Source: Bradyrhizobium sp. AUGA SZCCT0283 (GTDB lineage Bacteria; Pseudomonadota; Alphaproteobacteria; Rhizobiales; Xanthobacteraceae). From it: 64,000 bases of DNA. Both the position numbers and the translations under genes were made by a program. Positions 1-64,000 of the stretch are shown piece by piece. The stretch covers positions 1 to 64,000 of the forward strand of contig NZ_JAFCLU010000013.1 of assembly GCF_018130385.1 (NCBI RefSeq), given 5' to 3'. The notes under the pieces are model-generated. The model worked only from the letters and a program-made list of their open reading frames with translations, ran no database searches and was not told the origin of the DNA. Each line of letters begins with the position of its first letter. Position 1 is the first letter of the stretch.

Positions 1-139
1 CTCGTGCCGCCCGAAAGCTTGCCGATCCTCCAATGGCTCGGTATCAAAACGTCAAAATCACTATGATGAACCACTAGTCACGTATCGGCTGGGGCCATTG
101 CGCTGGCAGCCTCGCGACGATGGGGCGACCGGGCCGTCG

Positions 140-1675
140 TTATGTCACCGGGCCCGGATTGAACAGCGCAAGCGAGTTGGTGAGCTTCCAGTGTTCGGCC
201 CAGGTCTCGCGGCCGCTCGCCACGTCAAGCATGAGACGGAAGAGTTCCCAGCCGACGTCCTCAATCGTCGCATCGCCGGTCGCGATGCTGCCGGCGTCAA
301 CGTCGATCAAATCGTGCCAGCGTTGCTTCAAATCGCTGCGCGTCGAGACCTTGATGACCGGCACGGCGGCAAGCCCGTAGGGCGTGCCGCGGCCGGTGGT
401 GAAGACGTGCAGCGTCATGCCCGAGGCCAATTGCAACGTACCGCAGACAAAATCGCTTGCCGGCGTTGCCGCAAAAATCAGCCCTTTTTGGCTTACCCGC
501 TCACCCGGCGCGAGCACGCCTGCAATCGGACTGGTGCCGGACTTGATCACCGAACCCATCGCCTTTTCGACGATGTTGGAGAGGCCGCCCTTCTTGTTGC
601 CCGGCGTGGTGTTGGCGCTGCGGTCGGCCTCGCCGCCGGCGAGATAGCGGTCATACCAGGCCATCTCGCGCACCAGCGCGTCCGCAACGTCCTGATTCGC
701 CGCGCGCGGCGTCAGCAGATGGATGGCGTCGCGCACTTCCGTGACCTCGGAAAACATCACGGTAGCGCCGGCGCGCACCAGAAGATCAGCAGCAAAGCCC
801 AGCGCCGGATTGGCGGTCACGCCCGAGAACGCATCGCTGCCGCCGCATTGCATGCCGACCACCAGTGCCGACGCCGGGCAGGTTTCGCGGCGGCGCTGGT
901 TCAATATCTTGAGGCGCGCGTCGGCCATCTGCACGATGTCCTCGACGATCTCGCCGAAGCCGGTGAAGCCTTCGTCCTGCATGCGCATGATTTCGTCGTC
1001 GGCGCTCATGCCCTCGGGCAGCAACAGTTCAGGTTGAAGCTTCTCGCAACCGAGCCCAACGATCATCACCTCGCCGCCGAAATTGGGATTGCGGGCAAGA
1101 TTCTGCAGTGTGCGGATCGGCACGGCGGCACCCGGCGCGTTGATCGCGACCCCGCAGCCATAGGCATGCGTGATCGCCACCACGTCGTCGACGTTGGGAT
1201 ATTTCGGCAACAGCTCCTTGCGAATCCGGTCCAGCGCGAACTCGACCGTGCCGGCGACGCATTGCACGCTGGTCGAGATCGCGAGGATGTTGCGGGTGCC
1301 GACTGAACCGTCGGCATTGCGATAGCCTTCGAACGTATAGCCTTCCAGCGGCGGCAGCCTGATCGCGCCGCCGTTCGGCGTCGGCAGATTGTCGAACGAC
1401 GGCGCGTCGGGCATCTTCACCAGCGATTCCTTGACCCAACTGCCGCGAGCGATCGGCGCTGCGGCACGACCGATGACCTCGCCATAGCGGCGAATGATTT
1501 CGCCCTGTCCGATATCTTCGAGGGCAACCTTGTGGCCTTGCGGAATCTGTTCGACCAGCCGCAAACCGCACGCGAACTCAGCACCCGGCTGCAGGCCTCC
1601 GCGGTTCGCGACGATCGCGACGTTATCGTCCGCGTGCATGCGGATGTAGAGCGGTTTCGCGGTGACAGGCTGCAT
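140..1675 (-). CDS. garD: Galactarate dehydratase GarD
   Basis: Galactarate (D-glucarate-type) dehydratase, cytoplasmic, removing water from galactarate to give 5-keto-4-deoxyglucarate. The 511-aa product has the UxaA/GarD layout: an N-terminal SAF-like domain (about residues 1-90) and a C-terminal catalytic domain. It matches E. coli GarD as I remember it over almost its whole length, including [12 protein letters not shown], the Cys-containing [10 protein letters not shown] stretch and [21 protein letters not shown]. coli GarD is about 523 aa. The frame stays open to 1780, but I place the start at 1675 because AAGGA lies 6 nt upstream and the next residues ([12 protein letters not shown]) align with the usual N-terminus. 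It is transcribed divergently from the ytfQ operon, which fits a shared role in galactose and galacturonate-derived sugar acid use. Confidence 0.93.
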
Positions 1676-1860
1676 GTCGAATCCTTGTTCACGGGCGGCA
1701 TCAGGCAACGCGTAACTGCGCCGCATGATCGAGGCAATCAAGGTCAAACCGCTCACGCGACCAACCGGCTCTTCGGACACGAAGCCGGCGGTTATGAGCT
1801 CGGCCGCCGGTTGTATGGGGAATTAATCCTACGCCGACGAGGGGTGCTGGCTGGAATCAA

Positions 1861-1883
1861 TAGTCAAATAATATTACTAGTCA
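1861..1883. promoter_or_regulatory. Candidate operator between garD and ytfQ
   Basis: The 317-bp divergent intergenic region between garD and ytfQ contains an AT-rich island unlike its surroundings: TAGTCA at 1861-1866 and again at 1878-1883, flanking the perfect palindrome TAATATTA (1869-1876). The symmetry and position between two divergent sugar operons suggest a regulator site, possibly for the GntR-type protein encoded at 6635-7414. That link is inference; no known consensus was matched. Confidence 0.35.
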
Positions 1884-1992
1884 GAACCAATCTTCCGTGA
1901 AATATTGCCCGCGCTGCCGCCAATGGACAGCTCAAAAGGTGCCCTGATACTGATTTCGGGGATGCAGGCACCTGAACAACATTCTTGGGAGA

Positions 1993-2967
1993 ATGCGCCT
2001 CATGACCTCCAAAGCCTTCCTTGTGGCCACAGCGCTGGTCGCCATCACCCTTTCGCTTCCCGCAACCGCCGCTGAACTCACCGTCGGCTTTTCCCAGATC
2101 GGCTCTGAATCCGGCTGGCGGGCGGCGGAGACGTCAGTCTCCAAATCGGAGGCCACCAAGCGCAAGGTCACGCTCAAGATCGCCGACGCCCAGCAGAAGC
2201 AGGAGAACCAGATCAAGGCGATCCGTTCCTTCATCGCGCAAGGGGTCGACGCCATCTTCCTCGCGCCTGTCGTGTCGAGCGGCTGGGACGCGGTGTTGAA
2301 GGAAGCCAAGGAAGCCAAGATTCCGGTCGTGCTGCTCGATCGCGACATCGATCCCTCGGGCAAGGAGCTCTATCTCACCGCCGTCACCTCGGACAGCGTG
2401 CACGAAGGCGCCGTCGCCGGCGAATGGCTGGCGAAGGCCGTGGCCGGCAAGGCATGCAACGTCGTCGAACTGCAGGGCACGGTCGGGGCGAGCGTCGCGA
2501 CCAACCGCAAGAAGGGTTTTGACAGCGTCGTCGCCAAGAACGCCAATCTCAAGGTGGTGCGCAGCCAGACCGGCGACTTCACCCGCGCCAAGGGCAAGGA
2601 AGTGATGGAAAGCTTCATCAAGGCCGAAGGCGGCGGCAAGACGATCTGCGCCGTCTACGCCCATAACGACGACATGATGGTCGGCGCGATCCAGGCGATG
2701 AAGGAAGCCGGCCTGAAGCCGGGCAAGGACATCCTGACGGTGTCGATCGATGCGGTGCCCGATATCTTCAAGGCGATCGCTGCCGGCGAAGCCAATGCCA
2801 CCGTGGAGCTGACGCCGAACATGGCAGGTCCGGCGCTGGACGCCATCATGGCCTTCAAGGCGAAGGGAACGGTGCCGCCGAAGTGGATCCAGACGGAGTC
2901 GAAGCTCTACACGGCCGCTGACGATCCGCAGAAGATCTACGACAGCAAGAAGGGCCTCGGCTACTGA
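1993..2967 (+). CDS. ytfQ: Galactofuranose-type sugar ABC transporter, periplasmic binding protein (YtfQ family)
   Basis: Periplasmic sugar-binding subunit that would deliver a hexose, probably galactofuranose, to the YtfR/YtfT/YjfF membrane complex. The 324-aa protein starts with a Sec signal peptide ending in ATAA (about residue 27). It then closely follows E. coli YtfQ: LTVGFSQIGSESGWRAAET, QQKQENQIKAIRSFIAQGVD, VVELQGTVGASVA and VYAHNDDMM, then a C-terminal ELTPNMAGPA. The start at 1993 has GGGAG unusually close (1-2 nt before the ATG); a second ATG at 2002 gives more normal spacing. It is the first gene of the operon, and a stem-loop separates it from ytfR. Confidence 0.92.
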   Translation: MRLMTSKAFLVATALVAITLSLPATAAELTVGFSQIGSESGWRAAETSVSKSEATKRKVTLKIADAQQKQENQIKAIRSFIAQGVDAIFLAPVVSSGWDAVLKEAKEAKIPVVLLDRDIDPSGKELYLTAVTSDSVHEGAVAGEWLAKAVAGKACNVVELQGTVGASVATNRKKGFDSVVAKNANLKVVRSQTGDFTRAKGKEVMESFIKAEGGGKTICAVYAHNDDMMVGAIQAMKEAGLKPGKDILTVSIDAVPDIFKAIAAGEANATVELTPNMAGPALDAIMAFKAKGTVPPKWIQTESKLYTAADDPQKIYDSKKGLGY

Positions 2968-2981
2968 TCAGCCGGCGCCAC

Positions 2982-3018
2982 GCCGCCGGGTCTCAAGCCA
3001 GCCCCGGGGCCCGGCGGC
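2982..3018 (+). other. Intercistronic stem-loop after ytfQ
   Basis: Perfect 9-bp arms GCCGCCGGG (2982-2990) and CCCGGCGGC (3010-3018) surround a 19-nt loop. There is no run of T after the stem, so it is not a classic terminator. Its place between the binding-protein gene and the ATPase gene suggests mRNA stabilisation or partial termination that keeps the binding protein in excess (inference). Confidence 0.5.
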
Positions 3019-3055
3019 AAAAGCCTTCTCGACGAATCCGCCTCACGAGGCGAAC

Positions 3056-4648
3056 ATGCCGGGCGTTCGCGTTGACGCGAACGTCGGTGGGAGTGATGCC
3101 GGCATGAATGCAAATTCCGACCCTGGCCCCGCTTTGTTGGAAGTGCGCGGCCTGAGCAAGAGTTTTGGCACGCTGCGCGCCCTGCAGGAGGTGGATTTCA
3201 CCTTGCGGGCCGGCGAAATTCACGCGCTGCTCGGCGAGAACGGCGCGGGCAAGTCCACTTTGATCAAGGCGGTGACCGGCGTCTTCCCGCGCGACGCCGG
3301 TATCGTCAGGCTCGGTGGTGCCGAGGTCGCGCCGCGCTCGGCCAAGGCCGCGGTCGATGCAGGGATCGCGACCGTCTATCAGGAGGTCAATCTGCTCCTG
3401 AACCTGTCGGTGGCGCAAAACCTCTATCTCGGCAGGCAGCCGACGCGGTTCGGGCTGGTGCGCGAGGCCGAGATGCGCCGCTGCGCCACCGAACTGCTTG
3501 CGGAGTTCGATCTGCATATCGACGTCGCCGAACCCCTCGGAAACTATTCGGTCGCGGTTCAACACATCGCCGCGATCGCGCGCGCTGTCGACCAGTCGGC
3601 GCGGGTGCTGATCCTCGACGAGCCGACCGCGAGCCTCGATCGCCACGAGGTCGAGATCCTTTTCGCTGTCATGCGCAAGCTCGCGCTGCGCGGCATCGGC
3701 GTCGTCTTCGTCACGCATTTTCTCGATCAGGTCTATGAGATCTGCGACCGCATCACGGTCCTGCGCAACGGCCGGCTGATCGGCGAGCGGGCGACCGCCG
3801 AGCTTCCGCGGATCGAATTGATCCGCATGATGCTCGGCCGCGAGCTTGCCGAGACGACCAGTGAGCGCGCGGCGGCGCAGGTGCGGCAGGTCGGCGAGAT
3901 CTGCGCGCGCTTCGAGGGCTATGGCAAGGCCGGCTATGTCGCGCCGTTCAATCTCGCGCTTCGCCGCGGCGAGGTGGTTGGGCTGGCGGGCCTGCTAGGT
4001 TCGGGGCGCACCGAAACCGCGCGGCTGGTGTTTGGCGCCGAGCGCGCCGACAGCGGCAGCGCCAGCGTCGACGGCAAGCCGGTCCGGCTGCAATCGCCGC
4101 GTGATGCCGTCGCCCATGGCTTCGGTTATTGCCCCGAAGAGCGCAAGACCGAGGGCATCATTGCCGATCTCACCGTGCGCGAAAACATCGTGCTGGCGCT
4201 GCAGGCCAGACGCGGCCTCGCCAAACCCCTGTCTCGCTCCGAGCAGGAGGAGATCGCGATGCGTTTCATCCAGCTGCTCGACATCCGCCCGCCGGAGCCG
4301 GAGCGGCCGATCGGGTTGTTGTCCGGCGGCAACCAGCAGAAAGTGCTGCTCGCCCGCTGGCTCGCCACCGCGCCGCGCCTTCTGGTGCTGGACGAGCCGA
4401 CCCGTGGCATCGACGTCGGCGCCCACGCCGAGATCATCCGCCTGATCCGCGAATTGTGCGACGACGGCCTGGCGCTGCTGGTGATTTCTTCCGAGCTCGA
4501 TGAGATCGTGACCTATTCGGACCGGGTGATCGTGCTGCGCGATCGCGCCCATGTCGATGAGCTGGAAGGGGAGGCCATCGACGTCTCCAATATTCTTGCG
4601 GCGATTGCTCTCGCCGGCACCGCCGGAGCGGAAGCCGGGCCATCATGA
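3056..4648 (+). CDS. ytfR: Sugar ABC transporter ATP-binding protein (YtfR family)
   Basis: Double-ATPase subunit of the galactofuranose-type importer, on the cytoplasmic face. The 530-aa protein has two ABC domains. The first carries Walker A GENGAGKST (about residue 61), a degenerate signature and LILDEPTASLD. The second has the altered P-loop GLLGSGRTET usual for the second domain of sugar importers, then signature LSGGNQQK and LLVLDEPTRGIDVG. The start at 3056 is preceded by GAGG at 5-nt spacing; ATG 3104 is an alternative that would remove a 16-residue poorly conserved leader. Its stop overlaps the ytfT start (ATGA). Confidence 0.92.
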   Translation: MPGVRVDANVGGSDAGMNANSDPGPALLEVRGLSKSFGTLRALQEVDFTLRAGEIHALLGENGAGKSTLIKAVTGVFPRDAGIVRLGGAEVAPRSAKAAVDAGIATVYQEVNLLLNLSVAQNLYLGRQPTRFGLVREAEMRRCATELLAEFDLHIDVAEPLGNYSVAVQHIAAIARAVDQSARVLILDEPTASLDRHEVEILFAVMRKLALRGIGVVFVTHFLDQVYEICDRITVLRNGRLIGERATAELPRIELIRMMLGRELAETTSERAAAQVRQVGEICARFEGYGKAGYVAPFNLALRRGEVVGLAGLLGSGRTETARLVFGAERADSGSASVDGKPVRLQSPRDAVAHGFGYCPEERKTEGIIADLTVRENIVLALQARRGLAKPLSRSEQEEIAMRFIQLLDIRPPEPERPIGLLSGGNQQKVLLARWLATAPRLLVLDEPTRGIDVGAHAEIIRLIRELCDDGLALLVISSELDEIVTYSDRVIVLRDRAHVDELEGEAIDVSNILAAIALAGTAGAEAGPS

Positions 4649-5658
4649 TGCCAAGCCTGCTGCAAACAAGTCTGCTGCAAAGACTGCTGCAAGGCCGTGG
4701 CCTTGCCCAGATCGTCGCCTTGCTGGTGATCCTTGCGGTCGACCGCGCCGTCTCGCCGCAATTCTTCGATCTGCGGATGCAGGACGGGCGGCTGTTCGGC
4801 AGCCTGATCGACGTCTTGAACCGCGGCGCACCGGTCGCGCTGCTGGCGCTGGGCATGGTGCTGGTCATCGCCACGCGGGGCATCGATCTATCGGTAGGCG
4901 CGGTCATGGCGATATCAGGCGCGATTGCCGCCAGCCTTGCCGATGCCCACGGCCTACCGCTGGCGCTCGCCGCAGCCCTCGGCACCGGGCTGTTATGCGG
5001 GCTGTGGAACGGCTTTCTCGTTGCGGTGCTCGGCATCCAGCCGATCGTCGCCACCTTGATCCTGATGGTGGCCGGCCGCGGCGTCGCGCAGCTTATTACC
5101 GAGGGGCGGATCGTCACCTTCACCGCACCCGACCTGGTCTGGCTCGGAAACGGCGCCGTGCTCGGCGTGCCGGCGCCGGTGGCGGTCGTGCTCGGCATGC
5201 TGATCGTCACCGGTGCGGTGGTTCGTGGCTCGGCGCTCGGCCTGCTGATCGAGGCGACCGGCGGCAATGCACGGGCGAGCGAACTGGCGGGGATCGGCAC
5301 GCGCGGCATGATCCTCGCGGTCTATGTCTGGTGCGGCCTGTGCGCGGCGCTCGCCGGCGTCATTGCTGCCGCCGACATCATGGGGGCGGATGCCAACAAT
5401 GCCGGGCTCTGGCTCGAGCTCGACGCCATCCTGGCGGTGGTGATCGGCGGCACCTCGCTGTTCGGCGGGCGTTTCAGCCTGGTGCTGGCGATGGTCGGCG
5501 CGCTGATCATCCAGGCCATGAACACGGGTATCCTGCTGTCGGGTTATCCGCCGGAGTTCAATCTCGTGGTGAAAGCGGCCGTCGTGCTGATCGTTCTGCT
5601 GCTGCAGTCGCCGCGCTTCGCCGATGCCGGGGCCGTGCTGGGGAGGGCCCGCCAATGA
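4645..5658 (+). CDS. ytfT: Sugar ABC transporter permease (YtfT family)
   Basis: Inner-membrane permease of the BPD_transp_2/RbsC type, one of two permeases of the YtfQRT-YjfF importer. The 337-aa sequence is almost entirely hydrophobic, with about 8-10 predicted membrane segments. It has the family marker GMVLVIATRGIDLSVG (about residues 70-85) and a second conserved stretch LAVVIGGTSLFGGR near residue 270. The ATG overlaps the ytfR stop by 4 nt and its own stop overlaps yjfF by 4 nt, implying translational coupling and balanced synthesis. Confidence 0.9.
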   Translation: MMPSLLQTSLLQRLLQGRGLAQIVALLVILAVDRAVSPQFFDLRMQDGRLFGSLIDVLNRGAPVALLALGMVLVIATRGIDLSVGAVMAISGAIAASLADAHGLPLALAAALGTGLLCGLWNGFLVAVLGIQPIVATLILMVAGRGVAQLITEGRIVTFTAPDLVWLGNGAVLGVPAPVAVVLGMLIVTGAVVRGSALGLLIEATGGNARASELAGIGTRGMILAVYVWCGLCAALAGVIAAADIMGADANNAGLWLELDAILAVVIGGTSLFGGRFSLVLAMVGALIIQAMNTGILLSGYPPEFNLVVKAAVVLIVLLLQSPRFADAGAVLGRARQ

Positions 5659-6638
5659 GGGGTCTGCCGCCAGCCGCGATCACGGCCATTGTTTTCGTCG
5701 TCGGATTTGCGCTCTGTACGGTGCAGTTTCCCAATTTCGCTTCCACCCGGGTGGCCGCCAATCTGCTGACCGACAACGCCTTTCTCGGTATCGTCGCCAC
5801 CGGCATGACCTTCGTGATCATTTCCGGAGGGATCGACCTGTCGGTCGGTTCGGTGATCGGCTTCACCACCGTGTTCGTCGCGCTGGCGATCGAGCGCCTC
5901 GGCGTGCCGCCGCTGATCGCCTTCGCCGCGATCCTCTTGCTGTGCGCCGCCTTTGGCGCGGCCATGGGCGCCATCATCCATTTCTTCGACATGCCGCCTT
6001 TCATCGTCACGCTGGCGGGCATGTTCCTCGCCCGCGGCGCCAGTTTTCTGATGTCGACGGAATCGACGCCGATATCGGCGCCGCTCTATTCGACGGTGTC
6101 GGATTTCGCACTGCGGCTGCCCGGGGGAGGCCGGCTCACCGCCATCGCCCTCATCATGCTCGCGGTGGTCGCGGCGGGAGCCGTGCTGCTGCATTTCACC
6201 CGCTTCGGGGCCAACGTCTATGCGCTCGGCGGCAGCCGTGCGACCACGGCCCTGATGGGCATACCGGTCGGATCGATGACGGTGCGCATCTACATGCTGT
6301 CGAGCGTCCTTGCCGGGCTCGCCGGCATTGTGTTCTCCTTCTACACCGCGGCGGGCTACTCGCTGTCGGCCGTCGGCGTCGAACTCGATTCCATCGCGGC
6401 CGTGGTGATCGGCGGCACCCTGCTGACCGGCGGCCAGGGGTCGGTGGTCGGCACGTTGCTCGGCGTGCTGATTCAGGGTCTGATCCAGACCTACATCAAT
6501 TTCGATGGAACCTTGTCGAGCTGGTGGACCAAGATCGTGACCGGTGTTCTTCTTTTCGCTTTCATTGCCCTGCAACAGGCCATGCTGGGCATCGCCCGCC
6601 GCGCCGGCCCTCGTAAGGCAGGAGTCCTCACATCATGA
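5655..6638 (+). CDS. yjfF: Sugar ABC transporter permease (YjfF family)
   Basis: Second permease of the galactofuranose-type importer, 327 aa and highly hydrophobic, with the conserved GMTFVIISGGIDLSVGSVIG and, near the C-terminus, VVIGGTLLTGGQGSVVGTLLG. The reading frame is open far upstream (from 4551), but the ATG at 5655 overlaps the ytfT stop by 4 nt and begins a normal permease N-terminus. The pairing of two different permeases with one YtfR-type ATPase matches the E. coli ytfQRT-yjfF arrangement. It ends in an ATGA overlap with the regulator gene. Confidence 0.9.
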   Translation: MRGLPPAAITAIVFVVGFALCTVQFPNFASTRVAANLLTDNAFLGIVATGMTFVIISGGIDLSVGSVIGFTTVFVALAIERLGVPPLIAFAAILLLCAAFGAAMGAIIHFFDMPPFIVTLAGMFLARGASFLMSTESTPISAPLYSTVSDFALRLPGGGRLTAIALIMLAVVAAGAVLLHFTRFGANVYALGGSRATTALMGIPVGSMTVRIYMLSSVLAGLAGIVFSFYTAAGYSLSAVGVELDSIAAVVIGGTLLTGGQGSVVGTLLGVLIQGLIQTYINFDGTLSSWWTKIVTGVLLFAFIALQQAMLGIARRAGPRKAGVLTS

Positions 6639-7414
6639 CGTCCCGGCTTGTCGTCATCCCGACGCGGCGCGCGCATTCCAACCACGCCGAGGTTGCCCGC
6701 AGCATCGGCGTCGACATCATCGCCGGCCGTTACGCCGAAGGCGGACGCCTTCCCGGCGATGCCGAACTCACGGCGATGTTCGGCGTATCGCGGCCGGTGT
6801 TGCGCGAGAGCGTCAAGACCCTGGTTGCGAAAGGTCTGCTCACCACCAAGGCGCGGGTCGGCACCGTGGTGCGCGAGCGCGGCGCCTGGAACATGTTCGA
6901 CGCCGACGTATTGGCCTGGCATCTCGATGCCGGCATCGACCGGCGCTTTCTCAACGATCTTGCCGAAATCCGGCTCGCGGTCGAACCGCGCGCCGCGGCG
7001 CTCGCGGCTGGCCGGCGCTCGGAGGCCGACATCGCAGAACTGCGCCGGAGCATGGCGCGAATGCGGGCGGAGGCCTCCGACTCCGTTGGTTTTGCCGATG
7101 GCGATCTTGCCCTGCACCTGGCCGTCGCCAACGCCTCCGGCAATCTGTTCATGCGTTCGATCGGCAACGTCATCGAGGCGGCGTTGCGCGCTTCGTTCCT
7201 GCTCAGCGCGCCGGTCGAAACGCAGGACCGCGAGACGGTGCTGTCGTGGCACCAGCGCATTGTCGATGCGATCGAGAGCGGCGATGCCGAGGCAGCCAGC
7301 GCCGCCATGATCGAGGTGATCCACAATGGATTGCGCCGTCATGAGGGAACGCCGGCATCATCCGGCGCTGCGCCTGCGGCCCCCACGGCAGTCGAGTCTG
7401 GAGAGCAATCATGA
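6635..7414 (+). CDS. GntR/FadR-family transcriptional regulator
   Basis: Predicted DNA-binding repressor of the sugar operon, 259 aa. Residues about 15-80 form the GntR winged helix (LPGDAELTAMFGVSRPVLRESVKTLVAKGLL). Residues about 95-230 form an FCD ligand-binding domain (LAEIRLAVEPRAAALAA through FHLAVANASGN-like DLALHLAVANASGN and the His-containing SWHQRIVDAIESGD), whose Asp/His residues usually bind a metal and a sugar acid. It is embedded in the operon through ATGA overlaps on both sides, so it probably controls its own operon and perhaps garD. The effector is unknown; a galactonate- or galactarate-like acid is a reasonable guess. Confidence 0.88.
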   Translation: MTSRLVVIPTRRAHSNHAEVARSIGVDIIAGRYAEGGRLPGDAELTAMFGVSRPVLRESVKTLVAKGLLTTKARVGTVVRERGAWNMFDADVLAWHLDAGIDRRFLNDLAEIRLAVEPRAAALAAGRRSEADIAELRRSMARMRAEASDSVGFADGDLALHLAVANASGNLFMRSIGNVIEAALRASFLLSAPVETQDRETVLSWHQRIVDAIESGDAEAASAAMIEVIHNGLRRHEGTPASSGAAPAAPTAVESGEQS

Positions 7415-8343
7415 GTCCGCTTCGCGTCGCCATCGTCGGCTTCGGCAAGATCGCGCGCGACCAGCATGTGCCGGCGATCGCCGCGACCGACGGCGTGGAG
7501 CTGGTTGCCGTTGCAAGCCGCAATGCCTCGCTTCCCGGCGTGCCGCATGCGGCGACGCTCGATGAACTGCTGCGCGACGGCCCGCCGATCGACGCGGTGG
7601 CGCTGTGCACCCCGCCGCAGGTTCGCCACGCACAGGCGGCGATGGCGCTTGCCGCCGGCAAGCATGTGATGCTGGAAAAGCCGCCGGGAGCCACAGTAGC
7701 TGAAATCAATCCGCTGGTGACCGCTGCGAGGGCCGCGCAACGCACGCTGTTCGCCACGTGGCACTCGCGGTTCGCACCCGCCGTCGAGCCGGCGCGGCAA
7801 TTGCTGGCCGGCCGGCAGGTCACATCAGTCAGAATTGCCTGGAAGGAAGACGTGCGGGTTTGGCATCCCGGACAGGCCTGGATCTTTGAGGCGGGCGGGC
7901 TCGGCGTGTTCGACCCCGGCATCAACGCGCTTTCGATCCTGACGCGCATCCTGCCGCAGCCATTGTTCGTGACGTCGGCGGATCTTGCGTTCCCTGCCAA
8001 TCGCGACGCGCCGATCGCCGCTACGCTTGCGCTCAGCGATGCGCAGGGGCTGAAGATCACAGCCGAATTCGACTTCCGCCAGACCGGCCCGCAGAGCTGG
8101 GACATCGATCTCGACACGGATGGTGGCCCGGTCACCCTGTCCATGGGCGGGGCAAGGTTGCGGGCAGGGGGCAAGCAACTCGTCGATGCCGCGGACGCCG
8201 AATATGCCGGGCTCTATCACCGCTTCCGCGAACTGGCCGCAACCGGCGAGTCCGACGTCGATCTCGCGCCGCTCCAGCTCGTCGCCGACGCGTTCCTGCT
8301 GGGACGACGCCGTACGGTGGAGCCATTCGAGGAGGCGGCATGA
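7411..8343 (+). CDS. D-galactose 1-dehydrogenase-like oxidoreductase (Gfo/Idh/MocA)
   Basis: NAD(P)-dependent aldose 1-dehydrogenase, predicted to oxidise D-galactose (or L-arabinose, D-fucose) to the lactone. The 310-aa protein has an N-terminal Rossmann fold with IVGFGKIARDQH (residues 8-19), the family motif EKPPG with catalytic-site Lys90, and a C-terminal alpha/beta domain with WHPGQAW and FDPGINAL as in characterised galactose and arabinose 1-dehydrogenases of this family. The aldose epimerase and lactonase genes directly downstream, joined by ATGA overlaps, support a non-phosphorylating oxidative route. Substrate preference between galactose and arabinose cannot be told from sequence alone. 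Confidence 0.82.
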   Translation: MSPLRVAIVGFGKIARDQHVPAIAATDGVELVAVASRNASLPGVPHAATLDELLRDGPPIDAVALCTPPQVRHAQAAMALAAGKHVMLEKPPGATVAEINPLVTAARAAQRTLFATWHSRFAPAVEPARQLLAGRQVTSVRIAWKEDVRVWHPGQAWIFEAGGLGVFDPGINALSILTRILPQPLFVTSADLAFPANRDAPIAATLALSDAQGLKITAEFDFRQTGPQSWDIDLDTDGGPVTLSMGGARLRAGGKQLVDAADAEYAGLYHRFRELAATGESDVDLAPLQLVADAFLLGRRRTVEPFEEAA

Positions 8344-9479
8344 ACGTGTCTTCCATTCCTCATGTCGCGCGTTCCACCTTCGGACTGCTACCCGACGGCA
8401 CCGAAGTCGAGCGCGTGACCTTGCAGGCTGCAGATGGACTGGAAGCGCGCATCATGACCTATGGCGCGTCGCTGCAGGCATTGCTGGTGCCGGATGCCGC
8501 CGGTCGCCGCGACGACATCGTGCTCGGTCATGAGACGTTCGAGGGATATCTCGCCCGCCGGCAGTTCTTCGGCGCAACCGTCGGCCGCTATGCCAACCGC
8601 ATCGCCGGCGCGCGCTTCATGCTCGACGGGACCGAGGTGCAACTCGCGGCAAATAACGGGGTCAATGCGTTGCATGGCGGGCTGGAGGGGTTTGATCGCC
8701 GCAACTGGCGGATTGTCGCGATCGAGGACGGGGACCATCCGGCCGTGACGCTCGCATATACCAGCGCCGATGGCGAGGAGGGGTTTCCCGGCACGCTGGA
8801 CGTGGAGGTGACCTGGCGCCTTGCCGGACCGATGGAGCTCCGGCTCGACATGACAGCGCGGACCGATCGCCCCACCGTCGTCAACCTTACCAACCACAGC
8901 TTTTTCAACCTGGCCGGTGCGTGCTCGGGCCGGAATATTCTCGATCACCACCTCACCGTGGCGGCGGATCATTTTCTTGCCATCGATGCCGGCGCGATCC
9001 CGCTGCCGCAGCCGGCCTGCGCGGTGACCGATACGCCATTCGACTTCCGCGCGGGCGTCGAGGTCGGCGCGCGGATTCGCAACGACCATCCGCAGCTCCG
9101 CGTTGGCCGCGGCTACGATCACAATTTCTGTCTCGGCCCGGCAAGCGGCGAACCTCGCTTTGCCGCGCGGCTGGCTGAGCCTGCGTCCGGTCGCGTGCTC
9201 GAACTGTTCACCAACCAGCCCGGCCTGCAGGTCTATTCCGGAAACTTTCTCGATGGCTCCACCGGCGGAAAGGGTGGCCGCCTTTACCGGCAGTCCGACG
9301 CCGTCTGCCTCGAGCCGCACGCGTGGCCCAATACGCCCAATCGGCCTGACTTCCCGACCGCACGGCTTTCCCCGGGCGAGGTCTATCGCCACACCACACT
9401 GTACCGCTTCACGCATGCGATCCAGGGCGCAATCGAGACACAATCCGCGGTAGAGTTGCCTGAGGGAGCGGGGCGATGA
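8340..9479 (+). CDS. galM: Aldose 1-epimerase
   Basis: Mutarotase interconverting alpha and beta anomers of galactose or related aldoses, supplying the anomer used by the 1-dehydrogenase. The 379-aa protein has NGVNALHGG (His112), VVNLTNHSFFNLAG with catalytic His186, GYDHNF, and CLEPHAWPN near the C-terminus carrying the probable catalytic Glu. Length is normal for the family. No signal peptide is evident, so it is likely cytoplasmic. It overlaps both neighbours by 4 nt within the operon. Confidence 0.9.
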   Translation: MNVSSIPHVARSTFGLLPDGTEVERVTLQAADGLEARIMTYGASLQALLVPDAAGRRDDIVLGHETFEGYLARRQFFGATVGRYANRIAGARFMLDGTEVQLAANNGVNALHGGLEGFDRRNWRIVAIEDGDHPAVTLAYTSADGEEGFPGTLDVEVTWRLAGPMELRLDMTARTDRPTVVNLTNHSFFNLAGACSGRNILDHHLTVAADHFLAIDAGAIPLPQPACAVTDTPFDFRAGVEVGARIRNDHPQLRVGRGYDHNFCLGPASGEPRFAARLAEPASGRVLELFTNQPGLQVYSGNFLDGSTGGKGGRLYRQSDAVCLEPHAWPNTPNRPDFPTARLSPGEVYRHTTLYRFTHAIQGAIETQSAVELPEGAGR

Positions 9480-10378
9480 GCGGCGGCTGCGAAATGGAAG
9501 AGGTACCGACGAACGTTCTCTGTGGCGAACGGTGCCATCTTGGCGAGGGACCAACCTACGACGCGACCACCGAAACGGCCTGGTGGTTTGACATCGTCGA
9601 ACGCCGGCTGTTCGAGGCGCGGCTCGACACCGGGCGGATCACCATCCATTCGCTCGATGTGATGGGGAGCGCGCTTGGGCGGATCGACGCGCATCGACAG
9701 CTCCTCGTCGCCGACGATGGCCTCTATATCCGCGAGCCGGCGGACGGGAGGATGACACTGTTCCGTCCGCTCGAAGTCGACAATGCCGCGACGCGTTCGA
9801 ACGATGCAAGGGTTCATCCGTCCGGCACCTTCTGGATCGGCACCATGGGCCGTCAGGCCGAGCGGGGGCTGGGCGCCATCTATGCGCTGCATCGCGGTGA
9901 GCTGTCGCGCCTTTATGACCAGATCACGATCCCGAACGCGATCTGCTTCTCGCCGGACGGGACTATCGGGTATTTCGCCGACACAGGGAAGAACGTGCTG
10001 TTCCGCGTCGATCTCGACGCGGCGACCGGCCTGCCGCGCGGCACGCCCGCCGCGCTGGTGACCCGGCGGGGTGACGGCGGCATCGACGGCGCGGTGGTCG
10101 ATGCCGACGGATTGATCTGGAATGCGCGCTGGGGCGGCGGCTGCATCGATGTTTACAGCCCGCAAGGCGAGCATCTGCGCACGCTGCGCGTCCCGGCACG
10201 GCAGGCGAGTTGTCCTGCCTTTGTCGGGCAGGATTTCTCACGCCTGCTCGTTACCTCGGCCTGGCAGGGGATGGCGGAGGATGCGAAACGCGCTGATCCC
10301 GATCATGGCCGCACCTTCGTGCTCGATGTTGCCGCGCACGGCCGTCCTGAACCAGACGTAAAACTTGCAACGGGTTGA
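9476..10378 (+). CDS. SMP-30/gluconolactonase-family sugar lactonase
   Basis: Metal-dependent lactonase predicted to hydrolyse galactono- or arabinono-1,4-lactone made by the upstream dehydrogenase. The 300-aa beta-propeller protein has the usual SMP-30 features: HLGEGPTYD with the metal-binding Glu near residue 23, SNDARVHPSGTFWIGTMG, IPNAICFSPDG and IDGAVVDADGLIWNARWGGG, which contribute the Asn and Asp metal ligands. It is last in the chain of genes joined by ATGA overlaps from ytfR onward. A dehydratase and aldolase to finish galactonate breakdown are not in this window. Confidence 0.87.
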   Translation: MSGGCEMEEVPTNVLCGERCHLGEGPTYDATTETAWWFDIVERRLFEARLDTGRITIHSLDVMGSALGRIDAHRQLLVADDGLYIREPADGRMTLFRPLEVDNAATRSNDARVHPSGTFWIGTMGRQAERGLGAIYALHRGELSRLYDQITIPNAICFSPDGTIGYFADTGKNVLFRVDLDAATGLPRGTPAALVTRRGDGGIDGAVVDADGLIWNARWGGGCIDVYSPQGEHLRTLRVPARQASCPAFVGQDFSRLLVTSAWQGMAEDAKRADPDHGRTFVLDVAAHGRPEPDVKLATG

Positions 10379-10491
10379 TGGAGGAAGACGAGGCGCGCGC
10401 AAACGCGCAGAATGACTGAGTTTCAAGAGCCGCATTCAGCGGTCTGACGATCCAGGAACCATAGATCCTCGATGATCAAAGGGAGTGAAGC

Positions 10492-11565
10492 ATGACTAAT
10501 CTGAAGACTACATTGTCGGCCGTTGCGCTGGCAGCAACTATGGCCGCAGCGGCGGTGACCGGCGCTTACGCCCAGAGCAAGGGAACCGTCGGCATCGCCA
10601 TGCCGACCAAATCGTCGGCACGCTGGATCGACGATGGCAACAACATCGTCAAAATCCTGAAGGAGCGCGGCTACGGCACCGACCTGCAATATGCCGAGGA
10701 CGACATTCCGAATCAGCTCTCGCAGGTCGAGAACATGGTGACCAAGGGCGCCAAGGTGCTGGTGATCGCGGCGATCGACGGCACCACGCTGTCGGACGTG
10801 CTGAAGCAGGCCAAGGCCAAGGGGATCACGGTCATCGCCTATGATCGATTGATCCGTGACACGCCCAATGTCGACTACTACGCCACTTTCGACAATTTCC
10901 AGGTCGGCGTGCTGCAGGCGCAGTCGATCGAGCAGGGGCTCGGGCTGAAGGAAGGCAAGGGGCCGTTCAATATCGAATTGTTCGGCGGCTCGCCGGACGA
11001 CAACAACGCCTACTTCTTCTACAATGGCTCGATGTCGGTGCTGCAGCCCTATATCGACAGCGGCAAGCTGGTGATCGGCAGCGGCCAGAAGGGCATGGAC
11101 AAGGTTTCGACCCTGCGCTGGGACGGCGCCACCGCCCAGGCACGCATGGACAACCTCCTGAGCGCATTCTACGGCCGCAAGCGGGTCGATGCGGTGCTCT
11201 CTCCCTATGACGGCCTGTCCATCGGCATTCTCTCTTCGCTGAAGGGCGTCGGCTATGGCAGCGGCAACATGCCGATGCCGGTCGTCAGCGGCCAGGATGC
11301 CGAGGTGCCGTCGATCAAGTCGATGCAGCGCGGTGAGCAGTATTCGACCATCTTCAAGGATACCCGCGATCTCGCCCGCGTCACCGCCGACATGGTGGAC
11401 GCCGCCCTCAGCGGCAAGGAAGTGACCGTCAACGACACCAAGACCTACAACAACGGCGTCAAGGTGGTACCCTCCTATCTCCTGAAGCCTGTCGTCGTCG
11501 ACAAGAGCAACTGGGAGAAGGTGCTGATCGACGGCGGCTACTACAAGCGTTCGCAGTTCGACTGA
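10492..11565 (+). CDS. chvE: Multiple sugar-binding periplasmic protein ChvE
   Basis: Periplasmic aldose-binding protein feeding the GguA/GguB importer. The 357-aa product has a signal peptide ending at AYA (about residue 27) and then follows Agrobacterium ChvE closely: [71 protein letters not shown] and [11 protein letters not shown]. In Agrobacterium ChvE binds arabinose, galactose, glucose and others and also works with VirA; only the transport role is supported here. An AAAGGGAGTG ribosome site precedes the ATG. The gene begins 113 nt after the lactonase gene, so it may have its own promoter. Confidence 0.94.
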
Positions 11566-11572
11566 ACGGAAC

Positions 11573-11600
11573 GGCGGCGCCGGCGATCACCGGCGCCGCC
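11573..11600 (+). other. Intercistronic stem-loop after chvE
   Basis: Perfect 11-bp arms GGCGGCGCCGG (11573-11583) and CCGGCGCCGCC (11590-11600) enclose the 6-nt loop CGATCA, eight bases after the chvE stop. No T-run follows. A hairpin between a binding-protein gene and its ATPase gene commonly protects the upstream message and lowers downstream expression. Confidence 0.6.
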
Positions 11601-11654
11601 ACCTGCCTGTATGCGACCGCAGCGAGATAGACAGACAATGGATGTGATGGCGCG

Positions 11655-13217
11655 ATGACCGCAATTCTCGAAATGCGCGGCGTAAGCAAGAGTTTTTCCG
11701 GCGTGCAGGCCCTGCGCGATGTGAACTTTACGGTGGAGGCGGGACAGATCCATGCGCTGGTCGGCGAAAATGGCGCCGGTAAGTCGACCCTGATGAAGGT
11801 TCTCAGCGGCGTCTATCCCTACGGCGATTATGAGGGCAGCATCATCTTCGACGGCGAGGAGCGGCGCTTTCGTGACGTCAATGATTCCGAAGCGCTCGGC
11901 ATCATCATCATCCACCAGGAACTGGCGCTGATTCCTTTGATGTCGATCGCGGAGAACATCTTCCTGTCGCATCCGCCGTCGCGTCTTGGCGTGATCGACC
12001 GCGATACGGTCTACCGCCGGACCCAGGAACTGCTCGCCCAGGTCGGCCTCACCGAGATGCCCGATACGCTGGTGACGGACCTCGGCGTCGGCAAGCAGCA
12101 ATTGGTTGAAATCGCCAAGGCCTTGTCCAAGCGTGTGCGACTATTGATCCTCGACGAGCCGACCGCCAGTCTGAACGAGAACGACAGCGCTGCATTGCTG
12201 GATCGCCTGCTTGCGTTCCGCGCCCAGGGCATCGCCTCGATCCTGATCTCGCACAAATTGTCGGAGGTGGCCCGCGTCGCCGACCGGATCACGGTGCTGC
12301 GCGACGGCCGCACGGTCGACAGCATCGATTGCCGGGCCGAGCCGGTGGAAGAGGACCGGATCATCCGCAGCATGGTCGACCGCGACCTTGCCCATCGCTT
12401 TCCGCAACGCACGGCCACGATCGGGACACCGGTCTTCGCCGTCCAGGACTGGACGGTGTATCACCCGCAACATCGGGAACGCCGTGTGATCAAGGGCGTG
12501 GATTTCGAGGTCCGGCGCGGCGAGGTGGTCGGGATCGCCGGGCTGATGGGGGCCGGCCGTACCGAATTCGCCATGAGCCTGTTCGGCCGTGCCTGGGGAG
12601 ACCGGATCAGCGGACGTGTCTGGCTCGATGGAAGGGAAGTCAACCTGTCGAGTGTGGCGGCGGCAATCGATGCCGGCCTCGCTTACGTCACCGAGGATCG
12701 CAAGCAGCTTGGCCTGATCCTGGACAGCGACGTCCGCAAGAACATCACGCTGGCAAGCCTCGGCCGCGTGGCGCGGCAGGGCATCATCGATGACATGTCC
12801 GAATTGCGCGTTGCAAGCGACTATCGCAACCGGATGCGGATCCGCTGTTCCGATGTTTATCAGGAGACCGGCCAACTCTCCGGCGGCAACCAGCAGAAGG
12901 TGGTGCTGTCGAAATGGCTGATGACCGATCCGAAAGTGTTAATCCTCGACGAGCCTACGCGCGGCATCGATGTCGGGGCAAAATACGAAATCTATTGTAT
13001 CATCAACGAGCTTGCCGAGGCGGGCAAGGGGGTGGTGATGATCTCGTCGGAAATGCCGGAACTGCTCGGCGTCTGCGACCGCATCTGCGTGATGAATGAT
13101 GGCGCCTTTGTCGGGGAATTCGCCGCCGCCGAGGCCACCCAGGAAAGGATCATGCGCGCCATCATGCGCAACAAGGAAATGGACAAGAAGGTACTTCAGG
13201 GAGATTTGCGGCCATGA
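11655..13217 (+). CDS. gguA: Multiple sugar ABC transporter ATP-binding protein GguA
   Basis: Double ABC-domain ATPase (520 aa) energising uptake of ChvE-bound sugars. Domain 1 has Walker A GENGAGKST, signature-like LGVGKQQLVEIAKAL and LLILDEPTASL. Domain 2 has GLMGAGRTEFAMS, LSGGNQQKVVLSKWL and VLILDEPTRGIDVG. This pattern, with MmsA/XylG-like sequence, matches GguA of rhizobia. It follows chvE by 89 nt containing the strong stem-loop and is translationally coupled to gguB by an ATGA overlap. Confidence 0.92.
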   Translation: MTAILEMRGVSKSFSGVQALRDVNFTVEAGQIHALVGENGAGKSTLMKVLSGVYPYGDYEGSIIFDGEERRFRDVNDSEALGIIIIHQELALIPLMSIAENIFLSHPPSRLGVIDRDTVYRRTQELLAQVGLTEMPDTLVTDLGVGKQQLVEIAKALSKRVRLLILDEPTASLNENDSAALLDRLLAFRAQGIASILISHKLSEVARVADRITVLRDGRTVDSIDCRAEPVEEDRIIRSMVDRDLAHRFPQRTATIGTPVFAVQDWTVYHPQHRERRVIKGVDFEVRRGEVVGIAGLMGAGRTEFAMSLFGRAWGDRISGRVWLDGREVNLSSVAAAIDAGLAYVTEDRKQLGLILDSDVRKNITLASLGRVARQGIIDDMSELRVASDYRNRMRIRCSDVYQETGQLSGGNQQKVVLSKWLMTDPKVLILDEPTRGIDVGAKYEIYCIINELAEAGKGVVMISSEMPELLGVCDRICVMNDGAFVGEFAAAEATQERIMRAIMRNKEMDKKVLQGDLRP

Positions 13218-14395
13218 CCGACAAGGCAGTTGCGCTGCCCGGGCACACCGGTTTCATCAAGAACAATTTGCGCAGTTACGGCATGCTGCTGTCGCTGTTT
13301 GCGATCATGCTGTTCTTCCAGGTCATGACCGACGGCACCCTGCTGCAGCCGCTCAACCTGACCAATCTGGTGCTGCAGAACAGCTACATCGTGATCATGG
13401 CGCTCGGCATGCTCTTGATCATCGTTACCGGTCATATCGACCTGTCGGTCGGCTCGGTCGCGGGCTTCGTCGGCGCCGTCGCCGCGGTGCTGATGGTGCG
13501 CTATCACATTGCCTATCCGCTGGCCTTCGTCGCCTGCCTGCTGGTTGGCGCGCTGATCGGCGCCGCGCAAGGCTATTGGGTTGCCTACTTCAAGATCCCG
13601 TCCTTCATCGTGACGCTGGCGGGCATGCTGGTATTCAAGGGGCTTGCGCTCGCGATCCTGGCAGGCCAGTCGGTCGGACCGTTCCCACCGACCTTCCAGA
13701 AACTGTCCTCGGGCTTCATTCCGGAACTGTTTCCCGGCGCCGGCACGCTCTATCCCACCTCGCTGTTGATCGGTGCCGTACTGGCGGTGGCTTTGGTCTA
13801 TACCAGCGCCAAGAGCCGGGCGCGGCAGGCCTCGCACGGCATCGAGGTCGAGCCCTTTGGCTTCTTCGTCGCCAAGAGCACGGTGCTGTTCGCCGCGATC
13901 GTGTTCTTCGCCGGCCTGATCGCCTCGCATCGCGGCCTGCCCAACGTGCTGGTGATCATGACGGCGCTGATCGCGCTCTATGGCTTCGTCACCACCCGCA
14001 CCGTGATCGGCCGCCACATCTATGCCATCGGCGGTAACGCCAGGGCAGCAAGCCTGTCCGGCATCAAGACCGAACGGCTGACGTTTCTGACCTTCGTCAA
14101 CATGGGGGTGCTGGCCGCACTCGCCGGCCTCGTGTTCGCCGCGCGGCTCAATACGGCGACGCCAAAGGCCGGCGCCGGCTTCGAGCTCGATGTCATCGCG
14201 GCCTGCTTTATCGGCGGCGCATCCGCCTATGGCGGTGTCGGCCGGGTCGGCGGCGCGGTGATCGGGGCCATGATCATGGGGGTCATGAACAACGGCATGT
14301 CTATCCTCGGCATCGGCATCGATTACCAGCAGGTGATCAAGGGGCTGGTGCTGCTCGGCGCCGTCTGCCTCGACGTCTATAACCAGCGCCGATAG
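13214..14395 (+). CDS. gguB: Multiple sugar ABC transporter permease GguB
   Basis: Inner-membrane permease (393 aa) partnering GguA. It contains about ten hydrophobic segments, the RbsC-family marker GMLLIIVTGHIDLSVGSVAG (about residues 69-88) and a late conserved stretch AACFIGGASAYGGVGRVGGA. It belongs to the longer XylH/GguB branch of permeases, so one gene supplies both halves of the channel. Its ATG overlaps the gguA stop. The region just after its stop joins abruptly to a broken flavoprotein gene. Confidence 0.92.
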   Translation: MTDKAVALPGHTGFIKNNLRSYGMLLSLFAIMLFFQVMTDGTLLQPLNLTNLVLQNSYIVIMALGMLLIIVTGHIDLSVGSVAGFVGAVAAVLMVRYHIAYPLAFVACLLVGALIGAAQGYWVAYFKIPSFIVTLAGMLVFKGLALAILAGQSVGPFPPTFQKLSSGFIPELFPGAGTLYPTSLLIGAVLAVALVYTSAKSRARQASHGIEVEPFGFFVAKSTVLFAAIVFFAGLIASHRGLPNVLVIMTALIALYGFVTTRTVIGRHIYAIGGNARAASLSGIKTERLTFLTFVNMGVLAALAGLVFAARLNTATPKAGAGFELDVIAACFIGGASAYGGVGRVGGAVIGAMIMGVMNNGMSILGIGIDYQQVIKGLVLLGAVCLDVYNQRR

Positions 14396-14408
14396 GGCAC
14401 CGGCGGCT

Positions 14409-14690
14409 CTGCCGGGCTTCGTTCGCATCCACGACGAGAGGACGCTGATGATGCCGGATCGCCTCGGCAACAACCGCTGCGACTCGCTGCGCAACATCGT
14501 GCGCGGTCCGAGGGGGGCGCTGTTGTTTCTCATGCCGGGCTCCGGCAGCACGCTGCGCATCAACGGCCGCGCGCATGTCTCGGCCGAGCTGGATCTGCTC
14601 GCCTCGTTCAAGATGGAGGGCAAGGCGCCGCGCACCGTCATCGTCATGACAGTGGAGGAGGTTTACTTCCAGTGCGCGCGCGGCAGACGA
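14409..14690 (+). pseudogene. Truncated PPOX-type (pyridoxamine 5'-phosphate oxidase-like) flavoprotein remnant
   Basis: Translation from about 14409 in the frame of the ATG at 14448 gives LPGFVRIHDERTLMMPDRLG, NNRCDSLRNIVRGPRGALLF, then NGRAHVS and VIVMTVEEVYFQCAR. This is the central part of FMN-binding split-barrel proteins of the PPOX (MSMEG_1061-like) family. The first 60-80 residues of that family are absent: the homology begins 14 nt after the gguB stop. After FQCAR (about 14685) the expected C-terminal stretch is lost, and the frame runs into the lysR gene end. Both ends are therefore missing and the gene is almost certainly non-functional. Identification rests on memory of the family. 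Confidence 0.68.
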
Positions 14691-14736
14691 TGTGGTGATG
14701 CGCTGATATCGCATCGCGATCTGGCAGCCGATGGTG

Positions 14737-15624
14737 TCAGGCCTGGCGGATCACCTTTTCTGCGCATTTGAGAAAGTTCCGGACCAGCGGATTGAGAGAA
14801 TCCCGGCGCCAGCAAACCGCGACGTCGATGGCATCGTCGGCGTCGAGAAAGGGCCTGAACACGACACCGGTCGGGCATCCGAGCTGGGCGCAGGCGGGAA
14901 GGATCGCCATGCCCTCTCCGGCAAGGACGAGGCTGAGCGCCGAATGCGCCGTCTCGACCCGGTTCGCGACCGGCATGCTGACCTGATGCCGCCGGAGCAG
15001 CGATGTCACAACGGAGGTCGCTGGATCCTCGGCAGGCCCGGGCAAACTGATCAGCGGGCGGCCCTGCAGCTTTCTCACCGGCACGGCCGCCGCGCGCGCC
15101 AGCTGCGAACCGGCCGGCATGGCCAGCATCAATCGCTGCTTTCCGATCGTGGAGACCTCAATCTCGCTGTGGCGAATGGCGGGCATGCACAGCGCGACAG
15201 TCACGCTGTGATCCAGCAGCCGCGCCTCACGCGTCGATGCGCTCAGTTCGATGAACTCCAGATCGACCTTGGGAAGGGACCTTCGGAGTTCCGGAACGAG
15301 CCTCGGCAACACGGCGTGGGCCAGCGCGAACATGTAGCCGACCGACAATCTTCCCCGCCGCCCCGCCGCCACCGCGCGGGCTGCCTCGAAGCCTTCAGCC
15401 GTCAGGGCCAGCGCTTCACGCGCGCGCGACAGCAAGGCGCGACCGGCCGCCGTCAGCTCCATTCCCCGCGTGCCGCGGCGAAACAGCGGGGTTCCTACTT
15501 CCGATTCCAGTTTGCGGATCTGGACCGATAATGGCGGCTGCGCCATGCGCAGGCGGACGGCCGCCCGGCCAACGCTGCGCTCTTCTGCGACGGCAACGAA
15601 ATAGCGGAGACGCCGGAGGTCCAT
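14737..15624 (-). CDS. LysR-family transcriptional regulator
   Basis: 295-aa LysR-type regulator. Residues 1-60 form the winged helix-turn-helix (MDLRRLRYFVAVAEERSVGRAAVRLRMAQPPLS), and residues about 90-290 form the substrate-binding effector domain. I chose the ATG at 15624, which gives the usual MDLRRLRYF beginning; an ATG at 15633 adds three residues and neither has a clear ribosome site. It is divergent from the amidase gene with 104 bp between the starts, so it probably regulates the amidase and perhaps the peptide-type transporter. The effector is unknown. Confidence 0.88.
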   Translation of the reverse strand: MDLRRLRYFVAVAEERSVGRAAVRLRMAQPPLSVQIRKLESEVGTPLFRRGTRGMELTAAGRALLSRAREALALTAEGFEAARAVAAGRRGRLSVGYMFALAHAVLPRLVPELRRSLPKVDLEFIELSASTREARLLDHSVTVALCMPAIRHSEIEVSTIGKQRLMLAMPAGSQLARAAAVPVRKLQGRPLISLPGPAEDPATSVVTSLLRRHQVSMPVANRVETAHSALSLVLAGEGMAILPACAQLGCPTGVVFRPFLDADDAIDVAVCWRRDSLNPLVRNFLKCAEKVIRQA

Positions 15625-15629
15625 TTTTG

Positions 15630-15648
15630 CCATACCGAACTCGTATGG
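15630..15648. promoter_or_regulatory. Candidate LysR operator
   Basis: Inverted repeat CCATAC (15630-15635) / GTATGG (15643-15648) with a 7-bp centre. It overlaps the 15633 alternative start of the lysR gene and sits in the lysR-amidase divergent region. This is a reasonable LysR autoregulation site (dyad containing T-N11-A), by position and symmetry only. Confidence 0.4.
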
Positions 15649-15728
15649 GTGAGTTGTGCGATGGTATTGGACGGAGAGTCAATCTGGATGTCATCCTTGC
15701 GTCATGCGACCCTGGGGACTTTAGCGCG

Positions 15729-17159
15729 ATGAGCGATGAATTGTGCTTCCTGCCTGCCACTGAACTTCGCGCGCGGATTGTCCGCAAGGATGTTTCACCG
15801 GTCGAGATTACGCGTGCCGTTCTTGCGCGTGCCGAGCGAATGCAGCCCGAATTGAACTGCTTCATCACGCTGTGCGGCGATCAGGCGATGGCCGAAGCGA
15901 GGAAGGCGGAGCGTGAAGTCATGGCCGGGGGGCAGCTCGGCCTGCTTCACGGCATTCCGTTCACCGTGAAAGATATTATCAACACCAAGGGGGTGCGAAC
16001 GACTTTCGGGGCGATCCCCTACAAGGACAACGTTCCTGACCATGATGCGGTCGCCGTGGCGCGAATGCGGGCAGCGGGTGCCATCCTTATAGGCAAGACC
16101 ACGACGCCGGAGTTCGGCACCAAGTGCCTGACGGATTCGCCGCTGTTCGGCCGCACACGCAATGCCTGGAGTGGCGCGCGCTCGAGCGGTGGTTCAAGCG
16201 GGGGGGCGGCGGTTGCGGTTGCCAGCGGCATCGCGCCGCTTGCCATCGCGACAGATGGCGGCGGCTCGACGCGGATTCCGGCGGCCTGCAACGGGGTGGT
16301 CGGGCTGAAGCAAAGCAACGGCGTTATTCCCCACAGTCAGGTGCAGGATGCGTTCGGCAACCAGACCTACGTGACCCCGATGACGCGCACCGTCGCAGAC
16401 ACCGCCTTGATGATGCAGGCGATATCGGGAGAAGACGCGTCCGATCCGTGGTCGATCGGATTTTCGCAATGGAATTTTGTCGAAGGATCGGCGCCAAACG
16501 GCGATCTGCGCGGGCGCAGGATTGCATTCTGCCTCGCGCCGCTCGGCCGGCCGGTTGCGGCCGATGTCGTCGCTGCATTCAAGGTCGCGCTTGCCAGGCT
16601 GGAGGCCCTCGGGGCCGAGGTCGAGGAAATGTCCGCTGACGGATTTGAGGTGGAGCCGATCTGGCGCGCCATCAATCACACCGTCTGGCGCGCGCGGTTC
16701 GAGAAGCTTGCGGCCGATCATGGCGGCGAGCTGAGCGAGACGTTCATGAAGCAACTGGCGCTGGCCACGAAGGTCAGCGGTGTTGACTATCAGCGGGCGA
16801 TGTTTGACCGTGCGGCGCTGTTCCGGCGCGTTCAGACATTGTTGCAGAGGGTCGATATTCTCGCGATGCCAACCATCACCCGAACCGCGCTTCCGATCGA
16901 CCAGGACCTGTTCGGCACGATAGAAATCGACGGGCGGGTATTCAGCGACGTGCGGCCGAGCTGGTTTCCCTGGACAATGCCGTTCAACATGACCGGTCAT
17001 CCCGCCGTCAGTCTGCCCTGCGGCTTCGATACGGACGGCCTGCCGATCGGCATCCAGTTGGTCGGGCAGTTCCGTGGAGACGTCGAATTGCTGCGCGTCA
17101 GCGCGCTGTTTGAGGCCTCGCAAGATCTTCTCGGCCGCTGGCCGAACCTGGCCAGCTAA
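15729..17159 (+). CDS. Amidase (amidase signature family)
   Basis: Cytoplasmic amide hydrolase, 476 aa. The Ser-cisSer-Lys triad is visible: Lys81 in PFTVKD, Ser156 in SSGGSSGG, and nucleophile Ser180 in TDGGGSTR, with the 24-residue Ser-Ser spacing typical of the family. The frame is open from 15531, but the ATG at 15729 begins the conserved N-terminus. It is divergent from lysR and directly upstream (68 nt) of a dipeptide-type ABC importer, suggesting that the importer brings in an amide or peptide-like compound which this enzyme splits. The substrate cannot be named; indole-acetamide, aryl amides and short peptides are all possible. Confidence 0.9.
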   Translation: MSDELCFLPATELRARIVRKDVSPVEITRAVLARAERMQPELNCFITLCGDQAMAEARKAEREVMAGGQLGLLHGIPFTVKDIINTKGVRTTFGAIPYKDNVPDHDAVAVARMRAAGAILIGKTTTPEFGTKCLTDSPLFGRTRNAWSGARSSGGSSGGAAVAVASGIAPLAIATDGGGSTRIPAACNGVVGLKQSNGVIPHSQVQDAFGNQTYVTPMTRTVADTALMMQAISGEDASDPWSIGFSQWNFVEGSAPNGDLRGRRIAFCLAPLGRPVAADVVAAFKVALARLEALGAEVEEMSADGFEVEPIWRAINHTVWRARFEKLAADHGGELSETFMKQLALATKVSGVDYQRAMFDRAALFRRVQTLLQRVDILAMPTITRTALPIDQDLFGTIEIDGRVFSDVRPSWFPWTMPFNMTGHPAVSLPCGFDTDGLPIGIQLVGQFRGDVELLRVSALFEASQDLLGRWPNLAS

Positions 17160-17227
17160 GCGAAAATGCGGCTGCCATCACACTTGATCGCTGACAAGGG
17201 ACTGGCTGCTTACAAGGGAATCGGGAC

Positions 17228-18178
17228 TTGAGCGTCTTCATTTTCCGCCGCTTTCTGACGCTGATCGCGACGCTCGTCGGCGCGTCGCTGATCATCTTTC
17301 TTGTTCTGGATGCCTTGCCTGGCAATGCTGCGCAGATGCTGATGGGCGCGGATGCCTCGCCCGATGCAGTCCGGGCGCTGATGGTCAAGCTCGGGTTGGA
17401 TCAACCGCTGCACTATCGCTACGTCCATTGGATCAAGGGGCTGCTGACGGGCGATCTCGGCAACAGCTATGCCTATGGCACGCCCGTTGCAGGATTGATC
17501 GCGGAGCGCCTCACGCTGACAATTCCGTTGGCGATCATGTCCATGTCCATGACGGCGGTGCTGGCCCTGGCTGCCGGCATCTATACGGCGGCAAATCACA
17601 ACAAGCTCGGAGATGTGGGCGTGATGTCGCTGACGCAGTTCGGCATAGCGCTTCCCAACTTCTGGTTCGCGATCCTGCTGATCCTACTGTTTTCGGTGAA
17701 GCTGCAATGGCTTTCGGCCGGCGGATTTGCGGGCTGGGACGAAAGCATCATTGCCGGATTCAAGTCGCTGCTGTTGCCCGCGATCTCGCTATCGGTGGTG
17801 CAGGCGGCGATCCTCGCGCGCGTGACGCGCTCGGCGGTGCTCGAGGTGCTGCGCGAGGATTTCGTTCGCACCGCGCGCGCCAAGGGCTTGAGCAAGCGCG
17901 ACGTATTGTGGCGGCATGTGCTGCGCAATGCGATGATCCCTGTCATGACCGTGATGGGCCTGCAATTCGCCAATCTGCTGGCGGGCACGATCGTGATCGA
18001 GAACGTGTTCTATCTGCCGGGTCTCGGCCGGCTGATCTTCCAGTCGATCGCCAATCGTGACCTGATCGTGGTGCGCAACTGCGTGATGCTGCTGGCGGCC
18101 ATCGTCGTCATCGTCAACTTCGTGGTCGATGTGCTCTATGCCTTCATCGATCCGCGCATCAAGGTACACAACCTATGA
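17228..18178 (+). CDS. Peptide/opine-type ABC transporter permease (DppB family)
   Basis: 316-aa inner-membrane permease. The first helix RRFLTLIATLVGASLIIFLVL is followed by about five more membrane segments. The EAA-like loop EVLREDFVRTARAKGLSKRD (about residues 205-224) is the ATPase contact of DppB/OppB permeases. It is first of a five-gene importer cluster after the amidase. The start codon at 17228 is not ATG but TTG, preceded by GGGAATCGGGAC; no in-frame ATG gives a complete first helix. Confidence 0.9.
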   Translation: MSVFIFRRFLTLIATLVGASLIIFLVLDALPGNAAQMLMGADASPDAVRALMVKLGLDQPLHYRYVHWIKGLLTGDLGNSYAYGTPVAGLIAERLTLTIPLAIMSMSMTAVLALAAGIYTAANHNKLGDVGVMSLTQFGIALPNFWFAILLILLFSVKLQWLSAGGFAGWDESIIAGFKSLLLPAISLSVVQAAILARVTRSAVLEVLREDFVRTARAKGLSKRDVLWRHVLRNAMIPVMTVMGLQFANLLAGTIVIENVFYLPGLGRLIFQSIANRDLIVVRNCVMLLAAIVVIVNFVVDVLYAFIDPRIKVHNL

Positions 18179-19065
18179 GCCCCCCGCTGAGCGCTTTGGC
18201 CGAGGCTGGGACCGCGCGTCCGCAGGCCGCGAGCGGCTTCTGGCGCCGCGCGCTGCGCCATCGCAGCTTTGTCGCGGGCGGCACGCTCAGCCTGATGGTG
18301 CTCTGTGCCGCCTTGCTGTCGCTGGTCTGGACGCCGTGGTCAGCCTATGAGATCGACGTGGCCGCCAAGCTGCGGCCACCGTCGGCCGCGCACTGGCTCG
18401 GCACCGACGTGCTCGGCCGCGATATCGTCTCGTTGCTGCTGGTAGGTGCTCGCTCCACCATCATGGTCGGCGTCATAGCCGTCGGGATCGGCCTTACTTT
18501 CGGGGTGTGTCTCGGGCTGATCGCCGCCGCGCGCAAGGGCTGGACCGAAGAGCTCATCATGCGGATGAGCGACTTCACCTTCGCGTTTCCCGCGGTGCTC
18601 TCGGCGATCATGCTGGCGGCCGTCGCCGGCCCGGGCATGGTGACTTCGATCATCGCAATCGGCATCTTCCAAATTCCAACCCTCGTTCGTCTAACCCGTG
18701 GATCGGCCAATGCGATCTGGGCGCGGGAGTTCGTGCTGGCCGCGCGCGCCTCCGGCAAGGGTGGCTTCCGCATCACCATCGAGCACGTGCTGCCGAACGT
18801 CCTGCCGATCCTGATCGTGCAGGGGACGATCCAGTTCGCACTCGCGATCCTGGCCGAAGCGGCGTTGTCCTATCTCGGGCTCGGCACGCAGCCGCCGCAA
18901 CCGTCCTGGGGCCGCATGCTGAACGACGCACAGACGCTGCTGTTCCAGTCGCCGATGCTCGCGGTTTATCCGGGCGCTGCGATCGCAGTCGCCGTGCTTG
19001 GCCTCAATCTGCTCGGAGACGGGTTGCGCGATCTGCTCGATCCCCGGCTGGCGCGGGAGCGTTGA
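18175..19065 (+). CDS. Peptide/opine-type ABC transporter permease (DppC family)
   Basis: 296-aa partner permease of the DppB-like protein. It begins with a short cytoplasmic tail and a first membrane helix (about residues 40-60), then HWLGTDVLGRDIVSLLLVGAR, the marker of DppC/OppC proteins, and an EAA loop WAREFVLAARASGKGG. It overlaps the previous gene by 4 nt (ATGA) and is separated from the first ATPase gene by only 2 nt. Confidence 0.9.
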   Translation: MSPPLSALAEAGTARPQAASGFWRRALRHRSFVAGGTLSLMVLCAALLSLVWTPWSAYEIDVAAKLRPPSAAHWLGTDVLGRDIVSLLLVGARSTIMVGVIAVGIGLTFGVCLGLIAAARKGWTEELIMRMSDFTFAFPAVLSAIMLAAVAGPGMVTSIIAIGIFQIPTLVRLTRGSANAIWAREFVLAARASGKGGFRITIEHVLPNVLPILIVQGTIQFALAILAEAALSYLGLGTQPPQPSWGRMLNDAQTLLFQSPMLAVYPGAAIAVAVLGLNLLGDGLRDLLDPRLARER

Positions 19066-19067
19066 AC

Positions 19068-20081
19068 ATGAGCGTATCAGCTAACGCGCCCTTGATCGAA
19101 GTCAGGGATCTCGGTGTCCGGCTCAATACCAGCCGCGGTCCGGCGCAGGCCGTTCGCGGCGTCAGTTTTTCGCTGAGGCGCGGTGAGACCCTGGGTCTCG
19201 TCGGCGAATCCGGCTGCGGCAAATCCGTCACCGCGCTCGCCCTGATGGGACTGCTGCCCGACAGTGCCGTCATCAGCGGCAGCATCCGCCTCGACGGCAG
19301 CGAGTTGGTGGGCCTGTCGGATCCGGATTACTGCAAGCTGCGCGGCAATCGCATCAGCATGATCTTCCAGGAGCCGATGACCGCGCTCAATCCGATGCAC
19401 ACGATCGGCCGTCAGGTGGCCGAGCCGTTGCGGCGCCACACCAATTGCTCGGCGGGCGAGGCACGCAAGGAAGCCATCGCCTTGCTCGATCGCGTCGGGC
19501 TTCCCGATGCGGCGAAGCGCGTCGATGCCTATCCGCACCAATTCTCCGGGGGCCAGCGCCAGCGCGTTACCATCGCCATGGCGCTGGCCTGCCAGCCCGA
19601 CGTGCTGATCGCCGATGAGCCGACCACGGCGCTCGACGTCACCATCCAGGGACAGATCCTCGATCTGATCGCAGACCTCGTTGCCGAGCGCGGCATGTCG
19701 ATGATTCTGATCTCGCACGATCTCGGCGTCATCGCCGAAAATGTACAGCGCATGATGGTGATGTATGGCGGCACCGTCGTCGAAAGCGGCGCGACGGATG
19801 CCGTGTTCAAGCGCATGGGACATCCCTATACGCAGGGTCTGTTTCGCGCTCGCCCGCGCCTTGGTGCGCGGAAGGGTACAAGGCTGAAGACCATCGCCGG
19901 CACCGTGCCCGAGCTTGCCGATCTGCCCTCGGGGTGCACCTTCGCCGGCCGCTGCGCGATCGTCGAGGACCGCTGCCGCGTGGCGCTACCGGCCGTGGTG
20001 GACGTCAGCGCCGGCCATGGCGTGCGCTGCGTCAGGACGGATGTTTCAATGGCTGAGGCGGTCGGAGTTTTGGGCGCATGA
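19068..20081 (+). CDS. Peptide/opine-type ABC transporter ATP-binding protein (DppD family)
   Basis: 337-aa ABC ATPase. Walker A GESGCGKS lies near residue 44, the Q-loop in [13 protein letters not shown], signature FSGGQRQRV, and Walker [15 protein letters not shown]. The C-terminal oligopeptide extension ([18 protein letters not shown]) carries the Cys cluster that often binds an iron-sulfur centre in DppD/OppD. The frame is open from 18507 inside the permease gene, but the ATG at 19068 starts the ABC domain and lies 2 nt after the previous stop. Confidence 0.9.
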
Positions 20082-21112
20082 TCATGCTTGAGCAGACACC
20101 GCCACCCGCCGAGCAGCCGCTGCTCGATGTCAAGGATCTGATGCAGCGCTACACAATGCCGCGCGAAAGCATGTTCAAGCCGGCCGGGCAGGTGCATGCG
20201 CTCAACGGCGTCACCGCGCAGGTGATGGCAGGCCGAAGCCTCGGCGTGGTCGGCGAGTCCGGATCGGGCAAGTCGACCTTCGCGCGGCTGGTGATGGCGC
20301 TGGAACAGCCGTCGTCAGGCTCGGTGTCGCTGATGGGCCGTGACCTGCACCGGATGCCGGCTGACGAGTTGCGCCGCGCCCGGCGTGATTTTCAGATGGT
20401 GTTTCAGGACCCCTATGGCTCGCTGGACCCGCGACAGACCGTTGCGCGCATCGTCGCGGAGCCTTTGACCGCGCTCGGACGCATGGACCGCGCCACGCTA
20501 CGCCAGCGCGTTGCCGGCGTGCTGCGGCAGGTCGGACTGCGCGACGCCGACATGGACAAGTTTCCGCATGAATTCTCCGGCGGCCAGCGCCAGCGCATCG
20601 CGATCGCGCGGGCGCTGATCACCCAGCCAAAGCTGATTGTCGCCGACGAGCCGGTCAGCGCGCTCGACGTCTCCGTGCAGGCGCAGGTGCTCAATCTCCT
20701 GCAGGACCTGCAGGATCAGTTCGGGTTGAGCTACATCCTGATCAGCCACGATCTCGCGGTGGTGGATTATCTCTGCGACGAGATCGCGGTGATGTATCTC
20801 GGCCGGATCGTCGAGCAGGGGAGCCCTGAGAATCTGTTCGCGCATTGCGCCCACCCCTACACGCGGGCGTTGCTCGAGGCCGTGCCGCGCGCCCGCGCCG
20901 GCGGGGTACGCCGCCGCCGCGGCGCCCAGTCGATCGCGTCCCAGTCGATCGGCGCGACAGGATGCGCCTACGCATCGCGCTGTCCACTGGCCGACCAGCA
21001 TTGCCGCGACACCGCGCCCGCGCTACGCAACGTTGGCCCAGCGCACCTTGCCGCCTGCCACCACGCCGAGGCCGTGATGGCGCTGCCGCCGGTGTCGGCG
21101 GAGGAGAGTTAG
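20078..21112 (+). CDS. Peptide/opine-type ABC transporter ATP-binding protein (DppF family)
   Basis: 344-aa second ATPase of the importer. Walker A GESGSGKST, Q-loop MVFQDPYGSLDPRQ, signature FSGGQRQRI, Walker B LIVADEPVSALDVS, H-loop SHDLAVV and a C-terminal Cys-containing tail (CAYASRCPLADQHC). Its ATG overlaps the upstream ATPase gene by 4 nt. With the DppD-like protein it forms the heterodimeric motor. Confidence 0.9.
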   Translation: MIMLEQTPPPAEQPLLDVKDLMQRYTMPRESMFKPAGQVHALNGVTAQVMAGRSLGVVGESGSGKSTFARLVMALEQPSSGSVSLMGRDLHRMPADELRRARRDFQMVFQDPYGSLDPRQTVARIVAEPLTALGRMDRATLRQRVAGVLRQVGLRDADMDKFPHEFSGGQRQRIAIARALITQPKLIVADEPVSALDVSVQAQVLNLLQDLQDQFGLSYILISHDLAVVDYLCDEIAVMYLGRIVEQGSPENLFAHCAHPYTRALLEAVPRARAGGVRRRRGAQSIASQSIGATGCAYASRCPLADQHCRDTAPALRNVGPAHLAACHHAEAVMALPPVSAEES

Positions 21113-21168
21113 CCTTTTGTGCGGGACTGGCTTAGTTTGGTCACGCGATATGTCAGGGGAGCAAGCGA

Positions 21169-22665
21169 ATGTTTAGGAAACTAGCTGTTTTTGCACTTAT
21201 CGCCGCGTTCGCCGCCGCGCCGCTGCCGAGCCTGGCGCAGGGCAAGAAGGACGGCGTCGTCATGGGTATGACGCTGGAGCCGCCGGGGCTCGATCCCACC
21301 AACGCAGCCGCTGCGGCGATTGCCGAGGTCACGCTCTATAACCTCTATGAGACACTGACCAAAATCAACGAGGACGGTTCGGTATCGCCGTTGCTCGCCG
21401 AGAGTTGGCAGGCGTCGGCCGACCTGAAGACCTATACGTTCAAGCTCCGCAAAGGCGTCAAATTCCACAATGGCGAGCCGTTCGATTCCGTGGCGGTAAA
21501 GTTCTCCTTTGATCGCAACGCGGCGCCGACCAGCACCAACAAGGACAAGAGCCTGTACCAGGCGTTTGAGTCCGTCACCGCGCCCGATGCGGAGACGATC
21601 GTCATCGCTGTGAAATATTCCGAACCGAACCTGCCGTTCCTGCTCGGTCAGGCGGGCGGCTCGATCGTCGAGCCGAAGAGCGCGCCGACCAATGCGACGC
21701 AGCCGGTCGGCACCGGACCCTATACGCTCGGCGCCTGGGCCAAGGGATCGTCGATCACCCTGAACAAATGGCCCGACTATCGCAACGCCGCGGCGATCAA
21801 GCTTTCCAAGGTGACCATCCGCTTCATCGGCGATCCCGCAGCCCAGGTTGCGGCGCTGTTGTCGGGTGACGTCGACGTGTTTCCGCGCGCCGCAGTGGCG
21901 CGCAGCGTTGCGCAGTTCAAGGCCGATCCGCGTTTCAATGTGCTGATCGGCGGCTCCAGGGCCAAGACCATCGTCGGCATCAACGAACGGAAGAAGCCGC
22001 TCGATGATGTGCGGGTTCGCCGTGCCATTCTCGCCGCCATCGATCGCAAGGCGATGATCGACGGCGCCGTCGACGGCTTCGGCACGCCGATTGGCAGCTT
22101 CTATACGCCGGGATCGCTGGGCTATGTCGACACCACCGGCATCAATCCCTACGACCCTGAAAAGGCCAAGAAGCTGCTCGCGGAAGCTGGCGTGAAGACG
22201 CCGCTTGAGCTCAGCCTCAAGCTGCCGCCGCCGCCTTACGCGCGGCAGGGCGGCGAAGTCCTCGCAGCCCAGCTCGCCAAGGTCGGCATCATCGCCAAGA
22301 TCGAGAACGTCGAATGGGCGCAGTGGCTGTCGCAGGTGTTCGCCGGTAACGGCCCGCACAATTTCGATCTCACCATCGTCTCGCATGTCGAGCCGTTCGA
22401 TCTCGTGAAGATAACCGAGTCCGACTACTATCTCGGCTATAACAACGAAGCCTTCAACGCGCTCTACAAGCAGATCACGGCAACGCCGGCCGAGGCCGAG
22501 CGCGCCAAACTGCTCGGTGACGCGCAGCGCATGCTTGCGACCGACGCGGTCGCCGGCTTCCTGTTCCAGCCGCAATGGATCACCATTGCGAGCAAGAAGC
22601 TGAAGGGCGTGTGGAAGGAAGTCCCGCAATTCGAGAACGACTTCTCCGCCTGGTCCTGGGATTAA
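21169..22665 (+). CDS. Peptide/opine-type ABC transporter substrate-binding protein (SBP family 5)
   Basis: 498-aa periplasmic binding protein. A Sec signal peptide ends at SLAQ (about residue 24). The family-5 pattern follows: GMTLEPPGLDPTNAAAAAI, ESWQASADLKTYTFKLRKGVKFHNGEPF, VGTGPYTL near residue 180 and a long C-terminal lobe. Such proteins bind di/oligopeptides, opines, glutathione or nickel complexes; nothing here decides among them. It closes the importer cluster; placing the binding protein last rather than first is less common. Confidence 0.9.
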   Translation: MFRKLAVFALIAAFAAAPLPSLAQGKKDGVVMGMTLEPPGLDPTNAAAAAIAEVTLYNLYETLTKINEDGSVSPLLAESWQASADLKTYTFKLRKGVKFHNGEPFDSVAVKFSFDRNAAPTSTNKDKSLYQAFESVTAPDAETIVIAVKYSEPNLPFLLGQAGGSIVEPKSAPTNATQPVGTGPYTLGAWAKGSSITLNKWPDYRNAAAIKLSKVTIRFIGDPAAQVAALLSGDVDVFPRAAVARSVAQFKADPRFNVLIGGSRAKTIVGINERKKPLDDVRVRRAILAAIDRKAMIDGAVDGFGTPIGSFYTPGSLGYVDTTGINPYDPEKAKKLLAEAGVKTPLELSLKLPPPPYARQGGEVLAAQLAKVGIIAKIENVEWAQWLSQVFAGNGPHNFDLTIVSHVEPFDLVKITESDYYLGYNNEAFNALYKQITATPAEAERAKLLGDAQRMLATDAVAGFLFQPQWITIASKKLKGVWKEVPQFENDFSAWSWD

Positions 22666-22721
22666 CCGCCTGGGATTAGCCGCGGCGGGCACGGACGAGC
22701 CCGTCGGTGCTTGGCCTCCAT

Positions 22722-22741
22722 CGCACGGCTGATGCCGTGCG
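22722..22741 (+). terminator. Candidate terminator hairpin after the peptide-type importer
   Basis: Perfect 8-bp arms CGCACGGC (22722-22729) and GCCGTGCG (22734-22741) with a TGAT tetraloop lie 57 nt after the binding-protein stop. There is no T-run, so termination here would be weak or factor-dependent. Confidence 0.4.
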
Positions 22742-22851
22742 GCTGAACCGTGGCACTGCATGAGTTCAGCTGGTCGGTGTCGTCGTGTCGCGGACAGAGC
22801 GACGGCGCTGGATCGCAGTGCGCAGCCGCGCCGTTGCACCGTCGTCGCTGA

Positions 22852-23115
22852 TCATCCCGACGGAACATGCGGGCAGGTGCTGGATCGCGGCTTGCTCCCG
22901 CGCTTGTCGATCGGCACATTGCAATTGTCGATCCGTTGCTCGTCCATCCACTTCCTGCCCATGCGTTCTTTTCCAGTCAGTGACGGCCCGTTGGCGGGCA
23001 CAGCGGTCTCGGCCCCTGGTGCGGTTTGGTCAAGCTGCCTGTCCTGCGCAAATGCACCCGACGCCAGGCACACCATGAAGATAAAACTGATCAACCCTCG
23101 GTGAATCGGTTCCAT
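22852..23115 (-). CDS. Small exported protein, function unknown
   Basis: 87-aa protein with an N-terminal signal peptide (MEPIHRGLISFIFMVCLASG, cleavage after AFA near residue 23) and a short polar mature part containing GRKWMDEQRIDNCNVP and a second Cys near the C-terminus, so a disulfide is possible. The start has GAGGA 6 nt upstream, which supports it as a real gene. I do not recognise the family. It is divergent from the next small exported protein and lies at the edge of the methylotrophy region. Confidence 0.6.
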   Translation of the reverse strand: MEPIHRGLISFIFMVCLASGAFAQDRQLDQTAPGAETAVPANGPSLTGKERMGRKWMDEQRIDNCNVPIDKRGSKPRSSTCPHVPSG

Positions 23116-23246
23116 CGGCTGTCCTCACAAAAGCTCGGACGTCAGATTAAACATGCCGAGATTTACGTAGCCACCCGGAACCTGCAGGCAACGGATCGGT
23201 TGCCTCTCATCACGTTGTGCATGCTTCACGAGAACAGGAGAGGCAG

Positions 23247-23570
23247 ATGAAAATGAAACAGCTCATGATTGCTGGTTGCTCCATCCTGGTTTTGAGCACC
23301 GGCGCAGCGTTGGCTGGTCCCTGTGACACAGGCCGCTCCGCCAACCTGAAGGACGCAGGCTCCGGGCCGGCCAAAATGGGCGAAAGCCAGACAACAGGTA
23401 TGGCCGGCAACACCGGTCAACATCCGCCGACCGACACGATGAATCAAAAGACCGGAGACGTTGCCGCGTCTTCGCAGGATACGCAGCGCCAGATGCAAGG
23501 TGAGCCGACGGCTGCACAGCAGGCCGAAGGCGCCAAGGCTGACAGCAAGACCACTGACAAGGATTGCTGA
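23247..23570 (+). CDS. Small exported protein, function unknown
   Basis: 107-aa product with a clear signal peptide (MKMKQLMIAGCSILVLSTGA, cleavage after ALA near residue 23). The mature part is low-complexity and polar, rich in Gln, Thr, Ala and Asp, with one Cys early and Cys as the last residue. AGGAGAGG lies 3-10 nt before the ATG, favouring 23247 over the upstream in-frame 23217. No catalytic motif is visible. The neighbourhood (pqqA 250 nt downstream) suggests a periplasmic role but does not define it. Confidence 0.65.
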   Translation: MKMKQLMIAGCSILVLSTGAALAGPCDTGRSANLKDAGSGPAKMGESQTTGMAGNTGQHPPTDTMNQKTGDVAASSQDTQRQMQGEPTAAQQAEGAKADSKTTDKDC

Positions 23571-23659
23571 GGCGTGAAGCTGAGGCGGTTTCGGATTGTC
23601 GGCGCTTCGGCCGGCTCGACGTGACTCATGCGTCGATCCGTCGCTTTCATTCGCTCGCC

Positions 23660-23695
23660 TTGTCCAAGAGCGAAGTGGCTTTGCCCAAGAGGGAA
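23660..23695 (+). promoter_or_regulatory. Direct-repeat operator upstream of pqqA (shared with xoxF)
   Basis: Two 15-bp direct repeats, TTGTCCAAGAGCGAA (23660-23674) and TTGCCCAAGAGGGAA (23681-23695), are separated by 6 bp, giving a 21-bp period. Nearly the same pair occurs in reverse orientation upstream of xoxF (44809-44844). The 15+6 geometry is that of XylS-type AraC-family sites. A weak -10-like hexamer GGTATG lies about 21 nt after the proximal repeat. Predicted binding by the AraC-type protein encoded at 43572-44540 is inference. Confidence 0.65.
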
Positions 23696-23778
23696 GTTTC
23701 TGGCGTCAGATGCGTCGGTATGCCGTCAACATCGGATGTTCCGTGCTTGCGCTACGTTCGAGGTCAACCTAGTTTTGA

Positions 23779-23803
23779 TGCTGGCACGAACCTCGTGCCA
23801 GCA
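23779..23803 (+). other. Strong hairpin in the pqqA leader
   Basis: Perfect 11-bp arms TGCTGGCACGA (23779-23789) and TCGTGCCAGCA (23793-23803) with loop ACC, ending 19 nt before the pqqA ATG and just before its ribosome-binding region (GGGAGAAA). It could stabilise the short pqqA message, control translation, or act as a DNA operator. No known family was recognised. Confidence 0.55.
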
Positions 23804-23822
23804 CTGCTTGGGAGAAACCCTG

Positions 23823-23903
23823 ATGAGTTGGAAAACTCCGAAGATTGTGGAAGTGCCGGTGGGCATGGAAATCAACATGTACGCCTGCGCGGCGCGTCAA
23901 TAG
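23823..23903 (+). CDS. pqqA: Pyrroloquinoline quinone precursor peptide PqqA
   Basis: 26-residue ribosomal precursor of PQQ. The sequence MSWKTPKIVEVPVGMEINMY continues with ACAARQ and contains the invariant E-x3-Y core: Glu16 and Tyr20 are the residues joined by PqqE and then cut out to make PQQ. GGGAG lies about 9 nt upstream of the ATG. It is a stand-alone copy; no pqqB, pqqC, pqqD or pqqE gene is in this window, so the modifying enzymes must be elsewhere. Its product would become the cofactor of the XoxF dehydrogenase at 44942, with which it shares an upstream repeat pair. Confidence 0.93.
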   Translation: MSWKTPKIVEVPVGMEINMYACAARQ

Positions 23904-23920
23904 ACGCGTCGAAACGGTCT

Positions 23921-23958
23921 GCCCGGCTCCGGCAACAGTCTGTTGCCGCGGGTCGGGC
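23921..23958 (+). terminator. Stem-loop after pqqA
   Basis: Inner perfect stem GGCAACA (23931-23937) / TGTTGCC (23941-23947) with loop GTC, and an outer stem GCCCG (23921-23925) / CGGGC (23954-23958), begin 18 nt after the pqqA stop. No T-run follows. It may end or protect the short pqqA transcript. Confidence 0.5.
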
Positions 23959-24187
23959 AAGCTGTACGATCCCCCGGGAAGTTCTTCAGCCTCCAGCAAG
24001 AGCAGAACGCGGATCCTGCCAAAAAAGTGGACAGGAATCCCTGTAGACGGCCGCCGGAAGGCGATCCGGTCTCTCTCCCGCCTGTATCCACATGTTCCCA
24101 TGGCTCGCCCACGGTCCCCGCATCATGCTAGGGTGTGTCGTCGGCTGACGCCGACGGACTTGCCCGTTCAACCCCGTGACCCGCTGA

Positions 24188-25060
24188 ATGCGAATGCCTC
24201 CGCGTGCAAAGACTTTCCAGGCGGCGGTCGTGTCTCTTGCAGCGCTGCTGCCGGCCTGCGTCCACGCCGAGGGCATCGATACCGAGCATCTGTTCGGCTT
24301 CATGATCGGCACCGACGTCGGCAATGTCGGCGAACGGGAGTTTCAAAGCGAGACGACAGGACGCTTCGGCAAGAACGGCGGCCGTTATCGGGCCGTCGGC
24401 CAGGAGTTCGAACTGGAGTTCGTGCCGGCCCGGAATTTTCGCATTGAGATCGGAAGCACGTTTGCGTCGCATCTGATCAGTGGCGTGCCGGGCCTTGACG
24501 ATCAGCGCCGGCTATCGTGGCAGGGCGGGTCGCTTGATCTCCGCTACCGGTTTCTCGATCGGGAAACGGCGCTATTCGGGCTTACTTTTGCGGCGGAAGC
24601 GCACGCGCATCGGGTCGACGAGACGACGGCGGAAACGGTCCGCAGTTTCGGGACGGAATTCCGGCTGGCGTTCGACCGGGAGCTCGTGCCGAACCGTGTC
24701 GTCGCGGCGTTCAACCTGATCTACGAACCGGAGTGGACGCGCGTTATCAGCACTGGCGTGATGGAGCGGGAATCCACCGCAGGAGCGGCGCTTGCGGTCA
24801 TGGCGCAGGTGCGTCCAGGTTTCCTCTTGGGTGGTGAAGCGCGTTACCTGCGGAAATACGAAGGGACCGGTTTGGAGGAACTGGCAGGGCAGGCGTTGTT
24901 TGTCGGCCCAACGGCATATTTCCAATTGTCGAAACGCTCGCGGCTGACCGCAAGCTGGAGCGTTCAGGCGTGGGGGCGTCCGGCGGGGTCATTTGCCAGC
25001 CTTGATCACGTCAATTTCGAGCGCCATCAGGCCCGGCTGGTGTTCGGCGTTAATTTCTAG
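24188..25060 (+). CDS. Exported beta-barrel-like protein, function unknown
   Basis: 290-aa protein with a probable signal peptide (hydrophobic stretch FQAAVVSLAALLPACVHA, cleavage near residue 27). The mature part consists of alternating polar and hydrophobic strands (FELEFVPARNFRIEIGS, LDLRYRFL, AAFNLIYEPEW, ARLVFGVNF) and ends with a C-terminal Phe, all typical of outer-membrane beta-barrels. No catalytic motif is seen. Ribosome-site support for the ATG at 24188 is poor and 24194 is an alternative. It may be an outer-membrane channel of the methylotrophy region; that is a guess from position. Confidence 0.65.
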   Translation: MRMPPRAKTFQAAVVSLAALLPACVHAEGIDTEHLFGFMIGTDVGNVGEREFQSETTGRFGKNGGRYRAVGQEFELEFVPARNFRIEIGSTFASHLISGVPGLDDQRRLSWQGGSLDLRYRFLDRETALFGLTFAAEAHAHRVDETTAETVRSFGTEFRLAFDRELVPNRVVAAFNLIYEPEWTRVISTGVMERESTAGAALAVMAQVRPGFLLGGEARYLRKYEGTGLEELAGQALFVGPTAYFQLSKRSRLTASWSVQAWGRPAGSFASLDHVNFERHQARLVFGVNF

Positions 25061-25196
25061 GGCTGGCGGCGACTTGGAGCCGGCCGCGTCTGCGCGGCCC
25101 GGTTCCCGACTTTCACGGGGTAGTGAAACTTTGACCCACCCGCTACCGTAGCTTTTTTGCGTTATCAATTCGGGAGCAATTCAAGGGGTGTCTGCC

Positions 25197-25433
25197 ATGA
25201 CTGCGATAGATTTGATCGTGACCGTCTGTGCGGTGCTCTCGCCGACCACCTGCGAGGAAACCCATCTGGTCTTTTCTTCAGATGTTTCATTGCGGCAGTG
25301 CGTCATGGCTGCGCAGCCCTACATCGCGCAGTGGGTTGGCGAGCATCCGAAATGGACCGCGGTCAAATGGCGTTGCGAATATCCACGTAACAACCAAAAG
25401 GCATTCCAGGATGCCGTGTGGTCCGCAGGCTGA
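25197..25433 (+). CDS. Small cysteine-containing protein, function unknown
   Basis: 78-aa protein, MTAIDLIVTVCAVLSPTTCE onward, with four cysteines and a hydrophobic N-terminus that could be a short signal or anchor. AAGGGG lies 8 nt upstream of the ATG at 25197; a GTG at 25188 is less well placed. The WTAVKWRCEYP stretch near the end suggests a folded domain. The family is not recognised. Confidence 0.5.
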   Translation: MTAIDLIVTVCAVLSPTTCEETHLVFSSDVSLRQCVMAAQPYIAQWVGEHPKWTAVKWRCEYPRNNQKAFQDAVWSAG

Positions 25434-25461
25434 ATAATCGTTGGCGAGAAGGCTGTCGCGG

Positions 25462-25806
25462 CTACTTGTTGCAGTCCTTCAAATCCTTGTCCGCGATCGA
25501 AAACACGGCGTCGGCCTTGATCTCGATGCCGCGCGCAAAGCAATGTTTCGAGCCGCGATAGCCGACCCTGGCATCATAGCGTCCCGGCTCCACCCCCGTG
25601 ATGCGCAGGCGTTCGTCGTGGTCGACTTCCTTGTCCTTGTCGTTCAGGGTCTGGTTGGGGCCCCAGTCGTTCTTTCCGGCCGGGGAAAGCTGAAACTCCG
25701 AAATGGTCGCGGTGGTCAGATTCCACAATCGGATGCCTTTTCCCTGCGCGGCCACTTCATCGGCGCTCGCTGACAACAGGGCCACCAAAGCCAGGGGCCA
25801 TCGCAT
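25462..25806 (-). CDS. Exported protein, function unknown
   Basis: 114-aa protein with a signal peptide (MRWPLALVALLSASADEVAA, cleavage near AAQ at residue 21). The mature part has a small beta-sandwich-like pattern: IRLWNLTTATISEFQLSPAG, WGPNQTLNDKDKEVD, RITGVEPGRYDARV, and Cys residues at about 90 and 112 that could form a disulfide. AAAGGA lies 7 nt before the ATG. It is periplasmic by prediction; no enzyme motif is present. Confidence 0.65.
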   Translation of the reverse strand: MRWPLALVALLSASADEVAAQGKGIRLWNLTTATISEFQLSPAGKNDWGPNQTLNDKDKEVDHDERLRITGVEPGRYDARVGYRGSKHCFARGIEIKADAVFSIADKDLKDCNK

Positions 25807-25841
25807 CGGGCAATCCTTTCATCGCGGCGCGTTTAGAGCCG

Positions 25842-26636
25842 TCACTGCTTGATCAGGCGGTCTCGATTTTTTGCCTTATCGAAATTTCTTGCCCGGTCGA
25901 GGCCGATGGGGGCAATCAACTTGGCTGAATCGAGATCGGCGCCATCGAAATCGGTATCGATGACGGTGATACTGGTCAAGTCGGCTCCCCCGAGCTGGGC
26001 TCCCTTGAGAGAAGCACCCGTGAGGTCACAGCCCTTCAGCGTGGCAAACTCAAGATCGACGCGGGACAGGTCGGCGCCGCGCGCGTTCAGCCGTTCCAGA
26101 TTGGCGGACTTCAGAATTGCGCGCATCAGGCCCATCGATTGGTTGCGCATGTCGGCGCCCAAATTTGCTCCTGCGATCGAAGCTCCGACAAGACTCGCGC
26201 CGGTGAGATCGGCAGCGATGCGTGCTTCCGAGAGATCGGCACCGTCGAGGCGGGCGCGAACCATCTGCGCGGCGAACAGGTTTGCGCCCTTCAGGCTTGC
26301 GTCGGTGAGGTCCGCCTCGAGTAGCCATGCCTGGTCGAGGATGGCACGGTCGAGTCTGGCGCCGGCGAGCTTTGTCCTGTTGAGCCGTGCCGCGCGGAAA
26401 ATTGCGCTGGACAAATTGAGCCCGGAGAGGTCGAGGCCGGATAATTTCTTCCCCGTGAAATCGGCGGGCGCGGCGATGGTCGCCGCGGCGAGCGCTGCCT
26501 CGACCTCTCCGCGGGTCATTTCGGCCGAGACCATATCGGGTGACGACAGGTCCACATGACGCATCATGTCCTGCGCCATTGCCGTCATGGTCACAAGAGC
26601 AAGACCGAGGGCTGCGGTTCCGATCGAGCGTTTCAT
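25842..26636 (-). CDS. Exported pentapeptide-repeat protein
   Basis: 264-aa protein: a signal peptide (cleavage after AMA near residue 21) followed from about residue 60 to 250 by A(D/N)Lxx pentapeptide repeats, for example LSGLDLSGLNLSSAIFRAAR and LTDASLKGANLFAAQ, which fold as a right-handed quadrilateral beta-helix. Such proteins act as binding scaffolds, and no catalytic residues are expected. GAGAGG lies 6 nt before the ATG at 26636; the frame continues to a TTG at 26642. It is encoded next to the taurine-type ABC genes on the same strand. Its partner is unknown. Confidence 0.8.
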   Translation of the reverse strand: MKRSIGTAALGLALVTMTAMAQDMMRHVDLSSPDMVSAEMTRGEVEAALAAATIAAPADFTGKKLSGLDLSGLNLSSAIFRAARLNRTKLAGARLDRAILDQAWLLEADLTDASLKGANLFAAQMVRARLDGADLSEARIAADLTGASLVGASIAGANLGADMRNQSMGLMRAILKSANLERLNARGADLSRVDLEFATLKGCDLTGASLKGAQLGGADLTSITVIDTDFDGADLDSAKLIAPIGLDRARNFDKAKNRDRLIKQ

Positions 26637-26683
26637 CGTCAACCTCTCCGATGATGTATCCTAGCACCGGCCTCAAGCGCTGC

Positions 26684-27412
26684 CTATGCGCTATCCCGCT
26701 TGGGGAGATCGCCATTGATCCGCCGCATGACGTCCAGTTTGATGGCGGCGATCTCGGCGTCTCCGCGCTCGCCGCGCGGTGTGCGGATAGGCAGTTCGGC
26801 GAGAACCCGAGCCGGGCGCGGCGACAGCAGGAACAGGCGGTCGCCGAGGCGAACCGCGTCGTCCACGTCATGGGTAACCAGCAGCGTTATCATGGAGCGG
26901 TTGTCCATCAACATGGCAATCTGATCGCGCATACGGGCGGCGAGGGCGGCATCGAGCGAGGCCAGCGGTTCGTCGAGAATGAGGAAATCAGGCTCGACGG
27001 CGAACGCACGGGCGAGCGCAACGCGCCGCGCCAGACCTAGCGATAGTTCGCCGGGAAAGTGGTTGCGATGCGCTTTCAATTCCAGAATCTCGAACAGCGC
27101 TGAAAGCTTCGCTTCATCGGCCAAGGGCGCAACAAGTCGCACATTTTCTTCGACCGACCGCCAGGGCAACAGCCGCGGTTCCTGGAAGACGAAGCCGATC
27201 CGCGCGCCGGGGGGGCGCGAGACGCGCCCTTGAAAGTCGGGGTCGAGGCCGGTGAGAATCCTGAGCATCGTACTCTTGCCGCAGCCGGATGGACCGACGA
27301 AGACGCCTACTTCTCCGGCATCAAGCGCAAAGGAGACGCCGGCGATCACGTCGTGCTGTTCGCCCGCCGCGTTCTTGAACGTCTTGCTGGCGATATCGAC
27401 CTCAAGCCGCAC
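26684..27412 (-). CDS. ABC transporter ATP-binding protein (nitrate/sulfonate/taurine type)
   Basis: 242-aa ATPase of the TauB/SsuB/NrtD class: Walker A GPSGCGKST, Q-loop GFVFQEPRLLPWRSV (the PWR form is typical of this class), signature LSLGLARRVALARA (with Gly-Leu replacing the canonical GGQ), Walker B DFLILDEPLASLD and H-loop VTHDVDDA. The start is placed at GTG 27412, giving an 11-bp overlap with the permease gene, because the longer frame to 27466 lies in the permease gene and lacks homology. It works with the two genes upstream (27402-29115). The transported compound is unknown. Confidence 0.82.
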   Translation of the reverse strand: MRLEVDIASKTFKNAAGEQHDVIAGVSFALDAGEVGVFVGPSGCGKSTMLRILTGLDPDFQGRVSRPPGARIGFVFQEPRLLPWRSVEENVRLVAPLADEAKLSALFEILELKAHRNHFPGELSLGLARRVALARAFAVEPDFLILDEPLASLDAALAARMRDQIAMLMDNRSMITLLVTHDVDDAVRLGDRLFLLSPRPARVLAELPIRTPRGERGDAEIAAIKLDVMRRINGDLPKRDSA

Positions 27413-28139
27413 GGGGACGCCACCGGGATAGCCGGGCCTCAAATGGCTGCACCAACAAGGTTTCAATAAGGAGCACGACCGCTGCGAAGCTCAGCGAATA
27501 GGCAAGCAATAGCGGAATGTCGAACAGCTGGAACGCCACGCCGATCTCGAAACCAACACCGTTCGGACGTCCGAGTAATTCCGCAACAAGGACGATCTTC
27601 CAGACCAGGGAAAGTCCTGATCGCGAGGCGGCTGCGATATAGGGCGACAGTTGCGGTAAAATGACGTGCCGGAACTTCTTCCAGCGTGGCAACGCAAATA
27701 CCGTCGCCATTTCGTCAAGCGCCGCGTCGAGGGCACGCGCCCCTTCGCGCAGCGTAACGACGGCGGTCGGGAGCTTGTTGATGGCGATTGCCGCAATAGC
27801 GGCGACTTCAGTCAATCCAGCCCAGATGTAGGCGAGCACGATGACCACGAGCGCCGGCAGGTTGAGCAGCAGGATCAGCCAGGGGTCGCCCAGCCGATCG
27901 GCAAGCCGTGCCCGGCCCATCAGGTATCCGATGGCGGCGCCCAGTGTCATCGCCAGCGTGAAGGCGAGCGCAACGCGCGCCAATGTCACGCCGAGATGGA
28001 AGAATAAGTCACCTGACCTCGCTTCCGAAACCATGGCCGTGAAGACGGTGGGGGGAGGTGGCAGCTTCGCGTCGCCGGCAAACAGCGAGGCGATCCACCA
28101 GGTTGCAAGCAGCACGGCGAATGACAGCAGGCGCGGCAC
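27402..28139 (-). CDS. ABC transporter permease (nitrate/sulfonate/taurine type)
   Basis: 245-aa inner-membrane permease with about six segments. The EAA loop ALDAALDEMATVFALPRWKK and following ILPQLSPYIAAASRSGLSLVW are typical of SsuC/TauC/NrtB permeases. The frame is open to 28370, but a GTG at 28139 follows GGGAGG and lies one base after the binding-protein stop, so I start there. It overlaps the ATPase gene. Confidence 0.82.
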   Translation of the reverse strand: MPRLLSFAVLLATWWIASLFAGDAKLPPPPTVFTAMVSEARSGDLFFHLGVTLARVALAFTLAMTLGAAIGYLMGRARLADRLGDPWLILLLNLPALVVIVLAYIWAGLTEVAAIAAIAINKLPTAVVTLREGARALDAALDEMATVFALPRWKKFRHVILPQLSPYIAAASRSGLSLVWKIVLVAELLGRPNGVGFEIGVAFQLFDIPLLLAYSLSFAAVVLLIETLLVQPFEARLSRWRPRAA

Positions 28140-28140
28140 C

Positions 28141-29115
28141 TCAGCCTCCCGGGATCGCGTGATAGAATGTTCCGGGATCGAGTTCAGGCGCCGGCCCGAC
28201 AAGTTCGCGGCCGCCGATGTCAGCCAGCACGCGGTAGAGAATGCGCGCGTCGGCTTCCTCGTCCGCCACCGGGCGACGCGGAATTCCCTCCCGATAGCGG
28301 TCGCGATAGGCGCGCAACGTTGCGGCGTCGGCAGCGCCGGTGAGTGGCGCAATTTTCTCCCACTCCGCATCCGAAGTCGACAGGATCTCTTTCGCCGCGC
28401 GGGTCATGGCGATGAAGCGGGCAATTTTGTCCTGGTTTGCGTTCGCCCATTTTTCGTCGAAGACGTAGCCGATCATCGCGGTGCGGCCCTTGGCGCCGAG
28501 TTTCGGCAGCAGGTCCTCGATGCCGGCGATGCGGCGAAAACCCTTCGCTTCCAGTGCGGCGCAGAAATTCCAGTAGTTCAAGGTCGCATCCATTTCCCCG
28601 CTGAGCGTCTTCGCAGCCAGCAGCGGTGGCGCACCGTACGCAATTGTCGCGTCCGACTTCAGGTCGATGCCGCCCTGCTTCAACCACGCCAGCAGCAATA
28701 GCCAGCTCTTGTCGATCGGACCCCCCGCGACGGCGAGCTTGCGGCCCTTGAGTTCGGCCAAGCTCTGGATCGGCGATGAGGCAGGTACCATCACGGCGCC
28801 GAGCGCGCTCGAATAAGGATAGAAGGTCAGCTTGGCGCCAAGCCCGCGTTCGCGTGACACCCAAAGCCAGTCGGTGACTACAATGTCGGCATTCCCGGCC
28901 CGAAGCGCGATCTTGCCCGCCTCGGGGCTCGCCAGCTCGAGAACGTCAACCGAAAGGTTGGCCTGCTTGTCGAGGCCGTGCGCACGGATGACTGCGAGTT
29001 CCCAGGCGAATGTTCCGGTCTTCTGCACCGCAACGCGTAAAGCCTCGGCGCTGCAGCACGTGCCGAGCAAGACCGAGACAATCGTGGCGAGCAGCATGCG
29101 AACAATAAAATTCAT
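28141..29115 (-). CDS. ABC transporter substrate-binding protein (NMT1/SsuA-like)
   Basis: 324-aa periplasmic binding protein. Signal peptide MNFIVRMLLATIVSVLLGTC with cleavage near SAEA (residue 24), then a type-2 periplasmic fold: LRVAVQKTGTFAWELAVIRA, ELASPEAGKIALRAGNADIV and DATLNYWNFCAALEAKGF. ATG 29115 has AAGGG 5 nt upstream; the frame continues to 29181. It faces the small exported protein at 29201. Position inside a PQQ/methanol region suggests uptake of something useful there (a cofactor precursor, chelate or C1-sulfonate), but the ligand is not predictable from sequence. Confidence 0.82.
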   Translation of the reverse strand: MNFIVRMLLATIVSVLLGTCCSAEALRVAVQKTGTFAWELAVIRAHGLDKQANLSVDVLELASPEAGKIALRAGNADIVVTDWLWVSRERGLGAKLTFYPYSSALGAVMVPASSPIQSLAELKGRKLAVAGGPIDKSWLLLLAWLKQGGIDLKSDATIAYGAPPLLAAKTLSGEMDATLNYWNFCAALEAKGFRRIAGIEDLLPKLGAKGRTAMIGYVFDEKWANANQDKIARFIAMTRAAKEILSTSDAEWEKIAPLTGAADAATLRAYRDRYREGIPRRPVADEEADARILYRVLADIGGRELVGPAPELDPGTFYHAIPGG

Positions 29116-29200
29116 GGTCCCTTGAGCCGTTTCTTCGAACGTCCGCTTTTCTGTGGGACAGTCATAGCATAGCTTCCACAATTACCAGCGGGAGGAAACG

Positions 29201-29560
29201 ATGACGCTTGTCGGATCGGTACGACCTATTGTCGCCGCGTTGATGGCGCTGATGACGATGGCAGTGGCCACGCACGCCCAGGACTTCAACGATTATCCGA
29301 CGTCGGCGCGCGTCGAATACGCGTTTGGCTGCCTGAAAGCAAATGGCGAGACGCGGCAGGCGATCGAGCAATGCTCCTGTTCGATCGATGTTATCGCTTC
29401 GCTCGTGCCTTTTGAGCGCTATGTCACGGCCGAAACCGTGCTCAGCATGTCGCAGGTCCGGGGAAATCTGGGCGGGCAGTTCCGCACATCAGAGCAGGCG
29501 GCAAGCGCGCTCAACGAACTCAGGCGGGCCCAGGCCGAAGCGGAAGTGCGTTGCTTCTGA
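29201..29560 (+). CDS. Small exported cysteine-containing protein, function unknown
   Basis: 119-aa protein with a signal peptide (cleavage after HAQ near residue 27) and four cysteines: FGCLKANG, EQCSCS and a final RCF. GGGAGGAAACG is ideally placed before the ATG. Mature residues are helical in character (SARVEYAFGC, QAASALNELRRAQAEAEV). Proteins of this size and Cys pattern accompany quinoprotein gene sets, but I cannot assign a function. It is the first plus-strand gene facing the ABC binding-protein gene. Confidence 0.7.
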   Translation: MTLVGSVRPIVAALMALMTMAVATHAQDFNDYPTSARVEYAFGCLKANGETRQAIEQCSCSIDVIASLVPFERYVTAETVLSMSQVRGNLGGQFRTSEQAASALNELRRAQAEAEVRCF

Positions 29561-29580
29561 GGTGCTGCACGCGGCCTGCG

Positions 29581-30399
29581 TCAAATCCCGGAATCGTCGA
29601 TCTTCCATTCGCGCTGGAAGACGTGTCCCTCGGTATCCTTGGCCTCGGCGCGGAAAGTTTTCGCGCCATTCGAGACGTAGGTGAACCTGATATTGGGATC
29701 TTCCGAAATTGAAATGCCGCCTTCCATCGTCAACACCAGGCTGTCGTCCTGCCAAAGCCGCAGTTCGTTGACGAAGAATGCCGGGACATAGAGTTGCGTG
29801 ACCTGGTCCATCTGCAGGCCGGAATTGTTGGGATGTCCGATCATGATCTGGGCCTCGCGCGCGCCGCTGGCGGAGCCTTCACCGGCTCTTCCGAACTGCC
29901 GGTAGCGCATCTGGCCTAATCTGCCCTTGGCTTCGTCGGCGTTCTTGGCGGCGGGCGCCGAGCAGCCGCCGGACGCCTTCACATAGGTCTTGGTCATGTA
30001 AAGTTTGCCGTCGCTGAGTTCGGCCACCGCATGAACATCGGTGTAATTGTTGACGCGGACGCGGGTGGAGATCTCAGACACTTTGGCGTCCGGCCCGAGC
30101 TGGAATTTGGCCGCCATCGGCGCGGGGTTCTGGTCGATGACCAGCGTAATGCTCAGCACCTGCCTGCTGTCGCCGGGCGACAGCTTCGTTCGCAAGGTCA
30201 CCGGCACGATGGCGGCGTCCTCGGCGCGGGACGGCATTTCGACGGCGATCACGTCGCTGCCATCGTTCATCGGACGGTTGTTGAAGATGTCCTGAACCAG
30301 GCCGGGCCAGGGGTCGTTCGCCTCTGCCGCACGCGCCGGCGGCGCGCCGAACAGGAACAAGCCAGCGACGACGGACAGGCGGAAAAGAGATCCGGGCAT
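29581..30399 (-). CDS. Quinoprotein dehydrogenase-associated SoxYZ-like carrier protein
   Basis: 272-aa periplasmic fusion protein. A signal peptide ends near ARAA (residue 25). The N-terminal half is SoxY-like, ending in SGGCSAPAA, whose Cys is equivalent to the sulfur-carrying Cys of SoxY. The C-terminal half (about residues 170-272, QIMIGHPNNSGLQMDQVTQL and later) is SoxZ-like. Free-standing SoxY and SoxZ carry thiosulfate intermediates; the fused form occurs with PQQ dehydrogenases instead of sox genes, and its cargo there is undetermined. It lies beside the metallohydrolase gene on the same strand, 54 nt downstream of it. Confidence 0.87.
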   Translation of the reverse strand: MPGSLFRLSVVAGLFLFGAPPARAAEANDPWPGLVQDIFNNRPMNDGSDVIAVEMPSRAEDAAIVPVTLRTKLSPGDSRQVLSITLVIDQNPAPMAAKFQLGPDAKVSEISTRVRVNNYTDVHAVAELSDGKLYMTKTYVKASGGCSAPAAKNADEAKGRLGQMRYRQFGRAGEGSASGAREAQIMIGHPNNSGLQMDQVTQLYVPAFFVNELRLWQDDSLVLTMEGGISISEDPNIRFTYVSNGAKTFRAEAKDTEGHVFQREWKIDDSGI

Positions 30400-30453
30400 G
30401 CACCACCTTTATGCGGATGGAAGCAACGAAAGCAATATAGGGCAATGCGCGTG

Positions 30454-31377
30454 CTATTCCCATTCAATTTCCGAAAATGCTGCGGTTGCGTTGCGGGTGT
30501 TGAAGTCATCGAACAACTCCCATCGGGATCGCTCGGAGCCCGCTGCGGTGCCCGCCGCCGTGATCGGCTTGCCGCTTGTGACGAGCCCGCGTACGTCTGA
30601 CGCCAGCGTCTGGAGATAGCGGCGCTCGTCGGCGAGGGCGGCCGGCCATCCGCTCACCGGACCGTGACCGGGGACCACGCGTTGCGCGGGCAGGGCGCCG
30701 AGTTCGCCCAGTACGCCCAGCCAGCCGCGGATGCTGCCGTCCAGCACGGGTGTGTGGGCCAGAAACACCAGATCGCCCGCAAACAGGGTTCCGGTTTTTT
30801 CATCGAGTACCGTGAGATCGCAATCGCTATGCGCGGCGGGCCACGCCCGCAACACAAGGGTTCGTGCGCCGAGATCCAGGTTGAGGCTGCCGCTGACCAG
30901 CAGCGTTGGCGGCACGATGCGTATTTCGTCGATCAACTGATCGCCCATGGTCCGGCGAAATGCATCGAGATAGAACTGTCCGCGCGCGGCCAGCGCGCGT
31001 GGCAGGTTCGCATGGCCGACAAAGGTCGTTCCGTTCTGCACGAAAGCGCCGTTGCCGAAAACGTGATCGGGGTGGCCGTGTGTATTGATGACGTACCGGA
31101 TTGGCTTGCCGGTCCGGGCACGAATAGCCGCCATCAATTGTCGCCCCTCGCGGAGGCTGCCACCCGTATCGATCACCGCGACCGCGTCCTCGCCGACGAT
31201 GAAACCGACATTGGCAATCGCGCCGCCGTTCTCACGCGTCATCTGCGCGGTTTGGCCGTTGTGCACGAACACGCCATCCACAATGGAATTGACGGGCAAC
31301 TCCTGTTGCTGTGCGCGCGAGGCTGTTGCTGTAGCGAGCATCGCGAGCGCGGCCATGATCAATGCGGCACGAGCCAT
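30454..31377 (-). CDS. Quinoprotein relay system zinc metallohydrolase (SoxH-related)
   Basis: 307-aa exported metallo-beta-lactamase-fold hydrolase. Signal peptide [20 protein letters not shown] (cleavage near RAQ, residue 22), then the zinc motif THGHPDH (about residues 99-105), GHANL and AHSDCDL carrying further ligands, and [11 protein letters not shown]. It resembles the SoxH/PqqB-like group that accompanies quinoprotein dehydrogenases. GGAGG lies 8 nt before the ATG. It is encoded directly upstream of the SoxYZ-like carrier gene, suggesting that it acts on the carrier-bound group. Confidence 0.85.
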
Positions 31378-31613
31378 ATTTCGGCCTCCGTCTCATCACG
31401 AAGCGCTATCGGAAATTCCATGTGTCATCGCGGTTCGGTTTGCGCCGCAGCACGGGCGACGACTCCGCTATGGGGATTATTCCTGTTGCAGGCTCCAAAT
31501 GACAAGCTTAGCATTTTGCTGGTCTGCGGCTTCAACGGAACTTGGTTCGTCGGGGTTGCCGATATTTTTCCGAAGTTGGCAACCATGGTGGGCCGGAAGT
31601 GCAGCAGCTTTTG

Positions 31614-32498
31614 ATGACATATGCCGGGCAGAAGCGCTGGCTGGCGATCGTAGTATTGGCGGTCCTCGCCATACTCGTCGGGCGCGATTGCGCGCGCGCG
31701 CAGATCAACGAAACGGGCGATCTCTCGATCGAACTCGTCGATCCCAACGTGCTGCGCGTCTGCGCTGATCCGCACAATCTGCCGTTTTCCAACGAGAAGG
31801 GTGAGGGGTTCGAGAACAGGCTCGCAGAACTGTTCGCCGAGAAGCTGAACAAGAAGCTGGACTACATGTATTTTCCGCAGGCAACCGGTTTCGTCCGGAT
31901 GACCCTTGGCGCCCACCGTTGCGATGTCATCATGGGCTTCCCGCAAGGCGACGACCTGGTTCAGGGGACCAATCCCTATTACCGCACCGCCTATGCGCTG
32001 GTCGCCAAGCCGGGCAGCGGCCTCGAAGACGTGGCGACGCTGGAAGACGAACGCCTGAAAGGCAAGCATATCGGCATCGTGGCCGGCACGCCGCCTGCCA
32101 CGAACATGGCGGTCAACGGCCTGATGGCGAACGCCAAACCATATCAGTTGATGGTCGATACCCGCCTGGACTCGTCCGCGGAGGCCATGATCGCCGACCT
32201 GATGTCGGGCCAGATCGACGCCGGCATTCTGTGGGGACCGATGGCGGGCTTCTATGCGAAGAAGGCGAACCCGCCGCTGCATGTCACGCCTCTCGTGAAG
32301 GAAAAGACCGGCCCGCGATTGGCGTTCCGCATCGGCATGGGGGTGCGCGGGGCTGACCAGAACTGGAAGCGGCAGCTCAACCGCCTGATCCAGGAGAACC
32401 AGCCCGGCATCAACAAGATACTGCTGGACTTCGGCGTGCCCTTGCTCGACGAGAACGACCGGCCGCTCGGCGCGGCGACGGCAACGAAAGCGCCATGA
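31614..32498 (+). CDS. Quinoprotein dehydrogenase-associated periplasmic binding protein (MoxJ/XoxJ-like)
   Basis: 294-aa exported protein of the family-3 amino-acid-binding fold: signal/anchor WLAIVVLAVLAILVG, then LRVCADPHNLPFSNEKGEGF at the start of the mature part, DVIMGFPQGDDLV and IDAGILWGPMAGFYA. MoxJ-type proteins are not true importer subunits; XoxJ is thought to help activate the XoxF dehydrogenase. The frame is open from 31542. I use ATG 31614, though GTG 31599 with GGCCGG upstream is possible. The stop overlaps the CxxxCW gene (ATGA). Two cysteines (about residues 54 and 108) may form a disulfide. Confidence 0.83.
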   Translation: MTYAGQKRWLAIVVLAVLAILVGRDCARAQINETGDLSIELVDPNVLRVCADPHNLPFSNEKGEGFENRLAELFAEKLNKKLDYMYFPQATGFVRMTLGAHRCDVIMGFPQGDDLVQGTNPYYRTAYALVAKPGSGLEDVATLEDERLKGKHIGIVAGTPPATNMAVNGLMANAKPYQLMVDTRLDSSAEAMIADLMSGQIDAGILWGPMAGFYAKKANPPLHVTPLVKEKTGPRLAFRIGMGVRGADQNWKRQLNRLIQENQPGINKILLDFGVPLLDENDRPLGAATATKAP

Positions 32499-33070
32499 GG
32501 GAAACGCTCGCAGGCCTGATCCTTGCGGCATTCACCTTCATTGTCTCGACATCAGCGCAGGAAAGGCCTCCCGAGCCCGACGGGTACCGCATGGAAGACT
32601 ACCGTGCGCCGGTCCCTACGACCCTTGCCGGCGTGCGTGTTCTGACGACCGCGGAGGCGGCATCGACCTGGCGAGCCAAAGCGGGCGTGTTCATCGACGT
32701 GCTGCCCCGCGCGCCAAAACCGCAAAACCTTCCCGAAGGCACGGTCTGGCGTGACATGCCGCGGCTCAACATTCCCGGCAGCGTGTGGCTGCCGGACACC
32801 GGCTACGGAAGGCTGGCGGCCGCGACGGAAGATTACCTGCGGCGAGGGCTCGTCCGCGCGACGGCGGGCAACACCACCGCGCTGGTGGTGGTTTACTGTC
32901 TGGCCGATTGCTGGATGTCCTGGAACGCGGCAAAGCGAATCCTGGCCTACGGCTATTCCAATGTGGCGTGGTACCCCGAAGGAACGGATGGCTGGGAACG
33001 GGCTGGCCTGGCTCTGACGGAGTCGCAACCGGAACCACGGGCAGGTGAGGCGGCGCCGTCGCCGCGTTAG
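32495..33070 (+). CDS. PQQ-dependent catabolism-associated CxxxCW protein (rhodanese-like)
   Basis: 191-aa exported protein, signal peptide MRETLAGLILAAFTFIVSTS. The mature part has a rhodanese-like fold with FIDVLPRAP near residue 68 and the signature VVVYCLADCWMSWNAAKRIL (about residues 130-149), where the Cys pair is C-x3-C-W. The family is found with PQQ dehydrogenases; a thiol or disulfide relay role is plausible but unproven. It is translationally coupled to the MoxJ-like gene. With the SoxYZ-like carrier and metallohydrolase it makes a third sulfur-chemistry-like protein in the cluster. Confidence 0.85.
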   Translation: MRETLAGLILAAFTFIVSTSAQERPPEPDGYRMEDYRAPVPTTLAGVRVLTTAEAASTWRAKAGVFIDVLPRAPKPQNLPEGTVWRDMPRLNIPGSVWLPDTGYGRLAAATEDYLRRGLVRATAGNTTALVVVYCLADCWMSWNAAKRILAYGYSNVAWYPEGTDGWERAGLALTESQPEPRAGEAAPSPR

Positions 33071-33205
33071 ATCGGGACACAAAATCGCGAAAACAACCCC
33101 ATGCAAAGTAGAATGGGCCCGGGGCTCGCAGCACTCAGGCCGCTTGCGTCCGGGGCACGAGAGAGTCCGTCGTCACAGCCCGACCTAATCTCATCCTGCT
33201 GGCGA

Positions 33206-33817
33206 TTATTCGATTTCCTGCTGAATCGTCCGGCCGAGGGCGAACAGACGCTGGTCGATCGCCGTCGGCACCTCGCAGACGAATTTGACAATGCGCTGCC
33301 GGTCCTCGAAGATGCGTGTCTGCCAAACAAGCTGATTTCCGAGGTCGTCGATCTTGGCTTGATCGCGCTGGGACTCACCCTGCAGCGCCTGCAGGGAAAG
33401 CGTGTCAGCGCGTATTTTGTCCGCCGCCTCGCGCTGCTTGCGGGTGACGCGCTCCAGCCCGTTCAGGACCTGGGAGCGTTGGGCGTTGAGGGAATCGAAC
33501 AGGCCGGCAAACAGCAGTTTTCCGCTTCCGGTCTTGTCGGCTGCACCGTTCAGATATTCGGTGATTGCCTTTTGCGCTTCCTCGAGCGGGGTCCGCCGCG
33601 CCGCCAGCTTGGCTACCAGCGCGCTGACCTTGGCATCGTCCTTCCACTTGCCGGAGACATCGTCGAGCGGCGGGCCTGCCCAAACCGCGGCAAGCGATAT
33701 CTCGGGCACCTTGGCCTGGGCGCACGGCCAGTCCGGATAGCGCGGATCGGCGGCATGGGCGAACCTGATCGTCGCCGTAACGGCAAGCCATACTGCGATC
33801 GCGGTTCGATATTTCAT
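33206..33817 (-). CDS. Exported coiled-coil-rich protein of the Lut-like cluster
   Basis: 203-aa protein: signal peptide MKYRTAIAVWLAVTATIRFA (cleavage near HAA, residue 22), a segment with DPRYPDWPCAQAKVPEIS, and a long helical part (RVTRKQREAADKIRADTLSL, ALQGESQRDQAKIDDLGNQL) likely to form a coiled coil, with a second Cys in FVCEVP. The frame is open into the permease gene, but the ATG at 33817 overlaps the permease stop by 4 nt and starts the signal peptide. It is last of a five-gene minus-strand operon whose layout parallels the Methylobacterium lut genes. Function unknown. Confidence 0.8.
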   Translation of the reverse strand: MKYRTAIAVWLAVTATIRFAHAADPRYPDWPCAQAKVPEISLAAVWAGPPLDDVSGKWKDDAKVSALVAKLAARRTPLEEAQKAITEYLNGAADKTGSGKLLFAGLFDSLNAQRSQVLNGLERVTRKQREAADKIRADTLSLQALQGESQRDQAKIDDLGNQLVWQTRIFEDRQRIVKFVCEVPTAIDQRLFALGRTIQQEIE

Positions 33818-34662
33818 GTCTCGCCTCCGGCCGGTCCGCGGCGGATCAGGCCGCGCGATGGATCGTAGGCGTAAATCGCGCCGACCATGAAGGCGATCGT
33901 GCAGCCGCCGACGACCGCGAGCGACGTCCAGTTCACTTGTCCATACAGCGCAAAACGTATCAGCTCCACGGCGTGGGTGAACGGATTGAACAGGCAGACA
34001 TAGTAGAGCATCGGGCTGCTCTCCAGGATGCGCCACAGCGGATAGAGCGCTGAGGAAGCAAAAAACATCGGAAAGATGACAAAGTTCATCACGCCGGCGA
34101 AATTCTCAAGCTGCTTGATGCCGGAGGAGATCAGCATCCCCAATGCGCCGAGCATCAGGCCCGACAGGACCAGCGCCGGCAGCACCGTGAGATAGCCGGC
34201 CGGCGGCGGTGCGATATCCCAGAACCAGGCAATCAGCAGGAAGGCATACACCTGAAGCAGCGAGACGGCGGTTCCCGCCAGAAGCTTGCAGGACAAGAGA
34301 AACCATCGCGGCAGCGGACTCACCAGCAACGTCCGCATGTTGCCCATCTCGCGGTCATAGACCATGGAGAGTGAGGACTGCATACCGTTGAAGAGCTGGA
34401 TCATCGCCATCAGGCCGGGTGCAATGTAGACCTCGTACAGGATGTAGGTTTCGTAGGGCGGGATGATGGAGAGGCCGAGCACCTGACGGAAGCCGGCGGC
34501 AAAGATGAACAGCCACACCAGAGGCCGCACCAGTGCGGAGATGAAGCGTTCGCGTTGATGCAGGAAGCGAAGCGCCTCGCGCCAGACAATGCCGTTCAGG
34601 CAGGTGAGATATTCGCCAAGCGAGAAGCCGCTCCGGATTGGCCTGATGGTTGCTGATGTCAT
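33814..34662 (-). CDS. ABC-2 type permease, PQQ/lanthanide-associated ABC system
   Basis: 282-aa inner-membrane protein with six segments, of the ABC-2 family usually seen in exporters: ALVRPLVWLFIFAAGFRQVL, LYEVYIAPGLMAMIQLFNGM, GNMRTLLVSPLPRWFL and NPFTHAVELIRFALYGQ. In quinoprotein clusters this family is paired with the adjacent ATPase; the Methylobacterium counterparts (LutE/LutF) are needed for lanthanide transport into the cytoplasm. It overlaps the ATPase gene and the following exported-protein gene by 4 nt each. Confidence 0.86.
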   Translation of the reverse strand: MTSATIRPIRSGFSLGEYLTCLNGIVWREALRFLHQRERFISALVRPLVWLFIFAAGFRQVLGLSIIPPYETYILYEVYIAPGLMAMIQLFNGMQSSLSMVYDREMGNMRTLLVSPLPRWFLLSCKLLAGTAVSLLQVYAFLLIAWFWDIAPPPAGYLTVLPALVLSGLMLGALGMLISSGIKQLENFAGVMNFVIFPMFFASSALYPLWRILESSPMLYYVCLFNPFTHAVELIRFALYGQVNWTSLAVVGGCTIAFMVGAIYAYDPSRGLIRRGPAGGET

Positions 34663-35480
34663 GACGTTGGGCTCCCGCTCTGTGCGGTGGAGCCGGTCAG
34701 CCGCATGAACGCCGTATTGATATCGCCGCCGCCGGTATCGGCGATAACCCGCGCTACTTTGTCCTGGGCCAGAACCCGGCCCTGATGCAGGACAACCAGA
34801 TCATCGTTCGAACCGATCTCGTCGAACAGATGCGTCGCCCATAACACGCTTATTCCCTGTTCGGTAACGAGCTGGCGGACATGATTGAGGATATCGGCGC
34901 GCGCCTTGACGTCGAGGCCGACGGTTGCCTCGTCGAGCAGCAGCAGGCGCGGACGATGCAGCAGCGCGCGGGCGATTTCCAATCGCCGCATCTGGCCGCC
35001 GGAGAGGTCACGCACCTTGCTGCCGGCGCGGTCGGCAAGGCCAATGCGCGCCAGCACCTCGCGGCTGCGTTCGCGGCCATCGCGCCTGGCAATGCCGTGC
35101 AGCGCGGCATGATAGAGCAGGTTCTGCGTCACCGAGAGGTCGAGATCGAGCGTGCGGGGCTGAAACACCACCCCGAGCAACCGCAATGCTTCGCCGGGCG
35201 CATGCGCGACGTCGTGGCCGAAAATGCCGATATGTCCGCGCTGGATTCCGAACAGCCGTGTGATGAGCGAGAACAGGGTGCTCTTGCCGGCGCCGTTCAG
35301 GCCAAGCAATGCCGTAAAGCTTGCCGGAGCGACGGTGAAGCCGACGTCGATCAGCGCCTGACGAGCGCCATAGGAATGGCTGACGCCGTCGATCGACAAT
35401 GCCGGCATCTCCACGGCTTCGGGCCGGGAGGGGATGTCCGGCGTGTTCTGACCGGCGGAAAATGCGTCAGTGGCCGTCAT
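34659..35480 (-). CDS. ABC transporter ATP-binding protein, PQQ/lanthanide-associated ABC system
   Basis: 273-aa ABC ATPase with Walker A GLNGAGKST (about residue 57), Q-loop VFQPRTLDLDLSV, signature LSGGQMRRL, Walker B LLLLDEATVGLDV and H-loop WATHLFDEI. It drives the ABC-2 permease encoded next. I start at ATG 35480, which overlaps the propeller gene by 14 bp; a TTG at 35489 with GGGGGAT upstream is an alternative. Being in the lut-like operon beside a TonB receptor and xoxF points to lanthanide or chelate handling, by analogy with LutE. Confidence 0.87.
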   Translation of the reverse strand: MTATDAFSAGQNTPDIPSRPEAVEMPALSIDGVSHSYGARQALIDVGFTVAPASFTALLGLNGAGKSTLFSLITRLFGIQRGHIGIFGHDVAHAPGEALRLLGVVFQPRTLDLDLSVTQNLLYHAALHGIARRDGRERSREVLARIGLADRAGSKVRDLSGGQMRRLEIARALLHRPRLLLLDEATVGLDVKARADILNHVRQLVTEQGISVLWATHLFDEIGSNDDLVVLHQGRVLAQDKVARVIADTGGGDINTAFMRLTGSTAQSGSPTS

Positions 35481-36468
35481 GGTGTGCAATCGTGATCCCC
35501 CAGGGCAGCTCGCCGACCTGGATCGTCTTGATGACCTTTTGCGCGGCGACGTCGATCACCGAGACGTCGTTCGACACGCCGTTGGTAACCATCAGATATT
35601 TCTCGTCCGGGGTGAATGCCATGTGCCACACCCGCTGACCCACCAAGAGATATTTGGTGACCTTGTGGCTGGTGGCATCGACGACCGCGATGCGATTGGC
35701 GGGACCGAGCGCGACAAAAGCAGTCTTGCCGTCCTTGGTCATGCCGATGCCGACCGGCTGGATGGCTTCGCTCCGCAAGCCGGGAATGTTGAATGAAATC
35801 TTGTCCGTCACCGCCCGCTTGGCCGGGTCGATGATCGAAACGGTGCCGCCGATCTCCGACGATATCCACACTTCGGAATTGTCACGCTTGAACTCGGCGA
35901 AGCGCGGGCGCGCATCGACCAAAACGTTGGCGACGATCTGGCGCGTCGTGGTGTCGATGAAATGCGCCATGTTGGTGGTCTCGGACGTATTGATCAGGAT
36001 TTTTCCGTCCGGACTGAGGGCCATGCCCTCCGGCTCGACGCCGACCTGGATCTCGCCGAGACGGGCGCGCTTTTCGACGTCGATGATCGTTACCGTGTTG
36101 TCGTTTTCGTTGGCGACGTAGAGGACCTTGCCGTCGGTATCCAGGGCGAACAGCTCGGGGTCGGGGCCGGACGGCAAAGTGTCGACGACCTCCTGCTTCG
36201 CAACGTCGATCACTTGAATGCTGTCGTCGTCGCCGACGGCGACGAACACGAACTTGCCGTCCCTCGTGAACTCGATGCCGCGCGGCCGCTGGCCGACCTT
36301 GATGGTCTTGGTGACGGTCCAACTCTCCGTATCGATGACGGTTACCGTGTTACTCTTCTCGTTGGACACATAGGCGATGAAAGCCGAAGCGGGGGTCGCC
36401 GCCGCGAGCCAGACAGCCATTCCGGAAAGCAGGCAGCGATGCCACATACGCAATCCATCCTCTTTCAT
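35467..36468 (-). CDS. PQQ-associated YVTN-type beta-propeller protein
   Basis: 333-aa exported protein with signal peptide MWHRCLLSGMAVWLAAATPA (cleavage near ASA). Seven or so YVTN repeats follow, each about 42 residues: a strand pattern such as TVTVIDTESWTVTKTIKVGQ, RPRGIEFTRDGKFVFVA, DNTVTIIDVEKRARLGEIQV and VSVIDVAAQKVIKTIQVGE. These form a periplasmic propeller. I use the ATG at 36468, which overlaps the upstream gene stop (ATGA); ATG 36447 is close to the signal peptide itself. The family accompanies PQQ dehydrogenase ABC systems; its ligand is unknown. Confidence 0.87.
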   Translation of the reverse strand: MKEDGLRMWHRCLLSGMAVWLAAATPASAFIAYVSNEKSNTVTVIDTESWTVTKTIKVGQRPRGIEFTRDGKFVFVAVGDDDSIQVIDVAKQEVVDTLPSGPDPELFALDTDGKVLYVANENDNTVTIIDVEKRARLGEIQVGVEPEGMALSPDGKILINTSETTNMAHFIDTTTRQIVANVLVDARPRFAEFKRDNSEVWISSEIGGTVSIIDPAKRAVTDKISFNIPGLRSEAIQPVGIGMTKDGKTAFVALGPANRIAVVDATSHKVTKYLLVGQRVWHMAFTPDEKYLMVTNGVSNDVSVIDVAAQKVIKTIQVGELPWGITIAHHDGH

Positions 36469-37646
36469 TGCAGCTTGCACTTGGTTTCGGGCCGATCGGC
36501 GCCAAGCGTATCGAGCTCCGACACCTGGTGCAAAAATCCCTCCTGCGGGGAAACCGAGACTACCATGCGTCCATCGACCAGCAGGATCGGCTGACGAAGC
36601 TGCAGGTTCCAGTCCCGCAGTGTCAACCGCCGTCCCTTGAACGCCGCAATGGAAAAGTCGGGCCCTTTGAGAAACTCCGATACCGCCTTTGGATCACCGG
36701 ACTTCGTGCGCGACGCCGCTTCGCCGATCATACGCGCTGCCGTCCAGGCCTGCATGTCCAGTGCGGTCATGTGTCGCGAATTCAATTTTACAAACCGGTT
36801 CTGGATCTGGATCGCGCCCCATTGGTCCTGGGCGGCGTGCCAACTGGTCGGAACTAGACCTGCCGAGCCGGCGACCGGCCGCGGGTCCCAGGTACGGTAG
36901 GGCAGGTAGGACGCGAATACCTCGCTTTCATCGGCAGCGACGAGGACGTCATAGGCCGGCGCCTGCTGGGTGAATACCGGCATTTGCCGCTGGATCAAGG
37001 TGACGCCGCTATCGGTACGGCGGGCACCGCCCGTATCTTCGAAGGTCCGCTCCTGAACGATCTTGGCGCCGAAGCGCGTCGCAGCACGGCGCAATGCGTC
37101 GGCGTACAATTTATCCGGTTCATGCGAGCCGACGACGAACAGCCAGCGCTTCCATTGCTTCCACACCAGATACTGGGCGAGCGCATCCGCGAGCATCGAG
37201 CGCGTCGGTGCGACATGGATCACGTTGGGACGACAATCCTGCTCGCGCAGCCGGTCGTCGATCGCGCCGGCATTCAACAGCAGCGTTCCGCGGTCGCGAA
37301 GCGCATCAGCTGCCTTCAACAAATCGTCCGCCGGAAGGTCGGCAATGATGAAGCCGGTGCGCCCGGCAAGCGCTGCTGCTGACTTGGCGACGTCCTCATT
37401 GTCCTTGAGCCGGACTTCCTCCAGCGTGAAATGCTGATTGAGGAACTTGCCCGTGGTGTTGTTGTCTTCGGTGGCAAGGCGTGCGCCGGCAAGGCCGTCG
37501 TTCTCGGCCGGCAGTTCGACGAGTGACAATTTCGCCTTGACGCCGGCACGGCCGAGATAGCCGATGCCGATCTCGATAGGGTCGGCCGCGAGCACGGGGG
37601 TAGCCGCGATGCTCAAACTGATCGCAGCGACCAACCATCGGATCAT
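36465..37646 (-). CDS. ABC transporter substrate-binding protein, PQQ-dependent alcohol dehydrogenase system
   Basis: 393-aa periplasmic protein of the type-1 (leucine-binding-like) fold. Signal peptide MIRWLVAAISLSIAATPVLA, then IEIGIGYLGRAGVKAKLSLV, a central ALRDRGTLLLNAGAIDDRLR with LREQDCRPNVIHVAPTRSML, and C-terminal WNLQLRQPILLVDGRMVVS. A very good ribosome site (AGGGAGG) sits 5 nt before the ATG at 37646, so the longer frame to 37706 is rejected. It leads the five-gene operon 37646-33206 and corresponds by type and position to LutA, a lanthanide-transport binding protein in Methylobacterium. Confidence 0.87.
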   Translation of the reverse strand: MIRWLVAAISLSIAATPVLAADPIEIGIGYLGRAGVKAKLSLVELPAENDGLAGARLATEDNNTTGKFLNQHFTLEEVRLKDNEDVAKSAAALAGRTGFIIADLPADDLLKAADALRDRGTLLLNAGAIDDRLREQDCRPNVIHVAPTRSMLADALAQYLVWKQWKRWLFVVGSHEPDKLYADALRRAATRFGAKIVQERTFEDTGGARRTDSGVTLIQRQMPVFTQQAPAYDVLVAADESEVFASYLPYRTWDPRPVAGSAGLVPTSWHAAQDQWGAIQIQNRFVKLNSRHMTALDMQAWTAARMIGEAASRTKSGDPKAVSEFLKGPDFSIAAFKGRRLTLRDWNLQLRQPILLVDGRMVVSVSPQEGFLHQVSELDTLGADRPETKCKLQ

Positions 37647-37750
37647 GGCTCCTCCCTGACAGGTCTTCTCGACTTCCCCGCATCGAAGACCGTTGGCTTG
37701 AACCATGACCGAATTGTCTTGGCTTGCAACTCAATTCTGTCGGGACGGCT

Positions 37751-38596
37751 TTAGCCCTTCAGGCGCTCCGCGTGCCAGCGCAGATGATCGGACATGAACG
37801 TGGAGATGAAGTAGTAACTGTGGTCATAGCCGGGTTGCCGGCGCAGGTTGAGGGGGATCCTGGCTTTCTCGCATGCGGCCTGCAGCAGTTCCGGGCGGAG
37901 CTGTTCGGTCAGAAACGGATCGGCATCGCCGTAGTCGACCAATAGATCGGATACTCTGGCGCCATCCTCGATCAACGCAACCGTATCGTGCTTGCGCCAT
38001 GCTTGCCGGTCGCTGCCGAGATAGCCGCCGAGCGCCTTGATGCCCCATGGCACCTGCGAGGGAGCGACGATCGGCGCAAACGCGCTTGCTGCGCGATAGC
38101 GGTCGGGATGGCGCAGCGCGACCGTCAGTGCGCCATGGCCACCCATGGAGTGGCCGAGAATGGATTGTCGGTTAGGGTCGACGGGAAAATTTTCGGCGAC
38201 CAGTTTCGGCAATTCTTCGGTGACATAGCTCCACATGCGGTAGTTGCGCGCGAACGGCGCCTGCGTCGCATCGACATAGAAACCGGCGCCTAGCCCGAAA
38301 TCGTAGGCGTTGGCGGGATCGCCGGGCACGCCTTCGCCGCGCGGGCTGGTGTCGGGCGCAACGAAGACCAGTCCAAGCTCAGCGCAGGCGCTGCGGAATT
38401 CGCCCTTTTCCGTCACATTGGCGTGGGTGCAGGTCAGGCCCGAGAGATACCAGACCACCGGCAGCCTGGCGCCGGCGGCGTACGGAGGGACATAGACCGA
38501 GAAGGTCATGTCGGTCCCGGTTTCGCGGCTGGCGTGTCGATAGACGCCCTGCGTTCCGCCATATGACTTGTTAAGCGAAACGGTTTGCATGGTCAT
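37751..38596 (-). CDS. fghA: S-formylglutathione hydrolase
   Basis: Serine hydrolase (281 aa) splitting S-formylglutathione to formate and glutathione, the last step of glutathione-dependent formaldehyde oxidation. Catalytic Ser150 is in SILGHSMGGHGAL; the conserved LSGLTCTHANVTEKGEF near residue 51, the catalytic Asp in DYGDADPFL and the His in GYDHSYYFI are present. It works with the dehydrogenase at 47407 and Gfa at 48550, although it sits 10 kb away on the other strand between the Lut-like operon and the two-component genes. Confidence 0.94.
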   Translation of the reverse strand: MTMQTVSLNKSYGGTQGVYRHASRETGTDMTFSVYVPPYAAGARLPVVWYLSGLTCTHANVTEKGEFRSACAELGLVFVAPDTSPRGEGVPGDPANAYDFGLGAGFYVDATQAPFARNYRMWSYVTEELPKLVAENFPVDPNRQSILGHSMGGHGALTVALRHPDRYRAASAFAPIVAPSQVPWGIKALGGYLGSDRQAWRKHDTVALIEDGARVSDLLVDYGDADPFLTEQLRPELLQAACEKARIPLNLRRQPGYDHSYYFISTFMSDHLRWHAERLKG

Positions 38597-38630
38597 GATC
38601 TCTGGACTCCTGCGCCGCGCGGCAATTCTC

Positions 38631-39251
38631 TCACGCTACGCCGCTTTCGATTGCCAGCCGTACCAGTTCGGCGGAAGTTCGTACACCGAGCTTCTGGCGC
38701 ATGATCGACGACGTATTGGCAACCGTCTTGTACGAGGAATGAACCATCCACGCGATCTCGGAAAGGCTCTTGCCCGCGCTGAGCAGGCGCAGGATCTCCA
38801 TCTCCCGCGAGGTGAGCTTGGAAAGCGGGCTGCGGGCAAATGCCGGTCCGGCAAACGCGATGCTTCGCGCGATCGCGGAGGGCAGATAGACCCCGCCTTT
38901 GCCGACTTCATGGATGGCCTCGACCAGATCCTGCGGATCACCGGTCTTGGCGACATAACCCTTGGCGCCGATTTCAATGGCGCGCGCGGCGAAGACCGGA
39001 TCGTCGTTCATGCTGAACATGATGATCCGAGCGGAAGCGGTGTGCGCAAGAATGCGCCGCGCCAATTCGAACCCCGACACGGTCGGCAGGTTGATATCGA
39101 TCACACAGATGTCGGGGTGCTCGGCGACGAACACGCGTTCGCCGCTCTCAGCGTCGGCGGCCTCCAGCAGCACGATCTCCGGCTCGTCGGCAAACACGGT
39201 ACGGCAGCCCGAAGCAACGATGGGATGATCGTCGACGATCAGAACACGCAT
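38631..39251 (-). CDS. NarL/FixJ-family response regulator
   Basis: 206-aa two-component regulator. The receiver domain (residues 1-120) has VLIVDDHP with the acidic pocket, phospho-acceptor Asp in CVIDINLP (about residue 52) and the conserved Lys in GAKGYVAKTGD. The LuxR-type helix-turn-helix is at about residues 140-200 (LTSREMEILRLLSAGKSLSE, then SYKTVANTSSIMRQKLGV). It is divergent from the kinase gene at 39437, its likely partner. Kinase-regulator pairs of this kind (for example MxbD/MxbM) control methanol dehydrogenase genes in other methylotrophs. Confidence 0.92.
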   Translation of the reverse strand: MRVLIVDDHPIVASGCRTVFADEPEIVLLEAADAESGERVFVAEHPDICVIDINLPTVSGFELARRILAHTASARIIMFSMNDDPVFAARAIEIGAKGYVAKTGDPQDLVEAIHEVGKGGVYLPSAIARSIAFAGPAFARSPLSKLTSREMEILRLLSAGKSLSEIAWMVHSSYKTVANTSSIMRQKLGVRTSAELVRLAIESGVA

Positions 39252-39436
39252 TGCATCGATCCCCGAGCTGCTTCAGTTTCGTTGCTGCATTGCGTCAGGC
39301 GGTACCTGCGCCGGCGCGAGGCCGACCATGCAACGCCAGCGAGATTGCTGTACGCTTCAATCTGATCGTCGGTTTTTCGACTGTCAACGGTCCTCTCGAC
39401 CGGGGAGCTGATTGCGACGCGATTGGGGCAAACCTC

Positions 39437-40789
39437 ATGTGGCAGAAATTATCGTTGCGGGCCCGGATCAATTTGCTGCTGGCGCTGGGTTTGACGCTCG
39501 GCCTGGCCATCAATATCGCGCGGCTGGTGGTGGAGGCGGGCCCTCGTGTTCGAGCCGAAGATCAAAGTGTCATACGGCTGGCGCGCGAATTCGTGGAGAC
39601 GATCGTTCCCGGCCTTAACGAGGCGCCGGACCCGGACGCGCGGCTGAACCAGATCGTTCGCGACCTGAGCCGGCTTCGGCACGTCAGTATCACGCGGCAG
39701 GGCGATACCTCCACAGGCGAGCGCTCCGGTAACGGCGACGACGAACGGTCGCCGCCGGCCTGGTTCATCGCGCTCGTTCATCCGGAAACGACCGCCGTGA
39801 GCGTGCCGATCACCATCCATGGGAGGCCGCAGTCGCTGGTGATCACGTCGCACCCGAACGATGAAATGGCCGAGATATGGGACGGAATCATCACCCAGCT
39901 TGCGGTCAGTTCCGCCCTCGCCATCGCACTCTTTCTGATTACCATGATGGTGGTTGGCCGCGCGCTGGCGCCGCTGCGGGCACTTTCGCAAGCCATGGCG
40001 AATATCGAGGCCGGGCACTATGGTTCACGCGTCGAGCCCGGCGGCGCGCCCGAACTGGCGGCGATCTGTGCCAAGCTGAACCACCTTGCTGGCGCCCTCG
40101 GCGAGGCCGTCGAAGACAAGCGACGGCTCGCCGAACGCACGGTCTCGCTGCAGGATCTCGAGCGCAAGGAGATCGCGCGCGAATTGCATGACGAGTTCGG
40201 GCCATATCTCTTTACGCTGCGCGCCCACGCCGGCGCCCTGATGCGGCTTTCGGAGGACGGGCGCGCGCCCGGCGCGGATGCACTGCGCAAACATAGCACC
40301 GCCATCCTGGAGCAGATCAATGCGCTGCAGCAGTTCAACCGCAGGATACTGGAGAAGCTGCGGCCCGTCGGGCTGGCGGAGCTTGGATTGCGCGAGGCGC
40401 TCGGCGTGCTCTTGCGGTTGTGGCGGGAATCACGTCCCGACGTAACTATTGATGCGAACATTGCGTCCGCGCCTGATGAGACCGGAGAAGTCACCGACTT
40501 GACGGTTTACCGCATCGTTCAGGAAGCCCTGACAAACGCCTTCCGCCACGCCGACGCGACCTCCGTCACCGTCACGGTCGAACAGGCTGCGGGAATGCAT
40601 GGAAATCGTGGTTGCGCCCTGGTGCGCGTCAGCGATAACGGTCGCGGTTTGGCGCCGGATCACAAGTTCGGCTTCGGCCTGATCGGTATGCGCGAGAGAA
40701 TACTGGCGCTGGGCGGTACGCTGAATGTCGTCTCCGGCAACGGAGGTGTCACGGTAGAAGCGGTCGTTCCCCACGGATCGCAGCATTGA
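39437..40789 (+). CDS. Sensor histidine kinase (NarX-type, HisKA_3)
   Basis: 450-aa membrane kinase. TM1 is at about residues 10-30 (INLLLALGLTLGLAINIARL), a periplasmic sensing loop at 31-152, TM2 at about 155-175 (AVSSALAIALFLITMMVVGR), then HAMP (APLRALSQAMANIEAGHYGS). The HisKA_3 phospho-acceptor box is LERKEIARELHDEFGPYL, and the ATPase domain has NAFRHADA, SDNGRGLAP and GFGLIGMRERI. ATG 39437 is used; the frame is open from 39251. The partner is the divergent regulator at 38631. The signal (methanol, formaldehyde or lanthanide) cannot be read from the sequence. Confidence 0.9.
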   Translation: MWQKLSLRARINLLLALGLTLGLAINIARLVVEAGPRVRAEDQSVIRLAREFVETIVPGLNEAPDPDARLNQIVRDLSRLRHVSITRQGDTSTGERSGNGDDERSPPAWFIALVHPETTAVSVPITIHGRPQSLVITSHPNDEMAEIWDGIITQLAVSSALAIALFLITMMVVGRALAPLRALSQAMANIEAGHYGSRVEPGGAPELAAICAKLNHLAGALGEAVEDKRRLAERTVSLQDLERKEIARELHDEFGPYLFTLRAHAGALMRLSEDGRAPGADALRKHSTAILEQINALQQFNRRILEKLRPVGLAELGLREALGVLLRLWRESRPDVTIDANIASAPDETGEVTDLTVYRIVQEALTNAFRHADATSVTVTVEQAAGMHGNRGCALVRVSDNGRGLAPDHKFGFGLIGMRERILALGGTLNVVSGNGGVTVEAVVPHGSQH

Positions 40790-40815
40790 TGGGTCGAAGC
40801 GCCATCCGGGAATTT

Positions 40816-40835
40816 CTCCCGGTCTCTTTCGGGAG
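40816..40835 (+). terminator. Candidate terminator after the histidine kinase gene
   Basis: Stem CTCCCG (40816-40821) / CGGGAG (40830-40835) with an 8-nt loop, 27 nt after the kinase stop. The stem is short and no T-run follows, so confidence is low. Confidence 0.3.
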
Positions 40836-40948
40836 GAATGCATTTCGGGAACCAGACCTTTTGCAGCTAGCGCGTCGTTGCCTTCTCACTAGTATCGTCC
40901 GCTAACCGGCATCCGAAATGCAGCGGGGATGGAGTGGGGTGGGGGCAT

Positions 40949-43375
40949 ATGGGCGTACGCTTGTTGCTGGTCGGGACAATCTCGATATGCGTCGTTCCCG
41001 GGATCGACTATGCCCAGGCCCAAACTGCGTCCGGCGATAGCGAGGTCTTGCCGGCCATCGAGGTCGTCGCCCCGGCCACAGTTGCCAAACCAGGCCGCAG
41101 CAAAAGAGCGCCTCAGGCCGCCAGGAACTTGCGCAGAGTTTTTGTCTATCCGACCGCGCCCACGACGACAGCCAGTTCGGGGATGGATGTCGACAAAGTA
41201 CCGGCAAGCGTCAACGCGGTCGGGGCAGGGCAGATCGCGCGGACCGGCTCGCTCAACATCGCGGATGCGCTGCAGCAACAGGTACCTGGCATCATCGTCA
41301 GCGACACGACCGGCAATCCATTTCAGCCGGACATACAGTTCCGTGGCTTTGTCGCATCTCCCGTCGCCGGTACGCCCCAGGGGCTCGCGGTCTACCAGAA
41401 CGGGGTGCGCGTCAACGAAGCGTTCGGCGACACCGTCAACTGGGACTTGATCCCGACGGCTGCGATCAGGTCGGTCACGGTCGTGACCAACAATCCCGCG
41501 TTCGGCCTCAACGCCCTGGGCGGGGCGGTCAACGTGCTGATGAAGAACGGCTTCAATTACCAGGGTGCCGAAATCAACACGATGGGCGGTTCGTTCGGGC
41601 GTATCCAAAGCTCGGCGCAGTGGGGCAAGCAGATCGACAATTTTTCCGTCTATGGGGCGCTGGAGGGACTGCGCGACGGCGGATTCCGCAATTTCTCTGA
41701 ATCAAAGGTCCGCCGCTTCTATGGGGATGTCGGCTACAAGACCGACAGCAGCGAATTCCATCTCAACATGGGCGTCGCCAGTAACAATTTTGGCGCGGCA
41801 GCGACGGTGCCGGTTGAATTGCTCCGGAACTACTGGGGGGCGACCTACACCACGCCGCAGACGACAGCCAACCGCGTTGGCTATGTCAATCTGACCGGAA
41901 AAATCGAGGCTACGCCGACCTGGACGATCGAAGGTTCGGCGCACGTCCGGGCATTCCAGCACAAGACGGTGGATGGCAATCCGACCGCGACCCAGCCATG
42001 TGCGCCCCCCAACGACACGCTGCTTTGCTTTAACGACGACAGCAGCTTTGCAAATGGCGTCAACGGAGTTCCGATCGTAAATCCCTTCCCAACCGACGCC
42101 GTGCTGGGGCAGATCGACCGGACAACAACCCGTTCGACGACGACCGGGGCGACGTTGCAAGCCACCAACACCGACCAGCTATTTGGGCACAACAACCAGT
42201 TCATGGTCGGCGCCAGTTTCGATTCCGGCGTCACCCGCTTCGGGGCCAGCGCCGAATTGGGCACGATCGGCTCAAACTACGTCGTCAGCGGTAGCGGCGT
42301 ATTTCTCGGACCGTCCGGCACTCCGATTTCGATCGGTCCGGTCTCGCTTCGCGCCACCAACCGTTACAGCGGACTCTATGCGCAAGACACGTTCGACGTG
42401 ACGGACGCGTTTTCAATCTCGGGCGGCGGCCGGTTCAACTATGCAAGCATCAACCTTGAAGATCAGATTGGCACCGCGCTCAACGGCAATCATACGTTCA
42501 GCCGCTTCAATCCGATGATCGGCGGCACCTACAAGATCACGCCGGAACTGACGGCCTATGCGGGGTATTCTGAAGCCAATCGTGCACCGACCCCGCTGGA
42601 GCTCGCATGCGCCGACCCTGCGCGCCCCTGTATCATCGGGGCCTTCCTGATCTCGGATCCGCCGCTGAAGCAGGTCGTATCCCGTACCGTTGAGGCCGGT
42701 TTGCGCGGCACCAAGGAGCTGAATATCGGAACGCTCGGGTGGAAGGTCGGCGCGTTCCGCGCGACCAATGCCGATGACATCCTGGCGATTCCCGTCCCGT
42801 TGCAGGGTTTTGGCTACTTCCAGAACGTGGGCAGGACACGGCGCCAGGGCATCGAGGCCCAAGTCAATCTGACGTCGAAGACGCTGCAACTCTATGCCAG
42901 CTATGCCCTCGTGGATGCGCGCTTCCTCGACGCCTTGGAGCTCAACTCCCACAGCCCGTTCGCCGATCCCGTCACTGGCACTATCCAGGTCCTGCCGGGC
43001 AACCGCATCCCCGCGATCCCGCGCAACCGGGTCAAGCTTGGCTTCGACTATTCAGTCACCGACGCTTTCAAGGTCGGCGGCGACGCGTTGTTCGTCGGCA
43101 GCCAGTATTTTGTCGGCGATGAATCCAACCAGGCGGCGAGGCTGCCAGGGTATTCGGTTTTCAACCTGCACGCCTCGTACCAGATCAACAAGACGTTCCA
43201 GATCTATGGCCGCATCGACAATATCTTCGACAATCGCTATGCGACCTACGGGACGTTCTTCGATGCCGGTGACGTACCCAATTTCGCCAATGGCGGCGTG
43301 CAGTTTACTGACGCCCGCTCCGTAAGCCCGGCGCGCCCGCGTGCCTTCTATGCAGGGCTAAAGGCGACCTTCTAG
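40949..43375 (+). CDS. TonB-dependent outer-membrane receptor (candidate lanthanide/chelate receptor)
   Basis: 808-aa outer-membrane transporter. Signal peptide MGVRLLLVGTISICVVPGID with cleavage near AQA, a plug domain at about residues 75-190 (ADALQQQVPGIIVSDTTGNP, DIQFRGF, NPAFGLNALGGAVNVLM), then a 22-strand barrel ending in the typical Phe (GLKATF). I start at ATG 40949; the frame also offers GTG 40934. Its place between a two-component system and the AraC-xoxF genes, with a Lut-like ABC operon nearby, parallels the Methylobacterium LutH receptor, so uptake of a lanthanide chelate is likely. Siderophore uptake is the main alternative. Confidence 0.88.
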   Translation: MGVRLLLVGTISICVVPGIDYAQAQTASGDSEVLPAIEVVAPATVAKPGRSKRAPQAARNLRRVFVYPTAPTTTASSGMDVDKVPASVNAVGAGQIARTGSLNIADALQQQVPGIIVSDTTGNPFQPDIQFRGFVASPVAGTPQGLAVYQNGVRVNEAFGDTVNWDLIPTAAIRSVTVVTNNPAFGLNALGGAVNVLMKNGFNYQGAEINTMGGSFGRIQSSAQWGKQIDNFSVYGALEGLRDGGFRNFSESKVRRFYGDVGYKTDSSEFHLNMGVASNNFGAAATVPVELLRNYWGATYTTPQTTANRVGYVNLTGKIEATPTWTIEGSAHVRAFQHKTVDGNPTATQPCAPPNDTLLCFNDDSSFANGVNGVPIVNPFPTDAVLGQIDRTTTRSTTTGATLQATNTDQLFGHNNQFMVGASFDSGVTRFGASAELGTIGSNYVVSGSGVFLGPSGTPISIGPVSLRATNRYSGLYAQDTFDVTDAFSISGGGRFNYASINLEDQIGTALNGNHTFSRFNPMIGGTYKITPELTAYAGYSEANRAPTPLELACADPARPCIIGAFLISDPPLKQVVSRTVEAGLRGTKELNIGTLGWKVGAFRATNADDILAIPVPLQGFGYFQNVGRTRRQGIEAQVNLTSKTLQLYASYALVDARFLDALELNSHSPFADPVTGTIQVLPGNRIPAIPRNRVKLGFDYSVTDAFKVGGDALFVGSQYFVGDESNQAARLPGYSVFNLHASYQINKTFQIYGRIDNIFDNRYATYGTFFDAGDVPNFANGGVQFTDARSVSPARPRAFYAGLKATF

Positions 43376-43501
43376 AGCATGATCCGGAAAAGTGGGTATC
43401 GGTTTTCCGAAAAGATCATGCTCAAATCAAAGAGATAGAGCGGGATGACGATTCGAAGAAAAGTCATCGCGCTCTAGGCCAGCGAAACGGCTTGCCGTTT
43501 C
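43375..43501. repeat. Cluster of interspersed palindromic (REP-like) elements
   Basis: Three consecutive inverted repeats fill the gap between the receptor and araC genes. The first has outer arms GAGCATGATC (43375-43384) / GATCATGCTC (43414-43423) with a nested CGGAAAA / TTTTCCG; the second has arms of 14 bp with one mismatch (43436-43449 and 43463-43476, beginning TAGAGCG); the third is GAAACGGC-TT-GCCGTTTC (43484-43501). The first resembles a palindrome I associate with repeated elements in Bradyrhizobiaceae genomes. It may also serve as a bidirectional terminator between convergent genes. Confidence 0.7.
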
Positions 43502-43571
43502 CATTACCCGACGGGAGAGGCGCCGTTGATGCGCGGCAAAACATCGTTGCCGCAACCGGGACGTTCCGTTT

Positions 43572-44540
43572 TCAGGAAACGTCCGGCGCCGGATCGGCGC
43601 AGTGCGCCTTGTGGATGGCGGAGGGAACGAACCCGAAATGCTTCCGGAACACTCGGCTGAAGTGCGACGAACTGGAAAAGCCCCACGAAAATGCGACATC
43701 CGTGATCGTCTTGCCGTGCTGGGTCTCCAGCTCCTGCCGGCAGTGCATCAACCTCGCCCGCCAGATGTAATCGCTGACGGTCATGCCCTTGTCGCTGAAC
43801 AGCATGTGCAGATAGCGCTTGGTGCAGCCCAATGCCGCCGAGATCTGGTCGATGCAAAGATCCGGGTCGCGCAAATGTTCGCGGATGAAGGCCTGAGCCC
43901 GGATGTACATCGCCTCGGGACCGACGCGATCGAACATCGTGTCGGCCTCGCGCAGCGGCAACAGCAAGAGATCGATCAGCGAATCAGCGACGCCGATGGC
44001 GTTGTAGGGCGACAGCCTGTTCGCTTCGTCAAACGCGGTGTGCACGAAGTCGTAGGCGATGCGGCCGGTGCCGTTACGCGCAGAGAGCTTGCACGGCAAC
44101 ATCTTCGCCGTGCGGAAGCCGCGTTCGTGCAGCAGTTCCTTTGGGACGATCACGACCTCGTGCCGGGTCAGCGAGGGGCTGACGATCGTGTGCGGACACG
44201 AGACGTCATAGGCGAGGCAATCGCCGGGCATGATGTCGATGCGACGGCCGCCCTGTTCGAAATGCGAGATGCCGTAGGTCTGGAACAGTATCTTGACGTA
44301 GGGATGTTCGCTCAGTTTTGTGCCTGAGACCGTGTGCGCGATGCGATGCTGGCTCGCCTCGATCTGACACAGTTTCAGCTGCGAGACGGTTGTGTAATTT
44401 ATCCGCCCCTCGAGCGAAGAACCTTCCAGCGGATCGACGTCAAACTGGCCGCAGAGATCGGTCAGAGCATCTGACCAAGTTTGGATCTGCTTCTTCGGCG
44501 CCAACCCGGACGTGCTGAGTGAGCGGACTGTATGGGACAT
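43572..44540 (-). CDS. AraC/XylS-family transcriptional regulator
   Basis: 322-aa regulator. The N-terminal 200 residues look like the AraC_binding_2-type ligand domain of XylS-like proteins (DVDPLEGSSLEGRINYTTVS, PYVKILFQTYGISHFEQGGR, MPGDCLAYDVSCPHTI). The C-terminal AraC domain has two helix-turn-helices: DLCIDQISAALGCTKRYLHM and KTITDVAFSWGFSSSSHFSR followed by FRKHFGFVPS. It is divergent from xoxF with 401 bp between the starts. A 15+6+15 direct-repeat site typical for this family lies in that region and recurs before pqqA, so I predict it activates both. A hairpin (43559-43584) overlaps its 3' end. Confidence 0.9.
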   Translation of the reverse strand: MSHTVRSLSTSGLAPKKQIQTWSDALTDLCGQFDVDPLEGSSLEGRINYTTVSQLKLCQIEASQHRIAHTVSGTKLSEHPYVKILFQTYGISHFEQGGRRIDIMPGDCLAYDVSCPHTIVSPSLTRHEVVIVPKELLHERGFRTAKMLPCKLSARNGTGRIAYDFVHTAFDEANRLSPYNAIGVADSLIDLLLLPLREADTMFDRVGPEAMYIRAQAFIREHLRDPDLCIDQISAALGCTKRYLHMLFSDKGMTVSDYIWRARLMHCRQELETQHGKTITDVAFSWGFSSSSHFSRVFRKHFGFVPSAIHKAHCADPAPDVS

Positions 44541-44808
44541 GGTCCAAGCACCGATTCGAGAACAGGCCGCGACCTCGCAAAAGCTTCGGTCACAGGACGC
44601 TACATTTGACTCAACTTAAGGCGGTCCCAGGGAAGTCGCGCAGATTCTTCCCAATATCCCTTTGACAATCCTCCAACTTAGTTTCGGCTGCGTCAAGGGG
44701 AACCTCAATCTCGGGACGCGCGGGTGCTTGTGGGAACAAGCCCACGATTGATGCTTCGCAGCATGAGAAGAGGCTCCCGACGGTCAAAAATTAAAAAGTT
44801 CATTGTGT

Positions 44809-44844
44809 TTCGCTTTTGAGCAAACGCGGTTCGCTCTTGGGCAA
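44809..44844 (-). promoter_or_regulatory. Direct-repeat operator upstream of xoxF (shared with pqqA)
   Basis: On the plus strand, TTCGCTTTTGAGCAA (44809-44823) and TTCGCTCTTGGGCAA (44830-44844), separated by 6 bp. Read on the minus strand these become TTGCCCAAGAGCGAA and TTGCTCAAAAGCGAA, matching the pqqA repeats at 23660-23695 at 12-14 of 15 positions. The proximal repeat ends 97 nt before the xoxF ATG, and a GATAGG hexamer at 44864-44869 could be the -10. The presumed binder is the adjacent AraC-type protein. Confidence 0.65.
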
Positions 44845-44941
44845 GTTTCCTATTTCCGAACGGGATAGGAATAGGGACCAAGAATGGAAAATGGGCCGTC
44901 TCGGCGGAAACCCAAAACTCTTAATCTGGGAGGAAACCACT

Positions 44942-46747
44942 ATGCGCAAGGTGCTATCCGCTGCCTGTATCGGCACCATGGCGACATTCGCCATGGGCGT
45001 CGCGTATGCCAACGAAGAGCTGAGCAAGATGGCGCAGAACCCGAAAGATTGGGTGATGCCCGCTGGCGACTACGCAAATACACGCTACTCGAAACTGAAT
45101 CAGATCAACGCAGCCAATGTCGGCAAGCTCCAAGTTGCCTGGACCTTCTCGACCGGCGTGCTGCGCGGCCATGAAGGCGGGCCGCTCGTCATCGGCAACA
45201 TGATGTACGTCCATACGCCGTTCCCGAACAAGGTCTACGCTCTTGACCTTTCGCAGGAGAACAAGATCGTCTGGAAGTACGAGCCGAAGCAGGATCCGAA
45301 CGTCATTCCGGTGATGTGCTGCGACACCGTCAATCGCGGCGTGGCCTATGGCGACGGCAAGATCTTCCTGCATCAGGCCGACACCACCCTGGTCGCGCTC
45401 GATGCCAAGACCGGGCAGGTGGCGTGGAGCGTCAAGAACGGAGATCCGGGCAAAGGCGCCACGGGCACCTCCGCGCCGCTCGTCGTCAAGGACAAGGTTC
45501 TGGTCGGCATTTCCGGCGGCGAGTTTGGCGTGCAATGTCACGTCACGGCCTACGACCTCAAGACCGGCAAGCAGGCCTGGCGCGCCTTCTCCGAAGGGCC
45601 GGACGATCAGATCATGGTCGATCCCGTCAGTACCACCGAACTCGGCAAGCCGGTCGGCAAGGACTCGAGCCTCAAGACCTGGCAGGGCGACCAATGGAAG
45701 ATTGGTGGCGGCTGCACATGGGGCTGGCTGTCCTATGATCCCAGTCTGAACCTCGTCTATTACGGTTCGGGCAATCCCTCGACCTGGAACCCGAAGCAGC
45801 GTCCGGGCGACAACAAGTGGTCAATGACCATCTTCGCGCGCAACCCGGACGACGGAAAGGCCAAGTGGGTCTATCAGATGACGCCCCATGACGAATGGGA
45901 CTATGACGGCGTCAACGAAATGATCCTCAGTGACCAGCAAGTCGGCGGCGCAGAGCGCAAACTGTTGACCCATTTCGACCGCAACGGTTTGGCTTACACG
46001 CTGGATCGTGCAACCGGCGAACTCCTGGTCGCCGAGAAGTATGATCCGAAGGTGAACTGGACCACCGGCGTCGACATGAACAAGAGCTCGCCGACCTACG
46101 GGCGTCCCAAGGTGGTCGATCAATATTCGACCGAAAAGGGCGGCGAAGACAAGAACACCAAGGGCATCTGCCCGGCCGCGCTCGGCACCAAGGACGAGCA
46201 GCCGGCAGCCTATTCGCCCGATACGCAACTGTTCTACGTGCCGACCAACCACGTCTGCATGGACTACGAGCCGTTCAAGGTGAGCTACACCGCGGGCCAG
46301 CCCTATGTTGGCGCAACCCTGTCGATGTATCCGCCCCAGGGCGAAAGCCACATGGGCAACTTCATTGCCTGGGATGGCAAGACCGGCAAGATCGTCTGGT
46401 CGAACAAGGAGCAGTTCTCGGTGTGGTCGGGAGCGCTCGCGACGGCTGGCGGCGTGGTGTTCTACGGAACGCTCGAAGGCTATCTGAAGGCAGTCGATGC
46501 CAAGACCGGCAAGGAACTTTACAAGTTCAAGACCCCGTCGGGCATCATCGGCAACGTCAATACCTATGAGCAGGGCGGCAGGCAGTATGTGGCCGTGCTG
46601 TCCGGCGTCGGCGGCTGGGCGGGTATCGGCCTTGCCGCAGGTCTGACCGATCCGACTGCGGGACTCGGCGCGGTCGGTGGTTATGCCGCGTTGAGCAACT
46701 ATACCGCGCTCGGCGGCACGCTCACGGTGTTCGCGCTGCCGCAGTAA
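44942..46747 (+). CDS. xoxF: Lanthanide-dependent methanol dehydrogenase XoxF
   Basis: PQQ-containing periplasmic methanol dehydrogenase (601 aa) oxidising methanol to formaldehyde and passing electrons to cytochrome c. Signal peptide [20 protein letters not shown] with cleavage after AYA (residue 23). The eight-bladed propeller has the vicinal disulfide Cys126-Cys127 over PQQ, metal ligands Glu194 and Asn278, catalytic Asp320, and the extra Asp322 in WDYDG that marks the rare-earth XoxF form; calcium MxaF has Ala there. Ligand spacings 84 and 42 match MxaF Glu177/Asn261/Asp303. GGGAGG lies 8 nt before the ATG; the frame is open from 44816. No mxaF or mxaI is present in the window. Confidence 0.97.
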
Positions 46748-46763
46748 AGCAGGACCACCTCGT

Positions 46764-46791
46764 CCGGCGCGTGGCTCGTTCCACGCGCCGG
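46764..46791 (+). other. Intercistronic stem-loop after xoxF
   Basis: Perfect 11-bp arms CCGGCGCGTGG (46764-46774) and CCACGCGCCGG (46781-46791) with loop CTCGTT, 17 nt after the xoxF stop and 31 nt before the cytochrome start. No T-run is present. It probably stabilises the xoxF message and lowers cytochrome expression relative to xoxF. Confidence 0.6.
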
Positions 46792-46821
46792 TGATCTAGA
46801 CCGAACGTCGAGGATGAGCTC

Positions 46822-47334
46822 TTGCGTAAAATCTGGTTGATTGCAGCCACTCTCGTGCTGGTGGCGCCGGGATCGGTTGCCCACGCTGCGGACGATCCGA
46901 CCGCCGTCAAGTCCGAGGATGGCAAGTATCTCGACAAGGAAGGCAACCCGACCTTCAAGGTCGCGCAGGACGGGACGGTCGATTGGTACACCTATTCCGG
47001 ATACCGTCGTTATCACTCCGAATGCCATGTCTGCCATGGCCCTGACGGGATGGGATCGACCTACGCGCCGGCGCTACAGGATTCATTGAAGACGATGAGT
47101 TACGGCGATTTCCTCGGTGTGGTCGCCAGCGGTCGCAAGAACATCAGTACCGCGCAAGAGAACGTCATGCCGGCGTTCGGCGATAATCCGAATGTCGCCT
47201 GCTACATGGACGACCTCTACGTCTATCTGCGCGCCCGCGCGCATGACGCGGTGGGCCGCGTGCGGCCTGCCAAGCGTGAAGACAAACCCGAGGCCTATAC
47301 TGAGGCGGAAAAGTCCTGCATGGGAGCTAAGTGA
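46822..47334 (+). CDS. Methanol metabolism-related c-type cytochrome (XoxG-like)
   Basis: 170-aa periplasmic cytochrome c, probable electron acceptor of XoxF. Signal peptide MRKIWLIAATLVLVAPGSVA (cleavage after AHA, residue 22), haem site C68-x-x-C71-H72 in ECHVCHGPDGMG, and likely axial Met in NVMPAFGDN. Two further cysteines (in ACYMDD and KSCMGAK) give the four-Cys pattern of a methanol-associated cytochrome family. The start is a TTG at 46822: GAGGA lies 7 nt upstream and no in-frame ATG precedes the signal peptide. It is encoded directly after xoxF. Confidence 0.9.
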   Translation: MRKIWLIAATLVLVAPGSVAHAADDPTAVKSEDGKYLDKEGNPTFKVAQDGTVDWYTYSGYRRYHSECHVCHGPDGMGSTYAPALQDSLKTMSYGDFLGVVASGRKNISTAQENVMPAFGDNPNVACYMDDLYVYLRARAHDAVGRVRPAKREDKPEAYTEAEKSCMGAK

Positions 47335-47406
47335 TATGCCGAACATGCGAGGGGCGCGTCTCGGTACGTCCGTGCAGCGACTTGAAAAGAAAATGTGGAG
47401 CTTAAG

Positions 47407-48513
47407 ATGAAGACCCGCGCTGCTGTCGCATTCGAGGCCAAGAAGCCTCTTGAAATCGTCGAGGTCGATCTGGAAGGCCCGAAGGCCGGAGAAGTCCTCG
47501 TCGAGATAAAGGCGACCGGAATCTGTCACACCGACGCCTACACGCTCGATGGCTTCGACAGCGAAGGAATCTTTCCGTCGATCCTCGGTCATGAGGGCGC
47601 CGGCATCGTCCGCGAAGTGGGCGCGGGCGTGACGTCGGTCAAGGCAGGCGATCACGTGATTCCGCTCTACACACCGGAGTGCCGGCAGTGCAAAAGCTGC
47701 CTGAGCGGCAAGACCAATCTTTGTACCGCCATCCGCGCGACGCAGGGCAAGGGGCTGATGCCGGACGGCACTTCGCGCTTCAGCTATCAGGGCAAGCCGA
47801 TCTACCACTATATGGGCTGCTCGACCTTCTCGAATTTTACCGTGCTGCCGGAGATCGCAGTGGCAAAGATCCGCGAGGACGCGCCCTTCGACAAGAGCTG
47901 CTACATCGGTTGCGGGGTGACGACGGGCGTTGGCGCCGTGGTCAATACCGCCAAGGTGACACCGGGCGCCAATGTCGTCGTGTTCGGTCTTGGCGGCATC
48001 GGGCTCAACGTCATCCAGGGCGCGAAGATGGTGGGCGCCGACAAGATCGTCGGTGTTGACATCAACGATTCCAAGGAGGATTGGGGCCGCCGCTTCGGCA
48101 TGACGCATTTCGTCAACCCGACCAAGGTCAGTGACATCGTCCAGCATCTGGTCGGACTCACCGACGGCGGCGCCGACTTCACCTTCGACTGCACCGGCAA
48201 CACCAATGTGATGCGGCAGGCGCTCGAAGCATGCCACCGCGGCTGGGGCGTCTCGGTCATTATCGGGGTCGCGGAGTCCGGCAAGGAAATCGCCACCCGG
48301 CCGTTCCAACTGGTGACCGGCCGGGTCTGGAAGGGCACGGCGTTTGGCGGCGCACGCGGCCGCACGGATGTGCCGAAAATCGTCGACTGGTACATGAACG
48401 GAAAGATCGAAATCGATCCGATGATCACGCACGTCCTCAAGCTGGAGGAGATCAACCAGGGATTCGATCTCATGCATCAGGGCAAGTCGATCCGCTCGGT
48501 TGTCGTGTTCTGA
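47407..48513 (+). CDS. flhA: S-(hydroxymethyl)glutathione dehydrogenase (class III alcohol dehydrogenase)
   Basis: 368-aa zinc alcohol dehydrogenase oxidising S-hydroxymethylglutathione to S-formylglutathione with NAD. Catalytic zinc ligands Cys40 (GICHTDAY) and His62 (GHEGAG); structural zinc cysteines 92, 95, 98 and 106; Rossmann motif [10 protein letters not shown]. Class III marks include [15 protein letters not shown] and [19 protein letters not shown] 47407 follows GGAG at 8 nt; the frame also has GTG 47395. It is encoded between the cytochrome and Gfa genes, completing cytoplasmic formaldehyde oxidation together with the hydrolase at 37751. Confidence 0.95.
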
Positions 48514-48549
48514 AATCAGAGAAACTTAAAACACAAGGAGGATAGGCCC

Positions 48550-49119
48550 ATGACTGTTCATATTCACCCATCGGTCGATAACGGCGTAAAGAAGGGGACC
48601 GGCAGTTTTGCCGGCGGAACCCTTGTCTGCAAGTGCACGGACAGGCCGGTCAAGGTCGCCATCACGGGCGATGTGGCCCACAATCACGCCTGCGGATGCA
48701 CCAAATGCTGGAAGCCCGCCGGCGCAACCTTCTCCGTCGTCGCTGTCGTCCCGCGCGACAATGTGAAGGTGCTCGAGAACGGCGACAAGCTGCAGATTGT
48801 CGACGCGTCGGCGACGATCCAGCGCTATGCCTGCAAGGCCTGCGGTACGCATATGTACGGCCGGATCGAGAACACCGGGCATCCATTCTATGGCCTCGAC
48901 TTCATCCATCCCGAACTGTTCCAGGAAGGTGGATGGGCAGCCCCGGGGTTTGCCGCTTTCGTGTCGTCCGTGCTGGAGTCCGGCGTCCAACCGGGCGAGA
49001 TGGATGGAATCAGGGCTCGGCTGAAGGAACTCGGGCTTGAGCCTTATGATTGCCTGTCACCGCCCTTGATGGATGCGATCTCCAGCCATGTGGCAAAGGC
49101 CAAGGCCAAAGCGGCTTGA
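48550..49119 (+). CDS. gfa: S-(hydroxymethyl)glutathione synthase (Gfa)
   Basis: 189-aa zinc protein that speeds the condensation of formaldehyde with glutathione to S-hydroxymethylglutathione. The two zinc centres are visible: Cys27-x-Cys29, Cys48-x-Cys50-x2-Cys53, and Cys95-x2-Cys98, as in Paracoccus Gfa. A strong AAGGAGG site precedes the ATG. It lies 36 nt after the class III dehydrogenase stop and is clearly in the same operon. Some authors consider Gfa a glutathione carrier rather than a true enzyme. Confidence 0.93.
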
Positions 49120-49583
49120 ACAAGGCGGCCTGAAACGGGCGCTGGCCTGATCCTGCCCGATTTCGAACCCGCGCTGATGGCGATCGCCATCAGCGGAGCC
49201 GCACGCCGAGAGCGCCACGAGGTCGTGCAATTCCTTCGTTGATGCCGGTGGGTAAAGCAGCCTGCCGGCTCTTGAGGTCATGCAACCATGCCGAGCCGGC
49301 AGGTCTCTGGCGCGACCGGCCCCGTTGACAATTCCCTGATATCGAAGCCTTCCGAGTTCTTTGCTCAGTCGCCATGTCGTCCATGGCAGGTTGCGGCGCG
49401 TGCAAGATCGGCTGCACTTGACCGACCGTCTGATTTTGCATGTTGCGGCGCGATGAGCTTTGTTGTGGCAGCCGCAATGCCTAAGGTGGGTATCTTCCGA
49501 AGGTGTTGACCCATCGCGCGGTTCCCTTCTATGGACGATGCTGCCTAGACCGCACAGACGTGACCTCGCGAGGATTTCCCACG
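49120..49583. other. Gene-free stretch with palindromes
   Basis: No frame in this 464-bp stretch shows recognisable protein homology or a good ribosome site. It holds a perfect 24-bp palindrome without a loop at 49172-49195 (half-site CGCTGATGGCGA) and an inverted repeat CCTGCCGGCT (49261-49270) / AGCCGGCAGG (49294-49303). The palindrome begins 53 nt after the gfa stop and could terminate that operon or bind a regulator. The last part holds the promoter of the next gene. Confidence 0.6.
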
Positions 49584-50774
49584 ATGCCGATCGCCACAGA
49601 CGCCGCATTCATTCTACCCGACGATTACGTTGGCGCCGCGCTGATGGGGCGGATCTGGCGTCCCGATCTTGCCGGCCCGTCGGTGGTCGCGATCCGCCAG
49701 GACGGCGTGTTCGACATCACCGAGGATTTCCCCACCGCCAGCCAGCTCGCCGCCACTGCCGATCCGGCGCGGGCGCTGCGCGCCGCGCGCGGCGAGCGGG
49801 TAGGGACGCTGCAGGATCTTTTGAACAACACGCCGCCCGACACCCGCGATCCGACCAGGCCATGGCTGCTTGCCCCGATCGATCTGCAGGTGATCAAGGC
49901 CGCCGGCGTCACGTTCGCCGTGTCGATGCTGGAGCGGGTGATCGAGGAGCGGGCGCGCGGCAATCCGGATTCGGCGGAAGCGATCCGGGCCGAGGTGACG
50001 CGGATCGTCGGCACCGACCTGTCGCGGCTGAAGCCGGGCTCGGCCGAAGCGCAGCATGTAAAGGACGTGCTGGTTTCCCAGAATGCCTGGAGCCAGTATC
50101 TGGAAGTCGGCATCGGGCCGGACGCGGAGGTGTTTACCAAGGCTCCGGTCCTGTCGGCGGTGGGCACATGCGTGGATGCGGGCCTGCATCCAAAATCGAC
50201 CTGGAATAATCCGGAGCCCGAGGTGGTGCTGGTGGTGACGAGCGACGGCCGCATCGTCGGCGCGACGCTTGGCAACGATGTCAATTTGCGCGACTTCGAA
50301 GGACGCTCGGCGCTGCTGTTGTCCAAGGCCAAGGACAATAACGCTTCCTGCGCCATCGGGCCGTTCGTGCGGTTCTTCGATGAAAGCTTCACGCTCGATG
50401 ACGTGCGGAGAATGGAGATATCGCTGGAAGTAAAGGGGCCGGAAGGCTTCGTGCTGCACGGCGCATCCTCGCTGACCCAGATCAGCCGCGACCCGGCTGA
50501 CATCGTCGGGCAGACGATCAACGAGAACCATCAATATCCCGACGGATTCGTGTTGTTCCTGGGTACGATGTTCGCGCCCATCCAGGACCGTGCCGCGAAG
50601 GGGCAGGGGTTCACCCATGTGGAAGGCGATCTGGTGACGGTCGCCAGCCCGAAACTCGGCCGGCTGACCAACCGGATGCGCCACAGCGGCGATTGCGAAC
50701 CCTGGAAATTTGGCCTGACCGAGCTCTTCGCCGCGTTGATGCGCCGCACGGGCGCCAACCGAAGCGGCAATTAG
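49584..50774 (+). CDS. Fumarylacetoacetate hydrolase-family protein (possible 2-keto-3-deoxy-pentonate dehydratase)
   Basis: 396-aa cytoplasmic protein. The FAH domain (about residues 180-380) has the metal-binding pattern with Glu/Asp residues in NNPEPEVVLVV and GATLGNDVNLRDFEGRSALL, followed by KAKDNNASCAIGPF. Length and sequence resemble Caulobacter XylX-type 2-keto-3-deoxy-xylonate dehydratases better than short acylpyruvate hydrolases. GAGGA lies 9 nt before the ATG at 49584. With the oxidoreductase downstream, a role in pentose or sugar-acid oxidation is likely; the exact substrate is unsure. Confidence 0.72.
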   Translation: MPIATDAAFILPDDYVGAALMGRIWRPDLAGPSVVAIRQDGVFDITEDFPTASQLAATADPARALRAARGERVGTLQDLLNNTPPDTRDPTRPWLLAPIDLQVIKAAGVTFAVSMLERVIEERARGNPDSAEAIRAEVTRIVGTDLSRLKPGSAEAQHVKDVLVSQNAWSQYLEVGIGPDAEVFTKAPVLSAVGTCVDAGLHPKSTWNNPEPEVVLVVTSDGRIVGATLGNDVNLRDFEGRSALLLSKAKDNNASCAIGPFVRFFDESFTLDDVRRMEISLEVKGPEGFVLHGASSLTQISRDPADIVGQTINENHQYPDGFVLFLGTMFAPIQDRAAKGQGFTHVEGDLVTVASPKLGRLTNRMRHSGDCEPWKFGLTELFAALMRRTGANRSGN

Positions 50775-50807
50775 CCTCAAGCCACGACAACCGGGAAGCA
50801 CTCCGCA

Positions 50808-51977
50808 ATGGCGAAAATCAGGATCGGTCTGGCTGGCTGCGGCTTCGTCTCCGAGCTGCACATGCATGCCTACCGGCGTGTTTACGGCGTGGATATTGAA
50901 GTCAGGGCCGTTGCGGCAAGAGGCGATCATGTCGTCGAGTTTGCCCGTCGCCACCAGATCCCGACGGCGTATCGCAGCTTTCGCGACTTGATCGCCGACG
51001 CTGATATCGATGTCATCGACATCTGCACGCCGCCCAATTTACACGCGTCGATGATCGTCGAGGCGATGCAGGCCGGTAAGCATGTGATCTGCGAGAAGCC
51101 GTTTGGAGGCTATTTCGGGCGCGAAGGCGACAAGCTGCCGATCGGCAAACATGTGCCAAAAGCACTGATGTACGAGCGGGTGCTGGAAGAAATGGCCGCG
51201 ACCCGCGCGGCGATCGCCAAGACCGGCAGGCTCTTCATGTATGCGGAGGACTGGATCTACGCGCCGGCGGTGACCAAGACTGTGGAGGTCCTCAAGGCTA
51301 CGAAAGATAAAATCCTGTTCATGAAGGGGGAGGAGAGTCACTCCGGCTCGCATGCCGCGCACGCCGCGCAATGGGCGATGACCGGCGGCGGCTCGCTGAT
51401 CCGGATGGGATGCCATCCGCTCTCGGCGGTACTCTATCTCAAGCAGGTCGAAGCGAAGGCGCGCGGCGAGGCGATCAGCGTCGCAAGCGTGACGTGTGAC
51501 GTCGGTAACGTCACGGCATGCCTGCGCACCGACGAACGGGCCGTGCTCAAGGCCAATCCCGTCGATGTCGAGGATTGGGGGATGCTCACGGCCACCTTTT
51601 CCGATGGCACCAAGGCCACGGTTTTTTCCGGTGACATGATCCCCGGCGGCGTCCGGAATCTGATCGAAACCTATACCAGCAGCGGCGCGCTGTTCGCCAA
51701 CATCACGCCGAATACGCACATGATGAGCTATCAGACCAGCGAGGAGAAGCTCGCAAGCGTCTACATCACCGAAAAGGTCGACCGGAAGACCGGCTGGCAA
51801 TATGTCTGTATCGAGGAGGAATGGACGCGCGGCTACGTGCAGGAAATCCAGGACTTCATGGAATGCGTCGCAACCGGCCGGCAACCGCTTTCGGATCTTG
51901 CGCTGGCTTTTGAGACGATCAAGGTCAACTACGCCGGCTATTGGGCCGCGGAGGAGGGGCGGCGCGTTACGTTGTGA
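50808..51977 (+). CDS. Gfo/Idh/MocA-family oxidoreductase
   Basis: 389-aa NAD(P)-dependent oxidoreductase with N-terminal Rossmann motif GLAGCGFVSELH (residues 7-18), ICTPPNLH, the catalytic EKPFGG around residue 105, and a C-terminal beta-sheet domain. An insertion after EKPFGG (about residues 110-135, REGDKLPIGKHVPKALMYER) is longer than in most members. It lies 33 nt after the FAH-family gene and is probably in the same operon, suggesting action on a sugar or inositol-type substrate. The substrate is not identifiable. Confidence 0.82.
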   Translation: MAKIRIGLAGCGFVSELHMHAYRRVYGVDIEVRAVAARGDHVVEFARRHQIPTAYRSFRDLIADADIDVIDICTPPNLHASMIVEAMQAGKHVICEKPFGGYFGREGDKLPIGKHVPKALMYERVLEEMAATRAAIAKTGRLFMYAEDWIYAPAVTKTVEVLKATKDKILFMKGEESHSGSHAAHAAQWAMTGGGSLIRMGCHPLSAVLYLKQVEAKARGEAISVASVTCDVGNVTACLRTDERAVLKANPVDVEDWGMLTATFSDGTKATVFSGDMIPGGVRNLIETYTSSGALFANITPNTHMMSYQTSEEKLASVYITEKVDRKTGWQYVCIEEEWTRGYVQEIQDFMECVATGRQPLSDLALAFETIKVNYAGYWAAEEGRRVTL

Positions 51978-52016
51978 AGCTTTGATGAGATCCGATTGTT
52001 GCGCGTCCGGTGGCCA

Positions 52017-52122
52017 CATGGTTCGAGACGCCGCTTCGCGGCTCCTCACCATGAGGGTCCATCACCTCGTGCGGTGCGAGACCTCATCCTGAGGAGCGGC
52101 GTTAGCCGCGTCTCGAAGGATG
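52017..52122. repeat. Interspersed inverted repeat (Bradyrhizobium-type palindrome)
   Basis: Two imperfect arms of about 41 bp (52017-52057 and 52082-52122) form a long inverted repeat; shared blocks include TTCGAGACG, GCGGCTCCTCA and their complements. This TTCGAGACGC...CCTCAGGATGAG type of palindrome is one I associate with intergenic repeats in Bradyrhizobium and Rhodopseudomonas. It sits between the oxidoreductase gene and the end of the broken binding-protein gene, where it could act as a bidirectional terminator. Confidence 0.7.
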
Positions 52123-52208
52123 AAGCCCCGAACTGGAAAGCCCTAGACCGCGTACACCGACGATTTCGGCAGCGGGAACACCGGGTCCTGCGTTCTGATA
52201 TTGGTCGG

Positions 52209-53442
52209 CTAAACCACCGAGATATGCTCGCCGGCATTCTGCATCACGACCGGGGTCGAGCGCTCGTTCTGGCCGGAGAGCGGCGTGCCGGGCCGATAGA
52301 ATTTTACGCCGTAGCCCTGGATGGTGCCGCCCGGCGGGATGTCGACGTCGAGCGCCGCCTTGCGAATGGCCTCGGGATCGAAACCGCCGTATTTTTCCTT
52401 GGCGACGGGCAGCACGTTGTTGAGCAGGATCCAGGTCTGGTTGAAGCCCATCGAGCAGTGCGGCGGAACGTCGGTCGCGCCGGTCTTCTCCTTGTAGCGT
52501 GCGATCATGGTTTTGGTGAGGTCGCCTATGCCGGGCGCCAGTTTGGCGGGATCGAGCAATTGTGCGGGCACCGGATCGATGTTGCAGAAATTGTCGATGT
52601 CGGCTGCGAACGTCGCACGCAACTTGTCGAGTTGGCTGTAGCCCGCGCCGGCGCCGAACAGCATCTTGAACTTGAGGCCGTTCTCGCGTGCCTGGCGCAG
52701 GAAGAGGGTGATATCAGGGTTGTATCCCGCGTGCGAGATCACGTCGGCCTTGGCACGCTTGAGCTTGGTGACCAGCACCGAGAGGTCGGGGGCGGACGCC
52801 GAATAACCTTCCCTGAGCACGACCTGAAGGCCTGCCTCCTTGGAATACGGCGGCAACGCCGACCCCATAAGGGCCGTCCTCGTGAATCAGCGCGACCTTG
52901 ACGTCCTTGGGCTCCATGCCGAGCTTGGTTTTGGCGTGCTCGTTGATGAAGCCCGCAAAGGCCTGGCCGTACTGGTCGGAATGGATCTGCGCGCGGAAGA
53001 CGTATTGCAAGTTCTTGTCCTTGAACACGGCGGTCGAAACCGCGGTCGTGATCCAAAGGATCTTTTTCTGCTGCTCGACCTTGGCGGCGAGCGGGACCGC
53101 GTGCGAGCTCGCATAAACGCCGTTGATGATGTCGATCTTCTCCTGGTCGATCAGGCGATTGGCCTCATTGATCGCAACGTCGGGCTTGCTCTGGGAATCG
53201 GCGGCGACGGGGGAAACTTTGTACTTGCCGCCGATGCCGCCCTTCTCGTTGACGAGGTCGATGGCAATCTGCGCGCCGATCGAGGAGGCGACCGACCCGC
53301 CGGCAGCAAAGGGCCCGGTCAAGTCGTAGATCAGGCCGATGCGCACCGTTTCGGCTTGTGCCTGCGCGCGTGTCCAATCGAGGCTGAATGCGGCGGCCGC
53401 CGCGGCAGAAGTCTTCAGCAGCGTTCTGCGTGAAGTCGGCAT
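52209..53442 (-). pseudogene. Branched-chain amino acid-type ABC substrate-binding protein, frameshifted
   Basis: A family-6 (LivK-like) periplasmic binding protein split over two frames. The first part (53442 down to about 52850) has a Tat signal with SRRTLLK, then VRIGLIYDLTGPFAAGGSVA and up to ALIHEDGPYGVGVAA. The second (about 52850 to 52209) resumes at YSKEAGLQVVLREGYSASAP and runs to a normal end. At the junction the frame changes and a few residues expected between GVAA and YSKEAG are missing, so a small deletion is likely. ATG 53442 has GGGAGG 5 nt upstream. No permease or ATPase gene is beside it. A sequencing error cannot be excluded. Confidence 0.8.
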
Positions 53443-53766
53443 CGTGTCCTCCCACTGATTATTATTGCCGGACTGGTTCTTCCAGTTCTCGGCCAAGTAT
53501 TTGGAGAACACGGCGAGAAGTCAACCTGTGCGCGCGTCATGGGCTGCTCATGCCGGCGGAAACGCGTGGCCAGGCAGGAAGCGGGGCTCACCAACTAAAG
53601 TCTGATAGCGGAAGGGAGGATGCGAACTTCGTTTCGCTGGTTTGGTTTTCAATCGCGAGCACCCTGCGTGGCCGTCATGTTCAAGAGGCTCCGGCGCATT
53701 TCTGTGTTGGAGCGCCAGGTCGACCAGCTTGATGTTCAGCCAGTCCGTTTGCATTCGCATATCGCG
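53443..53766. other. Gene-free spacer between broken binding protein and cbbR
   Basis: 324 bp in which I see no convincing gene. Short open frames exist on both strands but lack ribosome sites or recognisable products. The first part is the promoter region of the broken gene; the rest is 3' flank of cbbR. Confidence 0.5.
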
Positions 53767-54738
53767 CTATCGGCGTTTGCCGCGCGCCGAGGTGCGGGTG
53801 ATCCTTATCCTGCCATGGGTCCGCGGCAGGAACTGCGCGCCGCGGGCGCTGAGGAACTCCAGCATGGCGCGTGCCGGCGGCAGCAAAATCTTGTCCTTCC
53901 GGGAAAGGACGAACCATTGCCTGATGACGGGAAGGCCAACCACGTCGAGCGTGACCAGCCGCCGCTCGTCGAGCTCGGTGGCGACGGTGTGCGCCGAAAT
54001 GAATGCAATTCCGAGACCCGCGATCACAGCCTGCTTGATCGTCTCGTTGCTGCTCATTGCCATGCCAATTTTCGGCCGGATTCCAGCCGTTTCGAACAGC
54101 TGCTCCATTAGGCCGCGCGTGCCGGAACCTGGTTCGCGCGTCAGGAATGTTTCGTCAGCAAGGTCGCTCAGCGGGATGCGGGATTTTCGCACCAGGCGAT
54201 GGCTTGTCGGCGCGATGATGACATGGGGATGATCGCCGATGGGGTGAACGTCCATGTCGATGTCGGCTGGTGGGCGGCCCATGATCGCGAAATCGAGATC
54301 ATAGCCGCGTAGCGCGGTGCCGATCTCCTGCCGGTTTCCGATCGAGAGTGTGACATCGATGTTCGGATGGCGTTTCGAAAATCCGGAGATCATGAACGGC
54401 ACGAAATATTTCGCGGTGCTGACGGCGCCGATCGAGATGCGGCCCGCGGTCTTTCCCGCCATCATCTCGAGCGAGGTCTCACAGTCCGCAATCGCCGCTT
54501 CGATACGCTCGGAGAGCGAGAGCACCTCTCGCCCGGCATCGGTCAACAGCATCCCGTCACTGGTGCGCTGAATCAGGGGCAGACCTGCAAGCTCCTGCAG
54601 ATTGCGGATCTGCAGCGTGACCGCCGGCTGCGTGAGATGCAGATGTTTGGCGGCGGCAGTCACCGAGCGGTCCTTGTGAACCGCGGCGAGCGCGCGCAGC
54701 TGGCGAATGGTCAATTCCCGCGGAAACCTGCCTGCCAT
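53767..54738 (-). CDS. cbbR: LysR-family regulator of the Calvin cycle operon, CbbR
   Basis: 323-aa LysR-type activator. Helix-turn-helix at about residues 5-65 (ELTIRQLRALAAVHKDRSVT, AAAKHLHLTQPAVTLQIRNL), then an effector domain with ISIGAVSTAKYFVPFMISGF and REPGSGTRGLMEQLFETAGI, matching known CbbR proteins. ATG 54738 has GGAT 7 nt upstream; the frame also continues to a TTG at 54750. It is divergent from cbbF, the classic position, and would sense ribulose bisphosphate, phosphoenolpyruvate or similar metabolites. Confidence 0.93.
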   Translation of the reverse strand: MAGRFPRELTIRQLRALAAVHKDRSVTAAAKHLHLTQPAVTLQIRNLQELAGLPLIQRTSDGMLLTDAGREVLSLSERIEAAIADCETSLEMMAGKTAGRISIGAVSTAKYFVPFMISGFSKRHPNIDVTLSIGNRQEIGTALRGYDLDFAIMGRPPADIDMDVHPIGDHPHVIIAPTSHRLVRKSRIPLSDLADETFLTREPGSGTRGLMEQLFETAGIRPKIGMAMSSNETIKQAVIAGLGIAFISAHTVATELDERRLVTLDVVGLPVIRQWFVLSRKDKILLPPARAMLEFLSARGAQFLPRTHGRIRITRTSARGKRR

Positions 54739-54888
54739 GGGTTCATCCAATATAAGAAAAACTTTGCCAAAGCCAAAGATAAGAAAATTTCACTAATTTT
54801 GCAAACTGGGTTGTTGTTAGGCGGCGGCGTGCCGAACGGCATGACGCGTTGGAGTGGCTCCGAAGAGGGCGCCAATCGGGGAACGGCC
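54739..54888. promoter_or_regulatory. cbbR-cbbF divergent control region
   Basis: 150 bp between the two start codons. An AT-rich block at 54751-54805 contains ATAAGAAAA twice (54752-54760 and 54779-54787, 27 bp apart) and several T-N11-A arrangements, as expected for CbbR sites that overlap the cbbR promoter. No base-level operator is claimed. Confidence 0.5.
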
Positions 54889-55926
54889 ATGGACGCACGT
54901 ACAACCTTATGCTCGCATCTCGATCATGCTGGGTCGGAGACGCCGACCGGTCCCGCCGTGGCCGCCGTGATCGAGGCGATTGCCGCCGCGGCGATCGACC
55001 TTTCCGATCTCATCGCCGACGGACCGCTGGCCGGCATTACCGGACGAACCCGTGGCGTCAATTCCGATGGCGACCATCAGAAGGATATCGACCTCGCCGC
55101 CGACGCGATGATGCGTGCGGCGCTACGTGCCGCCCCGGTCGCTGCCGTCCTGTCCGAGGAAATGGATCTGCCCGAAGTGCTCAATGCCGAGGCGTCGCTC
55201 TGCGTCGCCATCGACCCGCTCGACGGATCGGCCAACCTTGAAAACAACATCTCGGTCGGAACCATCTTTTCGATTCGTTCGCGCGGCAACGATCTTATCT
55301 CCACCTTCTTCGAACCTGGGACGGCGCAGTGCGCCGCAGGTTTCGTGGTCTATGGCCCTCAGACCACGCTGGTTCTGGCGTTCGACGAGCGTGTCGACAT
55401 CTTCATTCTGGACCGGCGGTCCCGGGAGTTCCTGCTGATCGCGCCTCGCGTGACGATCGCGTCCGACACGCCTGAATTCGCCATCAACGCGTCGAACCGG
55501 CGGCACTGGCATGGGCCGGTGCGGACCTATATCGACGAATGCCTCGCCGGCACGAGCGGCAACGGTTCGGCCGATTTCAATATGCGCTGGATCGGGTCGC
55601 TGGTCGCGGAGTCGCTTCGTATTCTCGTCCGTGGCGGCGTGTTCCTGTACCCGGCGGACGCGCGTCCGGGATATCGCGACGGACGTCTCCGTCTGCTTTA
55701 CGAAGCGCATCCGATGGCCCTCGTGATGGAGTGGGCGGGCGGGGCGGCGACCACCGGCCGCCGGCGCATTCTCGAACTTTCGGCGAAAACACCACACCAG
55801 CGGGTGCCGCTGATCATGGGATCGACGCGCGGCGTTCGCGACGTTGCCGCCATTCACGAAGGTATCGAACCGATGTTCGACAATAGCGACGCGCCGCTGT
55901 TCGCGCGGCGTGGCCTGTTTCTCTGA
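54889..55926 (+). CDS. cbbF: Fructose-1,6-bisphosphatase class I, CbbF
   Basis: 345-aa Calvin cycle phosphatase acting on fructose 1,6- (and in many bacteria sedoheptulose 1,7-) bisphosphate. The metal-binding AIDPLDGSANLENNISVG (about residues 104-121), VLSEEMDLPE upstream of it and RILVRGGVFLYPAD, RLRLLYEAHPMALVMEWAGG near the C-terminus are the class I marks. I start at ATG 54889 with GGGGAA upstream; ATG 54841 is in frame but adds a non-conserved leader. It is the first gene of the cbb operon. Confidence 0.94.
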   Translation: MDARTTLCSHLDHAGSETPTGPAVAAVIEAIAAAAIDLSDLIADGPLAGITGRTRGVNSDGDHQKDIDLAADAMMRAALRAAPVAAVLSEEMDLPEVLNAEASLCVAIDPLDGSANLENNISVGTIFSIRSRGNDLISTFFEPGTAQCAAGFVVYGPQTTLVLAFDERVDIFILDRRSREFLLIAPRVTIASDTPEFAINASNRRHWHGPVRTYIDECLAGTSGNGSADFNMRWIGSLVAESLRILVRGGVFLYPADARPGYRDGRLRLLYEAHPMALVMEWAGGAATTGRRRILELSAKTPHQRVPLIMGSTRGVRDVAAIHEGIEPMFDNSDAPLFARRGLFL

Positions 55927-55939
55927 CCGGAAAGAGCAG

Positions 55940-56815
55940 ATGTCGCGCAGCTATCCCATCATATCGATTACCGGATCATCCGGTGCCGGCACGACCTCGG
56001 TGAAGAGGACGTTCGAAAACATCTTCCGCCGCGAAAACGTCGCGGCCGCCTATGTCGAGGGCGACGCGTTCCACCGCTACAACCGCCTTGAGATGCGTAC
56101 AAAAATGGCTGAGGAGGCCGAGCGCGGCAACAAGCATTTCAGCCATTTCAGCCCGGAAACAAACCTGTTCGAGGAACTGGAGAAATTATTCCGCGACTAC
56201 GGCGAGTCCGGGACCGGAACCGTCAGGCACTATGTGCACGATCATGAAGAGGCCAGGCTCTATGGCGCAGATCCGGGCACATTCACCGAATGGACGCCGT
56301 TGCCCGAAAAGTCGGATCTGTTGTTCTATGAAGGTCTGCATGGCGCTGTCGTGACCGACAAGGTGAATATCGCGCAGCATGCCGATCTCAAGATCGGCGT
56401 CGTTCCCGTGATCAATCTGGAGTGGATCCAGAAGCTGCATCGCGACCGCAGCGACCGCGGCTACACCGCCGAGGCGGTGACCGATACCATCCTGCGGCGG
56501 ATGCCGGACTACATAAATTACATCTGCCCGCAATTCACCGAAACCGACATCAACTTCCAGCGCGTGCCGACGGTCGACACGTCGAACCCGTTCATTGCGC
56601 GCTGGATACCGACGCCAGACGAATCGATGGTGGTGATCCGGCTCAAAAATCCGCGCGGCATCGATTTTCCCTACCTGCTGTCGATGATTCCGAACAGCTT
56701 CATGTCGCGAGCCAATTCGATCGTGATCCACGGCTCGAAGCTCGATCTCGCGATGCAGCTCATCCTCACCCCTCTGATCCTGCAACTGATGGAACGCAAG
56801 AGGCGCATGCTATGA
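55940..56815 (+). CDS. cbbP: Phosphoribulokinase
   Basis: 291-aa kinase making ribulose 1,5-bisphosphate. P-loop GSSGAGTTS (residues 12-20), [12 protein letters not shown] with catalytic Asp, [15 protein letters not shown] and LLFYEGLHG with the Walker-B-like Glu are typical of the proteobacterial class I enzyme, whose usual length is about 290. GGAAAG precedes the ATG at 55940; the frame is open from 55844. Its stop overlaps cbbT (ATGA). Confidence 0.96.
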
Positions 56816-58851
56816 CCGAATCCGCTCTGTCCCGTATCGCCACCCAGCCGGCCGTCTCGCATGCTGAAATGGCGAATGCGATCCGCTTTCTGGCCATCGA
56901 CGCCGTCGAAAACGCGAAGTCGGGCCATCCCGGCATGCCGATGGGGATGGCCGATGTCGCCACGGTGCTGTTTTCGCGCTTCCTCAAATTCGATGCCTCC
57001 GATCCGACGTGGCCGGACCGCGACCGGTTCATATTGTCGGCCGGCCACGGCTCGATGCTGCTGTATGCGTTGCTGCATCTGACCGGCTACGCGGGCGTGA
57101 CGACGGACGAGCTGAAGGCGTTCAGGCAGTGGGGATCGAAAACCCCAGGCCATCCGGAATACGGGCACACGCCCGGCGTGGAGACGACCACGGGGCCGCT
57201 GGGGCAGGGGATCGCTACTGCGGTCGGGATGGCGCTGGCGGAGCGCCTGATGAATGCGCGCTTCGGCGACGATCTTGTCGATCACTACACCTACGTGATC
57301 GCCGGCGACGGCTGCCTGATGGAGGGCATCAGCCAGGAGGCGATTTCGCTGGCGGGACATCTCAAGCTCGGCCGCTTGATCGTGCTGTATGACGACAATG
57401 AAATCTCGATCGATGGATCGACCTCACTGTCATGCTCGGACGACCAGATCGCGCGCTTCAAGGCGTCAGGCTGGTCGGCGATCCGGATCGATGGCCACGA
57501 CCCCGAGGCGGTTGCGGCGGCGATCCGACAGGCCCGGCACGACAGCCGGCCATCCCTGATAGCCTGCCGCACGGTAATCGGTTTCGGCGCGCCCAACCGT
57601 CAGGGGACGGAAAAGGCGCATGGCGCGCCGCTCGGTGCGGATGAAATCGAGAAGACGCGCGGCGCATTGGACTGGCCGCACGCGCCATTCCAGGTTCCAG
57701 ACGCCGTAGCCGATGTCTGGCGCGAAGTAGGTGCACAGGGATATGCGGCGCGGCGGGCGTGGATCGAGCGCAGCAGACGCCTCAGTTCGGCTGGCCGGTC
57801 GCCGTTCCACGACGCGCTGAATCGAAAGCTGCCCTGTGGATATGCCGACGTGATGGCGCAGATACGGACCCGGTTCGGTAGCGAACGGCCGAAAATCGCG
57901 ACTCGGCAGGCGTCGCAATTGGTGATCGACGTGATCGCGGAAGCGCTGCCCAATCTGCTGGGTGGCTCGGCCGACCTGACCCATTCGAACCTGACGCGCG
58001 CAAAGACGCAACAACCGGTGCGGCCCGATACGCTCGATGGCAGCTATATCCATTACGGCGTCCGCGAGCATGCCATGGCCGCTGCGATGAACGGCATCGC
58101 ATTGCATGGCGGCTTCATCCCATATGGCGGCACGTTTCTCAGCTTTGCCGATTACAGCCGCCCTGCGATCAGGCTGGCCGCGTTGATGGGGATCCGCGTC
58201 ATCCATGTGATGACGCATGATTCCATCGGACTGGGCGAAGACGGTCCGACGCATCAGCCGGTCGAGCATCTGGCGTCGCTGCGGGCGATACCGAATCTGC
58301 TGGTATTTCGCCCCGGCGACGCGGTCGAGACGGCGGAGGCGTGGGACTGCGCGTTGCGGGCAGATACCAATCCCTCGGTGCTGTGTCTGTCGCGACAGGC
58401 GCTCCAGACGTTCCGCGAAGAGACCAACGAAACCAACCTGGTCGCGTTCGGCGCCTACGTCGTCGTTGAACCGGAGGCCGGCCGCGACGTCACCTTGATC
58501 GCAACCGGCTCCGAAGTATCGATCGCGCTCGAGGCGGCAAGCCTGCTGGAGAAAGACAATGTCCGCGCCGCGGTCGTCTCGGCGCCGTGCTTTGAGCTGT
58601 TTCGCCGGCAATCCCGCGAATACCGCACCGCCGTTCTGGGACGCGTGCCGAGGGTCGGCGTCGAAGCCGCGATCGAGGGCGACTGGGCGCGCTGGCTTGG
58701 CGATGGCGGCGAATTCATCGGCATGACCGGCTTCGGCGCCTCGGCGCCGGCGGAAACGCTTTACCGCGAATTCGGCATCACCGCCGATGAGGTCGCAAAG
58801 GCCGCGCTGCGCTGCATCGCGCGCTCACGGATGGCGACGACCTACGCATGA
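56812..58851 (+). CDS. cbbT: Transketolase
   Basis: 679-aa thiamine-diphosphate enzyme of the Calvin cycle. The thiamine site is [18 protein letters not shown] through [42 protein letters not shown] and, in the pyrimidine domain, [19 protein letters not shown] and [16 protein letters not shown] are all present. Length is normal (650-680). The frame is open from 56422, but ATG 56812 overlaps the cbbP stop and starts the conserved region. Confidence 0.95.
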
Positions 58852-58885
58852 CACCCATACGCCGATCAACGACACGGAGGCTCCG

Positions 58886-61487
<2,602 letters not shown>

Positions 61488-61499
61488 GGAGTGGAAATC

Positions 61500-61919
61500 A
61501 TGCGCATTACCCAAGGCTGCTTCTCGTTCCTGCCCGACCTCACCGACGAGCAGATTTCCCGCCAGGTCCAGTACTGCCTGGAGCAGGGCTGGGCGGTGAA
61601 CATCGAGTTCACCGACGACCCGCATCCCCGCAACAATTTCTGGGAAATGTGGGGACTGCCGATGTTCGATCTCCGCGACGCCGCCGGCGTGATGATGGAG
61701 CTGAACGAATGCCGCAAGGTGTATGGTAACAGCTACATCCGGCTGTCGGCGTTCGATTCCAGTCACGGCTGGGAATCGGTGCGGCTGTCCTTCATCGTCA
61801 ACCGGCCGAAGGAGGAGCCCGGCTTCCGCCTTGATCGGCATGAAGTGGCCGGCCGCAACATCCGCTACACGACCAGCTCATACGCCGCCGATCGTCCGGA
61901 GGGCCGGCGCTACGGCTAG
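61500..61919 (+). CDS. cbbS: RuBisCO small subunit, form IC
   Basis: 139-aa small chain: [60 protein letters not shown] and a C-terminal extension ([20 protein letters not shown]) forming the beta-hairpin barrel typical of red-type enzymes. AAGGAG is 8 nt before ATG 61500. It lies 12 nt after cbbL and is followed by a strong stem-loop. Confidence 0.96.
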
Positions 61920-61981
61920 GCACGCGTTCGGTCCGGCAGACGCGTTCTCCCTGAACGTGCCTGCGTCCGCCGGATGCACTG

Positions 61982-62017
61982 CTCCGTCGCTGCCGAAGCG
62001 GCGACGGAGACTTTTCC
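61982..62017 (+). terminator. Stem-loop after cbbS
   Basis: A 12-bp stem (outer arms CTCCGTCGC at 61982-61990 and GCGACGGAG at 62001-62009, continued by one G-T and two more pairs) closed by a CGAA tetraloop, followed by ACTTTTCC. It looks like a partial terminator or processing site that would keep cbbLS message above cbbX message. Confidence 0.6.
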
Positions 62018-62052
62018 GAAACGACGCGTGCAGCGCATTTGAGGTTTAGCAG

Positions 62053-62967
62053 ATGGACCTGGATATCGCCCCCATGACTGATGCGGTCAACCTGCGCGAC
62101 GAACTCGAAGCCGTCGGCATCGAGGAGATTCTCTCGCAGCTCGACCGCGAGCTGATCGGCTTGAGGCCGGTAAAGACGCGTATCCGCGAGATTGCATCGC
62201 TGCTTCTGATCGAACGCATCCGCAAGCGTATGGGGCTGGCGTCGGAGGCGCCGACGCTGCACATGTCGTTTACGGGAAATCCCGGCACCGGAAAGACGAC
62301 GGTGGCGCTGCGGATCGCCAGCATCCTGCACAGGCTCGGTTTCGTGCGCCGCGGCCAGGTAGTGTCGGTGACGCGCGACGAACTGGTTGGGCAATATATC
62401 GGTCACACCGCGCCAAAGACCAAGGAGATCCTGAAGAAGGCGATGGGCGGCGTGCTGTTCATCGACGAGGCCTACTATCTGCACCGGCCCGACAACGAAC
62501 GCGACTATGGCCAGGAGGCGATCGAGATCCTGCTGCAGGTGATGGAATCGCAGCGCGAGGACCTGGTCGTGATCCTCGCCGGATATGGCGACCGCATGGA
62601 CAAGTTTTTCGCGAGCAATCCCGGCTTCCGCTCGCGGATCGCGCACCATATCGACTTTCCGGATTATGCCGACGATGAGTTGCTCGCCATCGCAGAGCTG
62701 ATGCTGCGCGACATGAACTACGGATTCACCTCAGATGCGCGTGCGGAGTTCGTTCGCTATATCGCATTGCGCAAGACTCAGCCGTTGTTCTCCAACGCGC
62801 GCTCGATCCGCAACGCGTTGGATCGTCTGCGGCTGCGCCAGGCCAATCGCCTTGTCGCTGGTCTCGATCGTGTCCTGACAGCGGACGATATCAGGTCGAT
62901 CGAGGCTTCCGACGTGCTGGCCAGCCGCGTGTTCGGGAAGGGTGGAAAATCCGCCGAAGCGGGCTAG
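62053..62967 (+). CDS. cbbX: Red-type RuBisCO activase CbbX
   Basis: 304-aa AAA+ ATPase that removes inhibitory sugar phosphates from red-type RuBisCO by pulling on the large-subunit C-terminus. Walker [10 protein letters not shown] (Lys81), pore-loop region with [20 protein letters not shown], Walker [13 protein letters not shown], and the arginine-finger side [20 protein letters not shown]. It is separated from cbbS by 133 bp containing the stem-loop. It completes the operon in the usual cbbLSX order. Confidence 0.96.
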
Positions 62968-62976
62968 CGTCGGGAA

Positions 62977-63010
62977 GGGCGGCCAACCATTGTTCGCCGC
63001 CCCTTTATTA
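62977..63010 (+). terminator. Terminator of the cbb operon
   Basis: Arms GGGCGGC (62977-62983) and GCCGCCC (62996-63002) with a 12-nt loop, followed by CTTTATTA, 9 nt after the cbbX stop. It lies between convergent genes and may serve both. Confidence 0.65.
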
Positions 63011-63032
63011 CTCCTGGCAGCCAGTGCTGGAG

Positions 63033-63296
63033 CTACTTGCCTTTGGTATCGACCTTCTGCTTTTCGTCCTCGTTCATTTTCTTCACCACCGGATCGCGAC
63101 TGGCTTCGCCGGTGGTCTGAGTGGTGGTGGCCGGCGGGCTTTCGTTTGGAAGGGAGGTTTGCCCGGGCGGTGTCGTCGCCGGCCGCGTTGCGGTCGCGCT
63201 CGGCGGCGACGTGGTTTGAGCGATCGCCGCCTGAGCATTCAATAGAAGCACACTCGACAGTAGCGACACCGCGAGCGCCGTTGAGCTGGGTTTCAT
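63033..63296 (-). CDS. Small exported Pro/Thr-rich protein, function unknown
   Basis: 87-aa product with a signal peptide ([20 protein letters not shown], cleavage near AIA, residue 26). A Pro/Thr/Ser-rich linker follows ([20 protein letters not shown]) and a charged Lys/Asp/Glu tail. AGAGGAG lies 9 nt before the ATG. Low complexity prevents assignment. It may be co-transcribed from the molybdenum hydroxylase gene, whose stop lies 54 nt upstream of its start. Confidence 0.6.
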
Positions 63297-63350
63297 CGGT
63301 CTGAACTCCTCTCAGACCAAGGAAACGGCCCGTTCGGTCCAACGTTCCCG

Positions 63351-64000
63351 TTACGCCTCCAATTGCTTGCCGATCGGCAGTGCGCGGATACGCTTGCCAG
63401 TCGCGGCGAATATCGCGTTGATCAGCGCCGGTGCAAAGGGTGGCACGCCCGGCTCGCCGACGCCGCTGGGCGGCGTGTCGGAGCCGGGAGGTACGATGTA
63501 GACGTTGGTTACGGCCGGAGACTCGTCGATCCGGATCACCCGGAAATCGTCGAAATTGCTCTGTTGCACCTTGCCGTCCTTGAAGGTGATCGCGCCATGT
63601 TTGGCGAGGCTCATGCCCATGATCGCGGCACCCTCGATCTGCGACTGGATCCGCTCCGGATTGACGTAGGTTCCGCAATCTATGGCGGTATCGACCCGCG
63701 GCACGGTGAGCTTGCCCTTGTCGTCAACCGCCACCTCGACGATGGTCGCGATATAGCTGACGAAGCTGCGATGCGCGGCGATGCCGAGCCCGTGACCCTT
63801 GGGGACGGACCGGCCCCAGCCACCCTTGTCCGCGACCAGCTCGACGACCTTGCGAAGACGCGCGGTATCGATCGGATAGCTGTCATAGGGTTCGCCATAG
63901 TTCCAGAGGTCTTTCACCGAATCGAGCTTGACGATCCGGGGCGAGCCGATCAGTTCCAGCAGCATATCCTTTTGGTCGCGTTTGGTGGCATGGGCGATTT
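63351..64000 (-). CDS. Molybdenum hydroxylase large subunit (isoquinoline 1-oxidoreductase beta/IorB-like), C-terminal part
   Basis: The last 216 or so residues of a xanthine dehydrogenase/aldehyde oxidase-family molybdopterin-binding subunit; the frame stays open through the window edge ([12 protein letters not shown] precedes the first internal ATG at 63965). Visible are [40 protein letters not shown] and [20 protein letters not shown], whose Glu is the catalytic base of the family. The sequence is closest to periplasmic IorB-type proteins that oxidise N-heterocycles or aldehydes. The partner iron-sulfur subunit is expected beyond the edge. Confidence 0.88.

Follow-up and report, generated by a model that had tools for sequence, protein, structure and literature searches.

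The window (the whole 64,000-nt stretch of DNA that was analysed) carries two copies of a 36-bp direct-repeat element, one upstream of a gene for the PQQ precursor peptide and the other in the gap between a methanol dehydrogenase gene and a divergent gene for an AraC-type regulator. The names xoxF, xoxG, flhA, gfa and fghA are those we take to apply on the strength of profile models, gene order and general knowledge. The features are as follows.

23660..23695, plus strand: operator at pqqA, TTGTCCAAGAGCGAA-N6-TTGCCCAAGAGGGAA, pointing to pqqA.
23747..23752, plus strand: predicted pqqA -35 element TTGCGC, 51 bp past the operator; a CTTG-type element is kept in relatives.
23770..23775, plus strand: predicted pqqA -10 element TAGTTT, 17 bp past the -35.
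23823..23903, plus strand: pqqA, encoding the 26-aa precursor peptide of PQQ (TIGR02107, 46.9 bits, cut-off 20).
38631..39251, minus strand: response regulator of LuxR type (Pfam Response_reg and GerE), belonging to the two-component system nearby.
39251..40789, plus strand: histidine kinase with a MoxY-type sensor domain (Pfam).
43572..44540, minus strand: araC-type regulator (AraC_binding_2 and HTH_18), divergent from xoxF; proposed binder of both operators.
44668..44696, minus strand: putative core promoter of araC (TTGACG-N17-GAGGAT), suggested by a conserved intergenic block that lies about 110 bp from the operator.
44809..44844, minus strand: operator at xoxF, TTGCCCAAGAGCGAA-N6-TTGCTCAAAAGCGAA, pointing away from xoxF.
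44864..44871, plus strand: predicted xoxF -10 region GATAGGAA, with a conserved TA at 44866-44867, 22-23 bp past the operator.
44942..46747, plus strand: xoxF, PQQ-dependent methanol dehydrogenase (TIGR03075, 784 bits).
46822..47334, plus strand: xoxG-like c-type cytochrome (TIGR03874, 272 bits).

The xoxF gene is the first of the series xoxF-xoxG-flhA-gfa. Its profile, TIGR03075, denotes the PQQ methanol/ethanol dehydrogenase family, and the translation contains the motif WDYDGVN, whose second Asp we take to be the mark of lanthanide enzymes; the product is probably a rare-earth-dependent, methanol-oxidising enzyme. No pqqBCDE genes are found in the 64,000-nt window. Between the kinase and araC genes lies a gene for a TonB-dependent receptor (40934-43375), possibly concerned with lanthanide or PQQ uptake.

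The earlier note had described the two elements as an operator shared by pqqA and xoxF, and both 15-N6-15 repeats agree letter for letter with that description in position and strand. Its remark that the pair does not recur in the window also holds: a search at up to three mismatches returns two matches, against none in 100 dinucleotide shuffles. The full-genome search it called for gives the same two matches in 8,068,558 bases at this tolerance, and none with the reversed pattern; a looser pattern, again at up to three mismatches, adds two matches over the whole genome, each with three mismatches and unlike the family. The majority sequence of the half-sites is TTGCCCAAGAGNGAA. Across 52 araC-xoxF gaps, taken from named relatives with the AraC protein as the sole criterion and dereplicated from the best 80 of 130 loci, agreement with the window is 86% and 92% in the half-sites, 58% in the spacer and 51% and 66% in the flanks. 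A second comparison (18 pqqA and 33 xoxF loci) gives 84-91% for the half-sites versus 33-66%, a difference that is partly built in, since all 18 pqqA loci and many of the 33 xoxF loci had been selected by the pattern. The gap also contains an inverted repeat, TGATGCTTCGCAGCAT, at 44749-44764, which is perhaps a second operator. This palindrome is kept in some groups (e.g. L086, L087, L089-L091, L093, L096-L098, L100, L122 and L123) and was rejected as the true site, being present in the gap of some groups only.

The protein encoded at 43572-44540 has a C-terminal AraC-type helix-turn-helix region (HTH_18, 71.4 bits, cut-off 33.6; HTH_AraC, 48.9 bits, cut-off 26.6) and an N-terminal AraC_binding_2 domain (50.1 bits, cut-off 27). 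Its best NCBIfam match is FeaR (NF007243), which covers residues 16-309 of 322; the score of 169.2 bits lies below the equivalog cut-off of 199. Matches to solved structures are confined to the HTH region. Among 53 AraC sequences the putative recognition-helix stretches, whose placement is our assumption from general knowledge of the family, are nearly invariant; the sensor domain contains invariant Cys, His and acidic residues, which offer a lead to the inducer and no more. Plasmid records contain no match to the protein at 1e-30.

A scan of named genomes with this protein gave loci of which the best 80 of 130 come from Bradyrhizobium, some MAGs and one Tardiphaga. Among these best 80, xoxF is divergent from araC in 79, the remaining one (L304) having xoxF outside the locus, and the exact pattern stands upstream of araC in all 80, with a spacer of 6 bp in 59 and of 7 bp in 21. 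The number of sites per genome is small, as it would also be if the motif had arisen by chance or from a repeat and played no part in regulation. Against such an origin stand the occurrence in every one of these protein-picked loci, the chance controls, all of which are zero, and the half-sites, which are more conserved than their spacer and flanks; we regard it as having almost no chance of being correct.

Among 195 genomes of the genus, the strict pattern is found in 90, a refined pattern with a 6-bp spacer in 153, and the refined pattern with a spacer of 6 or 7 bp in 185, while the reversed-pattern control gives none. The arrangement is therefore kept in related genomes, with the site in 185/195 Bradyrhizobium genomes. 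With the spacer fixed at 6 bp, 42 genomes were unmatched, 10 of them lacking an AraC ortholog, and the site appeared to have been lost in the other 32. That loss was rejected as mostly an artefact, because the pattern had been fixed at a 6-bp spacer: in araC-xoxF gaps from 15 of the non-matching genomes the repeats are present, 7 bp apart in 14 and, in G152, 6 bp apart with two mismatches. The spacing of 6 bp given in the earlier note is correct for the window; as a general rule it fails, the spacer being 7 bp in a large group and 5 bp at three pqqA promoters (L088, L092 and L095, among further promoters from wide loci).

The AraC protein itself is matched at 1e-40 in 185/195 genus genomes. 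One of these matches (G096, 4.8e-53) was excluded as an ortholog, all others being at 1e-160 or better, which leaves 184 genomes with an ortholog (E <=1e-160), and all 184 have the site. Of the 11 genomes without an ortholog only G034, which is 80% complete, has a site. Close XoxF proteins occur in two of these 11 (G034 and G047), and since the other nine are without one, the genus table by itself is weak, reflecting mostly the loss of the whole cluster. The argument for AraC consequently rests on G047 and on other genera.

A family sample of 296 genomes contains 104 with XoxF, of which 26 belong to the genus. Outside it are 78: 13 with both AraC and site, one with AraC and no exact site, two with a site and no AraC, and 62 with neither (Fisher 6.5e-12, for genomes that are related to each other and hence not independent). 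The single AraC-positive, site-negative case (G304) carries two sites, both of them one base off the pattern. The two reverse cases are G342, in which araC lies in three pieces, and G286, which has a site at pqqA and in which AraC was not found; G274, with an AraC at 46% identity, was scored as AraC-less. Chance should supply about one match in the family sample, by a rough estimate that assumes even base composition, and the reversed control gives none. One 36-bp site that may be due to chance lies in G247 (L246 7275-7310), a genome with no XoxF, flanked by a hydrolase gene and, divergent from it, a gene for a distant AraC relative (27% identity). G236 and G324 have one further match each, with no promoter tied to it, that of G324 being inside another gene.

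For 58 rows, some genes being present in duplicate, the sequence upstream of xoxF (up to 450 bp) was scored with a weight matrix derived from the named loci, against a background of random windows from loci without araC. Where araC is adjacent (38 rows) the scores are 40.2-48.1, and random windows reach at most 17.0. Where it is not adjacent (20 rows) they range from -3.3 to 5.9, except for L225 (44.4), a locus that ends just short of araC; the low score of L238 (G304) arises because its site lies beyond pqqA. xoxF genes that are 88-91% identical to that of the window and have no adjacent araC are without the site. In G236 the xoxF beside araC has a site and the other xoxF has none; in G233 araC and the site adjoin gfa, and xoxF, on another contig, is without one. 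In G304 araC stands beside xoxJ with a one-mismatch site, and the second site precedes pqqA-xoxF. G149 has two xoxF copies (L101 and L225, 88-90% to that of the window), each with a site of its own. G167 has araC but no site within its 15-kb locus. Judged by these comparisons, the site follows araC, and not xoxF, pqqA or the two-component system.

The two-component system has to be considered separately, because it lies close by in the window and because the xoxF regulators named in the relevant part of PMC11845868, a review of regulation by rare earths, are two-component systems. The sites would then be bound by the LuxR-type response regulator (38631-39251) that accompanies the MoxY-like kinase. 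Three matches, and never more, occur in 13/195 genus genomes, so that the pattern is not spread over many unrelated promoters; such a spread is what the earlier note had named as damaging to its proposal. In nine of the genomes (G019, G020, G030, G032, G073, G084, G089, G114 and G184) the third site lies between the kinase gene and the response regulator-fghA genes, where it could serve autoregulation by the response regulator. It has a 7-bp spacer there, points to the regulator gene (L228 5932-5968; L373-L380) and ends 29-31 bp before TTGACA-N17-TCTAAT, by distances counted by hand in the nine genomes; the layout suggests class I. One-mismatch versions are present in G190 and G012, and there is no third site of this kind in G078, G194, G150 or G022, nor in the window. 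G046, G033 and G078 also have a third match, which in G046 looks unrelated. Two genomes, each 99% complete, decide against binding by the response regulator: G029 retains AraC and two sites while lacking a close response regulator (the best match is at 1.2e-66), whereas G047 retains XoxF, pqqA, the kinase and the regulator (3.0e-108) and has neither AraC nor a site. Since the two dissociate in both directions, the sites are separable from the two-component system; in relatives such as G125, moreover, the regulator is about 20 kb from the sites. The response regulator was rejected as the binder on these grounds and is, in our view, very unlikely to fill that role.

The two promoters differ in their relation to the operator. 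A consensus scanner finds no sigma-70 promoter at pqqA or in the xoxF region, and the elements discussed here were recognised by their conservation. Counted from the end of the operator at xoxF, T is found at +22 in 46/47 loci and A at +23 in 46/47, and no recognisable -35 consensus exists at xoxF, which places the operator against or over the -35. The operator abuts the predicted xoxF promoter at a fixed distance to the -10, which is the geometry of class II, and we infer that the xoxF promoter is activated in this mode. At eight sites viewed singly, the TA is kept in five (gfa of G233, pqqA-xoxF of G304, the hydrolase of G247 and both xoxF copies of G149) and missing in three (xoxJ of G304, the kinase/regulator site of G020 and the weak site of G274).

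At pqqA the pair precedes the gene in the gene's own orientation in 19 loci and is followed by a CTTG-type -35 and a CTA-type -10. The distance from the operator to the -35 is 31 bp in four loci, 40-41 bp in two and 50-52 bp in 13 (L112 and L244 were counted by hand, at 51 and 52). These distances step by about one helical turn and suggest a class I mode; the steps are moderate evidence, as independent changes of length are few. In another genus (L230, L234, L236, L237 and L239) pqqA lies directly downstream of araC. In eight loci (L104, L105, L107, L109, L114, L115, L118 and L124) a gene for a second PQQ dehydrogenase, 38-39% identical to XoxF, is situated between araC and pqqA; it has no site of its own in these loci at up to two mismatches.

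Loss of the site at pqqA in relatives, which the earlier note had listed as a possible objection, is partly real: by a hand count, 49 of the 185 site-bearing genus genomes have one exact match. pqqA was located in 45 of the 49, as well as in G043 and G082, and 30 loci, one per genome, were read. The operator is split in 17 of the 30 (13 after dereplication): its half-sites face opposite ways with 149-152 bp between them, and the one closer to pqqA lies 21-22 bp from the -35. A split of this kind might point to DNA looping as the mode of control, as is the case for AraC itself; we hold this reading as speculative. A normal pair is present at pqqA in L264 and a near match in L255 and L258; the other loci of the 30 have no recognisable site at pqqA. 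Among the relatives without one are L105-L107, L118, L120, L229 and L233. A different pqqA adjoins pqqBCDE in 6/6 relatives read, with no exact pair within 10 kb.

The same geometry bears on whether the regulator activates. It might bind both sites and repress, or mainly autoregulate araC, without activating xoxF and pqqA; one site does lie in the araC-xoxF gap and point to araC, and a site set against a promoter also fits repression. However, araC has a conserved promoter-like block of its own about 110 bp away, which by eye is also present in L119, where there is no operator, and the fixed distance is to the -10 of xoxF. The absence of a recognisable -35 at xoxF is expected of an activator-dependent promoter, and at pqqA the site lies 31-52 bp ahead of the -35, at distances that differ by roughly one helical turn, which is a poor position for a repressor. 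We consider repression or autoregulation of this kind improbable.

The earlier note had proposed that one AraC/XylS-type factor, encoded at 43572-44540, acts on both xoxF and pqqA, and this is the reading favoured by co-occurrence and promoter geometry. The observed presence, rarity and conservation of the sites, their co-distribution with AraC and their fixed or stepped geometry are most likely those of a real regulon, with two promoters in the window, run by the adjacent AraC/XylS-type protein. We give a probability of roughly 0.86 to the proposal that this regulator binds both operators and activates xoxF in class II and pqqA in class I mode; binding by AraC, and activation rather than repression, are here deduced from the DNA. 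Two AraC monomers would bind, one per 15-bp repeat, with about two helical turns from repeat to repeat. Bound directly against the promoter at xoxF, they would bring in RNA polymerase in the manner of a class II activator; at pqqA, upstream of a complete -35/-10 promoter, they would work in class I fashion. A single signal, be it methanol, formaldehyde, a lanthanide or another, would in this way raise expression of the dehydrogenase operon together with that of the PQQ precursor peptide, and in some relatives the response regulator-fghA genes would join the regulon. The opposite orientations of the two operators would be explained by the class II layout at xoxF versus the class I layout at pqqA. 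The earlier note had observed this difference correctly and added it as a caution; it is no objection, given that RamA is described as facing one way at class I promoters and the other way at class II promoters (PMC8811837, in excerpt).

The outcome is a candidate regulator with an exact operator and, as targets, two promoters here and a further one in some relatives. It also offers a reason for a pqqA copy separate from pqqBCDE, and a natural series of operator spacing variants. A more speculative extension, which we hold as possible but doubtful, is that the main switch of lanthanide-dependent methanol oxidation in Bradyrhizobium is AraC, as a dedicated one-component regulator, and not a two-component system. 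It would match the supply of cofactor precursor to enzyme demand through the stand-alone pqqA, and in some species, where it would drive the response regulator gene, it would rank over the two-component system.

Lanthanide-dependent methanol growth in Bradyrhizobium has been worked out recently, as excerpts of the commentary PMC12997859 and of PMC12628762 describe. A word search of the main text of PMC12628762 returned none of the terms regulator, promoter, transcription, AraC and pqqA. For B. japonicum, an excerpt of PMC4070659 describes an mxaF' operon with a cytochrome, flhA and gfa, and the induction of formaldehyde genes by vanillate. No report of an AraC regulator for xoxF or pqqA was found in the open-licence literature searched, where the excerpts of PMC5606694, PMC12573494 and PMC8963497 were of unrelated content.

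The regulator is best read as an AraC/XylS-family activator with a XylS-like operator. It resembles FeaR, also of the AraC family, in its best NCBIfam match, and differs from it in falling under the curated cut-off. XylS recognises two 15-bp direct repeats 6 bp apart. As at the XylS-controlled promoter Pm of the TOL plasmid, the window sites consist of two 15-bp direct repeats. The part of PMC5481539 concerned with Pm describes two such repeats and two monomers, in wording that can also be read as 6 bp between boxes; an overlap of XylS with polymerase appears in the title of a reference cited there. The sequences differ, the boxes being TGCA/GGTA at Pm and TTG...AG.GAA here: box A TGCA and box B GGTA are both missing from the half-site majority, so that the layout is XylS-like and the site is no XylS site. 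Pm moreover serves one operon, and XylS responds to benzoates; here a second promoter has its site upstream and in the opposite orientation, and spacers range between 5 and 7 bp.

The two-component systems MxbDM, MxcQE, MxaY/MxaB and PedS2R2, which control xoxF and pedH (PMC11845868, in the part cited above), share with the present case a lanthanide-linked PQQ dehydrogenase as target, and differ from our candidate binder, which is AraC-type and one-component. RamA is a single AraC-family factor that acts upstream of one promoter and, probably facing the other way, near -41 of a second (PMC8811837, in the same excerpt). RamA-type proteins use one marbox where two repeats are found here, and the site sequences differ; the dual layout proposed for pqqA and xoxF resembles that of the class I and class II promoters of RamA, MarA and SoxS.
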